The translations under genes and the position numbers were made by a program. DNA of 64,000 nt from Candidatus Methanomethylicia archaeon (GTDB lineage Archaea > Thermoproteota > Methanomethylicia > Culexarchaeales > Culexarchaeaceae), in contig JANXEO010000001.1 in assembly GCA_025058215.1 (NCBI GenBank), forward strand, positions 62,001 through 126,000. Reading direction: 5' to 3'. This document shows, one piece after another, positions 1 through 64,000 of this stretch; position 1 is the stretch's first letter, and each line of letters begins with the position of its first letter. The notes under the pieces were generated by a model. That model saw nothing but the letters and a program-made list of their open reading frames with translations, was not told the DNA's origin and did no database searches.

Positions 1-496
1 TAATTCTTCTGTAATTTGGACTATCTGTTCCACTGGACCAATACTCAAAACTACATCCGCTATTAATTAAATCATCAATTAACATTTTTTCAATAGCATC
101 CAATTCCCTTTTGCAAATATTCAAAAAGTATTCTCTACCACTATGGGTTGATGCAATTTCATGAATATTTAAATTATATTTACGTTCAACTTGAACTTCA
201 ACTGGAAGACCATTCCTATCAGCGTAAAATGGTAGAAGTACATTGTAACCTCTCATTCTAAAATATCTTCCAATAATATCTATTTGTATATAATGTGCTA
301 AATTACCAACATTCCAAGGACCAGATGTATATGGTGGAGGGGTATCGAAAACTATTACTGGTCTTGGATCATTTATATCGTAATTGAATTTATATATTCC
401 CTCTTTCCACCATAATTCAATAATTTTAGATTCTTCTGACCTATCCCAACGTTTACTCAACAATTTAGGTTTATATTTTTCACCAATAGAAGTCAC
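1..496 (-). CDS. valS: Valyl-tRNA synthetase, N-terminal part (runs off the window)
   Basis: Class I aminoacyl-tRNA synthetase that charges tRNA-Val. Only about the first 165 residues are in the window; the rest lies beyond base 1. The translation shows the class I signature region as DTPPPYTSGPWNVGN, where archaeal ValRS has the HIGH-like motif, followed by RMRGYNVLLPFYADRNGLP, typical of this family. The start is GTG at 496-494 or the TTG just before it; an in-frame TGA directly upstream of that TTG rules out a longer protein. It lies 45 bases downstream of argS on the same strand, so the two may be co-transcribed. Confusion with IleRS or LeuRS is possible but the DRNGLP-type sequence favours ValRS. 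Confidence 0.88.
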   Translation of the reverse strand, partial: MTSIGEKYKPKLLSKRWDRSEESKIIELWWKEGIYKFNYDINDPRPVIVFDTPPPYTSGPWNVGNLAHYIQIDIIGRYFRMRGYNVLLPFYADRNGLPVEVQVERKYNLNIHEIASTHSGREYFLNICKRELDAIEKMLIDDLINSGCSFEYWSSGTDSPNYRRI

Positions 497-541
497 CAAT
501 CAACCATTAAATGTTTATTTACAAAATAAATTTTTCGCAAA

Positions 542-2491
542 CTACATTCTTTTGGGAGCTTCAATACCGAGAATACTTAATCCATTCTTTAAAGTTTTCA
601 TAACGGATTTAACAAGCATAATTCTAGCATTTCTTAACCCTCTATCTTCACATCTCAAAACCGGAAGATTATCATAGAATAGATTGAAATCCATAGCTAA
701 ATTATTAAGGTATACACATAGAGATTCAAAACTTAATTTTGAAATAGTTTCAGATATAACTTCTGGAAATTTTGCTACATCTACTATTAACTTATGTTCA
801 AGGGGATTCATTAATTTGTAAACATCATAATCACTATAATCCCAATCAACTTTTGCTAAAATATTATATGCTCTCGCATGAGCATACTGTATGAAGGGAC
901 CGCTATTCTGATTAAAATCTAAAGCTTTATTCCAATCGAAAATTATTCTCTTATTTGGAGATACAGAAAGTATTGCATATCTTATAGCCCCTACAGCAAC
1001 AATTTCAGCTATATTTCTAACATCAGATACACTTAAATTTGGATTCCTCTTAGAAACCTCAATTTCACATCTCTTCACAGCTTCTTCAAATAAACTATCT
1101 AGATCTACATATCTACCACGTCTACTAGACATTTTAAATCCAGGTAAATGAACAAGTTCATATGAATAATGTATTAAGTTCAAAGCATAATCTATAAATC
1201 CCATACATGCAAGAGCCACCCTTAATTGAAGTTGAGCTAAAGATTGTTCATTACCAATAACATGTATAACCATATCAGCATCTTTAAATTGCCTCAAAGT
1301 ATAAGCTATATCTCTAGTCGTATACAGAGTTCTACCATCAGATCTAGTTAATGTTAACTTAGGAATTTCATGAGATTCAACAATATTTAGTATTTTTTTC
1401 AAACCAAGCTTTCTACATACAGATTCAACGTCGAAAACCATCACATCATCGTACTTCACAAAACCAGATTTCTTAAGTTTATCTAAAACTGTATAAACAT
1501 CTCCACTCCAAACAACATCACTTTCCCAATCCCAAAATTCATGATGAATATTAAATTTAGAAAGAGATTCTTTAAATCCATCAATAACCATTGTGCAAAG
1601 TTCACGAACCACACTTTTAACGTAACTTGAACCACGTTCATAATCTAAATCAAGCTTATTAATTGAAGTTATAGGATCTGGATCTAAATCAACGTAATTA
1701 GCTAAAACATCAAATAAAACTGTATTTCTTTCCCTCAATTCATTAGCAATTGAAACCCATTCTGAAAGTTCAGAATTTAATTTAGCAATCTCATTAACAT
1801 CTGGGTTTGGAAAAGCTTTTAGAGAAGCTAAACGATTCTTTAAATGTTTAATTTCAACAAGACAATTGGTAATTGCATAAATTAAACCTACAAAATGATC
1901 AGATTTCATATTACATTTAACTTTATCTTTCACACCCATATAACCATAAGTTGCTATGGCAACTTGAAGACCAACATCATCAATATAGAAGTGTGTTCTA
2001 ACTTTATGACCAATAAATCTTAAAAGTCTAGCTAAACTATCACCTAAAATAGCATTTCTACCAGCACCTATATGAAGAGGATGAATTGGATTTGCACTAG
2101 TATGTTCAACAACAATCCTCAACACTTTATCGATTTGAATAGATCCATACATATCGCCTAGAGATTCAATAGCATTAAAAGTTAAATAGGCCAATTTAGG
2201 ATAATTAACTTTAAAATTAACGTATCCACTGATGGCATTAACTGAACTTACTAATTCAAATTTGGAAGTATCAATTTTTGAAGTTATACTATAAGCTAAT
2301 TCTATGGGATTTAAATTTAGAGATTTTGCAATGTTAAATGTTGGAAAAGCAATATCAGCTTCAATATTGCTTGGAGGATATTCAAGGAATATATTGATGG
2401 TTGGAGTTGGATAACCAAGTTCAGATAGAGCTTTTGAAATAGCATTAGTACATTCAATTTTAAATGCTCCAAATGGATTATGTGAAGTCAT
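542..2491 (-). CDS. argS: Arginyl-tRNA synthetase
   Basis: Class I synthetase charging tRNA-Arg in the cytoplasm. The HIGH motif appears as HPLHIGAGRNA about 140 residues in, the KMSKS equivalent as KMSSRRG, and the C-terminal anticodon-binding domain ends in the family hallmark LGIEAPKRM. About 650 residues is slightly long for the family. The reading frame is open a further 57 bases upstream, but the residues there are hydrophobic and unlike the family, and the ATG at 2491-2489 starts the typical N-terminal add-on domain, so that start is preferred. It is followed by valS on the same strand. Identity is secure; the start is likely. Confidence 0.95.
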   Translation of the reverse strand: MTSHNPFGAFKIECTNAISKALSELGYPTPTINIFLEYPPSNIEADIAFPTFNIAKSLNLNPIELAYSITSKIDTSKFELVSSVNAISGYVNFKVNYPKLAYLTFNAIESLGDMYGSIQIDKVLRIVVEHTSANPIHPLHIGAGRNAILGDSLARLLRFIGHKVRTHFYIDDVGLQVAIATYGYMGVKDKVKCNMKSDHFVGLIYAITNCLVEIKHLKNRLASLKAFPNPDVNEIAKLNSELSEWVSIANELRERNTVLFDVLANYVDLDPDPITSINKLDLDYERGSSYVKSVVRELCTMVIDGFKESLSKFNIHHEFWDWESDVVWSGDVYTVLDKLKKSGFVKYDDVMVFDVESVCRKLGLKKILNIVESHEIPKLTLTRSDGRTLYTTRDIAYTLRQFKDADMVIHVIGNEQSLAQLQLRVALACMGFIDYALNLIHYSYELVHLPGFKMSSRRGRYVDLDSLFEEAVKRCEIEVSKRNPNLSVSDVRNIAEIVAVGAIRYAILSVSPNKRIIFDWNKALDFNQNSGPFIQYAHARAYNILAKVDWDYSDYDVYKLMNPLEHKLIVDVAKFPEVISETISKLSFESLCVYLNNLAMDFNLFYDNLPVLRCEDRGLRNARIMLVKSVMKTLKNGLSILGIEAPKRM

Positions 2492-2554
2492 ATTCTCATG
2501 GAAAAATATTAATAGGACACATATAAAATTAGAGTTACATTCATTCATTGTATA

Positions 2555-3733
2555 TTAATATTCAAACTTCTTTGGAGGTTTAAGAAGCAAGGATGTAAAA
2601 GCTGCAGTCATAGATGCAAAGGCTAGGAGAAGTAGTATTTGATTATAGGAACCGAATACAGAGTATAGATATCCACTAAGCCAACCTGAAATTAAGCCAG
2701 CCCATGCTTTAGCAGTATAAGTTAAACCATAATTAGTTGTAGCATAGTAAGAACCATAGTAATCACCTATAATAGATGGATAAAAGGCGAATGGTGAGCC
2801 TCCAAATAAAGCGATTAGAAAACTTAATAACACGAACATTACAGCATTACTTCCAAGATAAATTATGCTAAAAGTTGATGCTCCAAGTAACATATAAAAT
2901 ATGAACATAGCTTTAACTCTACCAAGAACATCAGAAGAAGCTCCAGCAATAATTCTACTTAAACCATTACCAATTGGAAATACTATCAATGCTAAATTTA
3001 TATATTCACTAGGAATATTGAGAGATTTAGCAAACATTTTAAGTTGAGCTGCAAAAATCAATACTATAGCTACAGTGAAGATGAAAGAGAAGTATATGAG
3101 AGGCCACTGCCAAGTTAATACCATATCTAAAGGTTTAAAATCTTTACTTGTAGATTTTCTCACTTTAACTTTATCTGAGGATGTTGGATAAGAATACATA
3201 GATGAAGCTATTAAAGTTGTAATTAATATGATGATACCTGTAGATTGAAAGGTATATGTTAAACCACGATTTTCAATCATCCACTGAATAATTAAATTGA
3301 ATATTGCAGTACCAGAACCAAAACCAAATACAACTATTCCGGTAGCTAAACCACGTCTTTCAGGAAACCATTTAATAGCTAATGCTGTGGAAATTCCATA
3401 AAGCACACCTACACCTAAACCTCCAAAACCATAAGATAAGTATAAATGCCAAGGTGATGAAAGCCATGATGAAAATATAAAGCCAAAACCACAGATCAAT
3501 GATGCGATTACAGCTATTTTCCTTGCACCATAAGTATCTGCTAGAAATCCTGAAAAAGGTTGAATGAAAGTTGAAGTATAAGTGAATATTGTAAAAGCTA
3601 AACCAACAATAGCGGAATCCCATTTGAAAACCGTTATAATTGAATCTGCAAATAAAGACCACGAATATTGATATATGCTTATAACCATCATAACTACTAC
3701 AGCTAGACAGAGGAGTATTACCTTACGCTCCAA
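2555..3733 (-). CDS. MFS transporter, oxalate/formate antiporter (OFA) type
   Basis: Membrane carrier of about 392 residues with roughly twelve hydrophobic segments by eye. The N-terminal half carries features of the OFA family: QPFSGFLADTYGARK in the loop between helices 2 and 3, and GLGVGVLYG in helix 4. It begins at TTG (3733), just after a GGTG ribosome-binding-like sequence and an AT-rich TATA-like stretch at about 3750-3762. The substrate cannot be read from sequence: known family members carry oxalate, formate or other small organic anions. A monocarboxylate or formate substrate would make sense beside the C1 island, but that is inference only. Its nearest neighbour upstream is the SAM hydrolase family gene. 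Confidence 0.8.
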   Translation of the reverse strand: MERKVILLCLAVVVMMVISIYQYSWSLFADSIITVFKWDSAIVGLAFTIFTYTSTFIQPFSGFLADTYGARKIAVIASLICGFGFIFSSWLSSPWHLYLSYGFGGLGVGVLYGISTALAIKWFPERRGLATGIVVFGFGSGTAIFNLIIQWMIENRGLTYTFQSTGIIILITTLIASSMYSYPTSSDKVKVRKSTSKDFKPLDMVLTWQWPLIYFSFIFTVAIVLIFAAQLKMFAKSLNIPSEYINLALIVFPIGNGLSRIIAGASSDVLGRVKAMFIFYMLLGASTFSIIYLGSNAVMFVLLSFLIALFGGSPFAFYPSIIGDYYGSYYATTNYGLTYTAKAWAGLISGWLSGYLYSVFGSYNQILLLLAFASMTAAFTSLLLKPPKKFEY

Positions 3734-3786
3734 ATTTCAACACCAAAATAATTAAATAACTTAAAGTAATCAATGAAGATAAAAAA

Positions 3787-4599
3787 TTAACTATTAACAG
3801 CTTTTCGTAAAATCAATTTATCACCAATACTAATTTTGAAAAATATAGCTGCTGAACCTTGATTAATAGATAGCTCAAGTTGCTCACCACTACCAATTAT
3901 AGCAAGTGGATGCCCAATTGGAACTTCACAATAAGATTTACACATCCTAAATATCAAACATCTATTGTTAATAATGATACTTATCACATCACCATCATGT
4001 ATACCAATTGAATTTAAATGTTCATGAAAAATATTTGTAACCACATTACCAAAATCATCAATGTATATAACTTCACCTTCAATTGAATTACCCCTAACAA
4101 TAGGTTTAGCAAAATCTGGAATTACTGGATCAAATATCTCAGGTCCAAATTCTGATGGTGGAACCCCAATAGCTAAATATGCTGCAACAGGGCTAAAAAT
4201 ATCTCTACCATGAAAAGTCCTTGAAATAGTTCTGAGCATATACTTTTCATTTGAAATTAAATAGATGTGTTTAATTCCATCAACCATTGCTGATGGAATT
4301 AGAATACCATTATCTGGACCTACATATAAAGCTCTACTAGTTTCAATTACTATTGGACGCCTAGATCCACCGACCCCAGGATCCACTACAGCAACATGAA
4401 TAGTTCCATTTGGGAAGTATTTTGAAGCTCTAGTAAGGAGATAAGCACCCATACGAATATTAAATTTTTCCACAGAATGTGATATATCAACTATATTAAC
4501 TTCAGGACATATTGAAAATATAACTGCTTTCATTTCAGCAATATATGAATCTTTTAAACCAAAATCAGTTAATAGAGTTATTATAGGTTTAGAAGGCAT
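3787..4599 (-). CDS. S-adenosyl-L-methionine hydrolase (adenosine-forming), DUF62 family
   Basis: Predicted cytoplasmic enzyme of about 270 residues in the SAM hydroxide adenosyltransferase family (relatives of fluorinase and chlorinase), which splits SAM to adenosine and methionine with water. Visible family features are the N-terminal LLTDFGLKDSYIAEMK, the DISH segment, the DPGVGGSRR loop, and YVGPDNG, followed by a C-terminal beta-rich domain with DDFGNVVTN. It has an ATG start. There is no sign of a halogenase-specific neighbourhood, so the hydrolase role is the conservative call. The biological role in archaea is poorly defined; control of SAM level or adenosine supply is inference. Confidence 0.88.
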   Translation of the reverse strand: MPSKPIITLLTDFGLKDSYIAEMKAVIFSICPEVNIVDISHSVEKFNIRMGAYLLTRASKYFPNGTIHVAVVDPGVGGSRRPIVIETSRALYVGPDNGILIPSAMVDGIKHIYLISNEKYMLRTISRTFHGRDIFSPVAAYLAIGVPPSEFGPEIFDPVIPDFAKPIVRGNSIEGEVIYIDDFGNVVTNIFHEHLNSIGIHDGDVISIIINNRCLIFRMCKSYCEVPIGHPLAIIGSGEQLELSINQGSAAIFFKISIGDKLILRKAVNS

Positions 4600-4640
4600 T
4601 TAAATCACTAAATCTTCTAAGTCAAATGTTGTAAAATAAT

Positions 4641-5789
4641 TTATCTAAAATGGAATTTTAAAGATATTAACCCAGCAAACATAAATAATAAGCACATAAT
4701 TAAATAAATTATCCAAACTCCAAATAGATCTGCTAAGAATCCAACTATAATTGGTCCTATTGAACTAAAGAACCACGAAGAAGTTAATAAAACACCATAA
4801 GTTAAACCCATCACCCCCTTTAAAGCATTACTTGAAGCAATTGAGTAAATTAAAGGCCAAGTACCAAGCATAAACATCAATAGGAAAATAAGAAGTAGTA
4901 TTGTTAATGGAATACTCTTAGTAAATGCTATTAGAAGTGAAAAAATAGACATGGAAAACAATCCAAAGATAATAACTCTAGTTTCACTTCCAGATTTAAA
5001 TAATAAACCTGTGAGTGTAGGTCCTAAGAATCCTCCGAAAAGCGTTAATGCAAATATATAGTTTGCTTGTCCTTTGCTTAAGCCAATGAAATTGAGATAT
5101 GTTGTTGTAAAAGTTAACGTTATTCTATAACAAGCAGCCATTACACTCAAGATAGTAAGGGGAATGAAAATTACCTTCAGAATTTCGATTATACTTCTAA
5201 AGTTAAGTTTAAGTTTATATTGAAATTGAGATTTTACAACGATATTTGAAGTGAAGTATTTGAGAATTACACTAAGAATAATCGTTGTAAATCCATATGA
5301 TAGTAATGTAAAACGCCAATTAGTTGCTTCAGATAGAAATTCGGTAAGGGCGAAAACTATTGGAAGAGATAAATCTCCAGAAGCACTTACAAAACTCAAA
5401 AATCTACCTTTAAAGTCAACATATTGATTTGTAGTCATGGAGTATATTGTTGGATGGGTAAAAGATGCGCCAAAACTCATAATACACACTGAGATAAGGA
5501 AAAATTTAAAATCAAAAGATAAACCCATTAATAAAGTTCCAAAACCAAGCATAAAAACACAAAGAAAAATGATTTTTGAAAAATGAATTCTATCAGCTAA
5601 ATAACCAGTGAATACTTGTAATAAAACCATAAATATAGTTGAAGCTGTCATTAGTAAACCTTGATCAAAATAGCTTAAATTCCATTCATACTTTAAGGTA
5701 ATTATAATGGCTGGGATTAATGAAGTTATGAAATCATTTATAAAATGCACTATTGAGAGGAAAATCCAAATACTGGAACATTTATACAT
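4641..5789 (-). CDS. MFS transporter, fosmidomycin-resistance-like
   Basis: Polytopic membrane carrier with about twelve hydrophobic segments. The start VHFINDFITSLIPAI resembles the Fsr-like branch of the MFS, where HxxNDxxxS..PA in helix 1 is typical; the loop GYLADRIHF follows helix 2. The open frame begins at GTG 5810, but a TATA-like TTTTTAAACA at 5821-5830 puts the transcription start near 5800, so the ATG at 5789 is preferred. The substrate is unknown; efflux of a small molecule is the family norm. The gene diverges from the CBS-domain gene, sharing a 90-base promoter region with it. Confidence 0.75.
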   Translation of the reverse strand: MYKCSSIWIFLSIVHFINDFITSLIPAIIITLKYEWNLSYFDQGLLMTASTIFMVLLQVFTGYLADRIHFSKIIFLCVFMLGFGTLLMGLSFDFKFFLISVCIMSFGASFTHPTIYSMTTNQYVDFKGRFLSFVSASGDLSLPIVFALTEFLSEATNWRFTLLSYGFTTIILSVILKYFTSNIVVKSQFQYKLKLNFRSIIEILKVIFIPLTILSVMAACYRITLTFTTTYLNFIGLSKGQANYIFALTLFGGFLGPTLTGLLFKSGSETRVIIFGLFSMSIFSLLIAFTKSIPLTILLLIFLLMFMLGTWPLIYSIASSNALKGVMGLTYGVLLTSSWFFSSIGPIIVGFLADLFGVWIIYLIMCLLFMFAGLISLKFHFR

Positions 5790-5820
5790 AATAAAAAATA
5801 TAAGATTCACTTAAAAAGAA

Positions 5821-5893
5821 TTTTTAAACATTACATTTCAAAACCATCTTTAAAAAGAGAAGAATTTTAATAATTTTAATAAAGTATTTAAAT
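5821..5893. promoter_or_regulatory. Divergent promoter region between the MFS and CBS genes
   Basis: Two TATA-like elements face opposite ways: TTTTTAAACA (5821-5830) for the minus-strand transporter and GTATTTAAAT (5884-5893) for the CBS gene. With the archaeal spacing of about 26 bases from TATA to the transcription start, they predict starts near 5800 on the minus strand and 5913 on the plus strand. Both fall after the first in-frame start codons, which is why the downstream ATGs are chosen for both genes. Confidence 0.5.
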
Positions 5894-5926
5894 TCTAACT
5901 AAATGTTACTTTTTGGAGACTTATTT

Positions 5927-6364
5927 ATGTCATATCTTGTTAAGAATTATATGAGGAAAGATGTGTATACCATAGATTCTGAAAGTACAGCTTTAGAAGC
6001 TTCGAAAAATATGTTAGAGAAAAATAGTGGATATTTAATTGTCTTAGAAAAGAATAAACCAGTGGGTGTAGTTACTGAAAGAGATCTCGTATTTAAGGTT
6101 ATGGCTTTGGGGAAAGATCCATCAAAAATTAAAGTTAAAGAAATAATGAGTCAACCAATAGTGACTATAGATCCAGATGCAACATTAGATGAAGCAGTTG
6201 ATTTAATGGTTAAATATGATTTAAGAAGGATACCAGTAGTAAGGGGCGGAATAATATATGGAATATTTACTACAAGAGATTTAGCAAAACACTTTAAAGA
6301 ATATGAAGAAAAGATTTTAAGAGATATTATTAGAATTATATCAAGATTCTCAGTACCATTCTAA
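5927..6364 (+). CDS. Tandem CBS-domain protein
   Basis: Small soluble protein of 145 residues made of two CBS domains, about residues 5-60 and 70-125. CBS pairs usually bind adenine nucleotides or SAM and regulate a partner. Visible features are GVVTERDLVFKVM at the end of the first domain and LRRIPVVRGGIIYGIFTTRDL in the second. An ATG eight codons upstream (5903) is in frame but lies before the predicted transcription start; the ATG at 5927 has a GGAG about 9 bases ahead of it. No effector domain is fused. Partner unknown. Confidence 0.9.
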   Translation: MSYLVKNYMRKDVYTIDSESTALEASKNMLEKNSGYLIVLEKNKPVGVVTERDLVFKVMALGKDPSKIKVKEIMSQPIVTIDPDATLDEAVDLMVKYDLRRIPVVRGGIIYGIFTTRDLAKHFKEYEEKILRDIIRIISRFSVPF

Positions 6365-6564
6365 ATAATATATTTTTCATCACAATTTTCAACGATTCAT
6401 TAAGGTACAAGGTAATTAAAACTAAGTAACATCATTACTACACTTCACCTCAAACGTTTAGAAAAAATTGTAATAAATTGTGATACTTATTACTATAATG
6501 ATTAAAATTATCGAAATTAGAAAATTTTAATGGTAGGTTATACTCAACTTATTCATGGTAAATA
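6365..6564. other. AT-rich intergenic stretch
   Basis: Two hundred bases with no coding frame of interest, no tRNA-like fold and no clear repeat. It presumably holds the terminator of the CBS gene and the promoter of the next gene; several AT-only tracts could serve as TATA boxes and none stands out. Confidence 0.5.
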
Positions 6565-7734
6565 ATGATATCAAAGGATAGAATAGATATTGCTTGTAAA
6601 ATTTTAATGGATTTTGCTAATAGAACAAGTTTAATTGGAATAGAGAAACCTAAACGTTATTTATGGACAGATGCATTTGCAGTATGCAATTTCCTAGCAT
6701 TACATAAGTTTACTAATAATGAAAAATATTTGGATTTAGCATTAAAATTGATTGATCAAGTACATCATGTACTAGGTAAACATCGTGGAGATGATGGCAG
6801 AGTTGGATGGATTAGTGGACTTAGTAATGAAGAAGCTGAAAAACATCCTACAATTGGTGGTTTAAGAATTGGTAAGAAATTGCCTGAGAGGAAACATGAT
6901 GAACCATTAGATTGGAATTTAGAGTGGGATAGAGATGGACAATACTATCATTATCTAACAAAATGGATGCATACATTAAATAAGGTTTTCATAGTTACTA
7001 AAGATGAAAAATATCTTGCGTGGGCTATTGAACTTGCTAAAAAGGCTCATTCAGCTTTTACATATACAACTCCAGAGGGGAAGAGAAAGATATATTGGAA
7101 GATGAGTATAGATTTAACTAGAGCATTAGTGGAATCTATGGGTCAACATGATCCATTAGATGGATATATCACATATAATGAAATTCAGATTTTGTCATTA
7201 AAATTAAAAGATCTTCCAATTCTTGAAGAAGAAATAAAGGATATATTTGAAATTATGAAATCTGAAGAATATTGGGTTACAAATGATCCACTTGGAATAG
7301 GGGAATTACTTTCATCTGCATATAAAGTTGCTGAACTTATATCTATTGGAAGTTCTATAGATATTGAACTATTATTGAAGGTGCTTAAAGCAGCTTATAT
7401 AAGTCTAGAAGTATATTTGAGGGAGGGAGTATTTAGTCTACCAGCACAATATAGACTTCCATTTAGAGAATTTGGATTATCAATAGGATTGAAGGCTACA
7501 GTTAAAATGAGGGAATTAATAGATAAAAATGAAGTATTGAATGTTGATGAAGTTAAATCATTAGTAAAGTTAATTTCATCGTATATTCCAATAGCAGAGA
7601 AAATTGAGAATTTCTGGCTTGAAGATAAAAATAGAAAATCTAGAACTTGGAAGGAACATAGAGATATAAATGAAGTTATGCTCGTTACAAGTTTAATTCC
7701 AAATGGATATATTGGCGTTTACATAAATGAATAA
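6565..7734 (+). CDS. Uncharacterised protein, possibly an (alpha/alpha) toroid (six-hairpin glycosidase-like)
   Basis: A 389-residue soluble, mostly helical protein. I do not recognise an assigned function. Repeated helix pairs such as YLDLALKLIDQVHH and YLAWAIELAKKAH, with aromatic and acidic residues in loops (EWDRDGQYYHYLTKWMH, GQHDPLDGY), resemble the (alpha/alpha)6 toroid of six-hairpin glycosidases and sugar epimerases. No signal peptide is present, so it acts in the cytoplasm. The ATG at 6565 fits the frame; another ATG ten bases upstream is out of frame. It is followed closely by the ttuA-like gene, with no clear functional link. A sugar-active enzyme is a weak inference. Confidence 0.65.
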   Translation: MISKDRIDIACKILMDFANRTSLIGIEKPKRYLWTDAFAVCNFLALHKFTNNEKYLDLALKLIDQVHHVLGKHRGDDGRVGWISGLSNEEAEKHPTIGGLRIGKKLPERKHDEPLDWNLEWDRDGQYYHYLTKWMHTLNKVFIVTKDEKYLAWAIELAKKAHSAFTYTTPEGKRKIYWKMSIDLTRALVESMGQHDPLDGYITYNEIQILSLKLKDLPILEEEIKDIFEIMKSEEYWVTNDPLGIGELLSSAYKVAELISIGSSIDIELLLKVLKAAYISLEVYLREGVFSLPAQYRLPFREFGLSIGLKATVKMRELIDKNEVLNVDEVKSLVKLISSYIPIAEKIENFWLEDKNRKSRTWKEHRDINEVMLVTSLIPNGYIGVYINE

Positions 7735-7755
7735 ATTGTTTTAGGTGAAGAATTA

Positions 7756-8691
7756 TTGATAATAAAATATTGTGGTAAATGCCATGTAAATGAAGCAAAA
7801 GTTCACGTACCATACATGAAAGTGAGTCTATGTCCTAAATGTTTTAAAGAATTCTACATCAATAGATTAAAAAGGACTATAGAAGATTATAGGATGTTTA
7901 AAGATAGCGATTTATTAGCAATTGCAGTTTCAGGAGGTAAAGATAGCGCAGCATTACTTCACGCATTAAAACAAGCATATCAAAATGTGAAGATGATGGC
8001 AATACATGTAAACCTTGGAATTAAAGACTACTCAGATGACTGTGAAAGAAAGGTGAGAATGTTAACTGAAGAACTTAATGTGGAATTATATGTTTATGAT
8101 TTAAAAAAAGAACTTGAAATTAGCATTGATGATTTTAAGAAAACAAAATTTAGAAATAAAATATGTTCTGTTTGTGGAACTATTAAACGTCATATATTTG
8201 ATGAAATAACAATTAAAATTAAAGCAAATGTTTTGGTAACGGGACATAATATGGATGATATAATAACATTTATGCTATCAAATTTCTTATCACAACGATG
8301 GGATTTACTGGTAAAAATGAAACCTGTTTTACCACCATTAACTCCAAATATGCCAATAAAAGTTAAACCATTAATAAAAACTTCAAGTATTGAAAATATG
8401 CTCTACTGCATATATTCAAATATACCATTTGTAGAAGAAGAATGCCCATATACTAAAGGCGCTGTAAGTTTAAAAACTACTAAATTGATAGAGGATTTAG
8501 CTAAGGAAGCCCCTAACATAAAATATCAAATTTTAAGTGGTTTCTTAAATCTAATACCAATGATAGAAAGAAAAATTGAAAGAGAAAAATTTATTCCATG
8601 TGAAAAATGTGGTTTTCCATCAGCTAATGGGTTATGTGCATACTGTAAAAGAGTGGAATTAGTAAAGAAGATTAAATTTGAACGTAAGTGA
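7756..8691 (+). CDS. ttuA: tRNA 2-thiolation enzyme, TtuA/Ncs6 family
   Basis: PP-loop ATPase that adenylates uridine in tRNA for sulfur transfer; TtuA makes 2-thioribothymidine at position 54, a heat-stabilising modification, and Ncs6 relatives thiolate U34. Seen: an N-terminal zinc finger (CGKC...CPKC), the PP-loop SGGKDSAAL near residue 60, the catalytic and cluster cysteines CSVC and a later CPYTKGA, and a C-terminal zinc finger (CEKC...CAYC). All parts of the family are present at 311 residues. The start is TTG at 7756 with AGGTGA about 8 bases upstream. The sulfur donor is usually a ubiquitin-like protein; a candidate is encoded at 49683-49961. TtuA versus Ncs6 is not fully resolved. 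Confidence 0.85.
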   Translation: MIIKYCGKCHVNEAKVHVPYMKVSLCPKCFKEFYINRLKRTIEDYRMFKDSDLLAIAVSGGKDSAALLHALKQAYQNVKMMAIHVNLGIKDYSDDCERKVRMLTEELNVELYVYDLKKELEISIDDFKKTKFRNKICSVCGTIKRHIFDEITIKIKANVLVTGHNMDDIITFMLSNFLSQRWDLLVKMKPVLPPLTPNMPIKVKPLIKTSSIENMLYCIYSNIPFVEEECPYTKGAVSLKTTKLIEDLAKEAPNIKYQILSGFLNLIPMIERKIEREKFIPCEKCGFPSANGLCAYCKRVELVKKIKFERK

Positions 8692-8735
8692 AATAATATT
8701 AGAAAAATAAACTTCAATTAAATGATTATCGATCG

Positions 8736-9599
8736 GTGTTAAATTTGATTAAACCAGTAAGCCCCTATGCAGCTTTAACAATAACAACTGCTGAGAGAGG
8801 TAAAGTATTAGTAATATCGGATACCCATATAGGATGGGAGGCATCATTAGCTGAAAATAAAATACACATACCTTCACAAACAGGTAAACTATTAAAGAAA
8901 TTAGAAGAAATAATACAGATTGAGAACCCAGAGTGCCTAATAATACTTGGAGATGTTAAACATACAATTGAGAAAATAGGTTTAGAAGAATGGCGTGAAG
9001 TGCCACGATTTCTAGAAAACGTTAAGAGAATAGTGAAAGATGTAGTAATAATACCTGGAAATCATGATGGAGATATAAATATATTAATTCCAGAAGGAGT
9101 AAAATTAGAGCCTCAACAAGGGATAATAATTGATGATATTGGTTTATTTCATGGTCATGCATGGCCTGATATAAGAATTTTAAATTGTAGAACGATGATT
9201 ATAGGACACATACATCCAATAGTAGTATTTAGAGATTGTATGGGATATAAAGTAACTAGTCAAATTTGGGTTAAAGCTCCATGTAATAAGGAGATTCTAG
9301 TTAAAGCTATGTTTAAAAAGTATAAAATTAAGTTTAAAAGTGATGAAGAAATTGATAGAATATTAATAGATGAATTTTCAATTAAACCTAAAGTTGAAAA
9401 TTTAATTGTAATGCCATCATTTAATGATTTCCTAGGTGGAAGAGCTGTAAATAGGATTTCGATTTCTAAAGATGAAGCATTAAAAGATTTTATGGGTCCA
9501 ATATTAAGATCTGGAAGTATAAGTATAGAGGAAGCAGAAATATATTTATTAGATGGAACATTTCTAGGGATGTTAAAGCAATTAACAACAATAAATTGA
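8736..9599 (+). CDS. Calcineurin-like metallophosphoesterase (archaeal COG1407 type)
   Basis: Predicted cytoplasmic two-metal phosphoesterase of 287 residues. The metal-binding motifs are in order: SDTHIGWE, GDVKH, GNHDGD, GHAWPD and GHIHP. This set matches the archaeal Icc-like phosphohydrolase family, often found near DNA helicases; none is seen here. It starts at GTG 8736. The substrate is unknown: nuclease or nucleotide phosphoesterase activities are both possible for the fold. It ends at the edge of the gene-poor gap. Confidence 0.85.
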   Translation: MLNLIKPVSPYAALTITTAERGKVLVISDTHIGWEASLAENKIHIPSQTGKLLKKLEEIIQIENPECLIILGDVKHTIEKIGLEEWREVPRFLENVKRIVKDVVIIPGNHDGDINILIPEGVKLEPQQGIIIDDIGLFHGHAWPDIRILNCRTMIIGHIHPIVVFRDCMGYKVTSQIWVKAPCNKEILVKAMFKKYKIKFKSDEEIDRILIDEFSIKPKVENLIVMPSFNDFLGGRAVNRISISKDEALKDFMGPILRSGSISIEEAEIYLLDGTFLGMLKQLTTIN

Positions 9600-9851
9600 A
9601 TAATGCCTTTCTATATAAATCCTAATTCACTTAAGGTACAGATAGCTTTAGCTCTAGAATTGTAGATAAAACGATCGTGGTAAAATATATTAAATCATGG
9701 TTTGTGAACTCTCTGACCTTATTTGTATTGGAGTTAAAAATTTATTGATTAAGACAGGTGTTGAAGCTAACAAGATTATATAAGCAAACAATTTTTACAT
9801 TAATTTCCATGTTATATTCATTCCCCTAAATCTTTTATTACTTAACTAAAT

Positions 9852-10219
9852 TTGGATTTTACCATAAATGTAAATGATAAACCTCCTTCATCATCTGGAA
9901 ATACTATATACTAAAAATCTCTAGTGAATATAAATGTAGAATTATAGAATTCTGAATTCAAGATAAATGTGTTCCTTGAAATTAAATTTTCAATGTTTAA
10001 TTCACCAAAACAAGAATTAAACTATTAATTACGTTACTTTTACCAAGTGCTCTTCATATATGATTCAATTTCATGATAAAAGAAGCTGAATTCCTATATG
10101 AAATAACTATTTTAAATGAATTTGTAACTCCAGGAATTATAAATTTTAAATTTGACAACGTTAAACAAGGAGGAAATCTAAAACTAGTATGGTGCAAAAG
10201 GAATATTACCTTATGCTAA
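9852..10219 (+). pseudogene. Possible decayed coding remnant in a 739-base gene-free gap
   Basis: The gap 9600-10338 has no intact gene. Two frames carry protein-like stretches broken by stops: from 9855, DFTINVNDKPPSSSGNTIY then a stop, followed in the same frame by NINVEL, a stop and NSEFKINVFLEIKFSMF; then, in another frame, an ATG-initiated 48-codon ORF at 10073-10219 containing LYEITILNEFVTPGIINFKF. Alternating hydrophobic and polar residues suggest beta strands, as in a secreted or surface protein. The pattern suggests a gene that has lost its frame by point mutations and a frameshift, but chance cannot be excluded in such AT-rich DNA. The rest of the gap shows no tRNA, repeat array or structured RNA that I can see. 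Confidence 0.3.
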
Positions 10220-10309
10220 TAGGATTACTACTATAATTACCAATCATTAAAATGTAAAAGATTGTTTTGCAAAAACATGTATTTTAAAGTAGTAAAAGTT
10301 TTAAGCAAT

Positions 10310-10319
10310 GTATTTAAAC
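10310..10319 (+). promoter_or_regulatory. TATA box of mer
   Basis: The sequence TGTATTTAAAC around 10309-10319 lies about 25 bases before the ATG at 10339. Archaeal spacing puts transcription initiation at or next to the start codon, so mer is probably expressed as a leaderless or nearly leaderless message. Confidence 0.5.
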
Positions 10320-10338
10320 ATGGTATAATGGTGTTTAA

Positions 10339-11337
10339 ATGAGTAATGTAAAATTTGGTTTAGAACTTCTTCCAGTAACTCCAATACTAGATGTTGTTGA
10401 TGTTTCTAAGCATGCAGAAAATCTTGGTTTTGACGTGATATGGGTAACGGATCATTATAATAATAGGAATGTTTATGTAACGTTAACGTCTATAGCTTTG
10501 AATACTAAGAATATTAAGATTGGAACTGGTGTAGTGAATCCATACGTAGTTAACCCATTATGGACAGCTTCAGCTATAGCTTCAGTTGATGAAATTTCAG
10601 GTGGGAGAGCAATTCTAGGTATTGGAGCAGGAGATAGAGCAACTTTAGAGAAAATGGCTATTGATTGGGGAAAACCCTTAGTAGTTATAAGGGAGAGTGT
10701 GGAAATTATTAGACGTTTACTTAAAGGGGAAGTGGTAACCTTTGAGGGAGAGTTTGTTAAAAGTAGAGGAGCAGCTTTAACTTATAAACCAGTTCATGAA
10801 ATACCTATATATATAGGTGCTCAAGGTCCTAAAATGCTTACTTTAGCATCATCGATAGGTGATGGTATTTTAATAAATGCTTCACATCCAAAGGATTACG
10901 ATTATGCTATTAAAATTATCAAGAAGGCAGCTGGAGATAGATTTAATAAATTAGATATAGTTGCTTGTACAAGTTTCTCAATAGATAAAGATAAAACTAC
11001 AGCTATAAAAAATGTAAGACCAGTAGTAGCATTTATAGTTGCAGGAGCAGGAGAAGATGTGTTAAAGAGACATGAAATAGACGTAGAGAAAGTTAATATC
11101 ATAAGAGATAACCTTTCTAAAGGGAAATTCAAAGATGCAGCTTCAGCTGTAACTGATGATATGATAAATGCATTTTCAATTACTGGAACACCATCAGAAT
11201 GTATTGAAATGATAGATAAACTTATTAAGAAAGGAGTAACACAACTGGTACTTGGATCACCTATAGGGAAAGATAAAAAGGCAGCTCTAGAAATTACAGC
11301 TTCAGAAGTACTAGTACACTTTAAACAAAATAAATAA
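10339..11337 (+). CDS. mer: F420-dependent methylenetetrahydromethanopterin reductase
   Basis: Reduces methylene-H4MPT to methyl-H4MPT with F420H2, the last step of the archaeal methyl branch; cytoplasmic. It is a luciferase-like TIM barrel of 332 residues, the usual length for Mer. Diagnostic stretches are the N-terminal GFDVIWVTDHYNNRNVYVT, then TGVVNPYVVNP, TASAIASVDEISGGRA and LGIGAGD. These match Mer more closely than F420-dependent glucose-6-phosphate or alcohol dehydrogenases, which share the fold. It is the first gene of the C1 island but is transcribed apart from the fwd/ftr group, with its own promoter. Confidence in Mer is high; a related F420-dependent reductase acting on another substrate is the alternative. 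Confidence 0.92.
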   Translation: MSNVKFGLELLPVTPILDVVDVSKHAENLGFDVIWVTDHYNNRNVYVTLTSIALNTKNIKIGTGVVNPYVVNPLWTASAIASVDEISGGRAILGIGAGDRATLEKMAIDWGKPLVVIRESVEIIRRLLKGEVVTFEGEFVKSRGAALTYKPVHEIPIYIGAQGPKMLTLASSIGDGILINASHPKDYDYAIKIIKKAAGDRFNKLDIVACTSFSIDKDKTTAIKNVRPVVAFIVAGAGEDVLKRHEIDVEKVNIIRDNLSKGKFKDAASAVTDDMINAFSITGTPSECIEMIDKLIKKGVTQLVLGSPIGKDKKAALEITASEVLVHFKQNK

Positions 11338-11339
11338 AA

Positions 11340-11345
11340 TTTTTT
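11340..11345 (+). terminator. Possible T-tract terminator after mer
   Basis: Six T residues follow the mer stop codon within 8 bases, in an AT-rich context. T-tracts are the usual intrinsic termination signal of archaeal RNA polymerase. No hairpin is apparent. Confidence 0.3.
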
Positions 11346-11431
11346 ATCAATAAAAAATATCAATAAACATAAATTGAATTATTAATTGCTAAAATAGAGT
11401 TTAAGCTGTATTAACAATTTAGGGGAAATAT

Positions 11432-12046
11432 ATGGATGTATGTTTAATTGTTTTGGCAGGTGGTTCTGGAAATAGGATGAAAGGTTATAAGCCCATTTTT
11501 AAAATTCATGGGAAACCATTGATAAAAATTATCCTAGAGAAAATAATTGATGTATTTGATGAAATATTGATAGTGGTTCGTGAAGAATGGCAAAAAGAAC
11601 TATTAATTAGAGAATTAGATTTCAACGTTAGATATGTTTTTGATATACCATCACTAGAAGGACCATTAGCAGCCATATATGCTGGAGCTTTAAATTCTAA
11701 ATATGAAAAAATAGCTATTGTGCCATCAGATACACCATTCATAAATTCAAGTGTTTTCATTAAAATGAGTACTTATTTAAATGAGGATTATGAAGCTGTT
11801 GTACCCATATGGCCTAATGGATATCTTGAACCACTTATAGCAATTTATCTTAGGAATCCACTCATAGAAGCTTTAAAGAAAGTTATATCTGAAAATGAAT
11901 ATAGGGTGCAATTGCTACTTAAAAATTTAAAAACGAGATATGTAGATGTATATGAACTTGCATTGAATCCAGAGAAAGAATTCTTTAATATAAATACATT
12001 AGAAGAACTTGCATTGGCTGAAGAAATTATAGCTAAAGAACGTTAA
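11432..12046 (+). CDS. mobA: MobA-like molybdenum/tungsten cofactor guanylyltransferase
   Basis: Nucleotidyltransferase of 204 residues that should attach GMP to molybdopterin to give the guanine dinucleotide cofactor. Seen: the N-terminal nucleotide loop LAGGSGNRMKGYKP, the GKPLI segment, EGPLAAIYAG, PSDTPF in the metal-binding position, and a C-terminal NINTLEELA, as in MobA. The protein lies 94 bases after mer, and the tungsten or molybdenum enzyme FwdDB is encoded 6 kb away, so a role in Fwd cofactor synthesis is likely (inference). CofC, another small nucleotidyltransferase of F420 synthesis, is an alternative, but the MobA-like NINTxE(D/E)L ending argues against it. Confidence 0.8.
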   Translation: MDVCLIVLAGGSGNRMKGYKPIFKIHGKPLIKIILEKIIDVFDEILIVVREEWQKELLIRELDFNVRYVFDIPSLEGPLAAIYAGALNSKYEKIAIVPSDTPFINSSVFIKMSTYLNEDYEAVVPIWPNGYLEPLIAIYLRNPLIEALKKVISENEYRVQLLLKNLKTRYVDVYELALNPEKEFFNINTLEELALAEEIIAKER

Positions 12047-13151
12047 TTTCAAACCATTTTACAGGTTTTAAGTAGTCTCTACCACCAGCTTCAAAAGAAC
12101 CCAAAGTTACTTGACAATAATGTTCACCAGTTTTAACATTTTTAACTTCTTCTAATTTCCCTCTAACAATTACTTCTTCACCAGGATTAGCTAAATCTAT
12201 GTATAATCCTTCATAACTCACTACTTTTGCTATTGGTTTAGGAGGAAGATTACCTTCGATAATTTCAACATTATCAATTATGTACGTAGCTGGTATAAAT
12301 ATGGAATCTGTTGAATCAATAACTTTTGCTTTAATCGTTACAACTCCAATAGGTTTGTAGAAAACTTCTTCCCAATATTCTCTTACTTCATGTTCTAATT
12401 TTACTGGATGAACAGAAAATTGTCTACCTCTATACAAAGCTCTATTCCACTTATACTTGCTGTAAAGAAGTAGAGCTTCTTTTAGACTTAATGGATGTAT
12501 TTTAATTATATCATTTGCCCAAGAATAAAGAATTTCACCTTTTGGAAGAGAGAAATTGGAATCTTCTTCATATAATGCTTTTAATGTATTACGAACCTTA
12601 ATTGCATTTGAATAACCATAAACTATTAAATCTATATCGGAATATAGTGTATTATGTATACCTAAAAGTATCGATCCTGTTACTCCTAGAAAACTTAAAT
12701 CAACACCAGATTCACTTGAAATTCTAGTTACAAGCTCTCTAGCTAATTCTTCTAAGGGATCTTTAGGTGAAATAAGTAATTCTCTAAGTCTTTCTTCAGG
12801 TTTATAATGAAAATTTACTTTTTCCTTAGGAATTTCTGTTAATTCAATAGATCTAAAAACATCATACACTATATATTGTGGATAATTCTTTTTCAAAAAG
12901 CTCATGGTTTCTCTAACACCCATAGCACTATAGTATGGTAGTATTCTACCGTATGAAACACCACTTCTAGACCATTTCACCCTTATAGGAGATTCCATGT
13001 GGGGTACGTACTTCAAATATGCTAATACATGATCTCTAGGATGAACACATCCTATAACGCAAAAAATTAAACCATCTATTGATTCTATGAAATCTCTATC
13101 CCTAAATCCTCTATTCAAATTGCTCACAATAAATTCTAAACCTTTAAACAT
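12033..13151 (-). CDS. Archaeal nucleotidyltransferase-domain protein, function unknown (COG1665-like)
   Basis: A 372-residue soluble protein. Its middle holds a polymerase-beta-type nucleotidyltransferase core: GVTGSILLGIHNTLYSDIDLIVYG, with the GS motif and the two acidic residues D-I-D, at about residues 157-180. The N-terminal 130 residues (with CVIGCVHPRDHVLAYLKYVP) and a C-terminal beta-rich part after residue 280 are conserved in archaeal relatives as I recall them, but no substrate is assigned. It overlaps the 3' end of mobA by 14 bases in convergent orientation. It starts at ATG 13151. Function is not inferred beyond nucleotide transfer. Confidence 0.75.
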   Translation of the reverse strand: MFKGLEFIVSNLNRGFRDRDFIESIDGLIFCVIGCVHPRDHVLAYLKYVPHMESPIRVKWSRSGVSYGRILPYYSAMGVRETMSFLKKNYPQYIVYDVFRSIELTEIPKEKVNFHYKPEERLRELLISPKDPLEELARELVTRISSESGVDLSFLGVTGSILLGIHNTLYSDIDLIVYGYSNAIKVRNTLKALYEEDSNFSLPKGEILYSWANDIIKIHPLSLKEALLLYSKYKWNRALYRGRQFSVHPVKLEHEVREYWEEVFYKPIGVVTIKAKVIDSTDSIFIPATYIIDNVEIIEGNLPPKPIAKVVSYEGLYIDLANPGEEVIVRGKLEEVKNVKTGEHYCQVTLGSFEAGGRDYLKPVKWFEINVL

Positions 13152-13240
13152 TATTAAAACTTTAATTCGCTTAATTTTAAAGTATAAAAATAAATATTTT
13201 ACATGTGATAATTCTCTTGAATTTTATGGGTTGATAATTT

Positions 13241-14143
13241 ATGATAATTGGTATAATAACTAGAAATCCTAATAGTTGGTCTTCTCGTAACATTATGAGG
13301 GCAATAGAAGAAATAGGTTGTACACCATTTCCATTTAAATTTAGAGATATCTTATCATTTATAAGCGATAAAAGTATACAGATATTTGCAAAAAATATAA
13401 ACTTAATTAGAGATGTTTCAGCAATAATAGTGAGACCATTTGGTAGAATGAGTTTAGATCAAGCAATATTGAGAATAGACATACTATATGCATTACAGGA
13501 AATGGGAATACCAATAATAAATAAACCTTCAACAATTGAAAAATGTGTTGACAAGTTTAGAGCACTTTACACATTAAAAATTCATGGTTTACCAGTACCA
13601 AAAACTATTGTAACTGAAAGATCTAATATAGCTATTAAAAATCTAAATTTACTAAAGAGTCCATATGTGGTGATAAAACCAATGTTTGGATCTAGAGGTC
13701 ATGGAAGTACAAGAATAAGGCTTAGAGATAGAGATGTATTATGGGAAGTAATAAAAGCTCTCTCATTTGTTGGACACACCATATACATACAAGAATTCCT
13801 ACCACATGGAGGAGTAGATATAAGAGCATTCATTATTGGAGGGAAAGTTATTGCAGCCATGTATCGTAAAGGTCCAAGAGGTATGTGGAAAACGAATATA
13901 GCTCAAGGTGCTGTACCTCAAAGAATAAATAAACTTGAACCAAACATAGAAGAATTAGCTATAAAAGCCACTGAAATTTTAGAGTGTGATATTGCTGGTG
14001 TTGATATTGTAGTTATAGAGGATTCACCGTACATTCTTGAAGTAAATAGTCAACCTGGATGGAAAGGATTGCAAAGTGTTGTTACAGATATGGATATAGC
14101 TAGAGAAATAGTGAAATATGTAATTGAAAAAGCAAGAAAGTAA
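13241..14143 (+). CDS. RimK-family ATP-grasp ligase, MptN/CofF-like alpha-L-glutamate ligase
   Basis: ATP-grasp enzyme of 300 residues. Seen: INKPSTIEKCVDKFRALYTL, typical of RimK ligases, the ATP-binding VIKPMFGSRGHGSTRI, YIQEFLPHGGVDIRAFIIGGKVIAAMYR, and the C-terminal magnesium site ILEVNSQPGWKGLQ. This family adds L-glutamate through an alpha or gamma linkage to tetrahydromethanopterin (MptN), to F420 (CofF), to ribosomal S6 (RimK) or to lysine carrier proteins (LysX). Its position between mer/mobA and mch suggests a C1-coenzyme substrate, so MptN or CofF is preferred; this is context inference. It diverges from the nucleotidyltransferase gene and converges on mch. Confidence 0.75.
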   Translation: MIIGIITRNPNSWSSRNIMRAIEEIGCTPFPFKFRDILSFISDKSIQIFAKNINLIRDVSAIIVRPFGRMSLDQAILRIDILYALQEMGIPIINKPSTIEKCVDKFRALYTLKIHGLPVPKTIVTERSNIAIKNLNLLKSPYVVIKPMFGSRGHGSTRIRLRDRDVLWEVIKALSFVGHTIYIQEFLPHGGVDIRAFIIGGKVIAAMYRKGPRGMWKTNIAQGAVPQRINKLEPNIEELAIKATEILECDIAGVDIVVIEDSPYILEVNSQPGWKGLQSVVTDMDIAREIVKYVIEKARK

Positions 14144-14170
14144 AAAAATATGGTATTAGAGTGTATTAGG

Positions 14171-15127
14171 CTATAATCCAATGGCCTTCTTTAAAATTTC
14201 ATAGTTTATGTATCCGGCCTTAAATATTGACCCAGTTTTAATATTGCATACCATGACAACTGCTGGGGCAAAAACACTTGGATCAAGTTTATATAAGAAG
14301 TCAACTCCCACTTGTAATACTAATTCTGTAAAGGATTTACCATAATCTTTTGATGTTGAGCTAGGAGATTTATCTACGAATTCTTTAAGTTCAACATCGT
14401 TTGGGAAATCCACATTATAAAATGTTGAACCTCCATATAATAGCATGTCATTAGTTTTACCCAGCATAACCATTGAACTTGGATGTGGTGGTGCTATTGG
14501 GCATACGCCAAATCCATACTTTATATTCTTTATTTTAAAACCTAATACATGGAATTTGTGTATACCAGTTTCAACAATTCTAGCACTTACCTGTATAGAT
14601 CCAGCAATACTACTTGGTGAAGCAACAGCTAAATATAGATTTTCAGGTTTAACACCACTAGATTCACTTATAAATTTAACAACTTCTTCAGTAGGAAAAG
14701 CTTCGGTTTCAAGAACTAAAACAGCTTCATCAGAGACTTCAGAATACCCTAATTCTTCATACAATTTCTTAGGTTTTCTTGCAAGAGCTCTAGCAGGTCC
14801 ACTAGCATTAGCAAAGAAATCTCCAACCTTTATTCTCCACCCAGCAAGTTGCGAAGCCATACATGATTCAATAGGATAATCAGTATATACTAGAACAGCT
14901 GGGAAAGCAATGGAATCTATATTAAAGCTGGTTAATTTAACTTCTCCCAATCCACCTAAACACAATTTAGACAATATTATTCCAGCTTCCCATCCACCAG
15001 GAGCTTTCAATCCCATATCGATAATTGTAGCTCCACCAATTTTCATTGAAGTTATCTGTAATTCCTTTTCCCTCTTAAGAGCATCCATTACAATCTCTAC
15101 AGCTAATTTATTCATAGATTTACTCAA
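14171..15127 (-). CDS. mch: Methenyltetrahydromethanopterin cyclohydrolase
   Basis: Interconverts formyl-H4MPT and methenyl-H4MPT, the third step of the methyl branch. The protein is 318 residues, the usual length. Family stretches seen are GGWEAG near residue 40, CLGGLGEVKL, CMASQLAGWRIKVGDFFANASGPARALA, KKLYEELGY, and API-PPHPSSMVMLGKTNDMLLYGG toward the C-terminus. It is the last gene of the minus-strand operon ftr-mtd-fwdDB-fwdA-fwdC-mch and overlaps the end of fwdC by 8 bases, so translation is probably coupled. No unusual feature is seen. Confidence 0.95.
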   Translation of the reverse strand: MSKSMNKLAVEIVMDALKREKELQITSMKIGGATIIDMGLKAPGGWEAGIILSKLCLGGLGEVKLTSFNIDSIAFPAVLVYTDYPIESCMASQLAGWRIKVGDFFANASGPARALARKPKKLYEELGYSEVSDEAVLVLETEAFPTEEVVKFISESSGVKPENLYLAVASPSSIAGSIQVSARIVETGIHKFHVLGFKIKNIKYGFGVCPIAPPHPSSMVMLGKTNDMLLYGGSTFYNVDFPNDVELKEFVDKSPSSTSKDYGKSFTELVLQVGVDFLYKLDPSVFAPAVVMVCNIKTGSIFKAGYINYEILKKAIGL

Positions 15128-15992
15128 TTTCTACAACCTCCTTAATAACTTCTTTATATGGTTTCAACAATTCTTCATTATCTTGTAGGGATATATATAG
15201 CATTCCCCTCCCTCCAACAATTACATCTGCTATAAATACCATGAAAGGTTTTGGAAAAACAACTTCTCTAACTTTTATTGATGGAACTATGGAATCAACA
15301 TAAAAACTTGGAAGAATACCTTCAACACGACCACCTATGATAATTCTTCCACCAATCATTCTAGAACCTGGATATATGTGGCAATTACCACGAACAATTA
15401 TAGTACCTCCAGTCATATACGATCCACAAAGCATACCAACATTACCATCAATTAAAATCCTCCCACCTTTCATACCAACACCCACCTGTGAACCAGCATT
15501 ACCATGTATGACTATTGAACCTCCAGACATCCCCTTACCAAGTTTTTCTCCAGGAAGTTTTCCGCCAATACAATCACCACAATCTTTAAAGACTTCTATA
15601 CTTCCACCCTTCATTTTTGCACCAATATAACTTCCAGCTCTACCTTCAACAGTTATTGATCCATTAGACATTTTGTAGCCTATAAAATGTCCAACATCAC
15701 CTTTAACAACGATTTTACCACCATTCATTTTATAACCTAAATACCTCAATTTATTAGTGTTAAAACCATTGACTATAATTTCTATACTGTTAACATCTTT
15801 AGGTGACGATGCAGGACCATCCACTTCAAATAAATCTTCAATAGTAGCTTCTCTACCACCCTCAAAAACTTTAAATTTCTTAATTTCATCTAAACTTTTG
15901 CCAATAAATTTATCTGGAGAAATATTTCTTACATCTATTGGTACAATAGATGCCCTTTTTAATTTAAAGATATAAGTGTATTTAGTGCTCAT
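15120..15992 (-). CDS. fwdC: Formylmethanofuran dehydrogenase subunit C
   Basis: Structural subunit of the Fwd complex, which reduces CO2 to formate and attaches it to methanofuran. About 290 residues. The central part, roughly residues 80-230, is a right-handed beta-helix built from repeats of the form (G)-x-(M/K)-x-GG-x-I-x-(V/I)-x-G (for example YKMNGGKIVVKGDVG, KMKGGSIEVFKDCG, GMKGGRILIDGNVG), as in glutamate synthase alpha domains. The frame is open to a GTG at 16001, but GAGGTG there is the ribosome-binding site and the ATG at 15992 has the right spacing. It follows fwdA directly. Confidence 0.94.
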   Translation of the reverse strand: MSTKYTYIFKLKRASIVPIDVRNISPDKFIGKSLDEIKKFKVFEGGREATIEDLFEVDGPASSPKDVNSIEIIVNGFNTNKLRYLGYKMNGGKIVVKGDVGHFIGYKMSNGSITVEGRAGSYIGAKMKGGSIEVFKDCGDCIGGKLPGEKLGKGMSGGSIVIHGNAGSQVGVGMKGGRILIDGNVGMLCGSYMTGGTIIVRGNCHIYPGSRMIGGRIIIGGRVEGILPSFYVDSIVPSIKVREVVFPKPFMVFIADVIVGGRGMLYISLQDNEELLKPYKEVIKEVVEIE

Positions 15993-15997
15993 CTTCA

Positions 15998-17719
15998 TCA
16001 CCTCAAATAAGTTTTAATGGTAATTTCCATAGGATTTTTTAATTCACGTTTATCTATTATGAAGTTTTCAAGAGCTATAGAATAATATTGTTTAAACATC
16101 AATTTCAACTTTTCATATAATTCCTTAGTTATATCTTCAGGTATCTCGGGTTTTACATAAAAGTTCTTACCATAAATAGTTTTAACAATTTCACCATTTT
16201 TCACAACTATTTCACCATCTTTTATAGTCATGTAAGTTTTTCTAAAGGCTTTAACAACTTTTTCATAATCTCTACTGAAATCGATTTCCCTTGGATTAAT
16301 ATCATATATCGCTATATCAGCATCAGCACCTTCACCTAAATGACCTTTAATCTTATCTAAACCAAATAGTTTTGCTGGATAAGATCTAGTCATGGCAATT
16401 ATTTCGTAAAGGTTGAGTTCTCTATCAATGGATGGTAATACACATCTCTTTAAAGCTTTCTTATTTAATTGTTTCATGAAATCATCTCTAGCTTTACGGC
16501 TCATAAGCCAACTAATCAAAATCGGGTAATCTACAAAGGGACCTCCATTAGGATGATCTGTAGTTAAGAAAACTCTCCATAAATCCTTAGCTAACAATAT
16601 TACTTCAAGACCTATAGCCCACTGTATAGTGTTTACATAGCTTTTTTTACGGTACTTATATGGAACAACACCTGAAGAAGCTTCAATCTCAGTATCAGTA
16701 GTACTCCACTTCCAACGTGTAAGATGGTATAGTACAAACTCAAATGGTGCATCTGCAGTCATGGTTGTTGCAGGTCTACCTGGAATTACTTGACCTATAT
16801 CTAGAGTAACATATGGATTTGCATTCAGCTCTTTAGCTATATATTCTCCCCCACTTTCTAATGTATTCCATGAATCACCTTTATAACCTGTAAATTGAAC
16901 ATGTGTAATATGTAATGCAGGTTCTTCTGAAACTCTTGTTATAGCTCCAGTTAAACCAATAGTTTTAATAGTTGTGAGATAATTTCCAGGATAACCAAGC
17001 CTATTACAATGTACATGAACTTTATGTGGCACATTTAATAATTGAGCAGATTCAGCAACAGATTTAATTATATCTCTTGGAGTTAAATTGTATCCTGGAA
17101 GTTGATCATCTATATCTAAACCAATACCTTTAACCATCCAAGCCATATCAGAACCTGCATCAACAATTTTTAAAGCATAAGTTTTAGTTGCATATAATAA
17201 CCAACCTAAATATGCTGAAAGAATATCTCTTAAACCCTCTTGAATTAAATCCAATAATATCCAATTGGAATCTACGAGTACAAATGCCATTTTATCAATT
17301 ATTGGAATAGAATTCAATTCTTCATGTGTATGTCTAGTTTTTATTGGTGGTGTAGCAGGTTCAGCTACAAAAGTGTATCCCATTCTAGCATATTCATACC
17401 CAATTTTGAAAACATTTGGAACTGTAAGACCAGTTTCAGCTCTTCTATATGGTAGTTTATGAGGGATATTTGTTAAATAATGATCTTCAGGTCTAATAAG
17501 TCTACCAATATTAACTTTAGGACCAGCTATATGTGAATGTATATCTATACCACCGGAAACTACAATCTTACCTTTAGCATCTACAACTACAGCTTTATTA
17601 ATATCAATTTTAGAGGGATCAACGATTTTCCCATATTTAACTCCTATATCCATTTCTTCACCATTAATATTATTAAGTGGATCGTAAACAATACCATTCT
17701 TTATTAATATTTGAGTCAT
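15998..17719 (-). CDS. fwdA: Formylmethanofuran dehydrogenase subunit A
   Basis: Amidohydrolase-type subunit that condenses formate with methanofuran. 573 residues. The binuclear metal site is visible: HSH at residues 61-63 (the same numbers as in characterised FwdA), a lysine in YALKIVDAG (residue 184) in place for the carboxylated lysine, histidines in VHVHCNRLG and LHITHVQ, and the aspartate of TTDHPNGG. The N-terminal ILIKNGIVYDPLN and C-terminal GEGADADIAIYDINP are standard for the fold. It overlaps the stop of fwdDB by 4 bases, which indicates translational coupling. Identity is secure. Confidence 0.96.
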   Translation of the reverse strand: MTQILIKNGIVYDPLNNINGEEMDIGVKYGKIVDPSKIDINKAVVVDAKGKIVVSGGIDIHSHIAGPKVNIGRLIRPEDHYLTNIPHKLPYRRAETGLTVPNVFKIGYEYARMGYTFVAEPATPPIKTRHTHEELNSIPIIDKMAFVLVDSNWILLDLIQEGLRDILSAYLGWLLYATKTYALKIVDAGSDMAWMVKGIGLDIDDQLPGYNLTPRDIIKSVAESAQLLNVPHKVHVHCNRLGYPGNYLTTIKTIGLTGAITRVSEEPALHITHVQFTGYKGDSWNTLESGGEYIAKELNANPYVTLDIGQVIPGRPATTMTADAPFEFVLYHLTRWKWSTTDTEIEASSGVVPYKYRKKSYVNTIQWAIGLEVILLAKDLWRVFLTTDHPNGGPFVDYPILISWLMSRKARDDFMKQLNKKALKRCVLPSIDRELNLYEIIAMTRSYPAKLFGLDKIKGHLGEGADADIAIYDINPREIDFSRDYEKVVKAFRKTYMTIKDGEIVVKNGEIVKTIYGKNFYVKPEIPEDITKELYEKLKLMFKQYYSIALENFIIDKRELKNPMEITIKTYLR

Positions 17720-19452
17720 GCACCTACCTCCTTCTTCTCCTTCAATTTACTTAAAATAATAGATAAAATTTCAAAATCTGAAAGAATACCTGGAGCAGGA
17801 TCAACCACTTTCTTCATTCTTATTGGGATACCATCCATTCTGTAAGCGGAACCTTCACATTCTATACCAACATATCCTACTGGAAGTACTACATCAGCGA
17901 ATAATGTTGTTAAAGACCATTTAGCATCCATTACAATAACAGGTATTTTTGATAAATGTTCAACAGCTTTACGTGGAAGATGAGCTACAGGATCGCTTGC
18001 AACTATGAAAACAGTATCAACATCACCATTTGAAAGTATATCTACAGCCGTAGTTACACCTGGAATCATTTTGGGGAATCCCCTTGAGAAATCTACAGCA
18101 TATGGATAACCTGTAAGCCAAAGGATGACTTCATTAGAACCAGTAACATTATAATGACCTCTCATAGGTATTATAGCAAATTTAGTCCATTCATTTAATT
18201 CTTGAACAAATCTTATTAATTCTTGAGTAAATTTATGTTTTGCACCACTCATAGTAACTCCTACACCAGCAAATATAACTCCATATTTTGCTGTAGTCAT
18301 CATTTCAGATAACTCTAAGATTTTATCTCTTGAAACTCCAGCTACATTTGGCACTTCTATTTCGAGATTTTTTATAGCCATATGAAGTGCTGTTAAAAGT
18401 TCTAAATCCCTTCCAGGCTCTATTTTAATGAATAAATCAGACCTCTCAGCTATAGGGGTTTTCCTAACATCAATAACTACGATCTTCCTATCTTCACGTC
18501 CTTTAACATACTTTCCAGTACGCATTATCAATCTTGTAAAATGATTAAGATGTGCATGAGAAGGATTAGAACCCCAAAAAATTATTAAATCAGCTAATTG
18601 TATAACAGTTCCAAAAGTTGTTCTAACAGAACCTATCTCTTGAATACCTTGAATTGTAGGTCCATGACATACTGTACTTGTATTATCTATAACTCCACGT
18701 GTAATTTCAGCCAATTCAACACCAAGTTCTACAGCTTCATTACATGTATTAGCCCAACCATAAAATAGAGGATATTTAGCTTTAACAAGAATTTCTACCA
18801 CTTCATCAATAGCTTTATTCAAATCAATTTCAAGAAGTTTACCATTTTTCCTAATATATGGTTTCATTATTCTATGCTTATCATAATTAAGGAATTTTGC
18901 AATAGATATAGCACAACCACCAATATTCCTTAAAATTTTTTCACCATCAGCTTCAATTCTAAGATTATCACATAAATCACCGCAAAATGGACATGGAATA
19001 TTTTCAAAAACTTTCTTTTCTCCAGTTTTAACAGGTCTATCCATTGGGAAATATTCTAATCCCTTTACACCAAGAGATTTTAAGATTACATTTAAAGATG
19101 TAACATCTTCATTAGTGGGTTCTACAAATACTTTGATAGACTTTAAACTAGGCATACCAGTACCATCAGTTAATGAAGACATTATGAAATTAATCCAGGG
19201 ACCCATAGGTACAAATATAGTTCCATTAGATATATTACTATTAGCTTTAACAGGAAGCACAACACTTCCATCTTTACCTATGATTTTAACTCTATCAACT
19301 ACTCCAAGTCTACTTATATCGTCAGGATTCATTTCCAAAAGTGCAACAGCTTGAAAATACTTATCACTTAACTTACCTTCACTTTCCATAGATACTCCTT
19401 GAGCTAAAGTTCTACCAGTCACTAAGTAAAAAATATTGGAATTTAAATTCAT
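17716..19452 (-). CDS. fwdDB: Fused formylmethanofuran dehydrogenase subunits D and B
   Basis: A single 578-residue reading frame joins the small FwdD domain (about residues 1-140, with VTGRTLAQGVSMESEGK and FVPMGPWINFI) to the catalytic FwdB domain (about 150-578). FwdB features are the 4Fe-4S cysteines C154, C157, C161 and probably C180 (CPFCGDLCDNL ... GGC), and C262 in STVCHGPTIQG, the tungsten or molybdenum ligand. Cysteine rather than selenocysteine stands at the metal. The cofactor is a bis-pterin guanine dinucleotide, consistent with the nearby mobA-like gene. In characterised methanogens D and B are usually separate genes; no stop or frameshift separates them here. Coupled to mtd upstream by a 4-base overlap. 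Confidence 0.93.
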   Translation of the reverse strand: MNLNSNIFYLVTGRTLAQGVSMESEGKLSDKYFQAVALLEMNPDDISRLGVVDRVKIIGKDGSVVLPVKANSNISNGTIFVPMGPWINFIMSSLTDGTGMPSLKSIKVFVEPTNEDVTSLNVILKSLGVKGLEYFPMDRPVKTGEKKVFENIPCPFCGDLCDNLRIEADGEKILRNIGGCAISIAKFLNYDKHRIMKPYIRKNGKLLEIDLNKAIDEVVEILVKAKYPLFYGWANTCNEAVELGVELAEITRGVIDNTSTVCHGPTIQGIQEIGSVRTTFGTVIQLADLIIFWGSNPSHAHLNHFTRLIMRTGKYVKGREDRKIVVIDVRKTPIAERSDLFIKIEPGRDLELLTALHMAIKNLEIEVPNVAGVSRDKILELSEMMTTAKYGVIFAGVGVTMSGAKHKFTQELIRFVQELNEWTKFAIIPMRGHYNVTGSNEVILWLTGYPYAVDFSRGFPKMIPGVTTAVDILSNGDVDTVFIVASDPVAHLPRKAVEHLSKIPVIVMDAKWSLTTLFADVVLPVGYVGIECEGSAYRMDGIPIRMKKVVDPAPGILSDFEILSIILSKLKEKKEVGA

Positions 19453-20294
19453 CGAGGATGAGCCTCCTCCATCAATTTCTCCTTGAATAATAAAGCACCA
19501 TCAGAAGCATGTGGAGTCCTAACCAATGTATCTCCATACTTTTCTATTTCACGTGCTTCATCAACTAATATAGATGCATATCTCATAATCTCATGTGCTG
19601 CAGTTAAAATTGGTAGATATCTTTCACGTTCTTTAATCTTAAAACATCCCTCCACAGTGAGATCAGCAACTTTTATTGCAATTTCATACGCAGCCATAGC
19701 TTTAGCTTTAGCATATGGATTCTTAAATTCAGCGTACATTGTAGCAACTTCTTTATCTACAACTATCCTTGGTAATGATGGTTTTTCACCCCTCTTCAAA
19801 GCATTTATAACTTTATCTAACTCCACTTGAAATAATCTAATAACTCCAGTGGAAGCAAGAACTTTAATAACATCAGCATTGAATATAACCATTTCAGTTG
19901 GATCAAGAAATCCTCTACGTGCACCAATCATAGAATCAGCTAATACAATTATGTAACCTATGCCCTTTTCATCAAGCTCTTTAGTTATCCTCCTAGCTGG
20001 AGCATCAGATACAACTATAATACTTTTACCCTTCTCCCTTAAAATCTCTCTAACCTTAACTGGACCAGGTAGAGAAGCATTAGGACTTGGAATTATATAG
20101 AGATCACATTCCTCTTTTAAAGCTCTTTCAGCTAATTCTTGAGCATGAGTTTCAGTCATTTTTGCACCAACGCTAATAACTCTGACCTCAATATCAGTTC
20201 TATCAGCTCTTTCATCCAATACATACTCTAATAATGGCGCTGAACCAATACATCCAAGCTTTAATATACAAATTTTAACAACCTTTTCAGACAA
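19449..20294 (-). CDS. mtd: F420-dependent methylenetetrahydromethanopterin dehydrogenase
   Basis: Reduces methenyl-H4MPT to methylene-H4MPT with F420H2. About 281 residues. Diagnostic features: KICILKLGCIGSAPLLEYVLDERADR at the N-terminus, DIEVRVISVGAKM, IPSPNASLPGP, and IGARRGFLDPTEMV. The frame is open to an ATG at 20309 that overlaps the ftr stop, but GGAGGTG then sits inside the coding region with TTG at 20294 just five bases beyond it; the TTG start gives an N-terminus closer to the family. Both options are possible. It is the second gene of the ftr-to-mch operon. Confidence 0.94.
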   Translation of the reverse strand: MSEKVVKICILKLGCIGSAPLLEYVLDERADRTDIEVRVISVGAKMTETHAQELAERALKEECDLYIIPSPNASLPGPVKVREILREKGKSIIVVSDAPARRITKELDEKGIGYIIVLADSMIGARRGFLDPTEMVIFNADVIKVLASTGVIRLFQVELDKVINALKRGEKPSLPRIVVDKEVATMYAEFKNPYAKAKAMAAYEIAIKVADLTVEGCFKIKERERYLPILTAAHEIMRYASILVDEAREIEKYGDTLVRTPHASDGALLFKEKLMEEAHPR

Positions 20295-20308
20295 ATAATT
20301 CACCTCCA

Positions 20309-21259
20309 TTAAATTTTAACCTCAATATTTTTAACAATTTCTAAAGCTTCCTTTAAGTATAGGTGATATGGACCTAATCTACCACCATAATTACCAGCAT
20401 CAATCTTTACAATACCTGGAACACTTGCTGCAGCTTTAATAGCAATACCCATAGCCTTTAACACGTCTTCTCTCCTAAGTCCATTTATTACTATTTCATA
20501 AACTGAATTTACTTCAGGTGGAAGACGAGAATCTTTAATAACTCCTTTCAATGTTGGGCAATATGGATGATTAGTTGTAGCTCTAAGTTTTGGATATTTC
20601 AATGAACCAACTTTAGAACCTGAACGAACTATTCCACCTGGAAATGGCGTTATAACATACTTTACATATCTACGTATAGCTTTAACAGCTTTCTCAGCAG
20701 CATTTAAACCTGCTTCAACATCCTTAGCTAATATTAATATATTTCCTCCAGCAACACCTTTAACAATACCGAAATAATCCTCTACTACAAATTCACCTTC
20801 CATAACAGGTATCCTCCAAACCTTCCTTCCACCCACAACATCCTCCTTTTCAAAACCATCTCCAAATTTCGCTAATGCTTTACCAATACTCATCTTCCTA
20901 ATAGATTTAGTTAAACCATTGAAGGCAGCAGTTGTAGGGGCTGTAAGAATACATTGACCAATTCTAGTTAATGTTACAAGTTTAAGGATTGCTGGATCAT
21001 TATGGTAAATTTGTATTACCACTCCAGGACGGAAATCAGGAGTTATTTTAGATGAAACTAAAGCTTCAATACCAGTTTCACCTGGACATGCAATTACAGA
21101 ACTACCAAAACCAGTAGCTACACGAGCTGAAATAAGAGCCCAATGGGAATTAATAGCTGTAATAAGTATTCTTGTAGCATACATGGGGAAAGCTTCTGCA
21201 AATGTATCTTCAATAATAACATCATTTAATTTTAAATTCAAAAAGACACCGAAATACAT
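20309..21259 (-). CDS. ftr: Formylmethanofuran:tetrahydromethanopterin formyltransferase
   Basis: Moves the formyl group from methanofuran to H4MPT. About 316 residues. Family features: DVIIEDTFAEAFPMYATRILITA at the N-terminus, GFGSSVIACPGETGIE, TAPTTAAFNG, and CPTLKGVIKDSRLP. The open frame starts at TTG 21268; ATG at 21259 is chosen here, though TTG 21241 would give an N-terminus only two residues longer than usual and would suit the second TATA-like stretch at 21271-21283. It is the first gene of the minus-strand Fwd operon and diverges from the cofE-like gene. Confidence 0.94.
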   Translation of the reverse strand: MYFGVFLNLKLNDVIIEDTFAEAFPMYATRILITAINSHWALISARVATGFGSSVIACPGETGIEALVSSKITPDFRPGVVIQIYHNDPAILKLVTLTRIGQCILTAPTTAAFNGLTKSIRKMSIGKALAKFGDGFEKEDVVGGRKVWRIPVMEGEFVVEDYFGIVKGVAGGNILILAKDVEAGLNAAEKAVKAIRRYVKYVITPFPGGIVRSGSKVGSLKYPKLRATTNHPYCPTLKGVIKDSRLPPEVNSVYEIVINGLRREDVLKAMGIAIKAAASVPGIVKIDAGNYGGRLGPYHLYLKEALEIVKNIEVKI

Positions 21260-21270
21260 TAAATTCAAAC

Positions 21271-21303
21271 TTCATATAAAATTAACGAAATGTATATTTA
21301 AAC
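21271..21303. promoter_or_regulatory. Divergent promoter between ftr and the cofE-like gene
   Basis: TATATTTAAA at 21293-21302 reads as a TATA box in either direction. On the plus strand it predicts a transcription start near 21323, just before the cofE-like gene; on the minus strand near 21272, just before ftr. A second TATA-like ATATAAAATT at about 21274-21283 could also serve ftr. The whole intergenic space is only about 70 bases, so regulators would act on both operons. Confidence 0.45.
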
Positions 21304-21331
21304 AAATTAAAAATGGAGAACACAAATTAAT

Positions 21332-22234
21332 TTGAATGATATACATACAATGACGTGGATGTTTAAGTGTAAATATGTTTTAAGGGGATTAAAAAGAACA
21401 TTTGATTACTGGTACCCTAAAACAAACGTAGTGAGTGAAATAGTTAAAGTTTATGGAGGAGATGTAAAAAATGGAGATATAATAGTAATTTCAGAAAAAG
21501 CACTATGTGTTGCGAAAGGAAATATATATGATGAAAGAGATATTTGTAAAGTAGATCCATTAACAAAAAAGGCATCTTACATTGTTAATAAACTTATTTG
21601 GGGTAAAGTATTGAAATTTACATTTAAATCTAAAGAGATAATCAAGGTTGTGGAGGAAACACCCTTAAACCTTGTTGCTCAACACAAAAAATTGGGGTTA
21701 AAATATGGAGGTTTATTACACTTCTTAAAACCATATTCAGAAGCAGGAATAGATGCAACAAATCTACCTTACATGTACGTTTCCCTTCCAATAAGGAATG
21801 CAAAAGAGGAAGTGAGAAACATTAAAATTGAATTATCGAAGAAATTAAAGAAAAATGTAAATGTACTTATCATAGATACTGATAGAACTTTTAAAATTAA
21901 AGGTATAAATGGTATAGCTATATCCACAAGACCATCAAGTATACGTGGTATAATAGATTTAGGTGGATTGGGATATATTATGGGCAAAGTATTTAACAAC
22001 ATATTCTTAGATTATCCAACGCCAGTAGCATATAATGGTATACATATGGAACTCACTGAAATACTTAGAATAACAAAATTTGCTGATAAGATTATGGGAT
22101 TTGGATTTGGAAGAAATATTTTGGAAATGCTTACAAAATTAGGTAAAGAGAGTTTTAACGATGTAAAATGGAGTGATATGAAGAAGATAAAGCATTATCC
22201 AGTAGTAATTGTGAGATTAAGGAAGATATTATAA
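21332..22234 (+). CDS. F420-0:gamma-glutamyl ligase (CofE)-like protein
   Basis: A 300-residue soluble protein related to CofE, which adds gamma-linked glutamates to F420-0. Features seen: GDIIVISEKALCVAKGNIYD, resembling the GDI(V)VV..KIVSKAEGR region, AGIDATNLPYMYVSLP, resembling the AGID.SN motif, and VLIIDTDRTFKIKGINGIAIS. The usual CofE length is about 250, and the N-terminal GDDL-type sequence is not obvious, so it may be a paralogue with another acceptor. Its place among the F420-dependent enzymes Mtd and Mer supports a link to F420. Start is TTG 21332 or ATG 21350. Confidence 0.7.
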   Translation: MNDIHTMTWMFKCKYVLRGLKRTFDYWYPKTNVVSEIVKVYGGDVKNGDIIVISEKALCVAKGNIYDERDICKVDPLTKKASYIVNKLIWGKVLKFTFKSKEIIKVVEETPLNLVAQHKKLGLKYGGLLHFLKPYSEAGIDATNLPYMYVSLPIRNAKEEVRNIKIELSKKLKKNVNVLIIDTDRTFKIKGINGIAISTRPSSIRGIIDLGGLGYIMGKVFNNIFLDYPTPVAYNGIHMELTEILRITKFADKIMGFGFGRNILEMLTKLGKESFNDVKWSDMKKIKHYPVVIVRLRKIL

Positions 22235-22237
22235 AAT

Positions 22238-23017
22238 TTACTTTATAATTGGCAGTATAGCTGTTGCATATTCATTTTTCATATACATAACATCAACTTT
22301 ATAAACATTCTTAATTACATCTTTTGACAATATTTCACTAGAAGGACCACTAACTATAACTTTTCCTTCATTAATTAAGTAAACTCTATCACTAACTATT
22401 AAAGCTTCATTTGGATCATGAGTTGTGAAAATTATAGTAATACCATTACTAGATACTTCACGCATTAACTTAAGTACTCCCACCTTATTCTTCAAATCTA
22501 GATGAGATGTAGGTTCATCTAAAAGGATTATTCGAGGTTCCTGTACTAAAGCTCTACCTATCCTTACAAGTTGTTTTTCTCCACCAGATAACTCATAAAC
22601 ACGTCTATCCTTCAAATGCTCAATTCCAAGCAAATTAATAACACTTTCAACTATTGAATGATCTTTACGATCTATAAACAATAAATTTATGTGAGGAGTT
22701 CTACCCAAAAGTATATATTCATAGACGGTAAAAGGCAATGTTATTGTCTCTTCTTGAGGAACATATGCAACAAGTCTAGCATAATCCTTATAATCAAAGT
22801 TCTTTATACTTTTACCACAAACTTGAATATCAATGAAAGAAGTAGTTATAACTTTTGCAATTATCTTAAGTAATGTAGTTTTACCAGAAGCATTAGGACC
22901 TAAAATTGCAACTATTTCACCTTCATTAACAGTCATGTTTATACCATGTAATACCTTTCTACCACCAGGATAAGCAAAATGTAGATCTTTAATTTCAACT
23001 ATTGGGTTAGGAGCCAC
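22238..23017 (-). CDS. btuD: ABC transporter ATPase, cobalamin/iron-chelate importer type
   Basis: Cytoplasmic ATP-binding subunit of a FecCD/BtuCD-type importer, 259 residues. Walker A GPNASGKTT is near residue 38, the Q-loop falls in AYVPQEE, the signature is LSGGEKQLV, and Walker B is IILLDEPTSHLDLKN. It overlaps the permease gene by 11 bases. The three-gene order solute-binding protein, permease, ATPase is standard. A corrinoid substrate is inferred from the CODH/ACS corrinoid protein genes next door; a siderophore or other metal chelate cannot be ruled out. Confidence 0.88.
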   Translation of the reverse strand: MAPNPIVEIKDLHFAYPGGRKVLHGINMTVNEGEIVAILGPNASGKTTLLKIIAKVITTSFIDIQVCGKSIKNFDYKDYARLVAYVPQEETITLPFTVYEYILLGRTPHINLLFIDRKDHSIVESVINLLGIEHLKDRRVYELSGGEKQLVRIGRALVQEPRIILLDEPTSHLDLKNKVGVLKLMREVSSNGITIIFTTHDPNEALIVSDRVYLINEGKVIVSGPSSEILSKDVIKNVYKVDVMYMKNEYATAILPIIK

Positions 23018-23981
23018 TTTTCACACCACTTCTCAATATTATGATGAAGAGGGGGATGCTAATAAAGGATACAATAATATTAAAGGGTATTTCAGCTTCT
23101 ATTAAACTCCTTGAAATATTATCACTTATAATTGAAAGAATTGAACCTAAAAGCGCTGAATTAACAATAACTTTCCTATTATCAGCTCCAACCATGGGTC
23201 TCACTAAATGAGGAGTTATCAATCCAAGCCAACCTATTATCCCAGTTACACATACAATTGAAGATACTGAAAGAACAGAGAAAACTATGGATATAAGTCT
23301 ATTCAGCATTGGATTAACACCAAGGCTTTTAGCAACTTCATCTCCAAGGGATAAAACATTTATCCTCCAAGAAAGCAATATAAGAAGCACTATCGATAAA
23401 ACTATGAATGGACTAAACATATAAAGCTCACTAAAACCAACTCTACCGAAAGATCCAAGAAGCCAAAAAGTTATATGGGGAAGTTTACTATATGGATCAG
23501 CAACATATTTAACATATCCTACCCCAGCATTAAATAATGCTGAAACCGCTATACCAGATAAAATGAGCCTAAGAACTTCATCACCATACTTAAATGTCCT
23601 ACTTAAAAGCATAGTTGTAATTAATGAAAGTAATCCCATACTAAAAGAGAAGCCCTCAATGTAAATAGCTGAAGTAAAGAATAATATACCTAAAGATGCT
23701 CCAAAAGCTGAACCACTAGATGCACCGAGGATGTCAGGCGATGCTAAAGGATTTCTAAATAAAGATTGCATAACAGAACCTGAAACACCTAAAGCAGCGC
23801 CAGCTAGAGAAGCATATAATACTCTAGGTAATCTAACCTCCATAGCTAATTGCGCTTTCCAAGACCAGTTAATCCAATCAAATAAACTTAGTGGTAATCT
23901 ACCAATAAACAATATTGATAAGAGAATAAAGATAACATTGACCAACGAAAGTAACAATGTAAAAGCAATAGATCTATTCAA
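23007..23981 (-). CDS. btuC: ABC transporter permease, BtuC/FecCD family
   Basis: Integral membrane subunit of 324 residues with about ten hydrophobic segments, as in BtuC. Family landmarks are EVRLPRVLYASLAGAALGVSGSVMQSLFRNPLASPDILGASSG near the N-terminus, and GIIGWLGLITPHLVRPMVGADNR in the cytoplasmic loop that contacts the ATPase. It starts at ATG 23981 and sits 15 bases after the binding-protein gene. Operon with btuF and btuD. Confidence 0.92.
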   Translation of the reverse strand: MNRSIAFTLLLSLVNVIFILLSILFIGRLPLSLFDWINWSWKAQLAMEVRLPRVLYASLAGAALGVSGSVMQSLFRNPLASPDILGASSGSAFGASLGILFFTSAIYIEGFSFSMGLLSLITTMLLSRTFKYGDEVLRLILSGIAVSALFNAGVGYVKYVADPYSKLPHITFWLLGSFGRVGFSELYMFSPFIVLSIVLLILLSWRINVLSLGDEVAKSLGVNPMLNRLISIVFSVLSVSSIVCVTGIIGWLGLITPHLVRPMVGADNRKVIVNSALLGSILSIISDNISRSLIEAEIPFNIIVSFISIPLFIIILRSGVKSGS

Positions 23982-23996
23982 TACTAAATCCCCTCA

Positions 23997-25079
23997 TTAA
24001 AATTTAAATTCACGTTCAACTAAAGCTTCTGCAATTTCACGGGAAATTTCGTAAATTTTCATATAATAACTTACTGCAAAACTCTTAACAACATTAATGT
24101 CACCAAATATATTGGGATACATCATAGAAGCCATATAAGCAATACATAAAGGCCATCTAGTTCCTGGAGCATCCCACGTAATCACAATACCAGGTACTGG
24201 GTAAACTCTATTTTCTTTTACAGCTTTAACCATACTCAGTTTATAATCATTCAATATAGCGTTAACAGCATAAGTTTGAGATGGATTATCAGAATATGTT
24301 GTCACAAAAATTATATCTGGATTCCATACAACAATCTGTTCTGGACTAACTCTAGGAAATCCAATACCACTAACTTCACGTGAAAGAGAAATGCCGCCAG
24401 CCAATTCTATTAATAAATTTTGAAGAAAACCTGAAGCAGGTATACGATAAGCTTTAACTGTATACCATAAGAATAAGACTTTAGGTTTATTTGGAATACC
24501 ACTAATTCTAGAAGAAATACCGGTTATAATGCCATTCATATAGCTCACTAATTCTTCAGCTCTATTCTCCTCACCTAAAACCTTCCCAAGAATACGTACA
24601 CTTTTAAAAAATGCTTCTGGGGTCTCTAAATCTAAATAAATTAATTTAACTCCTACAGATTCTAATTGTTTCCCAATTGAAGCAGCCATATAACTTCTCG
24701 TAATTACAAGATCTGGTTGAAGTTTAATTATCTCTTCAACTGTTGGAGTTTTCTCAAATAAAATTTTATTTTTCAAATTTGGATCAAGCATATTGATTAA
24801 TGGATTATTACGTATACCCCAAGAGTCCATGGCAATTACTTTATCAACAGAAGTTCTAAACATATATAATATTTCAACAATGGTGACACCACCAGTATCA
24901 GATGCAACTACGATTTTCATAGGCAAATTCTTAAAAGTTACAGTTCTATTTAAGCTATCAATAATAGTAATGGCTTTAGGAATTTCAGTTTCTATAAAAC
25001 GTAAACCTAAAGAAACATACACAAAACTAATGGCAACAATAATAACAATTAATAATGTATAGAGAACACCCTTATTCAC
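23997..25079 (-). CDS. btuF: ABC transporter substrate-binding protein, BtuF-like
   Basis: Membrane-anchored extracellular binding protein of about 360 residues. After a short basic start there is one hydrophobic segment (LYTLLIVIIVAISFVYVSL), acting as signal anchor, then a two-lobed periplasmic-binding fold with TPTVEEIIKLQPDLVITR and VSPEQIVVWNPDIIFVT, typical of helical-backbone corrinoid and siderophore binders. The frame is open to ATG 25106, but AAGGAGGTGAG precedes a GTG at 25079 with good spacing, so that start is preferred. Corrinoid as ligand is context inference. No cobalamin riboswitch is evident upstream. Confidence 0.85.
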   Translation of the reverse strand: MNKGVLYTLLIVIIVAISFVYVSLGLRFIETEIPKAITIIDSLNRTVTFKNLPMKIVVASDTGGVTIVEILYMFRTSVDKVIAMDSWGIRNNPLINMLDPNLKNKILFEKTPTVEEIIKLQPDLVITRSYMAASIGKQLESVGVKLIYLDLETPEAFFKSVRILGKVLGEENRAEELVSYMNGIITGISSRISGIPNKPKVLFLWYTVKAYRIPASGFLQNLLIELAGGISLSREVSGIGFPRVSPEQIVVWNPDIIFVTTYSDNPSQTYAVNAILNDYKLSMVKAVKENRVYPVPGIVITWDAPGTRWPLCIAYMASMMYPNIFGDINVVKSFAVSYYMKIYEISREIAEALVEREFKF

Positions 25080-25106
25080 GTAACTCACCTCCTTAATCTC
25101 TATCAT

Positions 25107-25229
25107 ATTTACTTCTATTAATATTCTAGTGAAGAGATAAATCTTGCTTCACATTATTCAAAATTGAAAGAGAATATATGAAAATTTAGATTTGAGTAAG
25201 CAATGTTTATTAATAGGGGGAAATGAATT
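25107..25229. other. Divergent spacer between btuF and cooT
   Basis: About 120 AT-rich bases hold the promoters of the minus-strand importer operon and of the plus-strand cooT-to-cdh block. I see no B12-box-like sequence or long hairpin. A GGGGG run at 25216-25220 lies ahead of cooT. Confidence 0.4.
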
Positions 25230-25241
25230 ATGTTGAAAAAT

Positions 25242-25439
25242 ATGTGTGAATCAAATGTATATGTAAGAATTAATGGGAAAGAGGAACTTTTGATTAAAGA
25301 TGTAATATCACTAGTACCTAAAGAGGATACATATATTTTCATAGATATAACTGGAAGAAAATACGAGATAGAAAATGTAATTATAGAATTCATAGATTTC
25401 ATATCTCATAAAATTGTTTTAAAAAGAAAAGTTTTGTAG
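25242..25439 (+). CDS. cooT: CooT-family nickel-binding protein
   Basis: A 65-residue protein related to CooT, a small nickel-binding accessory protein of carbon monoxide dehydrogenase maturation. The sequence MCESNVYVRINGKEELLIKDV matches the family start, and DISHKI-like FISHKIVLKRK near the end fits the beta-barrel. An ATG 12 bases earlier (25230) is also in frame; ATG 25242 is chosen because it places cysteine at residue 2, the nickel ligand position known in CooT. It lies 9 bases before cooC, and the pair stands before the CODH genes. This context strongly supports a role in nickel supply. Confidence 0.85.
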   Translation: MCESNVYVRINGKEELLIKDVISLVPKEDTYIFIDITGRKYEIENVIIEFIDFISHKIVLKRKVL

Positions 25440-25448
25440 GTTGATTAA

Positions 25449-26234
25449 ATGAAGGTAACAATAGTGGGTAAAGGTGGTGTAGGGAAAACAACTATTGCTG
25501 CATGTTTAGCAAGATTGATTGGAAGAAATGGATATAGAGTTATAGCCGTTGATGCAGATCCAAGCTTAAATTTAGCATCATCATTAGGAATACTAAAGAG
25601 AGAAAGTGAAAAATTTCCAACTCTATTTAGTGAAGAAGAATTCATTAAGTCGCGAACAATGCTACCGGAAGGATTGTATATAATGAATCCAAAAGTTGAT
25701 GATATCGTGGAAAAATTTGGTATTAAAGGTCCAGATAATGTAATCTTAATTAAATTTGGGGAAATAAAAAGTGGTGGAACTAGATGTCTATGTCCTGAAT
25801 ACGCATTTTTGAGAACATTATTCTCCCACTTAATTCTAGGTAGAGGAGAAATAGTCATATTTGATATGGTTGCAGGTTTAGAACATATGAGTAGAGGTGC
25901 TACAAGAGGTGTAGATTTAATGGTTTGTATAACAGAACCAAGTATAAAGTCAATAGAAGTAGCTGTACAAATGCAAAAACTTGCCAAAGATATTCATATT
26001 AAAGATTTTGTTATAGTAGCTAACAAAGTTAGAGATTTAAAAGATGTAGAATTAATAGAACGATACTTTAGAAAAAATATAATTCTAAGCGTAATACCAT
26101 ATGATGAAAATATTATTGAAGCTGATAAACTTGGAATATCATTAATAGATTATGCACCAAATTCAGATGCTGTAAAAGCTATAAACGAATTGAAAGAATT
26201 AATATTATCTATATACCTCCTGAAAAAGAAATAA
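25449..26234 (+). CDS. cooC: CooC-type nickel-insertion ATPase for CO dehydrogenase
   Basis: MinD/SIMIBI-type P-loop ATPase of 261 residues that helps load nickel into the CODH C-cluster in an ATP-dependent step. Seen: deviant Walker A GKGGVGKTT at residues 7-15, VDADPSLNLAS for switch I, the CxC metal-binding motif at C113 and C115 (CLCPEYAF), where nickel and zinc bind at the dimer interface in CooC, and DMVAGLEHMSRG. It is placed between cooT and cdhA. A second member of the family lies at 35398-36171; this one is the closer to CooC1 in position next to CODH. Confidence 0.9.
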   Translation: MKVTIVGKGGVGKTTIAACLARLIGRNGYRVIAVDADPSLNLASSLGILKRESEKFPTLFSEEEFIKSRTMLPEGLYIMNPKVDDIVEKFGIKGPDNVILIKFGEIKSGGTRCLCPEYAFLRTLFSHLILGRGEIVIFDMVAGLEHMSRGATRGVDLMVCITEPSIKSIEVAVQMQKLAKDIHIKDFVIVANKVRDLKDVELIERYFRKNIILSVIPYDENIIEADKLGISLIDYAPNSDAVKAINELKELILSIYLLKKK

Positions 26235-26247
26235 TATTAATTCAAAC

Positions 26248-26269
26248 ATTACTGTAAAATTACTGTAAA
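26248..26269 (+). repeat. Perfect 11-base tandem repeat upstream of cdhA
   Basis: ATTACTGTAAA occurs twice head to tail at 26248-26258 and 26259-26269, ending 67 bases before the cdhA ATG and upstream of the AT-rich segment (about 26296-26307) that could be the TATA box. Its position suits an activator or repressor site for the cdh operon. I did not see a further copy upstream of ftr, mer or cooT. Confidence 0.6.
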
Positions 26270-26336
26270 ACAACATGATAATGTTTTTAACTTACATTAA
26301 AATATTAATAGTAGTCAAAGATGAGTGGATCTCTGA

Positions 26337-28706
26337 ATGTCAATCCCATACAAAAATTTTAGAATAAAATTAGATGAATTAAAAAGTGCTTTTGGGGAGA
26401 TTAAAGGATTAGATGTGAGAGTAGGATATGTAATAGAAGAGTGGGCAGAGCCTCAAGGTCCAACACCATTTCCATCAATTACTACATTAAGGGAATGGGA
26501 TCATAAACTCTTAAATAGATACAAACCACTGTACTTACCATACTGTGATCTATGTTGTCTATGTACATATGGTAAATGTGATTTATCTAGAGATAGGAGG
26601 GGAGCTTGTGGCATAGATTTATTAGAACAGCAATCGAGGTTAGTAACTCTTGTATGTGCAATAGGAGCAGCAACTCATACAAGTCATGCTAGAGAATTCT
26701 TAGATAAATTAATTAAGAGGTATGGAAGAGATACATCAATAAATCTCGGGGGACAAGTTCATGTTGAAATGCCTATAACAAGGCTTGTAACTGGTGTAAA
26801 ACCAAATACATTAGGAGATTTAGAAATAGTTTTAGAATATGTTGAAAGGCAAATAATTCAAACATTAGCAAGTGTACATACAGGACAGGAAGGTAGTTGG
26901 ATTGATTATGAATCAAAGGTTCTTCATTTAGGTATGCTTGATCATGTAGCATTAGAATTAGCTGATGTAATTCAAATATCAACATTGGATTTCCCAAAAG
27001 CAGAACCAGAAACTCCACTAGTAGATTTGGGAATAGGAAGTATAAATTCAAGAAAACCTGTAATATTGGTAATAGGACATAACGTTATACCAGCATCAGC
27101 AATAATAGATTATCTTGAGGAAAAGGGTATTAGAGATGAAGTGGAAGTATGTGGATTATGTTGCACTGCACATGATATAACTAGGTATGAAAAGAAGAAG
27201 GCAAAAATTATTGGACCAATGTCTTGGCAATTAAGATTCATTAGAACAGGTATACCAGATGTTATAGTGATAGATGAACAATGTATACGTACAGATCTAG
27301 TGGAAGAAGCTAGAAGAATAGGTGCTGTATTAATAGCAACATCAGATAAAGCTTGTCGTGGATTACCAAATAGAACTTTTAATGATCCAAATACAATAGT
27401 GGAAGAACTCATTAATGGGAAGATACAGGGAGCTTTAATTCTCGATGAAGAAGTAATGGCTGAAGTTGCAGTTAAAACTTCAATGAAAATTGCAAATATG
27501 AGAATGAAATTTAAAACTTTAATATCGCAAGAAGAACTGATAAATCATGCTAAAAGATGTGTAAAATGTAGAGAATGTGAAAGAAACTGCCCTCAAAATC
27601 TACCAATATCAGAAGCTATAGTTACAGCTGCAAAAGAAAATTTAACAAAATTATCATCGTTATACGCAAAATGTTTTACTTGTGGAAGATGTGAAAAAGC
27701 TTGTCCAAGAAATATACCAATATTAAATATGATTTTGAAAGCATATGAAAAAGATATGAAAAATGAAGTATTCAAGATTAGAGTGGGTAGAGGACCAATA
27801 CAAGATACAGAAATAAGAGCTGTAGGCAGGGATATAGTGCTTGGAACAATACCAGGGGTAATAGCTTTTGCTGGATGCTCTAATTGGCCTGATGGAGCAT
27901 ATGATGTTGCAGAAATGGCTATGGAATTTGCTTCAAGAAGGTATATGATTGTATCTTCAGGATGCTCAGCTATGGCTATTGCTATGTATAAGAATGAAGA
28001 GGGAAAAACACCATATGAAGAATTTAGTGGAGAATTTACGGCTGGAGGAATAGTGAATGTTGGTTCATGTGTTGCCAATTCCCATATAGCTGGTGCTGCA
28101 ATAAAAATTGCAAACATATTTGCAAGATTACCTTTAAGAGCAAATTATGCTGAAATTGCAGATTACATACTTAATAGAGTTGGCGCTGTAGGAATAGCTT
28201 GGGGTGCAATGAGTCAAAAGGCTGCAGCAATAGCTTCTGGATTTTGGCGTTTAGGAGTACCAATAATTGTTGGACCTCATGGAATTAAGTATAGAAGAAT
28301 GCTTCTTGGAAATAGAGATGATGATAGTAATTGGTACGTTTATGACGCTAGAACAGGGGAAAAAGTGTATGGCGGACCTGCACCAGAACACTTATTCTAT
28401 GCAGCTGAAAATAAGGGGGAAGCTATGGCTATGGCAGCAAAACTTTGTATAAGACCTGCAGATACACCACAAGGAAGAGCTATAAAACTTACAAATTACA
28501 TTTCATTATACAAGAAGTTTTATGGAGAAGATAAATTACCACAAGATATACCAATATTCATAAGAACTGAAGCAGATATACCAATAACATATAGAGAAGA
28601 AGTACTTAAAATGTTAAGGGAAGTTGGGTGGACTGAGAAGCCAGTTGTATCAAATCCAACATTATTAGAAGAGGTTGTAAAGAAAATGAAGGTGAGTGGA
28701 TTATGA
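26337..28706 (+). CDS. cdhA: CO dehydrogenase/acetyl-CoA synthase alpha subunit (CO dehydrogenase)
   Basis: Nickel-iron CODH subunit of 789 residues, the normal size of archaeal CdhA; it interconverts CO2 and CO. Cysteine clusters are in the expected order: C70, C73, C74/C76 and C81 with C91 (YCDLCCLCTYGKC ... GACG) for the B/D clusters, then CVKCRECERNCP and CFTCGRCEKACP, two ferredoxin-like 4Fe-4S motifs that mark archaeal CdhA, and C-terminal cysteine residues of the C-cluster region (for example AFAGCSNWPDG, SSGCSAM, VGSCVANSH). Histidines in THTSHAREF match the C-cluster environment. It overlaps cdhB by 4 bases. Confidence 0.96.
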   Translation: MSIPYKNFRIKLDELKSAFGEIKGLDVRVGYVIEEWAEPQGPTPFPSITTLREWDHKLLNRYKPLYLPYCDLCCLCTYGKCDLSRDRRGACGIDLLEQQSRLVTLVCAIGAATHTSHAREFLDKLIKRYGRDTSINLGGQVHVEMPITRLVTGVKPNTLGDLEIVLEYVERQIIQTLASVHTGQEGSWIDYESKVLHLGMLDHVALELADVIQISTLDFPKAEPETPLVDLGIGSINSRKPVILVIGHNVIPASAIIDYLEEKGIRDEVEVCGLCCTAHDITRYEKKKAKIIGPMSWQLRFIRTGIPDVIVIDEQCIRTDLVEEARRIGAVLIATSDKACRGLPNRTFNDPNTIVEELINGKIQGALILDEEVMAEVAVKTSMKIANMRMKFKTLISQEELINHAKRCVKCRECERNCPQNLPISEAIVTAAKENLTKLSSLYAKCFTCGRCEKACPRNIPILNMILKAYEKDMKNEVFKIRVGRGPIQDTEIRAVGRDIVLGTIPGVIAFAGCSNWPDGAYDVAEMAMEFASRRYMIVSSGCSAMAIAMYKNEEGKTPYEEFSGEFTAGGIVNVGSCVANSHIAGAAIKIANIFARLPLRANYAEIADYILNRVGAVGIAWGAMSQKAAAIASGFWRLGVPIIVGPHGIKYRRMLLGNRDDDSNWYVYDARTGEKVYGGPAPEHLFYAAENKGEAMAMAAKLCIRPADTPQGRAIKLTNYISLYKKFYGEDKLPQDIPIFIRTEADIPITYREEVLKMLREVGWTEKPVVSNPTLLEEVVKKMKVSGL

Positions 28707-29245
28707 GCATGGAGTACTGGCTTAAGGGAGATATACCTCCAGGACCTATAAAAGCTACCGTAATATCTAATATGAAACAACTAGCAAACATAATAAAACA
28801 ACATAAAAAGATCATGTTGATTCTAGGTTCAGAACTTAGTAAACTAGAGAAACTTGTAAATGAAAACATATTGGACAAACTTATAAGTATAAGTTTGAAT
28901 TTAGAAGCGGATGTAGTAATATCAAGTGGAGATATTGCACGAAGATTAGATGATGAAGGATATAAAAATTATAAAATAATGTTCCCCTTAGAAGTTATTC
29001 AAAGATTAACATTAAGAAATTTAGAATATAATTTAGCAATTTTCGTTGGATTTCACTATTATTATGAATGGTTGATATTGAATCATTTAAAACATAATGC
29101 ACATAAACACTTAAATACTATGTCAATAGAACCATATGCACAACCAAATTCAACATGGACATTACCATCACTTCCATTAGCAGTATGGTATAAGAATATA
29201 TGTCAATTAGAAGAAGAAATTAAATCAACTACAATTAAACAATGA
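28703..29245 (+). CDS. cdhB: CODH/ACS complex epsilon subunit
   Basis: Small subunit of 180 residues that binds CdhA and may stabilise it or mediate flavin electron transfer. The start WLKGDIPPGPIKATV and the segment LILGSELSKLE, together with the location directly after cdhA, match the epsilon family, which has a DHS-like NAD/FAD-binding fold. Sequence is otherwise not strongly conserved. It begins in the last codons of cdhA (ATGA overlap), implying coupled translation, and is followed by an 82-base gap before cdhC. Confidence 0.9.
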   Translation: MSMEYWLKGDIPPGPIKATVISNMKQLANIIKQHKKIMLILGSELSKLEKLVNENILDKLISISLNLEADVVISSGDIARRLDDEGYKNYKIMFPLEVIQRLTLRNLEYNLAIFVGFHYYYEWLILNHLKHNAHKHLNTMSIEPYAQPNSTWTLPSLPLAVWYKNICQLEEEIKSTTIKQ

Positions 29246-29327
29246 GAACAATTTATAAATAAAATATTTAATTAAAGTACAATGAAGAATATATACACAT
29301 GAAATTAGTATATGAAGAGGTGAAGAT

Positions 29328-30809
29328 ATGAGTATAATTATAAATATTCTAGAACCATTAGAAATCAAAAAGGAAATAATAAAGGTGTATAATGTCCCTC
29401 CAACACCAGAAAAAGGTATGTTCATAGATATACCCGTAGATGTGGGACCTCAATATGAAGGACAAAGAATTAGAAGAGAAGATATGCATGTGGAATTTGG
29501 AGGACCGAAGCTCAAACATAAATTTGAAATTGCGAGGGTAAAAAATCTTGAGGAAATTGATGATGGGAAAATAATTGTTGTAGGACAAGATATTAATGAA
29601 TTGAAGGAAGGAGGAACACATAATCTTGCTATAATAGTAGAAGTCGCTGGAAGAAATCTAACTGTAGATGCTGAAGGTGTTATAGAAAGGAGGATACATG
29701 AATTTTGTAATTACACACAAGGATTTATGCATTTAAATCAAAGGTATGATATATGGTTGAGGGTTGGTAAGAAATCCTTCAGCAAAGGATTAAATTCATT
29801 TAAGCATATAGGTACAGTGCTATACAGACTATTTAAATCAGCATTCCCAATAATAGAAAAGTTTCAAGTAACATTTATTACAGAACCACAAATAGTTGAA
29901 AAATTGTTTGAACAAGCAATAAAAGTTTACAATGCAAGAGATGAAAGAACTTTTGGATTAAAAGATGAAGAAGTAGACGTATTCTACTCTTGCAGACTCT
30001 GTCAATCTTTCGCACCAACACATGTATGTATTATAACTCCAGAAAGACCTTCTAATTGTGGAGCTATAACGTGGATAGATGCCATGGTAGCTGCAAAAAT
30101 AGATCCAAAAGGGCCAATAGCTCCAGTATATAAAGGAAAGTTAACAGATCCAATAAAAGGGGAGTGGAGTGGAGTTAATGAAAACGTTAGAAAACTTTCT
30201 GGCGGTGCAGTTCAAAGAATAACTCTATATTCAGCATTTGAAAATCCACATACTTCATGTGGATGTTTTGAATGTGTAACGTTTTATGTACCTGAAGTTG
30301 ATGGATTAGGAATTGTACAAAGAGGATATGCAGGTGTAACACCAGTAGGATTGAAATTTGGAGATATAGCTGATTCAGCAGGTGGAGGAAAACAAATAGC
30401 TGGATTCTATGGTCTTGGAGTATTATATATGAGAACTAATAAGTTTCTACAAGCAGATGGTGGATGGAATCGTATAGTATGGATGTCATCAGAATTAAAA
30501 CAGAAGATTCTAGATGCAATACCATTAGATTTACGTGAAAAAATTCCAACAGAAAAAGAAGTAAAAACAATAGAAGAACTTAAAAAGTTCCTTGTGGAAA
30601 AGGGACATCCATCAGCAAAGAAAATAGTAGAAGCACCACCCACACCAATAGAAAAACGTGTAGAAGAGGTTGTACCAGCAATTTCAACAACTCCACAAGC
30701 GGAAGCTGTAGTAACATTACCAGAATTACCATTAACCATGGGTGGATTTAGTCTTATTCTCAAAAATGTGAAGATTAAAGCTGAAAAATTAATAATTAAA
30801 AGAACTTAA
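29328..30809 (+). CDS. cdhC: Acetyl-CoA synthase (CODH/ACS beta subunit)
   Basis: Carries the nickel A-cluster that makes acetyl-CoA from CO, a methyl group and CoA. 493 residues; as in other archaea it lacks the N-terminal CODH-binding domain of bacterial ACS. Metal ligands are C222, C225, C234 and C244 for the 4Fe-4S cluster, and C311 and C313 (TSCGCFECV) for the distal nickel. The spacing between them (2, 8, 9 and 66 intervening residues, then one) is the same as in the well-studied Moorella enzyme. After about residue 425 comes a proline- and valine-rich linker, then a short conserved-looking tail LKNVKIKAEKLIIK. A GAGGTGAAG site precedes the ATG. Confidence 0.96.
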   Translation: MSIIINILEPLEIKKEIIKVYNVPPTPEKGMFIDIPVDVGPQYEGQRIRREDMHVEFGGPKLKHKFEIARVKNLEEIDDGKIIVVGQDINELKEGGTHNLAIIVEVAGRNLTVDAEGVIERRIHEFCNYTQGFMHLNQRYDIWLRVGKKSFSKGLNSFKHIGTVLYRLFKSAFPIIEKFQVTFITEPQIVEKLFEQAIKVYNARDERTFGLKDEEVDVFYSCRLCQSFAPTHVCIITPERPSNCGAITWIDAMVAAKIDPKGPIAPVYKGKLTDPIKGEWSGVNENVRKLSGGAVQRITLYSAFENPHTSCGCFECVTFYVPEVDGLGIVQRGYAGVTPVGLKFGDIADSAGGGKQIAGFYGLGVLYMRTNKFLQADGGWNRIVWMSSELKQKILDAIPLDLREKIPTEKEVKTIEELKKFLVEKGHPSAKKIVEAPPTPIEKRVEEVVPAISTTPQAEAVVTLPELPLTMGGFSLILKNVKIKAEKLIIKRT

Positions 30810-30826
30810 AGGAGGAAGTCAATTAA

Positions 30827-32053
30827 ATGAATAAAGAAAGGAAGGAAGAAACACAAGAAAAAACTGCAATGGATAATTTATTAACGATGATAATGGAAGC
30901 TATAGAAAAAGGATTCATTGAATTACATGATGTAGAAATAGATGTAGAAGAAATGGAAATAAAATTACAACCAGTTATTAGCAAAACATTAAAACCAGTA
31001 ATTAAAAAGGTGGAGAAAGCTATTGTGGAATTAAGTAAAATTACGTTCGAAGAACCAAAAATAGATTTTCCAGGGAAAATTGTAGAAGTAAAGATTGGCG
31101 CAACAAAATCTGAAGGAGGAACTAGGGATAGAAGTATATTCATTGGAGGGCATACAATGCCACCATACTATTATGTGTATGGATACGTATCTCAAAATCC
31201 TCCGGCTTTTGGTGGAGATATATTTGATATGAGAATATCATTACCTAGAGCTGTTAGACAAGTTTTTGGAGATGTACTAGATAATCCAATTGAATGGGCT
31301 AAAATGTGGATTAATGAATTTAAAGCTGAAGCAATAAATGTTCATTTAGTAAGTACAGATCCAAATATAAAGGATACATGTCCTTCAGATTCCGCTAAAT
31401 TAATTGAAGAAATTCTACAACAAGTTAAAGTACCTATTGTTGTTGGTGGATGTGGTCATCCAACAAAAGATGTTGAAGTATTTAAAAAAGTATCTGATGT
31501 TGCTGAAGGGGAGAGAATAGTTTTAAACAGTTTAAATTTAGATATGAAAATTGAAGATATATGTAAACATATAGCAAAGAAAGATACTGTAGTAATAAAT
31601 TTTTCACCTATGGATTTAGATAAAGCTAGAGAAATAAATAGGAAAGTTTATGATTGGATACCAAAGAGTAGGATAATATTAGATTTAAACATTGGAGGTA
31701 TAGGATATGGTACAGAATACGGGTTTACAGCTATGGAAAGAGCTAGACTTGCAGCCTTATTAGGAGATGAAGAATTGCAACATCCATTTAATGTTGGTGC
31801 TTCAAATGCTTGGGGGGCTAGAGAAGCATGGATAACTATGGATCCCTATTGGGGGCCGAGGGAAATTAGAGGTCCATTATGGGAGGTATTAACATGTACA
31901 ATATGTCTTCTTGCAGGTGCAGATTACTTCATGATACTACATCCGACAACTTTAAAAACATTAAAAGAATTAAGGGAAAACATGTTTTTACAAATAAAAT
32001 CAATTACTAAAGATATTATAGATTGGGTTTCACAAAAATTACCGGTGATTTAA
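30827..32053 (+). CDS. cdhD: CODH/ACS corrinoid iron-sulfur protein, delta (small) subunit
   Basis: TIM-barrel half of the corrinoid protein that carries the methyl group between methyl-H4MPT and ACS. 408 residues. Seen: FPGKIVEVKIGATKSEGGTRDRSIFIGGH near residues 80-110, with the GGTR motif, and HPFNVGASNAWGAREAW in the C-terminal region, both standard in CdhD. A charged N-terminal extension of about 75 residues contains LHDVEIDVEEMEIK, similar in pattern to the end of CdhC. It begins after a GGAGG site and abuts cdhE directly. Confidence 0.94.
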   Translation: MNKERKEETQEKTAMDNLLTMIMEAIEKGFIELHDVEIDVEEMEIKLQPVISKTLKPVIKKVEKAIVELSKITFEEPKIDFPGKIVEVKIGATKSEGGTRDRSIFIGGHTMPPYYYVYGYVSQNPPAFGGDIFDMRISLPRAVRQVFGDVLDNPIEWAKMWINEFKAEAINVHLVSTDPNIKDTCPSDSAKLIEEILQQVKVPIVVGGCGHPTKDVEVFKKVSDVAEGERIVLNSLNLDMKIEDICKHIAKKDTVVINFSPMDLDKAREINRKVYDWIPKSRIILDLNIGGIGYGTEYGFTAMERARLAALLGDEELQHPFNVGASNAWGAREAWITMDPYWGPREIRGPLWEVLTCTICLLAGADYFMILHPTTLKTLKELRENMFLQIKSITKDIIDWVSQKLPVI

Positions 32054-33493
32054 ATGCCGTGGAAACCTCCAAATCCAATAGAAATATACAATTTACTACC
32101 TAGAACTAATTGTGGAAAGTGTGGAGAAGCCAATTGTATGGCATTTGCAGTTAAAGTTTCAAATCTTGAAACAGCTATTGAGGAATGTCCACCACTACTA
32201 GAAGAAAAGTACTCAAATAATTATAGAAAAGCAAAGTCTTTAGTTGCACCACCAATTAAGGAAATTATGTTAAAATCACCTAAGAGAATAGTGAAAATTG
32301 GAGGAAAATATGTATTACATAGACATGAACTAAGATATATGAATCCAACAGCTATAGCAATAGATGTAGATGACTCAATGGATAAAGATACCCTAATGAA
32401 AAGACTGAATCTTGCTGAAAATTTCATATATGAATATGTTGGAAGACAACTTAAACTAGACCTTATAGCCATTAGATCTGTATCTAATGATCAAAAACAG
32501 TACATGAAAACTGTACAAACTGTTGTTGAAAATTGTTCATTACCATTGATATTATGTTCTCATAATCCAAGGGTAATTGAAGCAGGTTTATCAGTTTTAA
32601 GTACGGAATATAAGCCACTAATATACGCAGCTAATAAAGATAATTGGAGAGAAATGGTTGAATTAGCTAAAACATTTAATTCAGCTTTAGCAATATCAAG
32701 TTCTGGAGATTTAAACTCTTTAGTGTCCATTGCGAAGACTTTAACAGAAGATGTGGGTTTGGAAGATGTTGCTTTAGATCCCGGATGCCCTGCAAATATA
32801 AATGGTTTACCTTATGTAATTAAAGCTTTTACACAATTAAGATATAAAGCAATAAATGAAGGTTACAAATATTCAACATATCCTCTCATAGGAACACCTA
32901 TATCAATATGGGCGAGTAAAATTGATGATCCAATACAGAAAATGTGGTGGGAAACAATATTATCAACAATTTTAATGACGAGGTATGCTGACCTCATAAT
33001 TATGCATTCAATTGAGGGATGGGCACTTTTACCATTAACTATTTGGAGATTTCAACTTTATACAGATCCAAGAAAACCTGTTGCAGTAGAACCAGGGATT
33101 AAAACTATTGGAAGTCCAGATGATACATCACCAGTATTTGTAACAAGTAATTATGCTTTAACCTACAGTATAGTTTTAAATGATATACAGAAAAGTGGGA
33201 TAAATGCATGGCTAATAGTTATAGATACAGAAGGTTTAGCAGTAGATGTCTCGGTAGCTGCTAAGAAATTTACAGGAGAGAAAATTTCGGAATTGATTAA
33301 GCAAAAAAATCTTGAAGAAAAAATAAAGCATAGAATACTAGTAATACCTGGAAAAGCTGCTAGAATTTCTGGGGAACTGGAAGAAGTAAGTAAATGGAAA
33401 GTTTTAGTAGGACCTACTGATTCAAGTGAAATATCATCATTCATTAAGAAAATATGGACTCCAGAAAAGATTAGAGAGATTATGGAGAGCTAA
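32054..33493 (+). CDS. cdhE: CODH/ACS corrinoid iron-sulfur protein, gamma (large) subunit
   Basis: 479-residue subunit holding the cobamide and one 4Fe-4S cluster. The N-terminal cluster ligands are C20, C23, C28 and C45 (CGKCGEANCMAF ... EECPPLL). A TIM barrel domain binds the delta subunit, and the C-terminal domain has the cobamide-binding region (from about residue 370, with KIS...VLVGPTDSSEISSF at the end). Within the barrel DVALDPGC is characteristic. It directly follows cdhD with no gap. The low-potential cluster serves to reactivate oxidised cobalt, a task linked to the RACo-like gene next in line. Confidence 0.94.
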   Translation: MPWKPPNPIEIYNLLPRTNCGKCGEANCMAFAVKVSNLETAIEECPPLLEEKYSNNYRKAKSLVAPPIKEIMLKSPKRIVKIGGKYVLHRHELRYMNPTAIAIDVDDSMDKDTLMKRLNLAENFIYEYVGRQLKLDLIAIRSVSNDQKQYMKTVQTVVENCSLPLILCSHNPRVIEAGLSVLSTEYKPLIYAANKDNWREMVELAKTFNSALAISSSGDLNSLVSIAKTLTEDVGLEDVALDPGCPANINGLPYVIKAFTQLRYKAINEGYKYSTYPLIGTPISIWASKIDDPIQKMWWETILSTILMTRYADLIIMHSIEGWALLPLTIWRFQLYTDPRKPVAVEPGIKTIGSPDDTSPVFVTSNYALTYSIVLNDIQKSGINAWLIVIDTEGLAVDVSVAAKKFTGEKISELIKQKNLEEKIKHRILVIPGKAARISGELEEVSKWKVLVGPTDSSEISSFIKKIWTPEKIREIMES

Positions 33494-33505
33494 TTTAATG
33501 GGAAA

Positions 33506-35374
33506 ATGGAGTATGTAAAAGTTTTCTTTCCACAATATAAAGTTGAAATTTCTATTGATAAAGGTACAAAAATATTGGAAGCTATACATAAAGCAAACAT
33601 AGGTATTAGGAGTATATGTGGTGGAAAAGGGCTTTGTGGAAAATGTAAAGTCATTATAAGTAGAGGTAGAGTAAAACATGAAGTTAAAGATAAAGAATTA
33701 ATATCATCTGAAGACATTTCCAAGGGGTATGTATTAGCTTGTTTAGCAAAAATCGTAGAAGATATTGAAGTACTAATTCCCCCAGAAAGTATTATTGGAA
33801 AAGCTAAATTATTAATTGATGTCAATTTACCAAAATTTTCTATAGAACCATATATACATAAAATCCAAATTAAAATGAAAAAAATAGAAGATTTAAATCA
33901 ATTGTTTAGAAGATATTTAATGGATAATGAACTTCAAAAGAAAATTATTGATGAAATAGAAATAGGTAAAGAAATAACATTGATAGTTGATTCCTATACA
34001 TCTAGAGTATTAGATTACAGTTTTAGAGATTTTAAACATGAAATTTATGGGTTAGCCATAGATATAGGAACCACTAAAATAGTTGCTTCATTAATAAATA
34101 CATTTACAAGTGAAATTCTAGTTACAGAATCAAAATTCAATAAGCAATTGATATATGGAGAAGATTTAATATCTAGAATATCATATGCACTTGAAAAAGA
34201 AAATGGTCTTAGAGAATTACAACATGCTATAATTCAAACAATAAACGAAATAATTGACGATATATGTAAAAAACTTGGAATAAATCATAATAACATATAC
34301 ATTGTAAGTACAGCTGGAAATACCGTAATGACATATACTTTTATAGGATTGGACCCAAGTCCCCTTATAAAATCATTTAAAGAGCGGGTAAACGTAAGTA
34401 GAAAGCCGTATATAATTAATTCAAAAGATTTAGGGTTAAAAGTAAATGATAATGCGATTGTTTACGTGCTTCCATGTGTAGGTAGATTTCTAGGAGGAGA
34501 TGTTATTGGAGATATAATAACATCTGAAATGAATTTTTCAAGTAAACCTACACTATTAATAGATATAGGAACTAATACTGAAGTAGTTATTGGTTGTAAA
34601 GATTGGATGTTAGGTACAACGGCACCAGCAGGACCTGCATTTGAAGGTTGGGGACTTAAATGTGGAGTTAGAGCTATTGAAGGAGCTATAGAGAGTATGG
34701 ATATAGAACCTGAAACTCTAGAACCACAATATAAGGTTATAGGTGATTCAAAACCTATTGGTATCTGTGGATCAGGTTACATAGATTTATTAGCTGAACT
34801 CTTCAAACATGGTATAATAGATCCAATGGGGAAATTCAAAAGTAATTTAAAATCTTCACGTATTAAAATGGGGTATGATGGATATGAATACATAGTTGCA
34901 TTTCAAAATGAAACCGCAACCAATAGAGAGATAGTAATAACGGAAAAAGATATATATAATTTAATAGATGCAAAATCCTCTGTATGTGCGGCAATATCAA
35001 TATTATTGAAGAAAATGATGTTGAATGTGTACGATATAGATAAAGTGTATATATGTGGAGCCTTTGGCAAATATCTAAATATAAATAATGCTATAGTTAT
35101 AGGAATGATACCAGAATTTGTAAAAGCTGAAATAATATTTATAGGGAATGGTTCACTTGGCGGTGCATACTTATCTATTGCATCAAAAAAACATAGAGAA
35201 GAAGCTGAAAGAATTGCAAAAATTACAGCTAGCATAGAATTAATGTTAGATCCAGATTTCATGGAGGAATATCAAGCTGGTTTCATATTACCAGGTAGAA
35301 AAGATCTATTTCCAACATGGTGGGAAATTAGCAGGAAAATTATAAAAAACAAGTTTTTAAATCCTGAAATGTAA
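33506..35374 (+). CDS. RACo-type reductive activator of the corrinoid protein (2Fe-2S ferredoxin plus ASKHA ATPase)
   Basis: A 622-residue protein that should use ATP to return inactive Co(II) corrinoid to Co(I). The N-terminal ferredoxin domain has cysteine ligands C38, C44, C47 and C79 (CGGKGLCGKC and ACLAK). A linker of about 100 residues leads to the DUF4445-type ASKHA ATPase with the phosphate motifs LAIDIGTTKIVAS, LIDIGTNTEVVIG and YICGAFGKYL. Length and order match bacterial RACo. It lies 12 bases after cdhE, so a function in the CODH/ACS corrinoid protein is well supported; methyltransferase activators (RamA) have a different architecture. Confidence 0.9.
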   Translation: MEYVKVFFPQYKVEISIDKGTKILEAIHKANIGIRSICGGKGLCGKCKVIISRGRVKHEVKDKELISSEDISKGYVLACLAKIVEDIEVLIPPESIIGKAKLLIDVNLPKFSIEPYIHKIQIKMKKIEDLNQLFRRYLMDNELQKKIIDEIEIGKEITLIVDSYTSRVLDYSFRDFKHEIYGLAIDIGTTKIVASLINTFTSEILVTESKFNKQLIYGEDLISRISYALEKENGLRELQHAIIQTINEIIDDICKKLGINHNNIYIVSTAGNTVMTYTFIGLDPSPLIKSFKERVNVSRKPYIINSKDLGLKVNDNAIVYVLPCVGRFLGGDVIGDIITSEMNFSSKPTLLIDIGTNTEVVIGCKDWMLGTTAPAGPAFEGWGLKCGVRAIEGAIESMDIEPETLEPQYKVIGDSKPIGICGSGYIDLLAELFKHGIIDPMGKFKSNLKSSRIKMGYDGYEYIVAFQNETATNREIVITEKDIYNLIDAKSSVCAAISILLKKMMLNVYDIDKVYICGAFGKYLNINNAIVIGMIPEFVKAEIIFIGNGSLGGAYLSIASKKHREEAERIAKITASIELMLDPDFMEEYQAGFILPGRKDLFPTWWEISRKIIKNKFLNPEM

Positions 35375-35397
35375 ATGGTATAGGGATTTTAAGATAT

Positions 35398-36171
35398 ATG
35401 AAAAGACCTTTCATAGCTTCAATATCAGGGAAAGGTGGTACTGGAAAAACCACTTTAACTTCACTATTACTTAAAGTTTTACTGGATAAACAAACTGAAG
35501 ATTTAATTTTATTAGTAGATGCAGATCCAGCTATGAATTTACATGAATTACTTGGTGTAAAAATTGAGAATAGCATAGCTGATGTAGTTGAGGAATTTAG
35601 ACGTTCAGTGGATAGACCAGAGGTAGCTATTGGATTTTCAAAAGATACTCTTTTAGAATATTGGGTGCATAAAGCTATAGTTGAATGTAAAGGATTCGAT
35701 CTATTATCAATGGGTAGAGGTGAAGGAGAAGGATGTTATTGCTATATAAATACAGTATTAACGAGAATACTGGGGAAAATCAGTAGAAATTACAGTGTAA
35801 TATTAATGGATATGGAGGCTGGACTTGAACATTTAAGTAGAAGAACAGATAGATATGTAGATACATTAATTGTTGTTGTAGATCCATCAATAATGAGTTT
35901 AAAAACTGCAGAGAAAATTAAGCAAATAATTAAAGAAGTAAATATAGAAGTTAAACAAATGTATATTGTTGGAAATAAATTACCAATATCCATGAATGAA
36001 AAATTGTATATGTGGTCTAAAAATATTGGATATGAAATTGCTGGGATAATTCCAGAAGACAATATGATACTAGAGTATAGCATAAAAGGAAAATCTCTCC
36101 TAGAATTACCAAATGAAAATCCAGCAGTAAAAGCTGTAGAGAAAATAGCAGAAAATATAGGGTTGATATAG
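35398..36171 (+). CDS. Second CooC-family ATPase, AcsF-like
   Basis: MinD-like P-loop ATPase of 257 residues. Deviant Walker A SGKGGTGKTT at the N-terminus, VDADPAMNLHELLG, and a CxC motif in GEGEGCYCYINTVLT near residue 114; DMEAGLEHLSRRTD follows. The GEGxGCYCY form resembles AcsF, the ACS-associated nickel maturation ATPase of acetogens, more than the CLCPEY form of the cooC at 25449. So this paralogue may load nickel into CdhC while the other serves CdhA (inference). It follows the RACo-like gene by 23 bases and precedes the DUF3786-like gene. Confidence 0.87.
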   Translation: MKRPFIASISGKGGTGKTTLTSLLLKVLLDKQTEDLILLVDADPAMNLHELLGVKIENSIADVVEEFRRSVDRPEVAIGFSKDTLLEYWVHKAIVECKGFDLLSMGRGEGEGCYCYINTVLTRILGKISRNYSVILMDMEAGLEHLSRRTDRYVDTLIVVVDPSIMSLKTAEKIKQIIKEVNIEVKQMYIVGNKLPISMNEKLYMWSKNIGYEIAGIIPEDNMILEYSIKGKSLLELPNENPAVKAVEKIAENIGLI

Positions 36172-36226
36172 ATATAAAAAGAAAACTTCATTAATCATAT
36201 ACAAACTATTTTAATCTGTGAATAAA

Positions 36227-36835
36227 ATGTTATCTTCATCATTAATGAATTGGTGGAACTGGAAAAATATTGGAACTAGTATAAAGACCCTTAGTGGAAG
36301 ATTGGGGTTTGGAGAAAGAGAAATTGACTTTCTTGGACTTAAACTGAATCTAGACAATGGAGAAATATATGATGAAATAAGGAAGAGATTTTTAAAAAAT
36401 GAAGAAAAAGTTGAAATATACTATGTTCTTTACATGTATTCACAAACATTACAAGATGTTAAAGAAACAAGTGAATATGTAACATTAATTGAATTATTCA
36501 AATGTATTGGAGATCTAGCAGCATCTCATTGTCCGGAATTTAAGAACGCATGTAGAAGGTTAGAAGAAGTTTTTGGGAAGAAACCAAATCTAATATATCA
36601 AGCTTCGAAAAGATTTAAACATGAACTTCTCGATTACGGTGATGCATCAGTAAAAATATATGCATTACCGAAGGTACCGATAATCATAACAATATGGTGT
36701 GGAGATGAAGAATTACCACCATCAATAAACATAATGTTTGATAAATCAGTACTTAACTATCTACCCGATTGCGAAGCTCTAGTAAGACTTACAAAAATCA
36801 CTATTGAAAGACTTATAATAACAATGGAGATATAA
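36227..36835 (+). CDS. DUF3786-like protein of the CODH/ACS island, function unknown
   Basis: About 202 residues, soluble, no signal peptide. The middle has YYVLYMYSQTLQDVKETSEYVTLIEL and the end IPIIITIWCGDEELPPSINIMFDKSVLNYLPDCE, which resembles DUF3786 proteins known from bacteria with Wood-Ljungdahl or corrinoid genes. It ends the cdh operon after RACo and the AcsF-like ATPase. The frame opens at GTG 36218; ATG 36227 is taken as the start. The mechanism is unknown. Placement suggests help in corrinoid protein or ACS maturation, stated here as inference. Confidence 0.7.
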   Translation: MLSSSLMNWWNWKNIGTSIKTLSGRLGFGEREIDFLGLKLNLDNGEIYDEIRKRFLKNEEKVEIYYVLYMYSQTLQDVKETSEYVTLIELFKCIGDLAASHCPEFKNACRRLEEVFGKKPNLIYQASKRFKHELLDYGDASVKIYALPKVPIIITIWCGDEELPPSINIMFDKSVLNYLPDCEALVRLTKITIERLIITMEI

Positions 36836-37032
36836 GTTCAATTAGAATTAGAAAGAGAAGAATAAAGTTGTGAAACATTTTAAACATTATAATATATAAC
36901 TAATAAATTAAGATTTATATAAGAAATAAAATCACAAGAGTAATTATTTATTGTAATTAATTATTGCTTTAAATATATCCTTAATTGCGACTACATATTA
37001 TCTCCATTATATTCATAGTTAATACAATCTAG
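36836..37032. other. Gene-free AT-rich gap before the tRNA
   Basis: Almost 200 bases rich in A and T. I see no coding frame, repeat or structured RNA. It would contain the transcription end of the cdh block and of the oppositely directed tRNA-Arg. Confidence 0.5.
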
Positions 37033-37107
37033 CGGGCCCGCTGGGATTTGAACCCAGGACCTCTGGCTCCGCAGGCCAGTGCTCTATCCAAACTGAGCTA
37101 CGGGCCC
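37033..37107 (-). tRNA. tRNA-Arg (anticodon GCG)
   Basis: On the minus strand the cloverleaf is complete: acceptor GGGCCCG pairing with CGGGCCC, D-arm with TAGCTCAG, anticodon stem CTGGC/GCCAG around the loop CTGCGGA (anticodon GCG, reading Arg CGC and CGU), and T-arm CTGGG-TTCAAAT-CCCAG. The discriminator base is G. CCA is not encoded. No intron is present. Confidence 0.95.
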
Positions 37108-37128
37108 TAGAAGATTGTTGAGTACTTG

Positions 37129-37141
37129 AATTTAAAAAATA
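37129..37141 (-). promoter_or_regulatory. TATA box of tRNA-Arg
   Basis: ATTTTTTAAATTC on the minus strand centres about 27 bases before the first base of the tRNA, the archaeal distance for initiation at the tRNA 5' end. Confidence 0.5.
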
Positions 37142-37238
37142 TTATTTTTATTTACCACTATTCTACTATTATGAGTGTATACAGGTAATGATAATGAAAG
37201 TAGTATGAGGGAATTAGTTTTTACTTTATTTAATAACT

Positions 37239-38114
37239 CTACATATAGTAGATTCCCATTTCCCTTGCTATCTTCTTTAATCTTTCAACTCTCTTTTCAA
37301 CTGGTGGATGTGTGGAAAATAGTTCTTCAAGCGTTCCTCCTCTCAGTGGGTTTACAATCCATAAATGTGATGTTGATGGATTCACGTTGAGAGTCAATCC
37401 AAGATTTTTAGCTCCACTAATTTTAATTAATGCATTAGCTAAACTCATTGGTTTTCTAGTTATTTTTACACCATCTTCATCTGAACCATACTCTCTTTCA
37501 CGGGATATGGCTAATTGAACTAGCATAGCTGCTATTGGTGCTAGTATAGCTGCAAGCATTGCTGTTATAATGGAACCTTCATTTCTTCTACGGTCGCCAG
37601 CACTCCATAAGACACCCCACCTACCTAAATATGCTAAATAACTTATTGCGCCAGCTATAGTTGCAGCTATTGTTGAAATTAATATATCTCTGTTCTTTAT
37701 GTGAGCAATTTCATGTCCTATAACAGCTTCTATTTCATCTTCATTTAATATTGAGAGTAAACCTTTAGTTACAGCTACAACACCATTTTTAGGACCTCTA
37801 CCAGTTGCAAAAGCATTAGGTGCACTACTTTCAACAATTGCAACTTTTGGTTTTGGTATATTTGCAGAATTAGCAACTCGTTCAACCATACGATGTAAAC
37901 GTGGATATTCACTTTCACTAACTATCCTAGCTCTCGTCATACTTAACACTATTTTATCTGAAAATAAATATGTGAATAAATTCATTAAAAGAGCCATTAA
38001 TAATGAAATTTGAATTGCCGTTAATGGACTTCCAAAAAGTGACCCTATAGCAAATCCTACAAACATTAATAGACCAGTCATAATTCCAAATAATAATACA
38101 ACTCTACCAAACAT
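37239..38114 (-). CDS. htpX: HtpX-like zinc metalloprotease (M48)
   Basis: Membrane protease of 291 residues for quality control of membrane proteins. Two hydrophobic segments start the protein (about residues 5-25 and 35-55), the zinc motif HEIAH is at residues 134-138, two further hydrophobic segments lie at about 145-165 and 180-205, and the third zinc ligand is in REREYGSDEDG. Length matches HtpX. The C-terminal STHPPVEKRVERL is typical. It starts at ATG 38114 and stands alone between the tRNA and the tpiA pair. Confidence 0.93.
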   Translation of the reverse strand: MFGRVVLLFGIMTGLLMFVGFAIGSLFGSPLTAIQISLLMALLMNLFTYLFSDKIVLSMTRARIVSESEYPRLHRMVERVANSANIPKPKVAIVESSAPNAFATGRGPKNGVVAVTKGLLSILNEDEIEAVIGHEIAHIKNRDILISTIAATIAGAISYLAYLGRWGVLWSAGDRRRNEGSIITAMLAAILAPIAAMLVQLAISREREYGSDEDGVKITRKPMSLANALIKISGAKNLGLTLNVNPSTSHLWIVNPLRGGTLEELFSTHPPVEKRVERLKKIAREMGIYYM

Positions 38115-38168
38115 ATTCTCATTTCACCATTAAAAAATGAAGTATAGAGATTTAAAAACTTAGCGTCA

Positions 38169-38861
38169 TCAAACCATAGATGCCTCGCATAGAGATGTTA
38201 AGAAAACTTCAGGATTTTTAGCTTTAACATAGGCTGAAGCTACTAAAACTCCATCTACACCAAGTTTAAATGCTATTGATACATCTTCTGCAATAGAAAT
38301 ACCAGCGCCACAAAAAACCAATATATCTTTTGAAATACTCTTAATTCTTAAAACAGAATCTGAAATAACTTCAGGTTTAACTTTACTTACAGCAATACCG
38401 GTACCTATTAATTCAGGTGGCTCTATAGCTATACCCCAAGGATTAAGATTAGCTATAGCAGATGCAACTCTAACATTATTTGCACATACAAGGGCAAGTA
38501 AACCTAGAGATCCTATTCTATCTAAAATGAACTCTATATCTGAAAGTTTTAATCTATATTCAGAGTGATTAAGTAGAGTTCCAGAAGCACCAGCTTCTTT
38601 AATAGCTTCAGGAAGAATATGTCCAGTCCAAGAACCTGGAAGTATTGGATCTACATGTTGTGAAAATACTGGTATTTCAATTGAACTTGCAATTCTGCAT
38701 AAATCAGTGTATTGTGGACAAATAATCATAGATACACCAGTCTTCTTACTAACTTTCTCAGCTATTTTAGATAATTGAAGAGCTTTACTACCAGTAGCTT
38801 CCAAGAAACATTTGAAATTAAGTACAATTATTGGAGGTTTAATTTGTGTTGCAAGAAGCAC
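38169..38861 (-). CDS. tpiA: Triosephosphate isomerase (archaeal short form)
   Basis: Interconverts dihydroxyacetone phosphate and glyceraldehyde 3-phosphate. About 230 residues, the shorter archaeal type. Catalytic residues are visible: Lys in LNFKCF, His in LLNHSEYR, and Glu in AIEPPELIGTG; the phosphate loop is FCGAGIS with VLVASAYVKA. The frame is open to TTG 38876, but GAGGATGTGAA precedes GTG 38861 and that start gives the usual length. It overlaps or abuts the end of fbp, so the two gluconeogenic genes share one transcript. Confidence 0.93.
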   Translation of the reverse strand: MLLATQIKPPIIVLNFKCFLEATGSKALQLSKIAEKVSKKTGVSMIICPQYTDLCRIASSIEIPVFSQHVDPILPGSWTGHILPEAIKEAGASGTLLNHSEYRLKLSDIEFILDRIGSLGLLALVCANNVRVASAIANLNPWGIAIEPPELIGTGIAVSKVKPEVISDSVLRIKSISKDILVFCGAGISIAEDVSIAFKLGVDGVLVASAYVKAKNPEVFLTSLCEASMV

Positions 38862-38862
38862 T

Positions 38863-39957
38863 TCACATCCTCTCAAATCTATCTTTCAATTTCTCTAAAA
38901 CTTGCGGTAGAGTGGTATACTCCATTTCCTCAGGTCCAAGTCTAGCAGGCATAAATGGACCATGTCTACGCATATAATCAGCTATTTCCATAGCTTTCAT
39001 TCTAGTAAAATCGAAGGCTGGATCATCAAATAGATCTGCAGGTCCAATTAATTTACCATTATTTAATTGAAATCCAAGAGCAATAAGTCTTGGTGGACCA
39101 TCAAATCTCGTACATCTAGCGTCTTTCAATGATACCGGCATTAATGGTCCATAATGACTGCCACGCATCCAACCAGCTACTAAATGTGGAAATGCAAAAG
39201 CTTCTAAAACTTCACCTACAGCAGGTAAACCACTTTGAGTTCTAACAATACATACTGGATCATCTTTACCAATATATCTACCAGCTATGAGAGATAATCT
39301 AGTAGTGGAACATGAAGCTGCAGCTAAACCTTCCTTACTATAGACTTTATAGATAACGTATCTACCAGTAGTTCCAATCAAAGCCAATAGATCGTACATT
39401 TCTTCAGGACAATTTAATGTAACTTTCGTTCCTTCAATAACATCTACTATTATGAAATTGAAACCTTTATGAAGTCTTGGATCTATAATTAAACCAGCTG
39501 TATTGAATGGATCCGCAAAGGCTCTAAACAGAGGTAAATTAAAGGCACCGGGCTCCGTTTTATCAGCTGCAAAAACGATTATTGGTTCACTTGGCCTTTC
39601 ATCAAATTCCAATTCAGCAACCCCTGGACCTAAACCTTTAACGGTACCGGAAAAGGCATCTGAAAGTAGATCTTGTCCAGCAGCATAAAGCTTCATTGGT
39701 TTAGAAACATTGTCTGTAACAATTTTAAAAGTTCTCCAAGCAAGTTCATGAATTTCAGAATTATCTTCTCCTTTAGTATGTGTCATTAAGCATTCTAGAT
39801 CATCACCACAATTGAAAACATAGTAATCTATGATGAGTCCAGTTTCTACAGCATGTTTTAAATTCTCTTTTGCAACATTAATTTGCTTTTGATGAACAAC
39901 ATGATGACCAGCTAAACTACCAACATCAGCTTTAATTATACTTACAGTTATCTTCAA
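38863..39957 (-). CDS. fbp: Fructose 1,6-bisphosphate aldolase/phosphatase (bifunctional, archaeal type)
   Basis: Condenses the triose phosphates and removes one phosphate to give fructose 6-phosphate, an ancestral one-way gluconeogenic enzyme. 364 residues. Features: MKITVSIIKADVGSLAGHH at the N-terminus, DYYVFNCGDDLECLMTH, FAADKTEPGAFNLPLFRAFADPFNTAGLIID, and RFDGPPRLIALGFQ. All belong to the type V FBPase family. With tpiA it lets acetyl-CoA-derived carbon enter sugars, which fits an organism fixing CO2 by the Wood-Ljungdahl route. No reason to doubt the call. Confidence 0.95.
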   Translation of the reverse strand: MKITVSIIKADVGSLAGHHVVHQKQINVAKENLKHAVETGLIIDYYVFNCGDDLECLMTHTKGEDNSEIHELAWRTFKIVTDNVSKPMKLYAAGQDLLSDAFSGTVKGLGPGVAELEFDERPSEPIIVFAADKTEPGAFNLPLFRAFADPFNTAGLIIDPRLHKGFNFIIVDVIEGTKVTLNCPEEMYDLLALIGTTGRYVIYKVYSKEGLAAASCSTTRLSLIAGRYIGKDDPVCIVRTQSGLPAVGEVLEAFAFPHLVAGWMRGSHYGPLMPVSLKDARCTRFDGPPRLIALGFQLNNGKLIGPADLFDDPAFDFTRMKAMEIADYMRRHGPFMPARLGPEEMEYTTLPQVLEKLKDRFERM

Positions 39958-40002
39958 AAAATCACCGTAATATACACTGTTAAGTTTAGAATTTAAAACT
40001 AT

Positions 40003-41811
40003 TTAACTTCCAACCTTCTCTTCTTTAACTTCAAAATAATAATATTCACCAATACTTTTCTGATATCTATCAAGCCATGAATCAGGCTTATTAACTCTAG
40101 GTCTACCAGTCTGTGGGTCTCTTCTAAAAGTAACATCTACATCATTAAGAAATTTATTCATGCCATGCCTTAATCCGGTAGGTGAATTAGCAATACCAAA
40201 TTTACCTGGAGAACCTGAAAAAACAATTAAACTATCAGCAACAATACTTTGAACTATTAAATCATGTTCAACAACAAATGCAGATGCACCTTTACTTTGA
40301 ATAATCCTTTTAATAACTCTAGCCATAGAAATCCTTTGTTCCACATCTAAATATGCACTAGGTTCATCTATCAAGTATATATTTGCATCCATAGATAAAC
40401 ATGTTGCAATTGCAACTCTTTGAAGTTCACCACCACTAAGTTCAGATAAATATGAATCCAATATGTTTTGTAGATCTAAGGGAATTAAAATTTCACTTTT
40501 AAACCATGATGAATAAAAATTATCTTTCGAAACTGCTTCTAAAACTTTACTTACAGTTAAATCTTCTTTAAAAGATATGTATTGAGGTTTATAACTAACT
40601 TTAAGATTTACAGTTGGAACGTAACCTTCATCAGCATTTAATAATCCAGCTAAAAGCTTAATGAATGTGGTTTTACCAATACCATTAGGACCTAGAACAC
40701 CGATAATTTCACCAACATGTATATTTCCAGGTTCAACTTTTAATTCAAAATCTCCAAGTCTTTTAATCATCTTCCCCCATTCAAGGAATAGAGTATATGG
40801 ATGCCATTCAATATGTGGAGGGGAAACATCAAATCTAACCGGTTCACGTCTAAATAATACATTATCAGATGGTATATAACCATCAAGATAAACATTTATT
40901 CCAACTCTAACACCATAAACCGGAGTAACAATACCATAAACACCAGGTTTACCATAAAGTACACATATTTGATCAGAAATATAATCTAAAACTGCAAGAT
41001 CATGCTCAACAACTACAACATACTTATCTTTTGAAGCTAAATTTCTTATGAATTTTGCAACCCTCATCCTTTCATAAACATCAAGATAACTTGAAGGTTC
41101 ATCAAACAAATATACATCAGCATCCCTAAGAGCTACAGCAGCTACAACAACTCTTTGAAGTTCACCACCACTAAGAACACTTAAAGGTCTATCCCAAATT
41201 CCTTTTAAACCTAAGGAATCTTTGATTTCATTTAAAATTCCACGTTCATCAACTTTAGATAAAACTTCACCTACACTACCTTTAACTACACTTGGAATTT
41301 TATCTAAATATTGAGGTTTAAGGAATATTCTAAGTTTACCATTAGATAATTTTTCAAAATATGATTGAAGTTCAGAACCTCTAAAAAATCTTATAATCTC
41401 ATCCCACTCTGGAGGTGAATCCCATCTTCCAAGATTTGGTTTAAAAACTCCACCTAGAATTTTTAATGCAGTAGATTTTCCAACGGCATTAGGTCCAAGT
41501 AGACCTAAAACTAAACCAGGTTTAGGTATTGGAAGTCTATAAAGTTTAAATTTATTTTCACCATATCTATGAACACAATCTTCTTCCAATTCATCTGGTA
41601 AATTAACTATACTTAAAGCTTTAAATGGACATTTACGAACACATATTCCACAACCAGAACATAATGATTCAATTACAACTGGTTTTCCAGTTTCAGTGTT
41701 AAATTCAATGGTTTTGTCTCCACTTCTAACCATTGGACAAAACCTATAGCACTCTTTATTACAGTCTTTGGGTTTACATTTATCAAAGTCTAAAATGGCA
41801 ATTCTAGTCAT
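40003..41811 (-). CDS. rli1: ABCE1/Rli1 ribosome recycling factor
   Basis: Soluble twin-ATPase of 602 residues that splits ribosomes after termination. N-terminal iron-sulfur domain with two ferredoxin-like sets (CKPKDCNKECYRFCP and CSGCGICVRKCPF), then two ABC domains: Walker A GPNAVGKST and GPNGIGKTT, signatures LSGGELQRV in both, Walker B DVYLFDEPSSYLD and NIYLIDEPSAYLD. It is universal in archaea and eukaryotes. It starts at ATG 41811, 44 bases after the small TFS-like gene on the same strand. Confidence 0.97.
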   Translation of the reverse strand: MTRIAILDFDKCKPKDCNKECYRFCPMVRSGDKTIEFNTETGKPVVIESLCSGCGICVRKCPFKALSIVNLPDELEEDCVHRYGENKFKLYRLPIPKPGLVLGLLGPNAVGKSTALKILGGVFKPNLGRWDSPPEWDEIIRFFRGSELQSYFEKLSNGKLRIFLKPQYLDKIPSVVKGSVGEVLSKVDERGILNEIKDSLGLKGIWDRPLSVLSGGELQRVVVAAVALRDADVYLFDEPSSYLDVYERMRVAKFIRNLASKDKYVVVVEHDLAVLDYISDQICVLYGKPGVYGIVTPVYGVRVGINVYLDGYIPSDNVLFRREPVRFDVSPPHIEWHPYTLFLEWGKMIKRLGDFELKVEPGNIHVGEIIGVLGPNGIGKTTFIKLLAGLLNADEGYVPTVNLKVSYKPQYISFKEDLTVSKVLEAVSKDNFYSSWFKSEILIPLDLQNILDSYLSELSGGELQRVAIATCLSMDANIYLIDEPSAYLDVEQRISMARVIKRIIQSKGASAFVVEHDLIVQSIVADSLIVFSGSPGKFGIANSPTGLRHGMNKFLNDVDVTFRRDPQTGRPRVNKPDSWLDRYQKSIGEYYYFEVKEEKVGS

Positions 41812-41855
41812 TAAATCACCGAACTAAAAATTTGAGAAGTGTAATAAAGAAGAAT

Positions 41856-42146
41856 TTAATGTCCTTCACGTTCTTCCTGTTCTTCTTCCTCAACCATTAG
41901 TTCTAATATTGCTTTATGATAATCCTCCATAAGCTCTAATTCTTCTTTACTTCTCTTAGGTTCTTTAACTTCAGATTCATCTACAATGGCAAGTTTTCTA
42001 CGTTTATCTTCACCAATTTCCTGTTTAACTTTATATGATTGAGAAGTATATTTTTTGGTAAATCCACAATTCCTACAAGCAAGTAGTATTTCTGCTCCAC
42101 GCTTATCAGGAACAAGCATATTTCCACACTTTTCACAAAATTCCAC
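41856..42146 (-). CDS. Short TFS/RpoM-like zinc ribbon protein lacking the C-terminal ribbon
   Basis: A 96-residue protein. The first 30 residues form the N-terminal zinc ribbon of archaeal transcript cleavage factor TFS and RNA polymerase subunit M (C4, C7, C24, C27; FCEKCGNMLVP and CRNCGFTKKY). The usual second ribbon with the acidic DE active loop, needed for RNA cleavage, is absent; instead there is a charged helix with an acidic tail (EEEEQEEREGH). So it may bind RNA polymerase without cleavage activity, or do something unrelated. No frameshift is evident. It precedes rli1 in the same direction. Confidence 0.8.
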   Translation of the reverse strand: MEFCEKCGNMLVPDKRGAEILLACRNCGFTKKYTSQSYKVKQEIGEDKRRKLAIVDESEVKEPKRSKEELELMEDYHKAILELMVEEEEQEEREGH

Positions 42147-42241
42147 TTAAATTACCTCCTTTAGCATTTACCGAAGATAGCAACCCCAAATATTAGGATA
42201 GAAACAAATATTTAAGGTTGTCTATCTAAAATTTTATTGAA

Positions 42242-43312
42242 ATGTCGATTCCAGCATATCCATTTTCTGCAATCATTGATCAAGAAAATATGAAACTTGC
42301 ATTATTATTAAATGCTATAAACCCAAGAATAGGTGGTGTACTGATAAGGGGAGCAAAAGGCACTGGGAAAAGTACAGCTGTAAGAGCATTAGCAGAACTT
42401 CTACCAGAAATAGAGATTGTAAAAGGTTGTCCTTTCAACTGTAACCCTAAGGATCCAACAAATATGTGTGAAGTATGTAGAAATAAGTATGAAAATGGTG
42501 AACCACTAGAAGTGGAAAAAAGGAAAATGAGGATAGTAACATTACCAATAGGTGCAACAGAAGATAGAGTTGTTGGAACATTAGATATAACCAGAGCTAT
42601 AAAAGAGGGTGTAAAAGCTCTTGAACCTGGATTACTTGCTGAAGCAAATCAAAATATATTGTATATTGATGAAATAAACTTGTTACCTGATCATATAGTC
42701 GACGATATACTTGATGCAGCTGCATCTGGATGGAATGTTGTTGAAAGAGAAGGAATCTCGGTAGCCCATCCAGCTAGATTTATATTGATTGGTACAATGA
42801 ATCCTGAAGAAGGTGAACTTAGACCACAATTACTTGATAGATTAGCTTTGCATGTACAAGCAGAGAATATATATGATAAAAATATGAGGATAGAAATAAT
42901 GAAGAGAAATTTAGAATATGAAGAAGATCCGGAAAAATTTAGGAAAAAGTATGAACAATATCAAAGTGAACTTAGAAGAAGGATAATTCAAGCGAGAGAA
43001 CTATTGCCAAAAGTGAAAGTTCCAGAAAAATTATTGGATGTAATATCAAGATTATGTATAAGATTGAGGGTTGATGGACATAGACCAGACATTATAATAT
43101 TGAAAACAGCAAGAACATTAGCAGCATTTGAAGGTAAAACTGAAGTTACACTAGAATACATAACAACATGTGCAAAATTAGCTTTAAGTCATAGGACTAG
43201 GAGGGGTGGATTGGAAGAACCTGCAACACCACAACAAATAGAGGAAGCTATAAAAGAAGCTGCAATTGAAGCTAAGATTCTTGAGGCTTCTCAAACAACT
43301 CCTCAAAAGTAA
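42242..43312 (+). CDS. ChlI/BchI-like AAA+ ATPase (magnesium-chelatase subunit I family)
   Basis: Soluble AAA+ protein of 356 residues. Walker [10 protein letters not shown] lies near residue 38; a cysteine insertion CPFNCNP...CEVC as in chelatase I subunits; Walker [21 protein letters not shown]; the sensor [17 protein letters not shown]. The family drives metal insertion with a VWA partner in tetrapyrrole synthesis, but many archaeal members stand alone. No chlD or chlH is nearby. A cobalt or nickel chelatase role would suit corrinoid use in this genome, yet is only an inference. It overlaps the following ABC gene by 41 bases tail to tail. Confidence 0.85.
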
Positions 43313-44009
43313 TTTCAATTGTTCTTTTAGGCTCTATACGTTCAATTTTACCATCTCTAATCCAAGCAATACGATCACAAATACCAAGAATTTTTACATC
43401 ATGTGTAGCACAAAACACGGTAATACCACGCTTAATATTTAAATCTCTTATTAAATTTATTATTTTAAAACCTGTGTTTAAATCTAGATTAGCTGTAGGT
43501 TCATCAGCTAATAGTATTGATGGATCATTAGCTAAAGCTCTGGCTAAAGCAACCCTCTGTTGCTGTCCACCTGAAAGTTCATCAGGTTTATGATATAATC
43601 TATCACCTAATCCAACCATGTTTAAAAGCTCTGTAGCTTTTCTACGTCTTTCTTCAATGGATAAACCAGCAAAAACCATTGGCAACATAACATTATCTAG
43701 TGCATTAAGGAATGGTATTAAGTTGAATGTTTGAAATACATAACCAACTTTGAAACATCTAAATTTAGAAAGTTCAATGTCATTTAATGAAGATAGATCT
43801 ACACCATCAACAATCACAGTTCCACTGGTAGGTCTATCTAAACCGCAAATCATATTAAGTAGAGTTGTTTTACCAGATCCCGAAGGGCCCATTATCGATA
43901 TGTATTCGCCTTTATTAATTGTTAAGTCTATACCTTGGAGAGCTTTAACAATCCAATTCTTCATATGATAGTATTTATGTAGCTTTCTAATGTCGATTAT
44001 AATGCTCAT
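43272..44009 (-). CDS. Orphan ABC transporter ATPase, MacB/LolD type
   Basis: About 245 residues. Walker [10 protein letters not shown], signature LSGGQQQRV, Walker [15 protein letters not shown], and H-loop ATHD. The form [27 protein letters not shown] is typical of the FtsX-permease partner ATPases. No permease gene is adjacent; a MacB-like permease exists at 55159 with its own ATPase. The frame is open to ATG 44033 but ATG 44009 fits the TATA-like sequence around 44035-44043 and the family start. It overlaps the ChlI-like gene at the 3' end. Confidence 0.88.
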
Positions 44010-44076
44010 ATACGTCAAATATAAGTTAAACATTAAAAATTTAAACTTGGCGAATAAACAGTTTTATGTGAAAACA

Positions 44077-44613
44077 ATGAAATTCACATTATTGATTTCA
44101 ACTCAAAGAGGAAGAGAGGATGATTGCATATCGGAATTATGGTACCTGTTAAGAGAGATAGGAGAAGAAAGAGGAATATACTCTAAAACTGGACTTCCAG
44201 GATTAGTAACAGTAAAAACTTCAATGGATCCTATACAGGTTGTAGAAAAACTTAAAGAAATGGCTATGGAAAGACCATGGGAATTCCATTATGTACTTAA
44301 GGTTACACCAATAGAAGTTACTGTTAAGACAGATATAGAGGAAATAAAAGAAGCTGTTAAAAAGTTACTTTGGAAGATAAGTGAAAATGAAAGTTTTAGG
44401 GTAACAGTAAATAAAAGGGCAGTGGATATGGATAGTAGAACCATAATAGAGGAAGTAGCAGAATTAGTGGATAGAAAAGTTAATTTGGAATCACCAGATA
44501 AAGTAATACAAATTGAAATTTTGGGTAATGTTACTGGGATTTCAATAATAAAACCAGATCAAATATTATCAATAACTAAAATAAGAGAAGAGTATATGAA
44601 GAAATTTAGGTAA
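44077..44613 (+). CDS. THUMP-domain RNA-binding protein
   Basis: 178 residues. The first part, MKFTLLISTQRGREDDCISELWYLLREIG, and the second, YVLKVTPIEVTVKTDIEEIKEAVKKL with FRVTVNKR, form a ferredoxin-like plus THUMP fold like Tan1, which binds tRNA for cytidine acetylation. The frame is open far upstream (43990), but those residues do not fit the family and lie before the TATA-like AAAATTTAAAC at about 44034-44044, so ATG 44077 is preferred. Function as a tRNA modification adaptor is by family. It converges with cgi121. Confidence 0.82.
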   Translation: MKFTLLISTQRGREDDCISELWYLLREIGEERGIYSKTGLPGLVTVKTSMDPIQVVEKLKEMAMERPWEFHYVLKVTPIEVTVKTDIEEIKEAVKKLLWKISENESFRVTVNKRAVDMDSRTIIEEVAELVDRKVNLESPDKVIQIEILGNVTGISIIKPDQILSITKIREEYMKKFR

Positions 44614-44614
44614 A

Positions 44615-45220
44615 TTATTTTGAAATTTCAAATAGACTACTTCTCTCGATAACGATTAGTTCTAAAATTTCACTTATACTTAAATTAGGTTTAGATATAG
44701 ACATTAATTCATTATCAGAAATATTAAATACTTTGATTATATGTTTTATTTTATCATCAGATAAATCTAAGAGTAAATTATAATCTAATTTGACATTAAA
44801 AGTTGAAATTACACTTTTCAAACCTTCATGTATTGAAGATTTATTAAAACCGAATATAACTAAAATTGCTTTATTAATAAATTCATCTAAACCAACTATT
44901 TTTAATGCATCTTTAATTTGCCTCATACCAGAGCAATAAAGTAGAAGTTCTATTTCTAATTTATTAGAAACATTACGACCATATTTAAAACTCCTTAAAG
45001 TCTTCATAGCTGCAGAAGCTACATGCCTCCAAGAAATTATTGAATTAGCATTTAAAAATTGAATTTTAAAATCATCTCTCTTTAAGGATGCTATGAAATA
45101 AAATAATTCATCTCGATGTATAGAATTAGCAAATGATAAACCAAAAATACCAATGTAATCATATAAAAATCCACTTGAAAAATTTATTATTAATCCACCA
45201 TCAACGTTTATTAACTCCAT
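44615..45220 (-). CDS. cgi121: KEOPS complex subunit Cgi121
   Basis: 201-residue subunit of KEOPS, the machine that makes t6A37 in tRNA. Cgi121 binds Bud32 and the tRNA tail. Seen: IHRDELFYFIASLKR, the FKIQFLNANSIISWRHVASAAMKTLRSF segment with the conserved RH(V/L)xxAxxxAxRAF-like pattern, LEIELLLYCSGMRQIKDALKIVGL. It is the last gene of the 50.8-44.6 kb minus-strand operon and overlaps the preceding phosphoribosyltransferase gene by 20 bases. It ends 1 base from the convergent THUMP gene. Confidence 0.87.
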   Translation of the reverse strand: MELINVDGGLIINFSSGFLYDYIGIFGLSFANSIHRDELFYFIASLKRDDFKIQFLNANSIISWRHVASAAMKTLRSFKYGRNVSNKLEIELLLYCSGMRQIKDALKIVGLDEFINKAILVIFGFNKSSIHEGLKSVISTFNVKLDYNLLLDLSDDKIKHIIKVFNISDNELMSISKPNLSISEILELIVIERSSLFEISK

Positions 45221-45824
45221 ATTTCAATTCACCAATTTCCATTAAAACTATTGGTAAAAGAGAGTCCACAATTTCACTTTTAATACCAATATCAATAAGT
45301 TTACTTCTAATATCACTAAAGTTTAATCCCTCTTTAATCCACCTTAAAGTTAAACTTTTAATGGATTCATGTGATTCCCATGGATATATAATCCAAGCAT
45401 CTGTTATTTCAACATAGAAATCGGGAATAAATATAGACCATGGTTTAACATGTATTGTTGCTACAGTAACATTTGAAGCTCCAGCATCAAGTAAATGACG
45501 AACAGCAGTTACAAGACTACTACCAGTATCAGAAACATCATCAACAGCTAGAATATTCTTACCTCTAACATCAATTGAAACTGGTTGAGTAATAACGGGA
45601 ATTCTATCATGAACTCCAACATCCCTATAAAATTCCACTCTTAAACTACCGATATCAGCTATATCTAAGAGATCTGATAGTAACCTAGCTACTATCCATC
45701 CACCTCTAGCAATACCAACTATAGAATCAAATTTTAAACTAGACTTTCTAATCATTAACGAAAGATTTATAACTTTACTGTAGATTTCATCCCAAGATGG
45801 AGCTATAAACTTCAATTTACTCAC
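45201..45824 (-). CDS. Purine-type phosphoribosyltransferase
   Basis: 207 residues. The PRPP-binding loop ILAVDDVSDTGSSL is near residue 95, the N-terminal VGIARGGWIVARLLSDLL matches the xanthine/hypoxanthine phosphoribosyltransferase branch, and a C-terminal helical extension follows residue 140. Likely role is purine base salvage. It starts at ATG 45824, 28 bases after iorB, and overlaps cgi121 by 20 bases. Exact base specificity (hypoxanthine, xanthine or guanine) is not visible. Confidence 0.85.
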   Translation of the reverse strand: MSKLKFIAPSWDEIYSKVINLSLMIRKSSLKFDSIVGIARGGWIVARLLSDLLDIADIGSLRVEFYRDVGVHDRIPVITQPVSIDVRGKNILAVDDVSDTGSSLVTAVRHLLDAGASNVTVATIHVKPWSIFIPDFYVEITDAWIIYPWESHESIKSLTLRWIKEGLNFSDIRSKLIDIGIKSEIVDSLLPIVLMEIGELKYGVNKR

Positions 45825-45852
45825 GATAATGAAAATATTTAGAAAGGGTTAA

Positions 45853-46455
45853 TTATGTTTTCCTATATTGTTCAAAGTTTAAACCTGCATTGAATATACT
45901 TATATTTTCATTTAAGTATTTACTTGGAACATTTTCCATAATAGTCTCAACTACTAATTTTAATGGTAAAACGTTTGGAAACAATTTACAAAAAGCCCCA
46001 AGTAAAAATATGTTTAAGGCTGCTGGTAAACCAAATTTTAAAGCAACTTCCTCAGCATTTAAAACGTAAACTTTTTCAGTAATTTTATTGAAAGCCTTTT
46101 TAACATCGTCTAGAGATGGAGAACTAAATTCACCTAAAGCAACAGAAATTGGTTGGATAGAACTAGAATTTAATAGTACAACAGAATTACTGGAAGTATA
46201 ATTAATTACTCTAATAGACTCTACATAATCTAATGATATTATCGCATTTGCTCCACCTAAAGGTATCAATGGACTAAAAACATTTCTACCAAATCTAACG
46301 AAACTTTGAACAATTCCTCCTCTTTGAGACATGCCAAGAGTCTCCCCAACACGCACCTTATAATTACATTTAACCGCAGCTGAAGCCAATATTTTTGAAA
46401 GAGTTAATATCCCCTGACCACCAACTCCACAAATTACTATATTAAATTCATCCAA
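45853..46455 (-). CDS. iorB: Indolepyruvate:ferredoxin oxidoreductase beta subunit
   Basis: Gamma-domain-like subunit of 200 residues of the 2-oxoacid:ferredoxin oxidoreductase that oxidises arylpyruvates to aryl-CoA. The start NIVICGVGGQGILTLSKILA and the segment GETLGMSQRGGIVQSFVR are hallmarks of IorB. It begins 1 base after iorA. Role: transfers electrons and supports CoA binding within the IorAB pair in the cytoplasm. Confidence 0.93.
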   Translation of the reverse strand: MDEFNIVICGVGGQGILTLSKILASAAVKCNYKVRVGETLGMSQRGGIVQSFVRFGRNVFSPLIPLGGANAIISLDYVESIRVINYTSSNSVVLLNSSSIQPISVALGEFSSPSLDDVKKAFNKITEKVYVLNAEEVALKFGLPAALNIFLLGAFCKLFPNVLPLKLVVETIMENVPSKYLNENISIFNAGLNFEQYRKT

Positions 46456-46456
46456 T

Positions 46457-48313
46457 TTAATACACCTCTATGGCTTTGAATGGACAAACAAATGAACAAG
46501 ATCCACATCCGTTACAATGTGATTGAGATATAAGTGGACCTTTAAATGGATCCCAATATATAGCTGGACAACCAAAAGTATTTACACAAACCTTACATTT
46601 TCTACAGACATCGTAATTTATTGAGATACTATGATATCGTTTACCCATTCTTCTAGCAAGAATTGCACATTCCCTTCTAGCTACAATTACATAAACCCCA
46701 TCAGTATTACTTAAAGCTCTCTTAAAAGCTTCAATAGATCTACGAATATCATATGGATCTATAACTTCGATTTTCTCTATACCAATACCTTTAACTAAGT
46801 TTACAATATCAACCTTTTTTGCAGGTGAACCATCTGCTCTAAAATCAACACCAGGATGTGGTTGATGACCAGTCATAGCAGTAATACTATTATCAAGAAT
46901 TACAACGCTTATATTAACATCAAAATGATATGCATCAAGTAAAGCGGGTATACCAGAATGTAGTAAAGTTGAATCACCAATAGTAGCTATGACGGGTTTA
47001 TCATAACCAGAAATTTTTAGACCTAAAGCCATAGATATACTTGCACCCATACAATGTTCAGTCCATATAGCTTCTAAGGGCTTTTGCAAACTCAAAGCAT
47101 AACATCCAATATCGCCGAAAATTGGTACATCTTCACGCTTATAATTAGATTCCCTAATGGTTCTCAATAATGCATAATATGTAGATCTATGTGGACATCC
47201 AGCACACATAACGGGACCTCTTGGAGGAGCTTCTAAAGACACAATATCAGATTTACTAATTCCACTATTTAATTCAAGGAATTTAGCTAGTGCACTTTCC
47301 ACAGTTCCAATGTTGAATTCTCCCTCTCTAGGTAGTAATCCATTAAGTTTACCATGGAAAACAACATTAAGATTAAATGTTGTAGATAAAGCTCTTATCC
47401 TTTCTTCAAGGAATGGTTCAAGTTCTTCAATGAATATAACCTTTTTACAATGTGATAAGAATTTATTTAAAAGATCAATTGATAATGGATTTGTTAAACC
47501 AAGTTTTAATATAGAACATGAATTAATATTTAATCTCCTTAAAGCTTCAAGTACATAAACGTAGCTTACACCACAAGTTATAACACCATTATCACCTTTT
47601 AAATCCATTAAATTAAATGGACATTTAGCAGCAGCTGAACTAATTAATTCCATACGTTTATTAAGCCAAATATGCCTATCTAAATTCCATCTCATTGAAG
47701 CACGGATATACCTTTTAGGTTCCCTTGGGAATTTTGGCTTACGATCAAACCGCTTTATTTCACCTAAAACTACATCTGATGATGTATGATTTACTCTAGT
47801 TGTAGTTCTTAAAATAACTGGTAGATGATACTCTTCAGAAAAATCTAAACCCCATACAACCATATCTTTAGCTTCTTGAGGATCAGAAGGTTCTAACATT
47901 GGTAAATTTGCAAGAAGTGAATAAAATCGACTATCCTGTTCAGTTTGTGTAGTATGAGGACCGGGATCATCAGCCACTAAAATAATCATACCACCATTAA
48001 CACCAGCATAAGCTACTGAAAGTAATGCGTCTGAGGCAACATTTACTCCAGGAGCTTTCATTGTAACCATAGATCTTAAACCAGCTGATGAAGCAGAAAA
48101 TGCAGCTTCTAAAGCAACTTTCTCATTAGCAAACCATTCAACAAAAATTCCAATTTTATTTGAAACTTCAGATAAAGTCATTATAACTTCAGATGATGGA
48201 GTTCCAGGATATCCGGAAACAAACTGAACACCACCTTCAATAGCTCCTCTAGCAATAGCTTCATTACCCATGAGTAGAATTTTAGATCCAGCTTTACCTA
48301 AAAATTGATTCAC
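46457..48313 (-). CDS. iorA: Indolepyruvate:ferredoxin oxidoreductase alpha subunit
   Basis: 618-residue TPP enzyme of aromatic amino-acid breakdown. N-terminal pyruvate oxidoreductase domain (LLMGNEAIARGAIEGGVQFVSGYPGTPSSE, TMKAPGVNVASD), C-terminal TPP domain with FGDIGCYAL, GDSTLLHSGIPALLDA and TAMTGHQPHPG, and two terminal 4Fe-4S motifs (CRKCKVC...CP and CNGCGSCSFVCP). The open frame starts at TTG 48328, but GGAGGTG is inside that stretch and GTG 48313 follows it at good spacing. It overlaps the end of the acyl-CoA synthetase gene by about 20 bases. Confidence 0.93.
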   Translation of the reverse strand: MNQFLGKAGSKILLMGNEAIARGAIEGGVQFVSGYPGTPSSEVIMTLSEVSNKIGIFVEWFANEKVALEAAFSASSAGLRSMVTMKAPGVNVASDALLSVAYAGVNGGMIILVADDPGPHTTQTEQDSRFYSLLANLPMLEPSDPQEAKDMVVWGLDFSEEYHLPVILRTTTRVNHTSSDVVLGEIKRFDRKPKFPREPKRYIRASMRWNLDRHIWLNKRMELISSAAAKCPFNLMDLKGDNGVITCGVSYVYVLEALRRLNINSCSILKLGLTNPLSIDLLNKFLSHCKKVIFIEELEPFLEERIRALSTTFNLNVVFHGKLNGLLPREGEFNIGTVESALAKFLELNSGISKSDIVSLEAPPRGPVMCAGCPHRSTYYALLRTIRESNYKREDVPIFGDIGCYALSLQKPLEAIWTEHCMGASISMALGLKISGYDKPVIATIGDSTLLHSGIPALLDAYHFDVNISVVILDNSITAMTGHQPHPGVDFRADGSPAKKVDIVNLVKGIGIEKIEVIDPYDIRRSIEAFKRALSNTDGVYVIVARRECAILARRMGKRYHSISINYDVCRKCKVCVNTFGCPAIYWDPFKGPLISQSHCNGCGSCSFVCPFKAIEVY

Positions 48314-49676
48314 GTAATCCACCTCCAAAATAAGTTATTGAGTAAGCAGCATAAACAGCATCTTCAATAGTAAATGTACAGGGTATACCTTTATCTTCTA
48401 AATATTTAATACATTCTCTAACAATGTCACCGTACATAAAACATGGAACTATAGGCATATTAAAACCAGCAGTAAAGAAATCATATATTGCTTTAGCAGC
48501 ATCCATAGGATTCATAAAGCTTGGAGGTACACATACAACTATAGATAAATCATATTCATTGGATAAAGCTACTTCTTTCAAAGTATTATAATACCAATCA
48601 TACCCACCCATAGCAGTAATATCTATCGGATTTTTTAAAGAACATAGTGGTGAGAGAAATGATCTAAGCTTATTTTTAAGAATTTCAGATGGTTCTGGGA
48701 GTAGGAGACCGAAAGATTCACATAAATCTGTTGTTATTACACCAGGACCACCAGAATTAGTTACTATAGCAACTTTGGAACCTTTAACTTTAAAATTGAA
48801 ACTTGAAAATTTAGCTGAAAATAGTAGACCACTTAAACTTAAAGTTTCAAGAATACCGAGTTGCTTAAAAACTGAAGAATATATATGGTATGGTGACGAT
48901 AGAGCACCTGTGTGAGATAGAGCAGCTCTATTACCAGAACTAGACTTACCGGCTTTAAAAGCTACTATGGGTTTAACACCTCTAAATTTTTTACAGGTAT
49001 CAATAAATTGCATACCATTACGTATACTTTCTACATATAATGCAATAGAATTAGTTTTATTATCAACTAAAAGATACTGTAATACATCAACTTCAGTAAT
49101 ATCACATGAATTACCACAACTAACAAATTTACTAAAGCCTAATAATCCTTCTCTAGCTAAAGCAAATAGAATGCCACCAACAGCACCACTTTGAGATATC
49201 AACGAAACACGTCCACTTGGAACCCTAAATTCCATACATGCATGAAAATTATTCTCGGTATTGATTATTCCAGCACTATTAGGACCTATAATTCTAACAC
49301 CATATCTACGTGCTGTTTTAACAAGTTCCTCTTCAAGAACCCTATTGCCAATTTCACTAAATCCAGAAGAAATTACCACTACATGCTTAATACCATTTAA
49401 ACCACATTCCTCTACAACTTTAGGAACTATATCAGCTGGAGTAACCACTATAGCAACATCGGGAATCAATGGTAAAGAATCAATGGATTTAAAAACTTCT
49501 AAATTAAGTATTCTTCCACCTTTAGGATTAACGGGTAAAATATCACCTTTAAAATTACATTCAATAAGATTTCTAACAATCTCATAACCAACTTTACCTG
49601 GAGTTGTAGATGCACCTATAATGGTAACAGAATTAGGATTGAAAAATATATTTAAATCATCTATAACACTGTTCAT
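48294..49676 (-). CDS. acdA: ADP-forming acyl-CoA synthetase, alpha subunit (CoA-binding)
   Basis: 460 residues. N-terminal CoA-binding Rossmann domain (SVTIIGASTTPGKVGYEIVRNL), succinyl-CoA synthetase-like domains with SLISQSGAVGG, and the phosphorylated histidine in RAALSHTGALSS at H255, close to H257 of the Pyrococcus enzyme. Together with a beta (ATP-grasp) subunit it converts acyl-CoA, ADP and phosphate to the acid and ATP. The beta subunit is not in the window. Co-transcription with iorAB suggests use on indoleacetyl- or phenylacetyl-CoA; acetyl-CoA is also possible. Confidence 0.9.
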   Translation of the reverse strand: MNSVIDDLNIFFNPNSVTIIGASTTPGKVGYEIVRNLIECNFKGDILPVNPKGGRILNLEVFKSIDSLPLIPDVAIVVTPADIVPKVVEECGLNGIKHVVVISSGFSEIGNRVLEEELVKTARRYGVRIIGPNSAGIINTENNFHACMEFRVPSGRVSLISQSGAVGGILFALAREGLLGFSKFVSCGNSCDITEVDVLQYLLVDNKTNSIALYVESIRNGMQFIDTCKKFRGVKPIVAFKAGKSSSGNRAALSHTGALSSPYHIYSSVFKQLGILETLSLSGLLFSAKFSSFNFKVKGSKVAIVTNSGGPGVITTDLCESFGLLLPEPSEILKNKLRSFLSPLCSLKNPIDITAMGGYDWYYNTLKEVALSNEYDLSIVVCVPPSFMNPMDAAKAIYDFFTAGFNMPIVPCFMYGDIVRECIKYLEDKGIPCTFTIEDAVYAAYSITYFGGGLRESIFR

Positions 49677-49682
49677 AGTTAT

Positions 49683-49961
49683 CTACCCACCATGAATTAT
49701 AGGGATGAACGTAAGCTCATCATCTTCATTAACAATGTAATCAAGTCCTCCAACGACATCATAAACAGCATCATTTACAAGTAAAAGAATACTTGAACGT
49801 AATTTATTTGGTGAACCATAGAAAATTTCTGATGAAATTTCACCTAGGGAATTGTATATTATTAAGAGAATATCTCTTAAAGTTTTACCATTAACTCCAC
49901 TTAGTACCATAACCTCTCTACCTAAAATATTCTTTAAATGACCTAGAAATTTAATCTTCAA
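49683..49961 (-). CDS. Ubiquitin-like sulfur carrier or modifier (MoaD/ThiS/SAMP type)
   Basis: About 92 residues with a beta-grasp pattern (KIKFLGHLKNILG, TLRDILLIIY, DELTFIPIIHGG) and the C-terminal Gly-Gly needed for adenylation by an E1-like enzyme. Roles by family: sulfur donor for molybdopterin synthesis, for tRNA thiolation (partner of TtuA), or protein modifier. The frame extends to 49997, but GAGGGTGAAAAAG places TTG 49961 after a ribosome-binding site. It overlaps the SerK-like gene by 11 bases and precedes acdA by 6. A tungstopterin enzyme (FwdDB) and a TtuA both exist here, so its partner is open. Confidence 0.78.
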   Translation of the reverse strand: MKIKFLGHLKNILGREVMVLSGVNGKTLRDILLIIYNSLGEISSEIFYGSPNKLRSSILLLVNDAVYDVVGGLDYIVNEDDELTFIPIIHGG

Positions 49962-50796
49962 CTTTTTCACCCTCAAAAACATATAAATATTCATCATATT
50001 TTCTATCTAAAACATGTCCAGGAAGATATATATTAATCCTCTTAGATTTAATTGAATTTATAAACATGGAATTAGCAAAATGAAAATCTTCCATAGATAA
50101 TAAACTTAATGGAGTACAAGTGTTCATGGGTCTAAATGGTAAAACATGTCTAGTGGATTTATGGGGTAAAACTCTATTAGATTTTGCAATTGAAATAACA
50201 TCATTTTTCGAGATTTCAGGTAATGTAATTACAGCAGAGCATAAATTTGAATTTAACTTTTGCAATGCATCAAATTCAAGATCATACTCAATTTTAAAAC
50301 CAAAGTTTAAAATTAAATTCTCTAGATCTTTAGCTAAGTGTAAAGCTTCCATTAAATCTTTTGATGGAAAAACATAAAATCCATTTCTAAAAACTAGCAG
50401 AGTATATTTATTAACATAATCATTTATATCATTAGAATTCAAAAATTTAACATTAGTAAAATATTTTTTAACAATTTCCATTAAACCTAAACCATATATT
50501 GACCTCCACCATCTATAAACCTTCACTCTATTATCCATATAATTAATATAGCAAGTTGGAATCCACTTGAGATTAAGCATTCTAGCAGCAGCAAGTCTAT
50601 GCATACCATCTAAAATAACATTTGAATTACAATCTGCAATTATGGGGTCTTTAAATAGACCATTAGACTTAATGTCATTAACAAGCTTATTTAAAATTGA
50701 CGGAATTATCTCTTCATGAACATATAGGGAATTTACAGGGGCTAAACTAATTTCAATACTAAAATCTAGAAAAGACAATCGCAAACCATGACTCAA
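49951..50796 (-). CDS. ParB-fold protein, SerK-like (possible free serine kinase)
   Basis: 281 residues. The first part has the ParB/sulfiredoxin-like fold: VHEEIIPSILNKLVNDIKSNGLFKDPIIA and VILDGMHRLAAARML, where SerK has an ADP-dependent kinase site (glutamate in VHEE region and DGHHR-like loop). The C-terminal part carries VLPHKSTRHVLPFRP, similar to archaeal SerK. SerK makes O-phosphoserine for cysteine synthesis. The second loop residue is Met rather than His (DGMHR), which may alter activity. It starts at TTG 50796, is first gene of the minus-strand operon, and diverges from the radical SAM gene. Confidence 0.7.
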   Translation of the reverse strand: MSHGLRLSFLDFSIEISLAPVNSLYVHEEIIPSILNKLVNDIKSNGLFKDPIIADCNSNVILDGMHRLAAARMLNLKWIPTCYINYMDNRVKVYRWWRSIYGLGLMEIVKKYFTNVKFLNSNDINDYVNKYTLLVFRNGFYVFPSKDLMEALHLAKDLENLILNFGFKIEYDLEFDALQKLNSNLCSAVITLPEISKNDVISIAKSNRVLPHKSTRHVLPFRPMNTCTPLSLLSMEDFHFANSMFINSIKSKRINIYLPGHVLDRKYDEYLYVFEGEKVED

Positions 50797-50827
50797 TAAT
50801 AGACACCAAAATAAAATTGATTATTGA

Positions 50828-50842
50828 ACAATATTTATATAA
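50828..50842. promoter_or_regulatory. Shared TATA element between the SerK-like and radical SAM genes
   Basis: CAATATTTATATAAT reads as a TATA box on both strands. It predicts starts near 50862 on the plus strand and 50809 on the minus strand, giving leaders of about 10-13 bases to ATG 50872 and to TTG 50796. The longer open frame from 50824 on the plus strand would contain this TATA box, so it is rejected as the start. Confidence 0.5.
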
Positions 50843-50871
50843 TTTGTTTTAAACCATCTATTAATGTCCAG

Positions 50872-51996
50872 ATGAACATACTAGATATACCACTACGCAA
50901 AATGATGCTTAAAGAAGAATTTAGGAGAAGACTACCAGAGAAATCAATAGTTAAAGCTGCAGCAGATTTACATGCTAAGAGGAAGCCTAGACCATGTGGA
51001 TTAACAATACACCCAGCAATTGGATGTACAAATCAATGTGTGTACTGTTATATACAAGACATGGGATTTCCATTCAATAAGATAACCCCATATGGGTTAA
51101 GTGGACCTGAATTAGCTCATGCACTCTTATCAAATCCATATTACATGCCAACAATAAATGGAACCTATCTAGCTATTGGAAGTATAACAGAACCATTTCA
51201 TAAGATTGCAATAAATAAAACAATGGAGTATTTAAAAGCATTAGAAGAATTGGGGAATCCAACGCAATTCTCTACGAAAGAATATATAAATGAGGAAATA
51301 GCTAAAAGAATTGCAAAAATTAAAGTTCCAATAAGTCCATTAATAACAATAGTAACAATACAGAAAAAGGATATTCTAGAACCAAACGCTCCAGACATAG
51401 ATTTAAGACTGAAAACTATAAGGAACTTAAGAATTGGAGGACTTAAACCAATAATTTTCATTAGACCGATACTTCCAGGGGTGACAGATAAAGAAGCTGA
51501 AGATATAATAGTTGAAGCAAAAAATGCTGGAGCTGTTGGAGCTGTTGTTGGAGGATTTAGAGTAACAACTAATATAATTAAAAGATTAAGTAAAAGTGGA
51601 GTAGACCTAAAAATTGTAGTGAAAACTACAGATAAGAAAGATTTGGGAAAGAGAAAGCAAGTAAGTGTAGAAAGTAAAGAATTGAAAAATTTAATAATGG
51701 AAATAGTTAAAGAAAAGGGACTTAAAGCATTTTCATCATCATGTTGTGCAAATGCTTACATATCAGAAACTACGTGTATAAACTTATGCAAAGATGCTAT
51801 AAGAAATATACCTAGAGTAAATATTGATGATGTAAATAAACTTGTAAAAATGATAATTGGAAAAAAGGTTAAAGATGTTGTTATAAATGATAAATATATG
51901 AGGATATTAATGGAGGAAAGATTAACAGCAAAAATGAGGAAAACTCTAAAATACAATTTAAAAACTATATTTAGGAGACGTGTAGATATACTTTAA
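50872..51996 (+). CDS. Radical SAM protein, spore-photoproduct-lyase-like
   Basis: 374 residues. The iron-sulfur motif CTNQCVYC (CX3CX2C) is near residue 50, preceded by TIHPAIGC; downstream SITEPFHK, QFSTKEY and LKPIIFIRPILPGVTDKEAEDI fit the SplB-related archaeal radical SAM group (COG1533-like). A cysteine-rich segment FSSSCCANAYISETTC...C in the C-terminal part could hold a second cluster. The substrate is unknown. It overlaps S17e by 4 bases tail to tail. Confidence 0.85.
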   Translation: MNILDIPLRKMMLKEEFRRRLPEKSIVKAAADLHAKRKPRPCGLTIHPAIGCTNQCVYCYIQDMGFPFNKITPYGLSGPELAHALLSNPYYMPTINGTYLAIGSITEPFHKIAINKTMEYLKALEELGNPTQFSTKEYINEEIAKRIAKIKVPISPLITIVTIQKKDILEPNAPDIDLRLKTIRNLRIGGLKPIIFIRPILPGVTDKEAEDIIVEAKNAGAVGAVVGGFRVTTNIIKRLSKSGVDLKIVVKTTDKKDLGKRKQVSVESKELKNLIMEIVKEKGLKAFSSSCCANAYISETTCINLCKDAIRNIPRVNIDDVNKLVKMIIGKKVKDVVINDKYMRILMEERLTAKMRKTLKYNLKTIFRRRVDIL

Positions 51997-52241
51997 TCTG
52001 TAGTGGATTCAGATTCAGGAGATTCAATTTCCTCTTCTTCAGATTCTAGAGATCTCATATTTATCTTAACAAGTCTAGTAACATAACCAGCTACTCTATT
52101 CTTTAGATGTTTAAATTTAATATCAGTTAATTCTTCAACTAAACGTTTATTTTTCTCAAAATCCGTACTAAACAAGTCTGGATACATTTCTAATAATTTC
52201 ATCGCAATATTCTTCACAATTTTCGTTCGCACTTTACCCAA
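51993..52241 (-). CDS. rps17e: Ribosomal protein S17e
   Basis: 82-residue small-subunit protein found only in archaea and eukaryotes. GKVRTKIVKNIAMKLLEMYPDLFSTDFEKNK and IKFKHLKNRVAGYVTRLVKI match the family; an acidic tail with serines follows. It starts at TTG 52241 with AGAGGGGTC just upstream and a TATA-like TATATTTAAATAATT at 52272-52286. Confidence 0.95.
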   Translation of the reverse strand: MGKVRTKIVKNIAMKLLEMYPDLFSTDFEKNKRLVEELTDIKFKHLKNRVAGYVTRLVKINMRSLESEEEEIESPESESTTD

Positions 52242-52271
52242 ACAGACCCCTCTAACGAAAAATTACAATAA

Positions 52272-52332
52272 ATTATTTAAATATATCGAACTATTATTAG
52301 TATAAATTACCGAAAAGATTAAATTAATATTT
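52272..52332. promoter_or_regulatory. Divergent promoters of rps17e and the histone gene
   Basis: TATATTTAAATAATT (minus sense, 52272-52286) is about 26 bases before the predicted start of the rps17e message. ATTAAATTAATATTT (52318-52332), preceded by purine-rich CGAAAAG as a BRE-like element, is in position for the histone gene. GGTG at 52352-52355 may be its ribosome-binding site. Confidence 0.45.
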
Positions 52333-52361
52333 GAAGAAACAAAATTTTTATTGGTGTAAAA

Positions 52362-52592
52362 ATGCCTGAACTACCTTTAGCACCAATAGAAAGATTAATA
52401 CGAAAAGCAGGAGCCTATAGAGTGAGTGTAGAGGCCGCAGAAGCCTTAAGGGAAGTATTGGAGGAAATAGCCATAGAAATATCAAAAGAAGCTATAGAAT
52501 TAGCTCAACATGCAAATAGAAGAACAGTAACTGGAGATGATATAAAATTAGCTACAAGGAGATTTCAGAAGAGTTTTAAATACCCAATATAA
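52362..52592 (+). CDS. Archaeal histone
   Basis: 76-residue histone-fold protein that wraps DNA as a dimer or longer filament. Three helices: PLAPIERLIRKAG (helix 1), RVSVEAAEALREVLEEIAIEISKEAIELAQHAN (helix 2), RRTVTGDDIKLATRRF (helix 3 with the RT pair and the D that contacts R). No tail. It lies just before tRNA-Ser in the same direction. Its presence argues against Sulfolobales. Confidence 0.97.
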   Translation: MPELPLAPIERLIRKAGAYRVSVEAAEALREVLEEIAIEISKEAIELAQHANRRTVTGDDIKLATRRFQKSFKYPI

Positions 52593-52643
52593 AGTCAATA
52601 GATTTAATACCGTACATAAACTAATACATTTAATTTTATAGAG

Positions 52644-52753
52644 GCCGGGGTAGCCTAGCGGTAAGGCGCAGGCCTCGAGACCAATATACTATACAGGGTT
52701 AGATAGCCTGTGTCCCTTTAGGGGACTCGCGGGTTCAAATCCCGCCCCCGGCG
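52644..52753 (+). tRNA. tRNA-Ser (anticodon CGA), intron-containing
   Basis: Acceptor stem GCCGGGG/CCCCGGC with discriminator G at 52753. D-arm GCCTAGCGGTAAGGC. Anticodon stem CAGGC/GCCTG around CTCGAGA, anticodon CGA (Ser, UCG). A long variable arm (GTCCC/GGGGAC stem) is typical of tRNA-Ser. T-arm GCGGG-TTCAAAT-CCCGC. CCA is not encoded. An intron interrupts the anticodon loop. Confidence 0.94.
52680..52704 (+). other. Intron of tRNA-Ser, after position 37
   Basis: Twenty-five bases, beginning accaat and ending ttagat, lie between position 37 and 38 of the tRNA, the canonical archaeal site. Because A flanks both ends, a one-base shift to 52681-52705 gives the same spliced tRNA. Splicing would need the archaeal endonuclease acting on a bulge-helix-bulge; the flanking bases can pair, but I did not fold it rigorously. 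Confidence 0.85.
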
Positions 52754-52859
52754 TCAAGTAAATTGATATTAAATAACCAAATTTATGAAAGGAGATTAAT
52801 TGTAGTTTCATTATTTTATATCTATCTTAGAAAATATTAAATACTTAGCAATTATAGAA

Positions 52860-53579
52860 TTGGATTTAGAGGTGACAAGTATAAGTAGATATGAAATTGT
52901 AAGATTGGAAAATGTTTCTAAAGTGTATGTTGCTGGTAAGATTAAATATCCAGCATTGAAGGGTATAAGTACGTTATTCTATAAAGGGGAATTTACAGCT
53001 ATAATGGGACCTTCAGGTTCAGGTAAATCTACGTTATTGAATTTAATAGGAGGATTGGATAAACCCACTGAAGGAAGGATAATAGTTTGTGGTAAAAATT
53101 TGGAACACATGAGTAGTGATGAACTTGCAGAGTATAGAAATGAAAAAGTGGGATTTGTATTTCAATTATTCAATTTAATTGGATACTTGAATGCTATTGA
53201 AAATGTAATGTTACCAATGGCCATAAAAAAGGTTGATTTTAAGGAGAGGAAAGAGAAAGCAATGAAGATACTTAAAATGCTTGGATTAGAAGATAAAATA
53301 AATAAGAAACCTAATGAACTTAGCGGTGGGGAAAGACAAAGAGTCGCAATAGCAAGAGCTTTAGTTAATGATCCAGAATTAATACTTGCTGATGAACCTA
53401 CAGGGAATGTTGATAGTGAAAATGCGAAAATAATCATAAATGCATTCAGGAAATTAGTTGATGAAAATGGGATTACAGTAATAATGGTTACTCACAACAT
53501 AGAGTTATCAAGATTTTGTGATAGAGTGTTAATATTGAGGGATGGCATTATAGAGAGGGAGGAGGTTATTAGAAAATGA
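52860..53579 (+). CDS. ABC transporter ATPase, MacB/LolD type
   Basis: About 239 residues. Walker A GPSGSGKST, Q-loop VFQLFNL, signature LSGGERQRV, Walker B ELILADEPTGNVDS, and H-loop TH. The start is uncertain: TTG 52860 opens the frame, GTG 52872 follows a GAG, and a TATA-like AAATATTAAATA ends about 20-25 bases before. It overlaps the next gene by 4 bases and forms a three-gene system with a secreted CARDB-like protein and an FtsX-type permease. Confidence 0.92.
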   Translation: MDLEVTSISRYEIVRLENVSKVYVAGKIKYPALKGISTLFYKGEFTAIMGPSGSGKSTLLNLIGGLDKPTEGRIIVCGKNLEHMSSDELAEYRNEKVGFVFQLFNLIGYLNAIENVMLPMAIKKVDFKERKEKAMKILKMLGLEDKINKKPNELSGGERQRVAIARALVNDPELILADEPTGNVDSENAKIIINAFRKLVDENGITVIMVTHNIELSRFCDRVLILRDGIIEREEVIRK

Positions 53580-55162
53580 AAAAGAACACAATTTCAATAT
53601 TGTTATTGCTCATGATACTAATGAATTTCTTTTCATTAAAGACCATAGATTTATGCTTAGGAAGTCCTGGAGATTTTAAATTAGTATCAGCATATTGGGG
53701 TTCTATGAATCCAATTGAAGTAAAAGGTGGAGAGTATACAACTTTAACAATACTATTAAGATATGAAGGGAGATGGAGTTTTAACAATTTAGTGGCAACA
53801 TTAAAACTTCCAAATGTAATTAAAGCATCTTACCCAGAAAATAAAGCAGTCGTATATTATAAATCAACTATATCTCCAGGAACGTTAATACAACTTGAAT
53901 ATCAATTATATATAACACCACAAGCAGCTAAGGGCATATACTTATTAACTTTGGAACTTGAATACTTTGTATCTGGATATGGATTAACTAATGAAATTCT
54001 ACAGGTACCTATCGAAATAACTGGAAAACCGGAGATAGCAGTAATAGCATTAAATGACACAATCATGGAGGGAAGACAAAAAATAATTTTAAACATAAAG
54101 AATTTTGGTAATGCAGAAGCATGCGATCTACAAATAACCAGAGCATATTCAAGTAGCATAACTGTAAACTCTATAAGTAACACGTATATCAAATGTATAA
54201 TGCCAAATGAAACTATTGAAACAATACTTGATATATATGTTCCTAGTGGTATGAGGGGGAAAAATATACAAATAAGTATTGACACAACATTTACTGGACC
54301 TAAAAACTCTATTTATACAAAGATATATAATGTTCAATTGCTTGTAAATCCACAAGAACCATCAACACAATTAGATGTGGATATAGGCATTAGAGAACTG
54401 TACATAGGGAGAATGAATAAGGTAAATTTAAAAGTAACTAATACTGCAAATAGTAATTTAAAGAATACAAAGATAAGTGTATCTACAGATGTATTATTGA
54501 AGATTTTTGGATCCACTACAATATATGTGGAGGAAATAGAGTCAAAACAAACAATAGAATTTCCAATGGACATTTATGTCCCACAAACTACCTCAGCAAC
54601 AGGTACAATAACGATATCTATAAGTTATTATGATTCTGAAAAACAAATTTCACGTAGTGAAACTCGTCAATTCACGGTTCTTTTAAGGGGATTAATAGAG
54701 ATAGTATTAACAGATGTAACAGTAATACCAGCAAATCCAAGACCTGGATCGCCATTTTCAATAACTCTAACTATTACTAACATAGGGACTTCAATTGCAT
54801 ATGCAACGTATGCAATGCCAATACTCGAAGGGCTGCCAATACAACCATTTGGATCAAGATCAGTATATGTGGGAAATGTAGATGTGAATATGCCAACAAC
54901 ATTTACATTAAATCTACAATTACTCAATACAACATTAACACAAATAACATTGCCAGTAGTATTGAAATATATGGATAATCTAAGAAATATAAGCAATGTA
55001 ACATTTAGTATAACGATAAACGTAGCTAGAATAACCGCAACTACTATAGGTGAAGGAAGAAGTATAACGCTTATAACTATACTAAATCCAATAATAATTG
55101 CATCGACAATCATAATCATATCAACTGTAATATTCATATTTATGAGGCGGAAGAGGAAATGA
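53576..55162 (+). CDS. Membrane-anchored extracellular protein with repeated beta-sandwich (CARDB/NEW3-like) domains
   Basis: 528 residues. An N-terminal signal peptide (KKNTISILLLLMILMNFFSL), about four to five beta-sandwich domains of the type found in CARDB/NEW3 modules (VKGGEYTTLTILLRYEG, GKPEIAVIALNDTIMEGRQKIILNIKNFG, PGSPFSITLTITNIGTS), then one C-terminal transmembrane helix (ILNPIIIASTIIIISTVIFIFM) and a basic tail. So it faces outward on the cell surface. Asn-rich loops could be glycosylated. It sits between the ATPase and the permease, with 4-base overlaps on both sides, so it likely works with them. Confidence 0.75.
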   Translation: MKKNTISILLLLMILMNFFSLKTIDLCLGSPGDFKLVSAYWGSMNPIEVKGGEYTTLTILLRYEGRWSFNNLVATLKLPNVIKASYPENKAVVYYKSTISPGTLIQLEYQLYITPQAAKGIYLLTLELEYFVSGYGLTNEILQVPIEITGKPEIAVIALNDTIMEGRQKIILNIKNFGNAEACDLQITRAYSSSITVNSISNTYIKCIMPNETIETILDIYVPSGMRGKNIQISIDTTFTGPKNSIYTKIYNVQLLVNPQEPSTQLDVDIGIRELYIGRMNKVNLKVTNTANSNLKNTKISVSTDVLLKIFGSTTIYVEEIESKQTIEFPMDIYVPQTTSATGTITISISYYDSEKQISRSETRQFTVLLRGLIEIVLTDVTVIPANPRPGSPFSITLTITNIGTSIAYATYAMPILEGLPIQPFGSRSVYVGNVDVNMPTTFTLNLQLLNTTLTQITLPVVLKYMDNLRNISNVTFSITINVARITATTIGEGRSITLITILNPIIIASTIIIISTVIFIFMRRKRK

Positions 55163-56346
55163 GAATAAGAGATGTTACACGTTTAGCGTTAAAACAATTA
55201 ATGGAAAGAAGATTAAGGACTATTTTAACGATGTTGGCAATAGCTGTAGGAGTTACAAGTATAATTGCACTTTCAGCACAAGTTGAAGGAGTTAAAACGG
55301 AAATTCTTAAAAACTTAGAAAAATTGGGGCCAAATACAATAATGGTGACTAGAAGAACAGCAACACTATTTACGGATGTAGACATAGCAAATTTAAAGAG
55401 TATAAGTGGAGTCGAAGCTGTTGCACCTTTATTTATATTTTCAGCAAGGGTTTCTGGAGTAGATTCAATGGTAACAGTAATTGGAGTTTCATCACTAGAT
55501 TTACTATTAATACTTGGTGAAATAAGTTTAATGAGTGGGGAATTGTATTATGATGTACCTTCACCACAAGCAATTATGGGTTACAACATAGCAGTAGATG
55601 TTACTGGTATGAATAGATTTAATGTTGGACAACCAATATTGGTACAAACTGGATCTAGAAATATAATGTTGATAGGTATTGGAATACTCAATCCTTATGG
55701 AGCTTCAACAATAGTAAATCCTGATAATTCAATATTCATATCACTAGAATACATAAAGACATTATTGAGGGTAAGTGGATATACAACATTAGTAGTAAAA
55801 GTGAGGAGTCTTGAAGAAATAAATCAAGTTATGGAGAATATAAGATACATGTTTGGTAATAGAGCAAATATAATGTCAGTGGAGCAAATCACATCTACTG
55901 TACAGTTGGTAACATCTCAAGTAAACTTATTGTTAATGAGCATAGCAGCAACATCATTTATAGCAGCTGGACTTGGGACATTTAATATAATGACAATATC
56001 AGTTTTAGAAAGAATTAGAGAGATAGGGATTTTAAAGGCTATTGGAATGAAGGATAAAGGAGTTTTAAAATTATACCTATTTCAAGGTCTAATATTAGGA
56101 TGTTTAGGAAGCCTTATTGGAATAATATTTGGATTGATAATATCATATGTAATTCCATTAGTAATCGGTGACAATATCACTAGACTTGGAATTATGGGGA
56201 GAAATACTTCATATACACCAATAATAACAATACAAAATATACTTGTAGCAACTATAATAGCAATAATGGTAACGTTAATAGCCTCAGCTTACCCATCTTG
56301 GAAAGCAGCAAAAATGAAGCCAGTAGATGCTTTGAGATATGAATAA
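55159..56346 (+). CDS. ABC transporter permease, MacB/FtsX family
   Basis: 395 residues. One N-terminal membrane segment (LRTILTMLAIAVGVTSIIALSAQ), a large extracellular MacB-like core domain (about residues 45-260), then three membrane helices, with LERIREIGILKAIGMKDKGVLKLYLFQG and a final YPSWKAAKMKPVDALRYE as in MacB/LolC. Such systems move lipids or peptides or drive surface remodelling with ATPases like that at 52860. Substrate unknown. Confidence 0.9.
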   Translation: MRIRDVTRLALKQLMERRLRTILTMLAIAVGVTSIIALSAQVEGVKTEILKNLEKLGPNTIMVTRRTATLFTDVDIANLKSISGVEAVAPLFIFSARVSGVDSMVTVIGVSSLDLLLILGEISLMSGELYYDVPSPQAIMGYNIAVDVTGMNRFNVGQPILVQTGSRNIMLIGIGILNPYGASTIVNPDNSIFISLEYIKTLLRVSGYTTLVVKVRSLEEINQVMENIRYMFGNRANIMSVEQITSTVQLVTSQVNLLLMSIAATSFIAAGLGTFNIMTISVLERIREIGILKAIGMKDKGVLKLYLFQGLILGCLGSLIGIIFGLIISYVIPLVIGDNITRLGIMGRNTSYTPIITIQNILVATIIAIMVTLIASAYPSWKAAKMKPVDALRYE

Positions 56347-56442
56347 AAAGTTAATTTTATACTTTCTTTGATTTTAAATGTCATGGAAATTCATAAATAT
56401 TAGCTAAATTAAGTATTTAATAGCAATAATTGGTGAAGAATA

Positions 56443-56862
56443 ATGGTTTCAAAAGAATTACTTGAATTATTAAATGTAGCTATAGCTTCTGAAATGCAAG
56501 TTTCAATACAATATATGTGGCAACATGTACAATGGAGTGGAGTAAAGGGATTAGCTGTAAAAGACACTCTGAAAAATATTGCAATACAAGAAATGAAACA
56601 TGCAGAGAAAATAGCTGAAAGGCTATTTTATTTAGGTGGAAAACCAACAACAAAACCAAAGGAAATATTTGTAGGAGAAACACTAAAAGAAATGATTGAA
56701 AGAAATGTAAGAGATGAAGAAGAAGCAATAACACTATATAAGAAGATAATTAAAAAGGCTTTAGATGAAGGTGATGAAGTAACAGCACAAATATTTAGAG
56801 AAATACTAGTTGAAGAAGAAGACCACCACGATACATTTACAACTATATTGGAAGACCTATAA
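56443..56862 (+). CDS. Bacterioferritin-like diiron protein
   Basis: 139-residue four-helix protein. Diiron ligands by alignment to bacterioferritin are E17, E50, H53, E93, E126 and H129, each one position lower than in E. coli Bfr. M51 stands where the heme-ligating methionine is found, though the EMxH form also occurs without heme. Role: iron storage or oxidative protection (family). ATG 56443 follows GGTGAAG and a TATA-like AGTATTTAAT about 25-30 bases upstream. Dps-like function is an alternative. Confidence 0.88.
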   Translation: MVSKELLELLNVAIASEMQVSIQYMWQHVQWSGVKGLAVKDTLKNIAIQEMKHAEKIAERLFYLGGKPTTKPKEIFVGETLKEMIERNVRDEEEAITLYKKIIKKALDEGDEVTAQIFREILVEEEDHHDTFTTILEDL

Positions 56863-56903
56863 TTACATCATCTACTAATTTTACTTTTTCAATATCCATC
56901 TAT

Positions 56904-58097
56904 TTACGTATATTTTTTAAATTGAAATAAGGTTTTACGCATAATTAAACCAGTAAACTGAACTGTTAAAAATGCTAAAAAGGTTAATATTGGTAAAATC
57001 CACAGAAATACTGAATAACTACCCATAAAACTTATCATAAATCCAAACATTAACGGTCCTATAAGGAAACCAGCATCAAAAGCTATGGAGTATATACCAG
57101 AACCAAACCCTCTAATTTCACGTGGTAGATTGCCTAAAGCAAGTAATTGTATTGCAGGAACCCATAAACCTGTCCCTATACCGACTAGAATAGCTGCTAA
57201 AAAAGCTAATGGAGGAAATGGAGAAATATTTAAAATAACATATCCAGAGGTTATTGTTATAGCGCCTATAGATGCCACTAAAATTGGACCATGTTTATCT
57301 GCAATTCTGCCACTAATGGCTCTAGTTATTATACTAGCTCCACCATTGATACTTGAATAAAAGCCGTAGATAGATATTCCAAGGCCTATGCTAACATAGT
57401 ATGCTGGTAAAAATGTTCCTACACCACTAATAGCCATGGAATGAAAGATTACAGCAAGCATTCCACCAATAAAATTCACTTTTAAAAGCTTTTTAATATC
57501 TTTAAGTTCATTTGAACTTTTACTATACTTAATGGTTTCCTTTGGGGCTAACCTACTTACATAATATACTAATATTAAAGCAATGAAAACAAAGAAGAAA
57601 CTTATTATAAATATATATCTTAAGCCTATCAAGTCAGCTAGATATCCTCCAACACCAGGACCTAAGAATTGACTAACTCCAAACATTGTACTTCTCCACC
57701 CTAATGTTTCTCCAATTCTATCAGATGGGGAAAGATCTATAGCAGTAGATATTGAAGCAGGCATGAAAAATGCTGCAGCTAAACCACTCATTATTCTACC
57801 AATAGCAAACATAAACACATTATTAGACATAAAGTATATGATTGCAGCTACACAACTTAATAGAGTTCCAAGAATTAAGGTTTCAAATTTCTTTCCGCGA
57901 TCCACAATTAAACCTACGAAAGGTCTAAGAATTATGGTAACAGCTGATGATATTGATGAAAGTAATCCAATTAATACAGCATCAGCCCCTAAAGATAATG
58001 CATATGGTGATATAATTGGAGAAGCTATCATTCCACCCATGAAGAATACTAGTGTTGAGATATGTAGTAGCCACACTATCTTTATTAGGTTAACCAT
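56904..58097 (-). CDS. MFS transporter (drug-efflux-like)
   Basis: 397 residues, about twelve hydrophobic segments. The loop RPFVGLIVDRGKKFE after helix 2 and ARAISGRIADKHGP in the second half are the MFS signatures; GLAAAFFMPASISTAIDLSP fits efflux-type members. Substrate unknown. It starts at ATG 58097 and is flanked by the ferritin-like gene (convergent) and rpsS. Confidence 0.8.
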   Translation of the reverse strand: MVNLIKIVWLLHISTLVFFMGGMIASPIISPYALSLGADAVLIGLLSSISSAVTIILRPFVGLIVDRGKKFETLILGTLLSCVAAIIYFMSNNVFMFAIGRIMSGLAAAFFMPASISTAIDLSPSDRIGETLGWRSTMFGVSQFLGPGVGGYLADLIGLRYIFIISFFFVFIALILVYYVSRLAPKETIKYSKSSNELKDIKKLLKVNFIGGMLAVIFHSMAISGVGTFLPAYYVSIGLGISIYGFYSSINGGASIITRAISGRIADKHGPILVASIGAITITSGYVILNISPFPPLAFLAAILVGIGTGLWVPAIQLLALGNLPREIRGFGSGIYSIAFDAGFLIGPLMFGFMISFMGSYSVFLWILPILTFLAFLTVQFTGLIMRKTLFQFKKYT

Positions 58098-58147
58098 TAT
58101 AACCAGTATTTTAAATTAATATTTAAAAGTATACTTTGAATATAAAT

Positions 58148-58555
58148 TTACTTTAATGGTACGTACATACTTGATCTTGTAGCTTTTAAGCCTGGAGCTC
58201 CATGAACAACTTTCTTGTTTGTTATAGCAAATTCACCGAGATAGTGACCTATCATTTCAGGTGTTATTTCAACTGGAACAAAATCTTTACCATTATGAAC
58301 ATATATGGTTAAACCAATCATTTCAGGCAATATTATCATATCCCTACAATGTGTACGTATTTTAATATCTTTTTTACCTTCATCAATTAACTTTTTACTC
58401 TCTCTAATTTTCTCTAAGAGTATACGTTGTTGAGGAGTTAATCCTCTCCTTAGACTTCTCTTCTGTCTAGCTGGAAGTAAATTTACAAATTGATCCATTG
58501 GCATATTTAATAATTTGGAAAGGGGATAACCTCTATATGTGAATTCACGTGGCAT
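58148..58555 (-). CDS. rpsS: Ribosomal protein S19
   Basis: About 135 residues, small-subunit protein near the decoding head. [68 protein letters not shown] and the end [10 protein letters not shown] are typical of archaeal S19. ATG 58555 follows AGGTG; the further upstream open frame is not part of the protein. Normally S19 sits between L2 and L22 on the same strand; here it is alone and points away from L22. Confidence 0.96.
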
Positions 58556-58659
58556 CTTAATACACCTATAATCCCAGTATGTTAATACAGATATCATTAA
58601 TAAATTTATCTCAGTTGAAATTTATGAGCTTCTATTTATTAGCCATGAAAGCAAAGTTT

Positions 58660-58718
58660 TTATAGTATTTAATTTAAAAATGCTTAGTCTAGTCAATGTA
58701 AATGTATAGGAGAAAAGA
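58660..58718 (+). promoter_or_regulatory. Promoter and ribosome-binding site of the L22-L32e operon
   Basis: TAGTATTTAATTTAAAA (about 58659-58675) is a strong TATA-like sequence about 26-30 bases before a predicted start near 58693. TAGGAGAAAAG at about 58708-58718 is the ribosome-binding site for ATG 58722. Confidence 0.5.
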
Positions 58719-58721
58719 ATC

Positions 58722-59186
58722 ATGCCTAATTGGGGATATTCAATAAAGGAATTAGACCCTGAAAAAAGTGCTATAGCTTCAGGTAGAGATTTAAATATTT
58801 CATATAAGGCTGCTTGTGAAATATGTAATTTTATTCGTGGTATGAAACTTGATGAAGCAATTGAATATTTAGAAAAAGTTGTTAAGAAGGATAAACCAAT
58901 ACCATATACTAGATTCACAGGTAAAATAGCTCATCACAGAGGTATACAAGGTAGGGCTGTTGTAAAATATCCTGTTAAAGCTTCAAAAGAAATAATTAAA
59001 GTATTAAAAAATGTTAAAGCTAATGCAGAATATAAAGGTTTAGATATAAGTAAGTTAAAATTGGTACATATTGCAGCTATGAAGGGACCTATTTTAAAAA
59101 GATATACTGAAAGAGCATTTGGAAGATCAACTCCACATAACATACAACTGGTACATATAGAAGTAGCGGTATTGGAGGAGGAATAA
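58722..59186 (+). CDS. rplV: Ribosomal protein L22
   Basis: 154-residue large-subunit protein lining the exit tunnel. SAIASGRDLNISYKAACEICNFIRGMKLDEAIEYLEKVV and RAFGRSTPHNIQLVHIEVAVLEEE match archaeal L22. First gene of the plus-strand operon; rpsC follows within 3 bases. Confidence 0.96.
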   Translation: MPNWGYSIKELDPEKSAIASGRDLNISYKAACEICNFIRGMKLDEAIEYLEKVVKKDKPIPYTRFTGKIAHHRGIQGRAVVKYPVKASKEIIKVLKNVKANAEYKGLDISKLKLVHIAAMKGPILKRYTERAFGRSTPHNIQLVHIEVAVLEEE

Positions 59187-59189
59187 AAA

Positions 59190-59828
59190 GTGAGTATAAA
59201 AAAGTACTTTGTACATGAAGGATACAAAAAAATGCAAATAGATGAATATTTAGCTAAAGAATTTGAAAAAGCAGGATATGCTGGAATGGAAATTTACAAA
59301 ACTCCACTAGGAATGAGAATAACTATCTATGCTGAGCGTCCAGGATTAATAATAGGGAGAGGTGGACAAACAATAAAGAAACTTGCAGAAACATTAGAGA
59401 AAAGATTTGGTGTAGAAAGACCACAAATTGCAATAGCACAAATACAAACACCAGAGTTAAATGCTAAAGTTATGGCATTAAGAATTGCAAGAGCAATGGA
59501 GAAAGGTGTAAACTTCAGAAGAGCAGCCTTCGTAGCACTTAGACAAATAATGGAAGCAGGTGCAAGAGGTGCAGAAATAATAATAAGTGGAAAACTAAGG
59601 TCTGAAAGAGCAAATTATGAGAAAGTAAAAGCTGGTGAACTTCTTAAAGTTGGAGAAAAGAAGGAATTGTATGTAGATGAAGGTAAAGCTGAAATACTCT
59701 TGAAACCTGGAAAATATGGTATAAAAGTTAGAATAATGCCACCAGTAAAAATGCCTGATGAAATAATGATAAAAGAAAAAATTGAAGAAAAAGAGGTGAA
59801 AGAAATTGGCGATACTAAGAGTGGATGA
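59190..59828 (+). CDS. rpsC: Ribosomal protein S3
   Basis: 212 residues with the KH domain (RPGLIIGRGGQTIKKLAETLEKRFG) and the C-terminal S3 domain (AEIIISGKLRSERANYEK). Binds mRNA at the entry channel. Starts at GTG 59190 after the GGAGGAGGAATAAAAA end of rplV. Its last 23 bases overlap rpmC. Confidence 0.96.
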   Translation: MSIKKYFVHEGYKKMQIDEYLAKEFEKAGYAGMEIYKTPLGMRITIYAERPGLIIGRGGQTIKKLAETLEKRFGVERPQIAIAQIQTPELNAKVMALRIARAMEKGVNFRRAAFVALRQIMEAGARGAEIIISGKLRSERANYEKVKAGELLKVGEKKELYVDEGKAEILLKPGKYGIKVRIMPPVKMPDEIMIKEKIEEKEVKEIGDTKSG

Positions 59829-60024
59829 TATAAGGAAAATGACTCCAGAACAGAGAATGGAGAAATTAAATGAACTTAGAAGGGAATTAGCTAAACTTAG
59901 AGCATTGGCAGCTTCAGGAGCACCATTAGATAATCCTAAAAAGATTAAGGAAATAAGGAAAGCTATTGCAAGAATATTAACTGTAGAAAATGAATTAAAA
60001 AGGAAAGAGGTGAAGAAGAAATGA
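59806..60024 (+). CDS. rpmC: Ribosomal protein L29
   Basis: 72-residue helical protein at the exit tunnel. LRVDDIRKMTPEQRMEKLNELRRELAKLRALAASG is the family pattern. TTG 59806 is the start, preceded by GAGGTGAAAGAAA inside rpsC. It overlaps the RNase P gene by 4 bases. Confidence 0.94.
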   Translation: MAILRVDDIRKMTPEQRMEKLNELRRELAKLRALAASGAPLDNPKKIKEIRKAIARILTVENELKRKEVKKK

Positions 60025-60314
60025 CTATTACTGCAAAAAATATAATTATGCATGAATTAATTGGTTTAAAGGTTAAGGTTAGTGAATGTAGAAATCCAAG
60101 TTGTATTGGAATTGAAGGTATAGTTGTAGATGAAACTATGAAGACAATAAAAATAAAAGATAAAAGGGATTGTAGAATAAAGGTTATTCCAAAAATGAAT
60201 ACAAAATTCATATTTGAAACTGAAATTGGAGAATTAGTTGAAGTTGATGGAAACGTAATACTTGCAAGACCTGAAGACAGATTGAAAAGAATTCCAAAAA
60301 GGAGATGGTGGTAA
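60021..60314 (+). CDS. rnp1: RNase P protein component 1 (Rpp29)
   Basis: 97-residue Sm-like protein of archaeal RNase P, which trims tRNA 5' ends. [35 protein letters not shown] is the fold's conserved core. As in many archaea it sits between L29 and S17. The stop TAA overlaps the S17 start ATG (TAATG). Confidence 0.93.
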
Positions 60315-60658
60315 TGAATAAAGTAAGGAATATAGGTATACCAGATATTAAACAACCAGCAGAGACATGTAATGATCCACTATGTCCATTTCATGGTAAA
60401 CTTAGTGTAAGGGGAAGGATAATTGAGGGAATAGTTGTAAGTGCAAAAATGAAGAAAAATGTAGTTGTACAAAGAGATTATTTAAAATATGTAAGTAAAT
60501 ATCAGAGGTATGAAAGAAGAAGATCAAAAATACATGCATATAATCCACCATGTATAAATGCAAAAGAAGGTGATAAAGTAAAAATAGTTGAATGTAGACC
60601 AATAAATAAGACTACATCATTTGTGGTAATAGAAGTAGGAGGAGGGAAAAATGGCTAA
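60314..60658 (+). CDS. rpsQ: Ribosomal protein S17
   Basis: 114 residues. [60 protein letters not shown] is typical of archaeal S17, with an extended N-terminus. The ATG at 60314 is preferred to 60305, because GGAGATGGTGG just before it is the ribosome-binding site. Confidence 0.95.
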
Positions 60659-61079
60659 AAGAGGTGCTAAAGGAGCTGTTGGAGTATCATATAGACATGG
60701 TGTAAGCCCAGGATTACCTGCAGGAGCATATGTTAAATGCGCAGATAATAGTGGTGCAAGGATTGTACAAATAATTGGAGTTGTAGGTATTAAAACAAGG
60801 CTTAGGAGGCTTCCAGCAGCTTCAGTTGGAGATATGGTGATAGTATCAGTAAAAGTTGGAAGTCCAGATGTTAAAAGACAAAAACTTAGAGCTATAGTTA
60901 TTAGACAAAAGAAACCTTACAGGAGGCTTGATGGTACATGGATTCAATTTGAAGATAATGCTGTTGTAATAGTAACTCCTGAAGGTGAACCAAAAGGAAC
61001 AGATATAAGAGGAGCTGTGGCGAGGGAAGCTGCTGAAAGATGGCCAAAAATAGCTGCTTTAGCAAGTATAATAATATGA
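60651..61079 (+). CDS. rplN: Ribosomal protein L14
   Basis: 142 residues. [23 protein letters not shown] and [18 protein letters not shown] with the C-terminal [17 protein letters not shown] are L14 landmarks. It overlaps rpsQ by 8 bases after a GGAGGAGGG site. Confidence 0.96.
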
Positions 61080-61096
61080 TTGTTTGAGGTGTGATA

Positions 61097-61474
61097 ATGT
61101 ATTGGAAAACTAGATCTAAAAAACCATCAAAACAGAGAAAAGCAATATATAAAGCTCCATTACATAAAAGGCATAAACTTGTATCAGCTCCCCTATCACC
61201 AGAATTAAGGAGACAATATAGTAGAAGGTCTTTCCCCATTAGAAAGGGGGATACGGTACTCATAATGAGGGGAGATTTTGCTGGAGTTGAAGGAAAAGTG
61301 GTAAAGGTGAATTTAAAGAAAATGAGGATTTACGTTGAAAATGCAACACGTAAAAAAGCTGATGGAACGGTAATACATGCCCCTATACACCCATCAAAAG
61401 TTATGATAATAAAACTTGATTTATCAGATAAAAGGAGGAAGGAGGCTTTAGAAAGGGTGATAAAAAGTGGGTAG
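61097..61474 (+). CDS. rplX: Ribosomal protein L24
   Basis: 125 residues with a KOW motif (RKGDTVLIMRGDFAGVEGKVVKVN). ATG 61097 lies five bases after GAGGTG; the in-frame GTG at 61091 overlaps that site. It overlaps S4e by 8 bases. Confidence 0.95.
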   Translation: MYWKTRSKKPSKQRKAIYKAPLHKRHKLVSAPLSPELRRQYSRRSFPIRKGDTVLIMRGDFAGVEGKVVKVNLKKMRIYVENATRKKADGTVIHAPIHPSKVMIIKLDLSDKRRKEALERVIKSG

Positions 61475-62219
61475 AAGAGGTCAACCAAAACATTTGAAAA
61501 GATTTGCTGCACCAGAATTCTGGCCTATACCTAAAAAGGCTTATACATTTACAGTTAGACCACTTGCAGGACCTCATGCATTAGAGAACTCAATACCATT
61601 ACTTATAATTGTAAGAGATATATTGAAATATGCTGAAACAGCTGCAGAAGCTAAAAAGATAATTAAAAGAGGAGAAATATTAGTTGATGGAAAAGTTAGA
61701 AGAGAACATAAATTTCCAGTTGGGTTAATGGATGTAATATCAATACCGAAAACAGGTGAAAACTACCGTGTACTACCAGACCCAGTAAAGGGATTGATAC
61801 TACATCCAATAAGTATGGAAGAAGCAAACTTCAAATTATGTAGGATAGAGAATAAAACTATGGTTAAAGGTGGAAATATACAATTGAATTTACATGATGG
61901 AAGAAATATTTTAGTGAGTATAGCTAATCCAGCAGATCCAAAAGAAGATGTTTATAAAACTTTAGATACATTAAAGATAAACTTATCAAAAAGAGAAATA
62001 CAAGCACATGTAAGTTTTGATGAAGGAAGACAAGCAATAATAGTAAAGGGTAAAAATAGAGGGATATATGGGGTAATAAAAGGTATTGAAGGACCAGTAC
62101 AAAGAGATTTTAAAACTGTATTAATAGAGGATAGTTATGGGAATATTTACAGAACAAGCATCAATTACGTATTTGTAATTGGAGATACAGAACCATTAAT
62201 AACATTGCCAAAAAGGTGA
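61467..62219 (+). CDS. rps4e: Ribosomal protein S4e
   Basis: 250 residues, archaeal/eukaryotic protein with an S4-type RNA-binding domain (IKRGEILVDGKVRREHKFPVGLMDVIS) and a KOW motif near the end (IIVKGKNRGIYGVIKG). Starts at GTG 61467 (GRRGQPKHLKRFAAPEFWPI). Overlaps the L5 frame by 4 bases. Confidence 0.96.
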   Translation: MGRRGQPKHLKRFAAPEFWPIPKKAYTFTVRPLAGPHALENSIPLLIIVRDILKYAETAAEAKKIIKRGEILVDGKVRREHKFPVGLMDVISIPKTGENYRVLPDPVKGLILHPISMEEANFKLCRIENKTMVKGGNIQLNLHDGRNILVSIANPADPKEDVYKTLDTLKINLSKREIQAHVSFDEGRQAIIVKGKNRGIYGVIKGIEGPVQRDFKTVLIEDSYGNIYRTSINYVFVIGDTEPLITLPKR

Positions 62220-62224
62220 TTACT

Positions 62225-62746
62225 ATGGAGGCTAACATAATGCAAAGAATTAAAATAGGAAAAGTTGTTGTCAATATTTGTACGGGTCCAGGGGAAAAAT
62301 TGGAAAAAGCGGTAAAAGTACTTGAAGAATTGACGGGACAGAAACCATGTAGAAGAAGAGCTAAAAAGACAATAAGAGAATTTGGAATAAGAAGAGGAGA
62401 AGACATATCTTGCATGGTAACATTAAGAAGAGAGAGAGCAGAAGAATTTTTACAAAGAGCATTAGCAGCTAAAGGGAATACTATAAAGAGGAGTAGTTTT
62501 GATAAAAGTGGAAATTTATCATTTGGAATAAAAGAGCATTTAGATATGCCTAGAACAAAGTATGATCCAAGTATAGGAATTTTTGGAATGGATGTAACAG
62601 TGGTATTTGAAAAGCCGGGATATAGAGTAGCTAGAAGGAGGAGAAGGAGGAGTAAAGTGGGTAAAGAACAGAAAGTTAAAATTACAGAGGCTATTGAATA
62701 CCTTAAAAATAAATTTGGAGTAAAAGTGGTGGAGGAAAATGGGTAA
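62225..62746 (+). CDS. rplE: Ribosomal protein L5
   Basis: About 173 residues; contacts 5S rRNA and the P-site t[64 protein letters not shown] is the family core. ATG 62225 follows AAGGTGATTACT; ATG 62240 after GGAGG is also possible. Confidence 0.95.
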
Positions 62747-62903
62747 AAACAAACCTCCAAAAGAAAGAAAGTTTGGTAAAGGTAGTAGACCATGTATTAG
62801 ATGTGGACATCAAGGACCTATAATAAGACAGTATGGATTAAACTTATGTAGACAATGTTTTAGGGAAGTAGCTGAAAATATGGGATTTAAAAAGTATATG
62901 TGA
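62739..62903 (+). CDS. rpsN: Ribosomal protein S14, zinc-binding type
   Basis: 54-residue protein too short for most ORF filters. It starts at ATG 62739, within the last codons of L5 after a GGAGG site, and reads [19 protein letters not shown] on to [36 protein letters not shown]; the two CxxC pairs (CIRC, CRQC) form the zinc site. It ends 10 bases before S8 starts. Confidence 0.95.
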
Positions 62904-62913
62904 GGTGAAGACC

Positions 62914-63306
62914 ATGACTATGGTTGATCCACTTTCAAATGCATTATCAAATATATGGAATTGTGAAATGAGAAATAAAGATGAATGTATAATAGCACCA
63001 GCTTCAAAACTTATTTTAAATGTTTTAAGAATAATGCAGAAGCATGGGTATCTCGGGGAAATCGATGTAATAGATGATGGAAGATCGGGAAAAATAAAAG
63101 TTCAATTGTTGGGGAAAATAAATAAATGTGGAGCTATAAGGCCCAGAATTAGTGTTGGGTATAGGAGACTAATAGAATGGGAAAAGAAATTCCTACCTTC
63201 AAGGGATATTGGAATGATAATATTATCAACATCTAAAGGTATTATGACTAGTAAAGAAGCTATTGAAAATAAGATGGGAGGAGTATTATTGGCGTACGTG
63301 TATTGA
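62914..63306 (+). CDS. rpsH: Ribosomal protein S8
   Basis: 130 residues. DPLSNALSNIWNCEMRNKDECIIAPASKLILNVLRIMQKHGYLGE is the family N-terminal domain; the end has SRDIGMIILSTSKGIMTSKEAIENKMGGVLLAYVY. ATG 62914 is preferred because GAGGTGAAG precedes it; a GTG in that site is in frame. Confidence 0.95.
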   Translation: MTMVDPLSNALSNIWNCEMRNKDECIIAPASKLILNVLRIMQKHGYLGEIDVIDDGRSGKIKVQLLGKINKCGAIRPRISVGYRRLIEWEKKFLPSRDIGMIILSTSKGIMTSKEAIENKMGGVLLAYVY

Positions 63307-63316
63307 GGAGATTAAA

Positions 63317-63856
63317 ATGGTGAAAAGATATTTAGCAAAAGAAGAAATAGAAATTCCAGATAATGTTAATGTCACTGTTAATGGATTAATAATTAAAGTT
63401 TCTGGTCAAAAGGGAGAGTTAGTAAAAGATTTTAAACATGCAAAAAATATATTGATAAGAGTAGAAGATAAAAAGGTAATAATAGAAAAATATTTTCCAT
63501 CAAAAAAAGAAGAAGCTTTAATTGGTACATTAGCTGGAAAAATCAAAAATATGATTAAAGGGGTAAGTAAAGGATTTAAATATAAAATGAAAATAATCTA
63601 TGCACATTTTCCCATATCAATTAAAGTTAAGGGGAATTATGTTTACATAGAAAATTTTATGGGTGAAAAATTTCCTAGGAAAGCTAAAATAGTTGGAAAT
63701 GTTAAAGTAAGCGTATCTGGAGGAGAAATACTAATTGAAGGTATAGATGTTGAAGAAGTTAGTCAAACAGCTGCAAATATTGAACAAGTAACCAAAATTG
63801 CTTATAGAGATCCAAGAGTGTATTTAGATGGAATATACGTTTACGAAAAGGAGTGA
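63317..63856 (+). CDS. rplF: Ribosomal protein L6
   Basis: 179 residues. VTVNGLIIKVSGQKGELVKDF, GTLAGKIKNMIKGVSKGFKYKMKIIYAHFPISI and VSQTAANIEQVTKIAYRDPRVYLDGIYVYEKE are L6 landmarks. ATG 63317 follows GAGGAG; the longer open frame to 63263 overlaps S8 and is not likely. Confidence 0.96.
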   Translation: MVKRYLAKEEIEIPDNVNVTVNGLIIKVSGQKGELVKDFKHAKNILIRVEDKKVIIEKYFPSKKEEALIGTLAGKIKNMIKGVSKGFKYKMKIIYAHFPISIKVKGNYVYIENFMGEKFPRKAKIVGNVKVSVSGGEILIEGIDVEEVSQTAANIEQVTKIAYRDPRVYLDGIYVYEKE

Positions 63857-63861
63857 TGAAA

Positions 63862-64000
63862 ATGACTGAAGTAAATGAGATAGATAAAGAGAGATTGAAA
63901 ATGATGATGACAAAAGTGAGGAAGAAGAAAATTGAATTTATAAGACCATGGAGTTTCAAGTTGAAAAGATTAGGCGAAAGTTGGAGGAAACCTAAAGGTA
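63862..64000 (+). CDS. rpl32e: Ribosomal protein L32e, N-terminal part (runs off the window)
   Basis: The first 46 residues (starting MTEVNEIDKERLK; ending LGESWRKPKG) match archaeal L32e, whose basic RPWSFKLKRLGESWRKPKG segment is diagnostic; it follows L6 in the usual archaeal order. ATG 63862 lies 8 bases after GGAG; ATG 63856 overlapping the L6 stop is the alternative. The 3' part lies outside the window. Confidence 0.88.
   Translation, partial: MTEVNEIDKERLKMMMTKVRKKKIEFIRPWSFKLKRLGESWRKPKG

Follow-up and report, generated by a model that had tools for sequence, protein, structure and literature searches.

The block at positions 10339 to 36835 of the window, as we call the whole stretch of 64,000 nucleotides that was analyzed, encodes both branches of the H4MPT-type archaeal Wood-Ljungdahl pathway. 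This island was quite probably acquired from Thermoproteia-type archaea and then inherited vertically, gaining a BtuCDF importer in one genus and being deleted as a whole in a sister species. The window comes from a metagenome-assembled genome (MAG; G000) whose 6 contigs total 452 kb, at 46% completeness. Its closest named relative by Ftr is Candidatus Culexarchaeum nevadense (79% identity), and on sequence comparison the genome belongs to the Culexarchaeia, in a genus neighboring that organism.

Table 1. Features of the island and its right edge, with the match on which each assignment rests
Feature	Coordinates	Strand	Evidence
mer, F420-dependent methylene-H4MPT reductase	10339..11337	+	NF002619 433 bits; TIGR03555 413
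mobA-like nucleotidyl (guanylyl) transferase	11432..12046	+	NF001457 114 bits, below cut-off 164; PF12804
372-aa nucleotidyltransferase-like protein, candidate H4MPT-tail enzyme	12033..13151	-	PF01909 subthreshold; AF2; weak Foldseek; co-occurrence
MptN-like RimK/ATP-grasp glutamate ligase	13241..14143	+	NF040720 256 bits, cut-off 350
mch, methenyl-H4MPT cyclohydrolase	14171..15127	-	TIGR03120 376 bits
fwdC	15120..16001	-	TIGR03122 219 bits
fwdA	15998..17719	-	TIGR03121 716 bits
fwdD-fwdB fusion, formylmethanofuran dehydrogenase catalytic subunit	17716..19452	-	NF042908, residues 8-128; TIGR03129 494 bits, residues 151-569
mtd, F420-dependent methylene-H4MPT dehydrogenase	19449..20309	-	NF002162 372 bits
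ftr, formyl-MFR:H4MPT formyltransferase	20309..21268	-	NF002554 409 bits
Distant CofE-family gamma-glutamyl ligase	21332..22234	+	PF01996 57 bits; TIGR01916 42, cut-off 181
BtuD-type ABC ATPase (insertion absent in G002)	22238..23017	-	Family match
BtuC/FecCD permease	23007..23981	-	PF01032 261 bits
BtuF-type binding protein	23997..25106	-	PF01497 84 bits
cooT, CODH nickel accessory protein	25230..25439	+	PF10133 58 bits
CooC-like P-loop ATPase 1	25449..26234	+	Family match
cdhA	26337..28706	+	TIGR00314 1146 bits
cdhB	28703..29245	+	TIGR00315 55 bits, cut-off 101; PF02552 51, cut-off 21
cdhC, acetyl-CoA synthase	29328..30809	+	NF003379 652 bits
cdhD	30827..32053	+	TIGR00381 354 bits
cdhE	32054..33493	+	NF003195 541 bits
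RACo/AcsV-like corrinoid reductive activator	33506..35374	+	PF14574 297 bits; NF040756 487, cut-off 800
CooC-like P-loop ATPase 2	35398..36171	+	Family match
DUF3786 protein	36218..36835	+	PF12654 80 bits
tRNA-Arg(GCG), just beyond the right edge	37032..37107	-	Conserved, including in the island-less genome G001

The NCBIfam and Pfam scans recovered, all intact and in one block, the pathway enzymes that a sequence-only reading of this DNA had named: the methyl branch (Mer, Mch, Mtd, Ftr and Fwd, the last as FwdA, FwdC and an FwdD-FwdB fusion forming one polypeptide) and the CdhA-E (ACDS) complex. The starts and stops of the open reading frames mostly overlap or lie close together. Mer, Mch, FwdA, FwdC, FwdB, Mtd, Ftr, CdhA, CdhC, CdhD and CdhE scored above their NCBIfam equivalog cut-offs, whereas CdhB passed only that of Pfam. 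Family searches likewise bore out each of the proposed accessories, namely, BtuCDF, CooT, two CooC-like ATPases, RACo and the DUF3786 protein. The assignment of cofactor genes held at the level of the family, with MobA-, MptN- and CofE-like members present, but all three fell short of the equivalog cut-offs. The third is only distantly related to CofE and had no match in a PDB sequence search; its gene is a conserved neighbor of ftr or mptN in several families. The MobA-like protein probably serves the W/Mo-bisMGD of Fwd. The two branches had also been described as lying on opposite strands, which is correct for mch-fwd-mtd-ftr (minus) and cdh (plus), except that mer, mobA, mptN and the cofE-like gene are on the plus strand as well. 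No FwdF/G-type electron carriers were found within the block, and mcrA, the methanogenesis marker for which a search had been suggested, was absent from the 452 kb available of this 46% complete genome. An 82-aa open reading frame at 25154-25402 on the minus strand was discarded as spurious, CooT being encoded there on the opposite strand.

Judging from the families to which the proteins belong, Fwd, Ftr, Mch, Mtd and Mer would convert CO2 to methyl-H4MPT or catalyze the opposite conversion, and CdhD/E would hand the methyl group to CdhC, the acetyl-CoA synthase, where it would be joined to CO from CdhA. RACo would reactivate the CdhD/E corrinoid, CooC and CooT would supply nickel, and the MobA-, MptN-, CofE- and nucleotidyltransferase-like proteins would make or finish cofactors. 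A corrinoid is the likeliest substrate of BtuCDF, since CdhD/E and RACo are encoded in the same block; the BtuD-type ATPase and the BtuC permease also match F420-0 transport models, below cut-off. The Rfam search matched two tRNAs only, and there is therefore no B12 riboswitch beside the importer.

In G002, which belongs to another genus of the same family, a single contig carries the left flank (genes f4 to f8), the island and the right flank (g1 to g3) in the order of the window. Its island runs mer, mobA, the nucleotidyltransferase gene, mptN, mch, fwdC, fwdA, fwdDB, mtd, ftr and the cofE-like gene, followed by the cdh half (cooC, cdhA-E, raco, cooC and DUF3786), and BtuCDF is the only block missing inside it compared to the window. 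Since two independent assemblies share all junctions, the misassembly of two genomes, which had been considered as a source of the block, is excluded. A third genome, G003, has the same island, but there mobA follows the left flank with no mer in between. These gene orders indicate that the arrangement is fixed in the family and has been inherited vertically since the two genera split. The idea that the order might be universal in its clade thus applies to the family only, and not to the order, class or phylum.

Outside the family, such compactness is unusual, as had been anticipated. Of 398 Thermoproteota genomes, 88 had both ftr and cdhC, which lay on the same contig in 24, within 40 kb in 12 and within 15 kb in 8, these counts being lowered by MAG fragmentation. 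MAGs labeled Ignisphaera-like, Desulfurococcaceae or Sulfolobales resemble the window within each module, the genes running mptN-mch-fwdC-fwdA-fwdDB-(mtd)-ftr in one and cooC-cdhA-E-raco-cooC in the other, RACo and CooC included. In contrast to the window, their modules are roughly 20 to 37 kb apart or on different contigs, and many of them have no mtd at the corresponding place. Linkage like that of the window, with ftr and cdhC 6 to 14 kb apart, was seen in six genomes with Bathyarchaeia-like (f10) or f42 clusters, but in the f10 clusters examined Ftr was only 34 to 38% identical to that of the window and the order was different.

The sequence identities point away from the family's own class. 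Identity to the Thermoproteia MAGs, a label that rests on the submitters' naming and on kinship within the same phylum, was 71 to 79% for ftr, 64 to 73% for fwdA, 59 to 67% for mch and 72 to 75% for cdhA, compared with 57 to 64% (ftr), 43% (mch) and 55 to 57% (cdhA) to the family's own class, all the genomes compared being MAGs. For the flanking housekeeping gene ABCE1 the pattern was reversed (43 to 53% to the Thermoproteia MAGs, 54 to 61% to the own class and 66 to 74% to the own order). Essentially every comparable island gene was closer to the Thermoproteia MAGs than to the own order or class. RACo and the orders of the modules are likewise common to the window and these MAGs, and no RACo turned up in the stretches examined from the own class.

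Trees were built from concatenated Mch-FwdC-FwdA-FwdDB-Ftr, from concatenated CdhA-C-D-E and from ABCE1. In both branch trees the family (window and G002) fell inside the Thermoproteia group, with SH-aLRT values of 99 to 100 for the containing nodes and weaker support for one inner node in each (94 in the methyl tree and 87 in the Cdh tree), and the homologs of the own class formed a separate single clade (support, 100). In the ABCE1 tree, the family grouped with its own order. A clade of the family with its own class or order was rejected by the AU test for the methyl branch (p = 2.35e-36) and for cdh (p = 7.0e-5). This conflict between the island trees and that of the flanking housekeeping gene indicates horizontal acquisition of the island. 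Monophyly of the Thermoproteia without the family was rejected for the methyl branch (p = 0.0023) and not for cdhACDE (p = 0.085). Nesting within the Thermoproteia thus reaches significance with the methyl branch but not with Cdh, so that a transfer into the Culexarchaeia, and a single joint one, is likely but not proven. Given this cdh result and the different placements of one genome, G411, in the methyl and Cdh trees, it may be that each branch was transferred on its own, or that the transfer ran the other way.

The same data bear on two other accounts of the pattern. Were the family and the Thermoproteia simply the lineages that kept an ancestral TACK pathway, with the rest of the class having diverged or replaced theirs, the great age of the pathway in archaea, its native base composition and its vertical inheritance within the family would all be accommodated. 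Such a history is nevertheless unlikely, as it calls for several parallel losses or replacements, it is at odds with the single clade (100) of class homologs and with the AU tests, and a genome of the same order, G005, has a cdh of the class type. Far less credible still is ordinary family-level synteny combined with contaminated Ignisphaera and Sulfolobales bins as the source of the identities. The donors are indeed MAGs, but about a dozen genomes assembled independently of one another show the same pattern, several of them on contigs that measure 166 kb to 894 kb (L025, L026 and L032), and the ABCE1 proteins of the donors group among themselves.

Under the favored account, horizontal acquisition, the ancestor of this Culexarchaeia family would have taken the gene set from hot-spring relatives of Ignisphaera and of the Sulfolobales MAG SKYB35; vertical descent in fixed order would have followed, and the BtuCDF importer would have been gained in the genus of the window. 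The G+C content of the island (0.318) and its GC3 do not deviate from those of the flanks (G+C, 0.297 and 0.318; GC3, equal), and the acquisition would therefore be old. No integrase or other mobility gene was found among the annotated island genes. The earlier suggestion that the block could move as a unit is thus supported as far as passage of these genes between distant lineages and their gain or loss en bloc are concerned, whereas self-mobility is unsupported because there is neither an integrase nor a shift in base composition.

The whole block was missing from a sister species, G001, whose genome is 99% complete and lacks both ftr and cdhC. This genome and the window are colinear along some 60 kb, and the flanks of G001 are 94 to 96% identical to those of G002. 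Within a contig of 1.08 Mb, the phosphoesterase gene f8 runs directly into the sequence that lies beyond DUF3786 in G002. The edges of the island in G002 carry a direct repeat of the 3' end of this flanking gene, with the 16-bp sequence CCTAGGAGAATTAAAC present at both edges, and the G001 junction, which is clean, falls on CCTAGGAGAATTAAAC. The repeat is degenerate in G003, and no obvious copy of the 3' end was seen on inspection at the right edge of the window. In the ABCE1 tree, the island-bearing G003 branches outside G001 and G002, and the empty site is therefore interpreted as a loss in G001. Such a deletion is the simplest account of the sequences compared, and it would have removed the whole island by recombination at the short direct repeat. 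The repeat at both G002 edges, together with the nearby tRNA-Arg, would also suit an ancestral empty site in G001, with separate insertions elsewhere that used the 3' end of the phosphoesterase gene for attachment. We consider this improbable: the island is carried by G003, repeated insertions would be needed to put it at this position and in this order in another genus, there is no integrase, and the repeat is degenerate in G003 and was not seen in the window.

The Wood-Ljungdahl pathway of the Culexarchaeia, the class of the window, has already been published, with the H4MPT branch reported, no mcr and, of Mtr, only the MtrH subunit (PMC9723716). The words "horizontal", "CODH" and "Ignisphaera" are absent from the main text of that paper, to which the clustering, the transfer and the en bloc deletion are additions. 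Our literature search found no existing account of a transfer of this pathway involving Ignisphaera, of which S33 and S23 are listed as fermentative heterotrophs (PMC8579995). The evidence suggests that a full pathway of carbon fixation and acetyl-CoA synthesis, both branches plus accessories, crossed an archaeal class boundary and can be lost in a single step, which bears on the origin of patchy archaeal C1 metabolism.

The 372-aa nucleotidyltransferase-like gene was overlooked in the sequence-only reading. Its product contains the motif GSILLG-x-SDIDLIVYG, of which the GS-x-DxD residues are invariant in 7 homologs, and a predicted C-terminal OB-type domain. No Pfam or NCBIfam family was matched above cut-off (PF01909, 16.8 bits versus 21, with 23.1 for a paralog), and a PDB sequence search with the alignment of the nucleotidyltransferase gave nothing significant. 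With its AF2 model (pLDDT, 84.5), Foldseek gave only weak OB-fold and nucleotidyltransferase matches, none of them significant. The family has two members each in G002 and G003, where the second copy adjoins a CitG-family gene, and none in G001. The latter matches the paralog region on both sides but lacks 2.2 kb that hold exactly the CitG and nucleotidyltransferase genes, with 204 bp remaining between the two sides.

Across the 398 genomes, both families occurred in 178, CitG alone in 8, the nucleotidyltransferase alone in 19 and neither in 193, and the two genes start no more than 2.5 kb apart in 49 of the 99 genomes with listed positions, phylogeny being ignored in both counts. These co-occurrences and the linked loss in G001 support the proposal that neighbors within the block are candidates for C1 functions. 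While ftr was present in 46 of the 49 genomes with a neighboring pair, the pair was also found among genomes without ftr, of which 102 have CitG, a distribution that suits a general pterin function in archaea better than one restricted to this pathway. Of 14 control genomes, those with CitG matches were Escherichia coli and four archaea, the same four in which RFAP synthase was matched.

In the citrate lyase and malonate decarboxylase systems, ATP is the source of a triphosphoribosyl group that is transferred by CitG enzymes, after which a partner nucleotidyltransferase creates a phosphodiester and pyrophosphate is lost. The tail of methanopterin is an alpha-ribosyl 5-phosphate in phosphodiester linkage to 2-hydroxyglutarate, which reactions of these two types would therefore make. 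The archaeal pair resembles CitG/CitX and MdcB/MdcG in combining a CitG-family enzyme with a nucleotidyltransferase-type protein; unlike them, it tracks C1 and pterin genes and not lyases, and the archaeal CitG-family protein scores 49 bits versus the CitG/MdcB equivalog cut-off of 280. By analogy, we tentatively suggest that the two families might form an unrecognized two-step system building the ribosyl-phosphodiester tail of H4MPT, in which the CitG-like enzyme would attach an alpha-linked triphosphoribosyl group derived from ATP, and the nucleotidyltransferase would then join the product to 2-hydroxyglutarate, releasing pyrophosphate. No account of CitG in methanopterin synthesis was found in our literature search. 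No canonical RFAP synthase (TIGR00144) exceeded the cut-off in G000 to G005 (46%, 95% and 91% complete for G000, G002 and G003, respectively), not even in those with the methyl branch; the enzyme may have diverged, the cofactor may be taken up, or the carrier may be a different one. About seven proteins of methanopterin biosynthesis were still unidentified in a 2011 inventory (PMC3087415), and the pair offers a concrete, testable proposal for missing steps.

G001 can be regarded as a natural knockout, in which co-lost genes reveal the dependent ones, here the CitG and nucleotidyltransferase pair. By contrast, the IorA-like and acyl-CoA synthetase (ADP-forming)-like genes of the right flank (46457-49676) are kept in G001 and therefore do not require the pathway.

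In G001, a sister species that has probably lost the Wood-Ljungdahl island, a precise deletion was observed that was limited to the CitG-family gene and the nucleotidyltransferase-like (NTase) paralogue, both together, with the gap falling between G001:C1:912822 and 913027. The pair is present in G002, an island-bearing genome of another genus, and G001 still has the right-flank genes listed below.

Coordinates of features described here
Feature	Location
CitG-family gene and NTase paralogue	L214:4852-6904 (G002:C33)
Genes resembling indolepyruvate oxidoreductase and ADP-forming acyl-CoA synthetase	window 45853-49676
Distant CofE-family gamma-glutamyl ligase	window 21332-22234

Among the Thermoproteia, cdhA-E, raco, cooC and ftr-fwd genes were found in the Ignisphaera S33 and Desulfurococcaceae S23 MAGs (L020, L022, L132, L134), described as fermentative heterotrophs (PMC8579995). 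Many methyl-branch clusters of this class showed no mtd between ftr and fwdDB (L020-L023, L026, L119, L036); it was retained there in others (L024, L025, L027, L032). An Ignisphaera-family genome that is 99% complete (G177) contained the NTase and CitG families and lacked both ftr and cdhC, possibly representing a second natural loss of the pathway.

RFAP synthase (TIGR00144) gave no match above the cut-off in G001-G005 (Culexarchaeaceae plus G005, of the same order), despite the presence of H4MPT-branch genes in G002, G003 and G005. The sole internal island difference seen in G003 was the absence of mer between f8, the left-flank phosphoesterase gene, and mobA (L191, G003:C20, about 1420-1510), an observation confined to this locus. 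The CofE-family ligase was a recurrent neighbour of ftr or mptN across several families, and may act on methanofuran or H4MPT, at the glutamate tail, instead of on F420.
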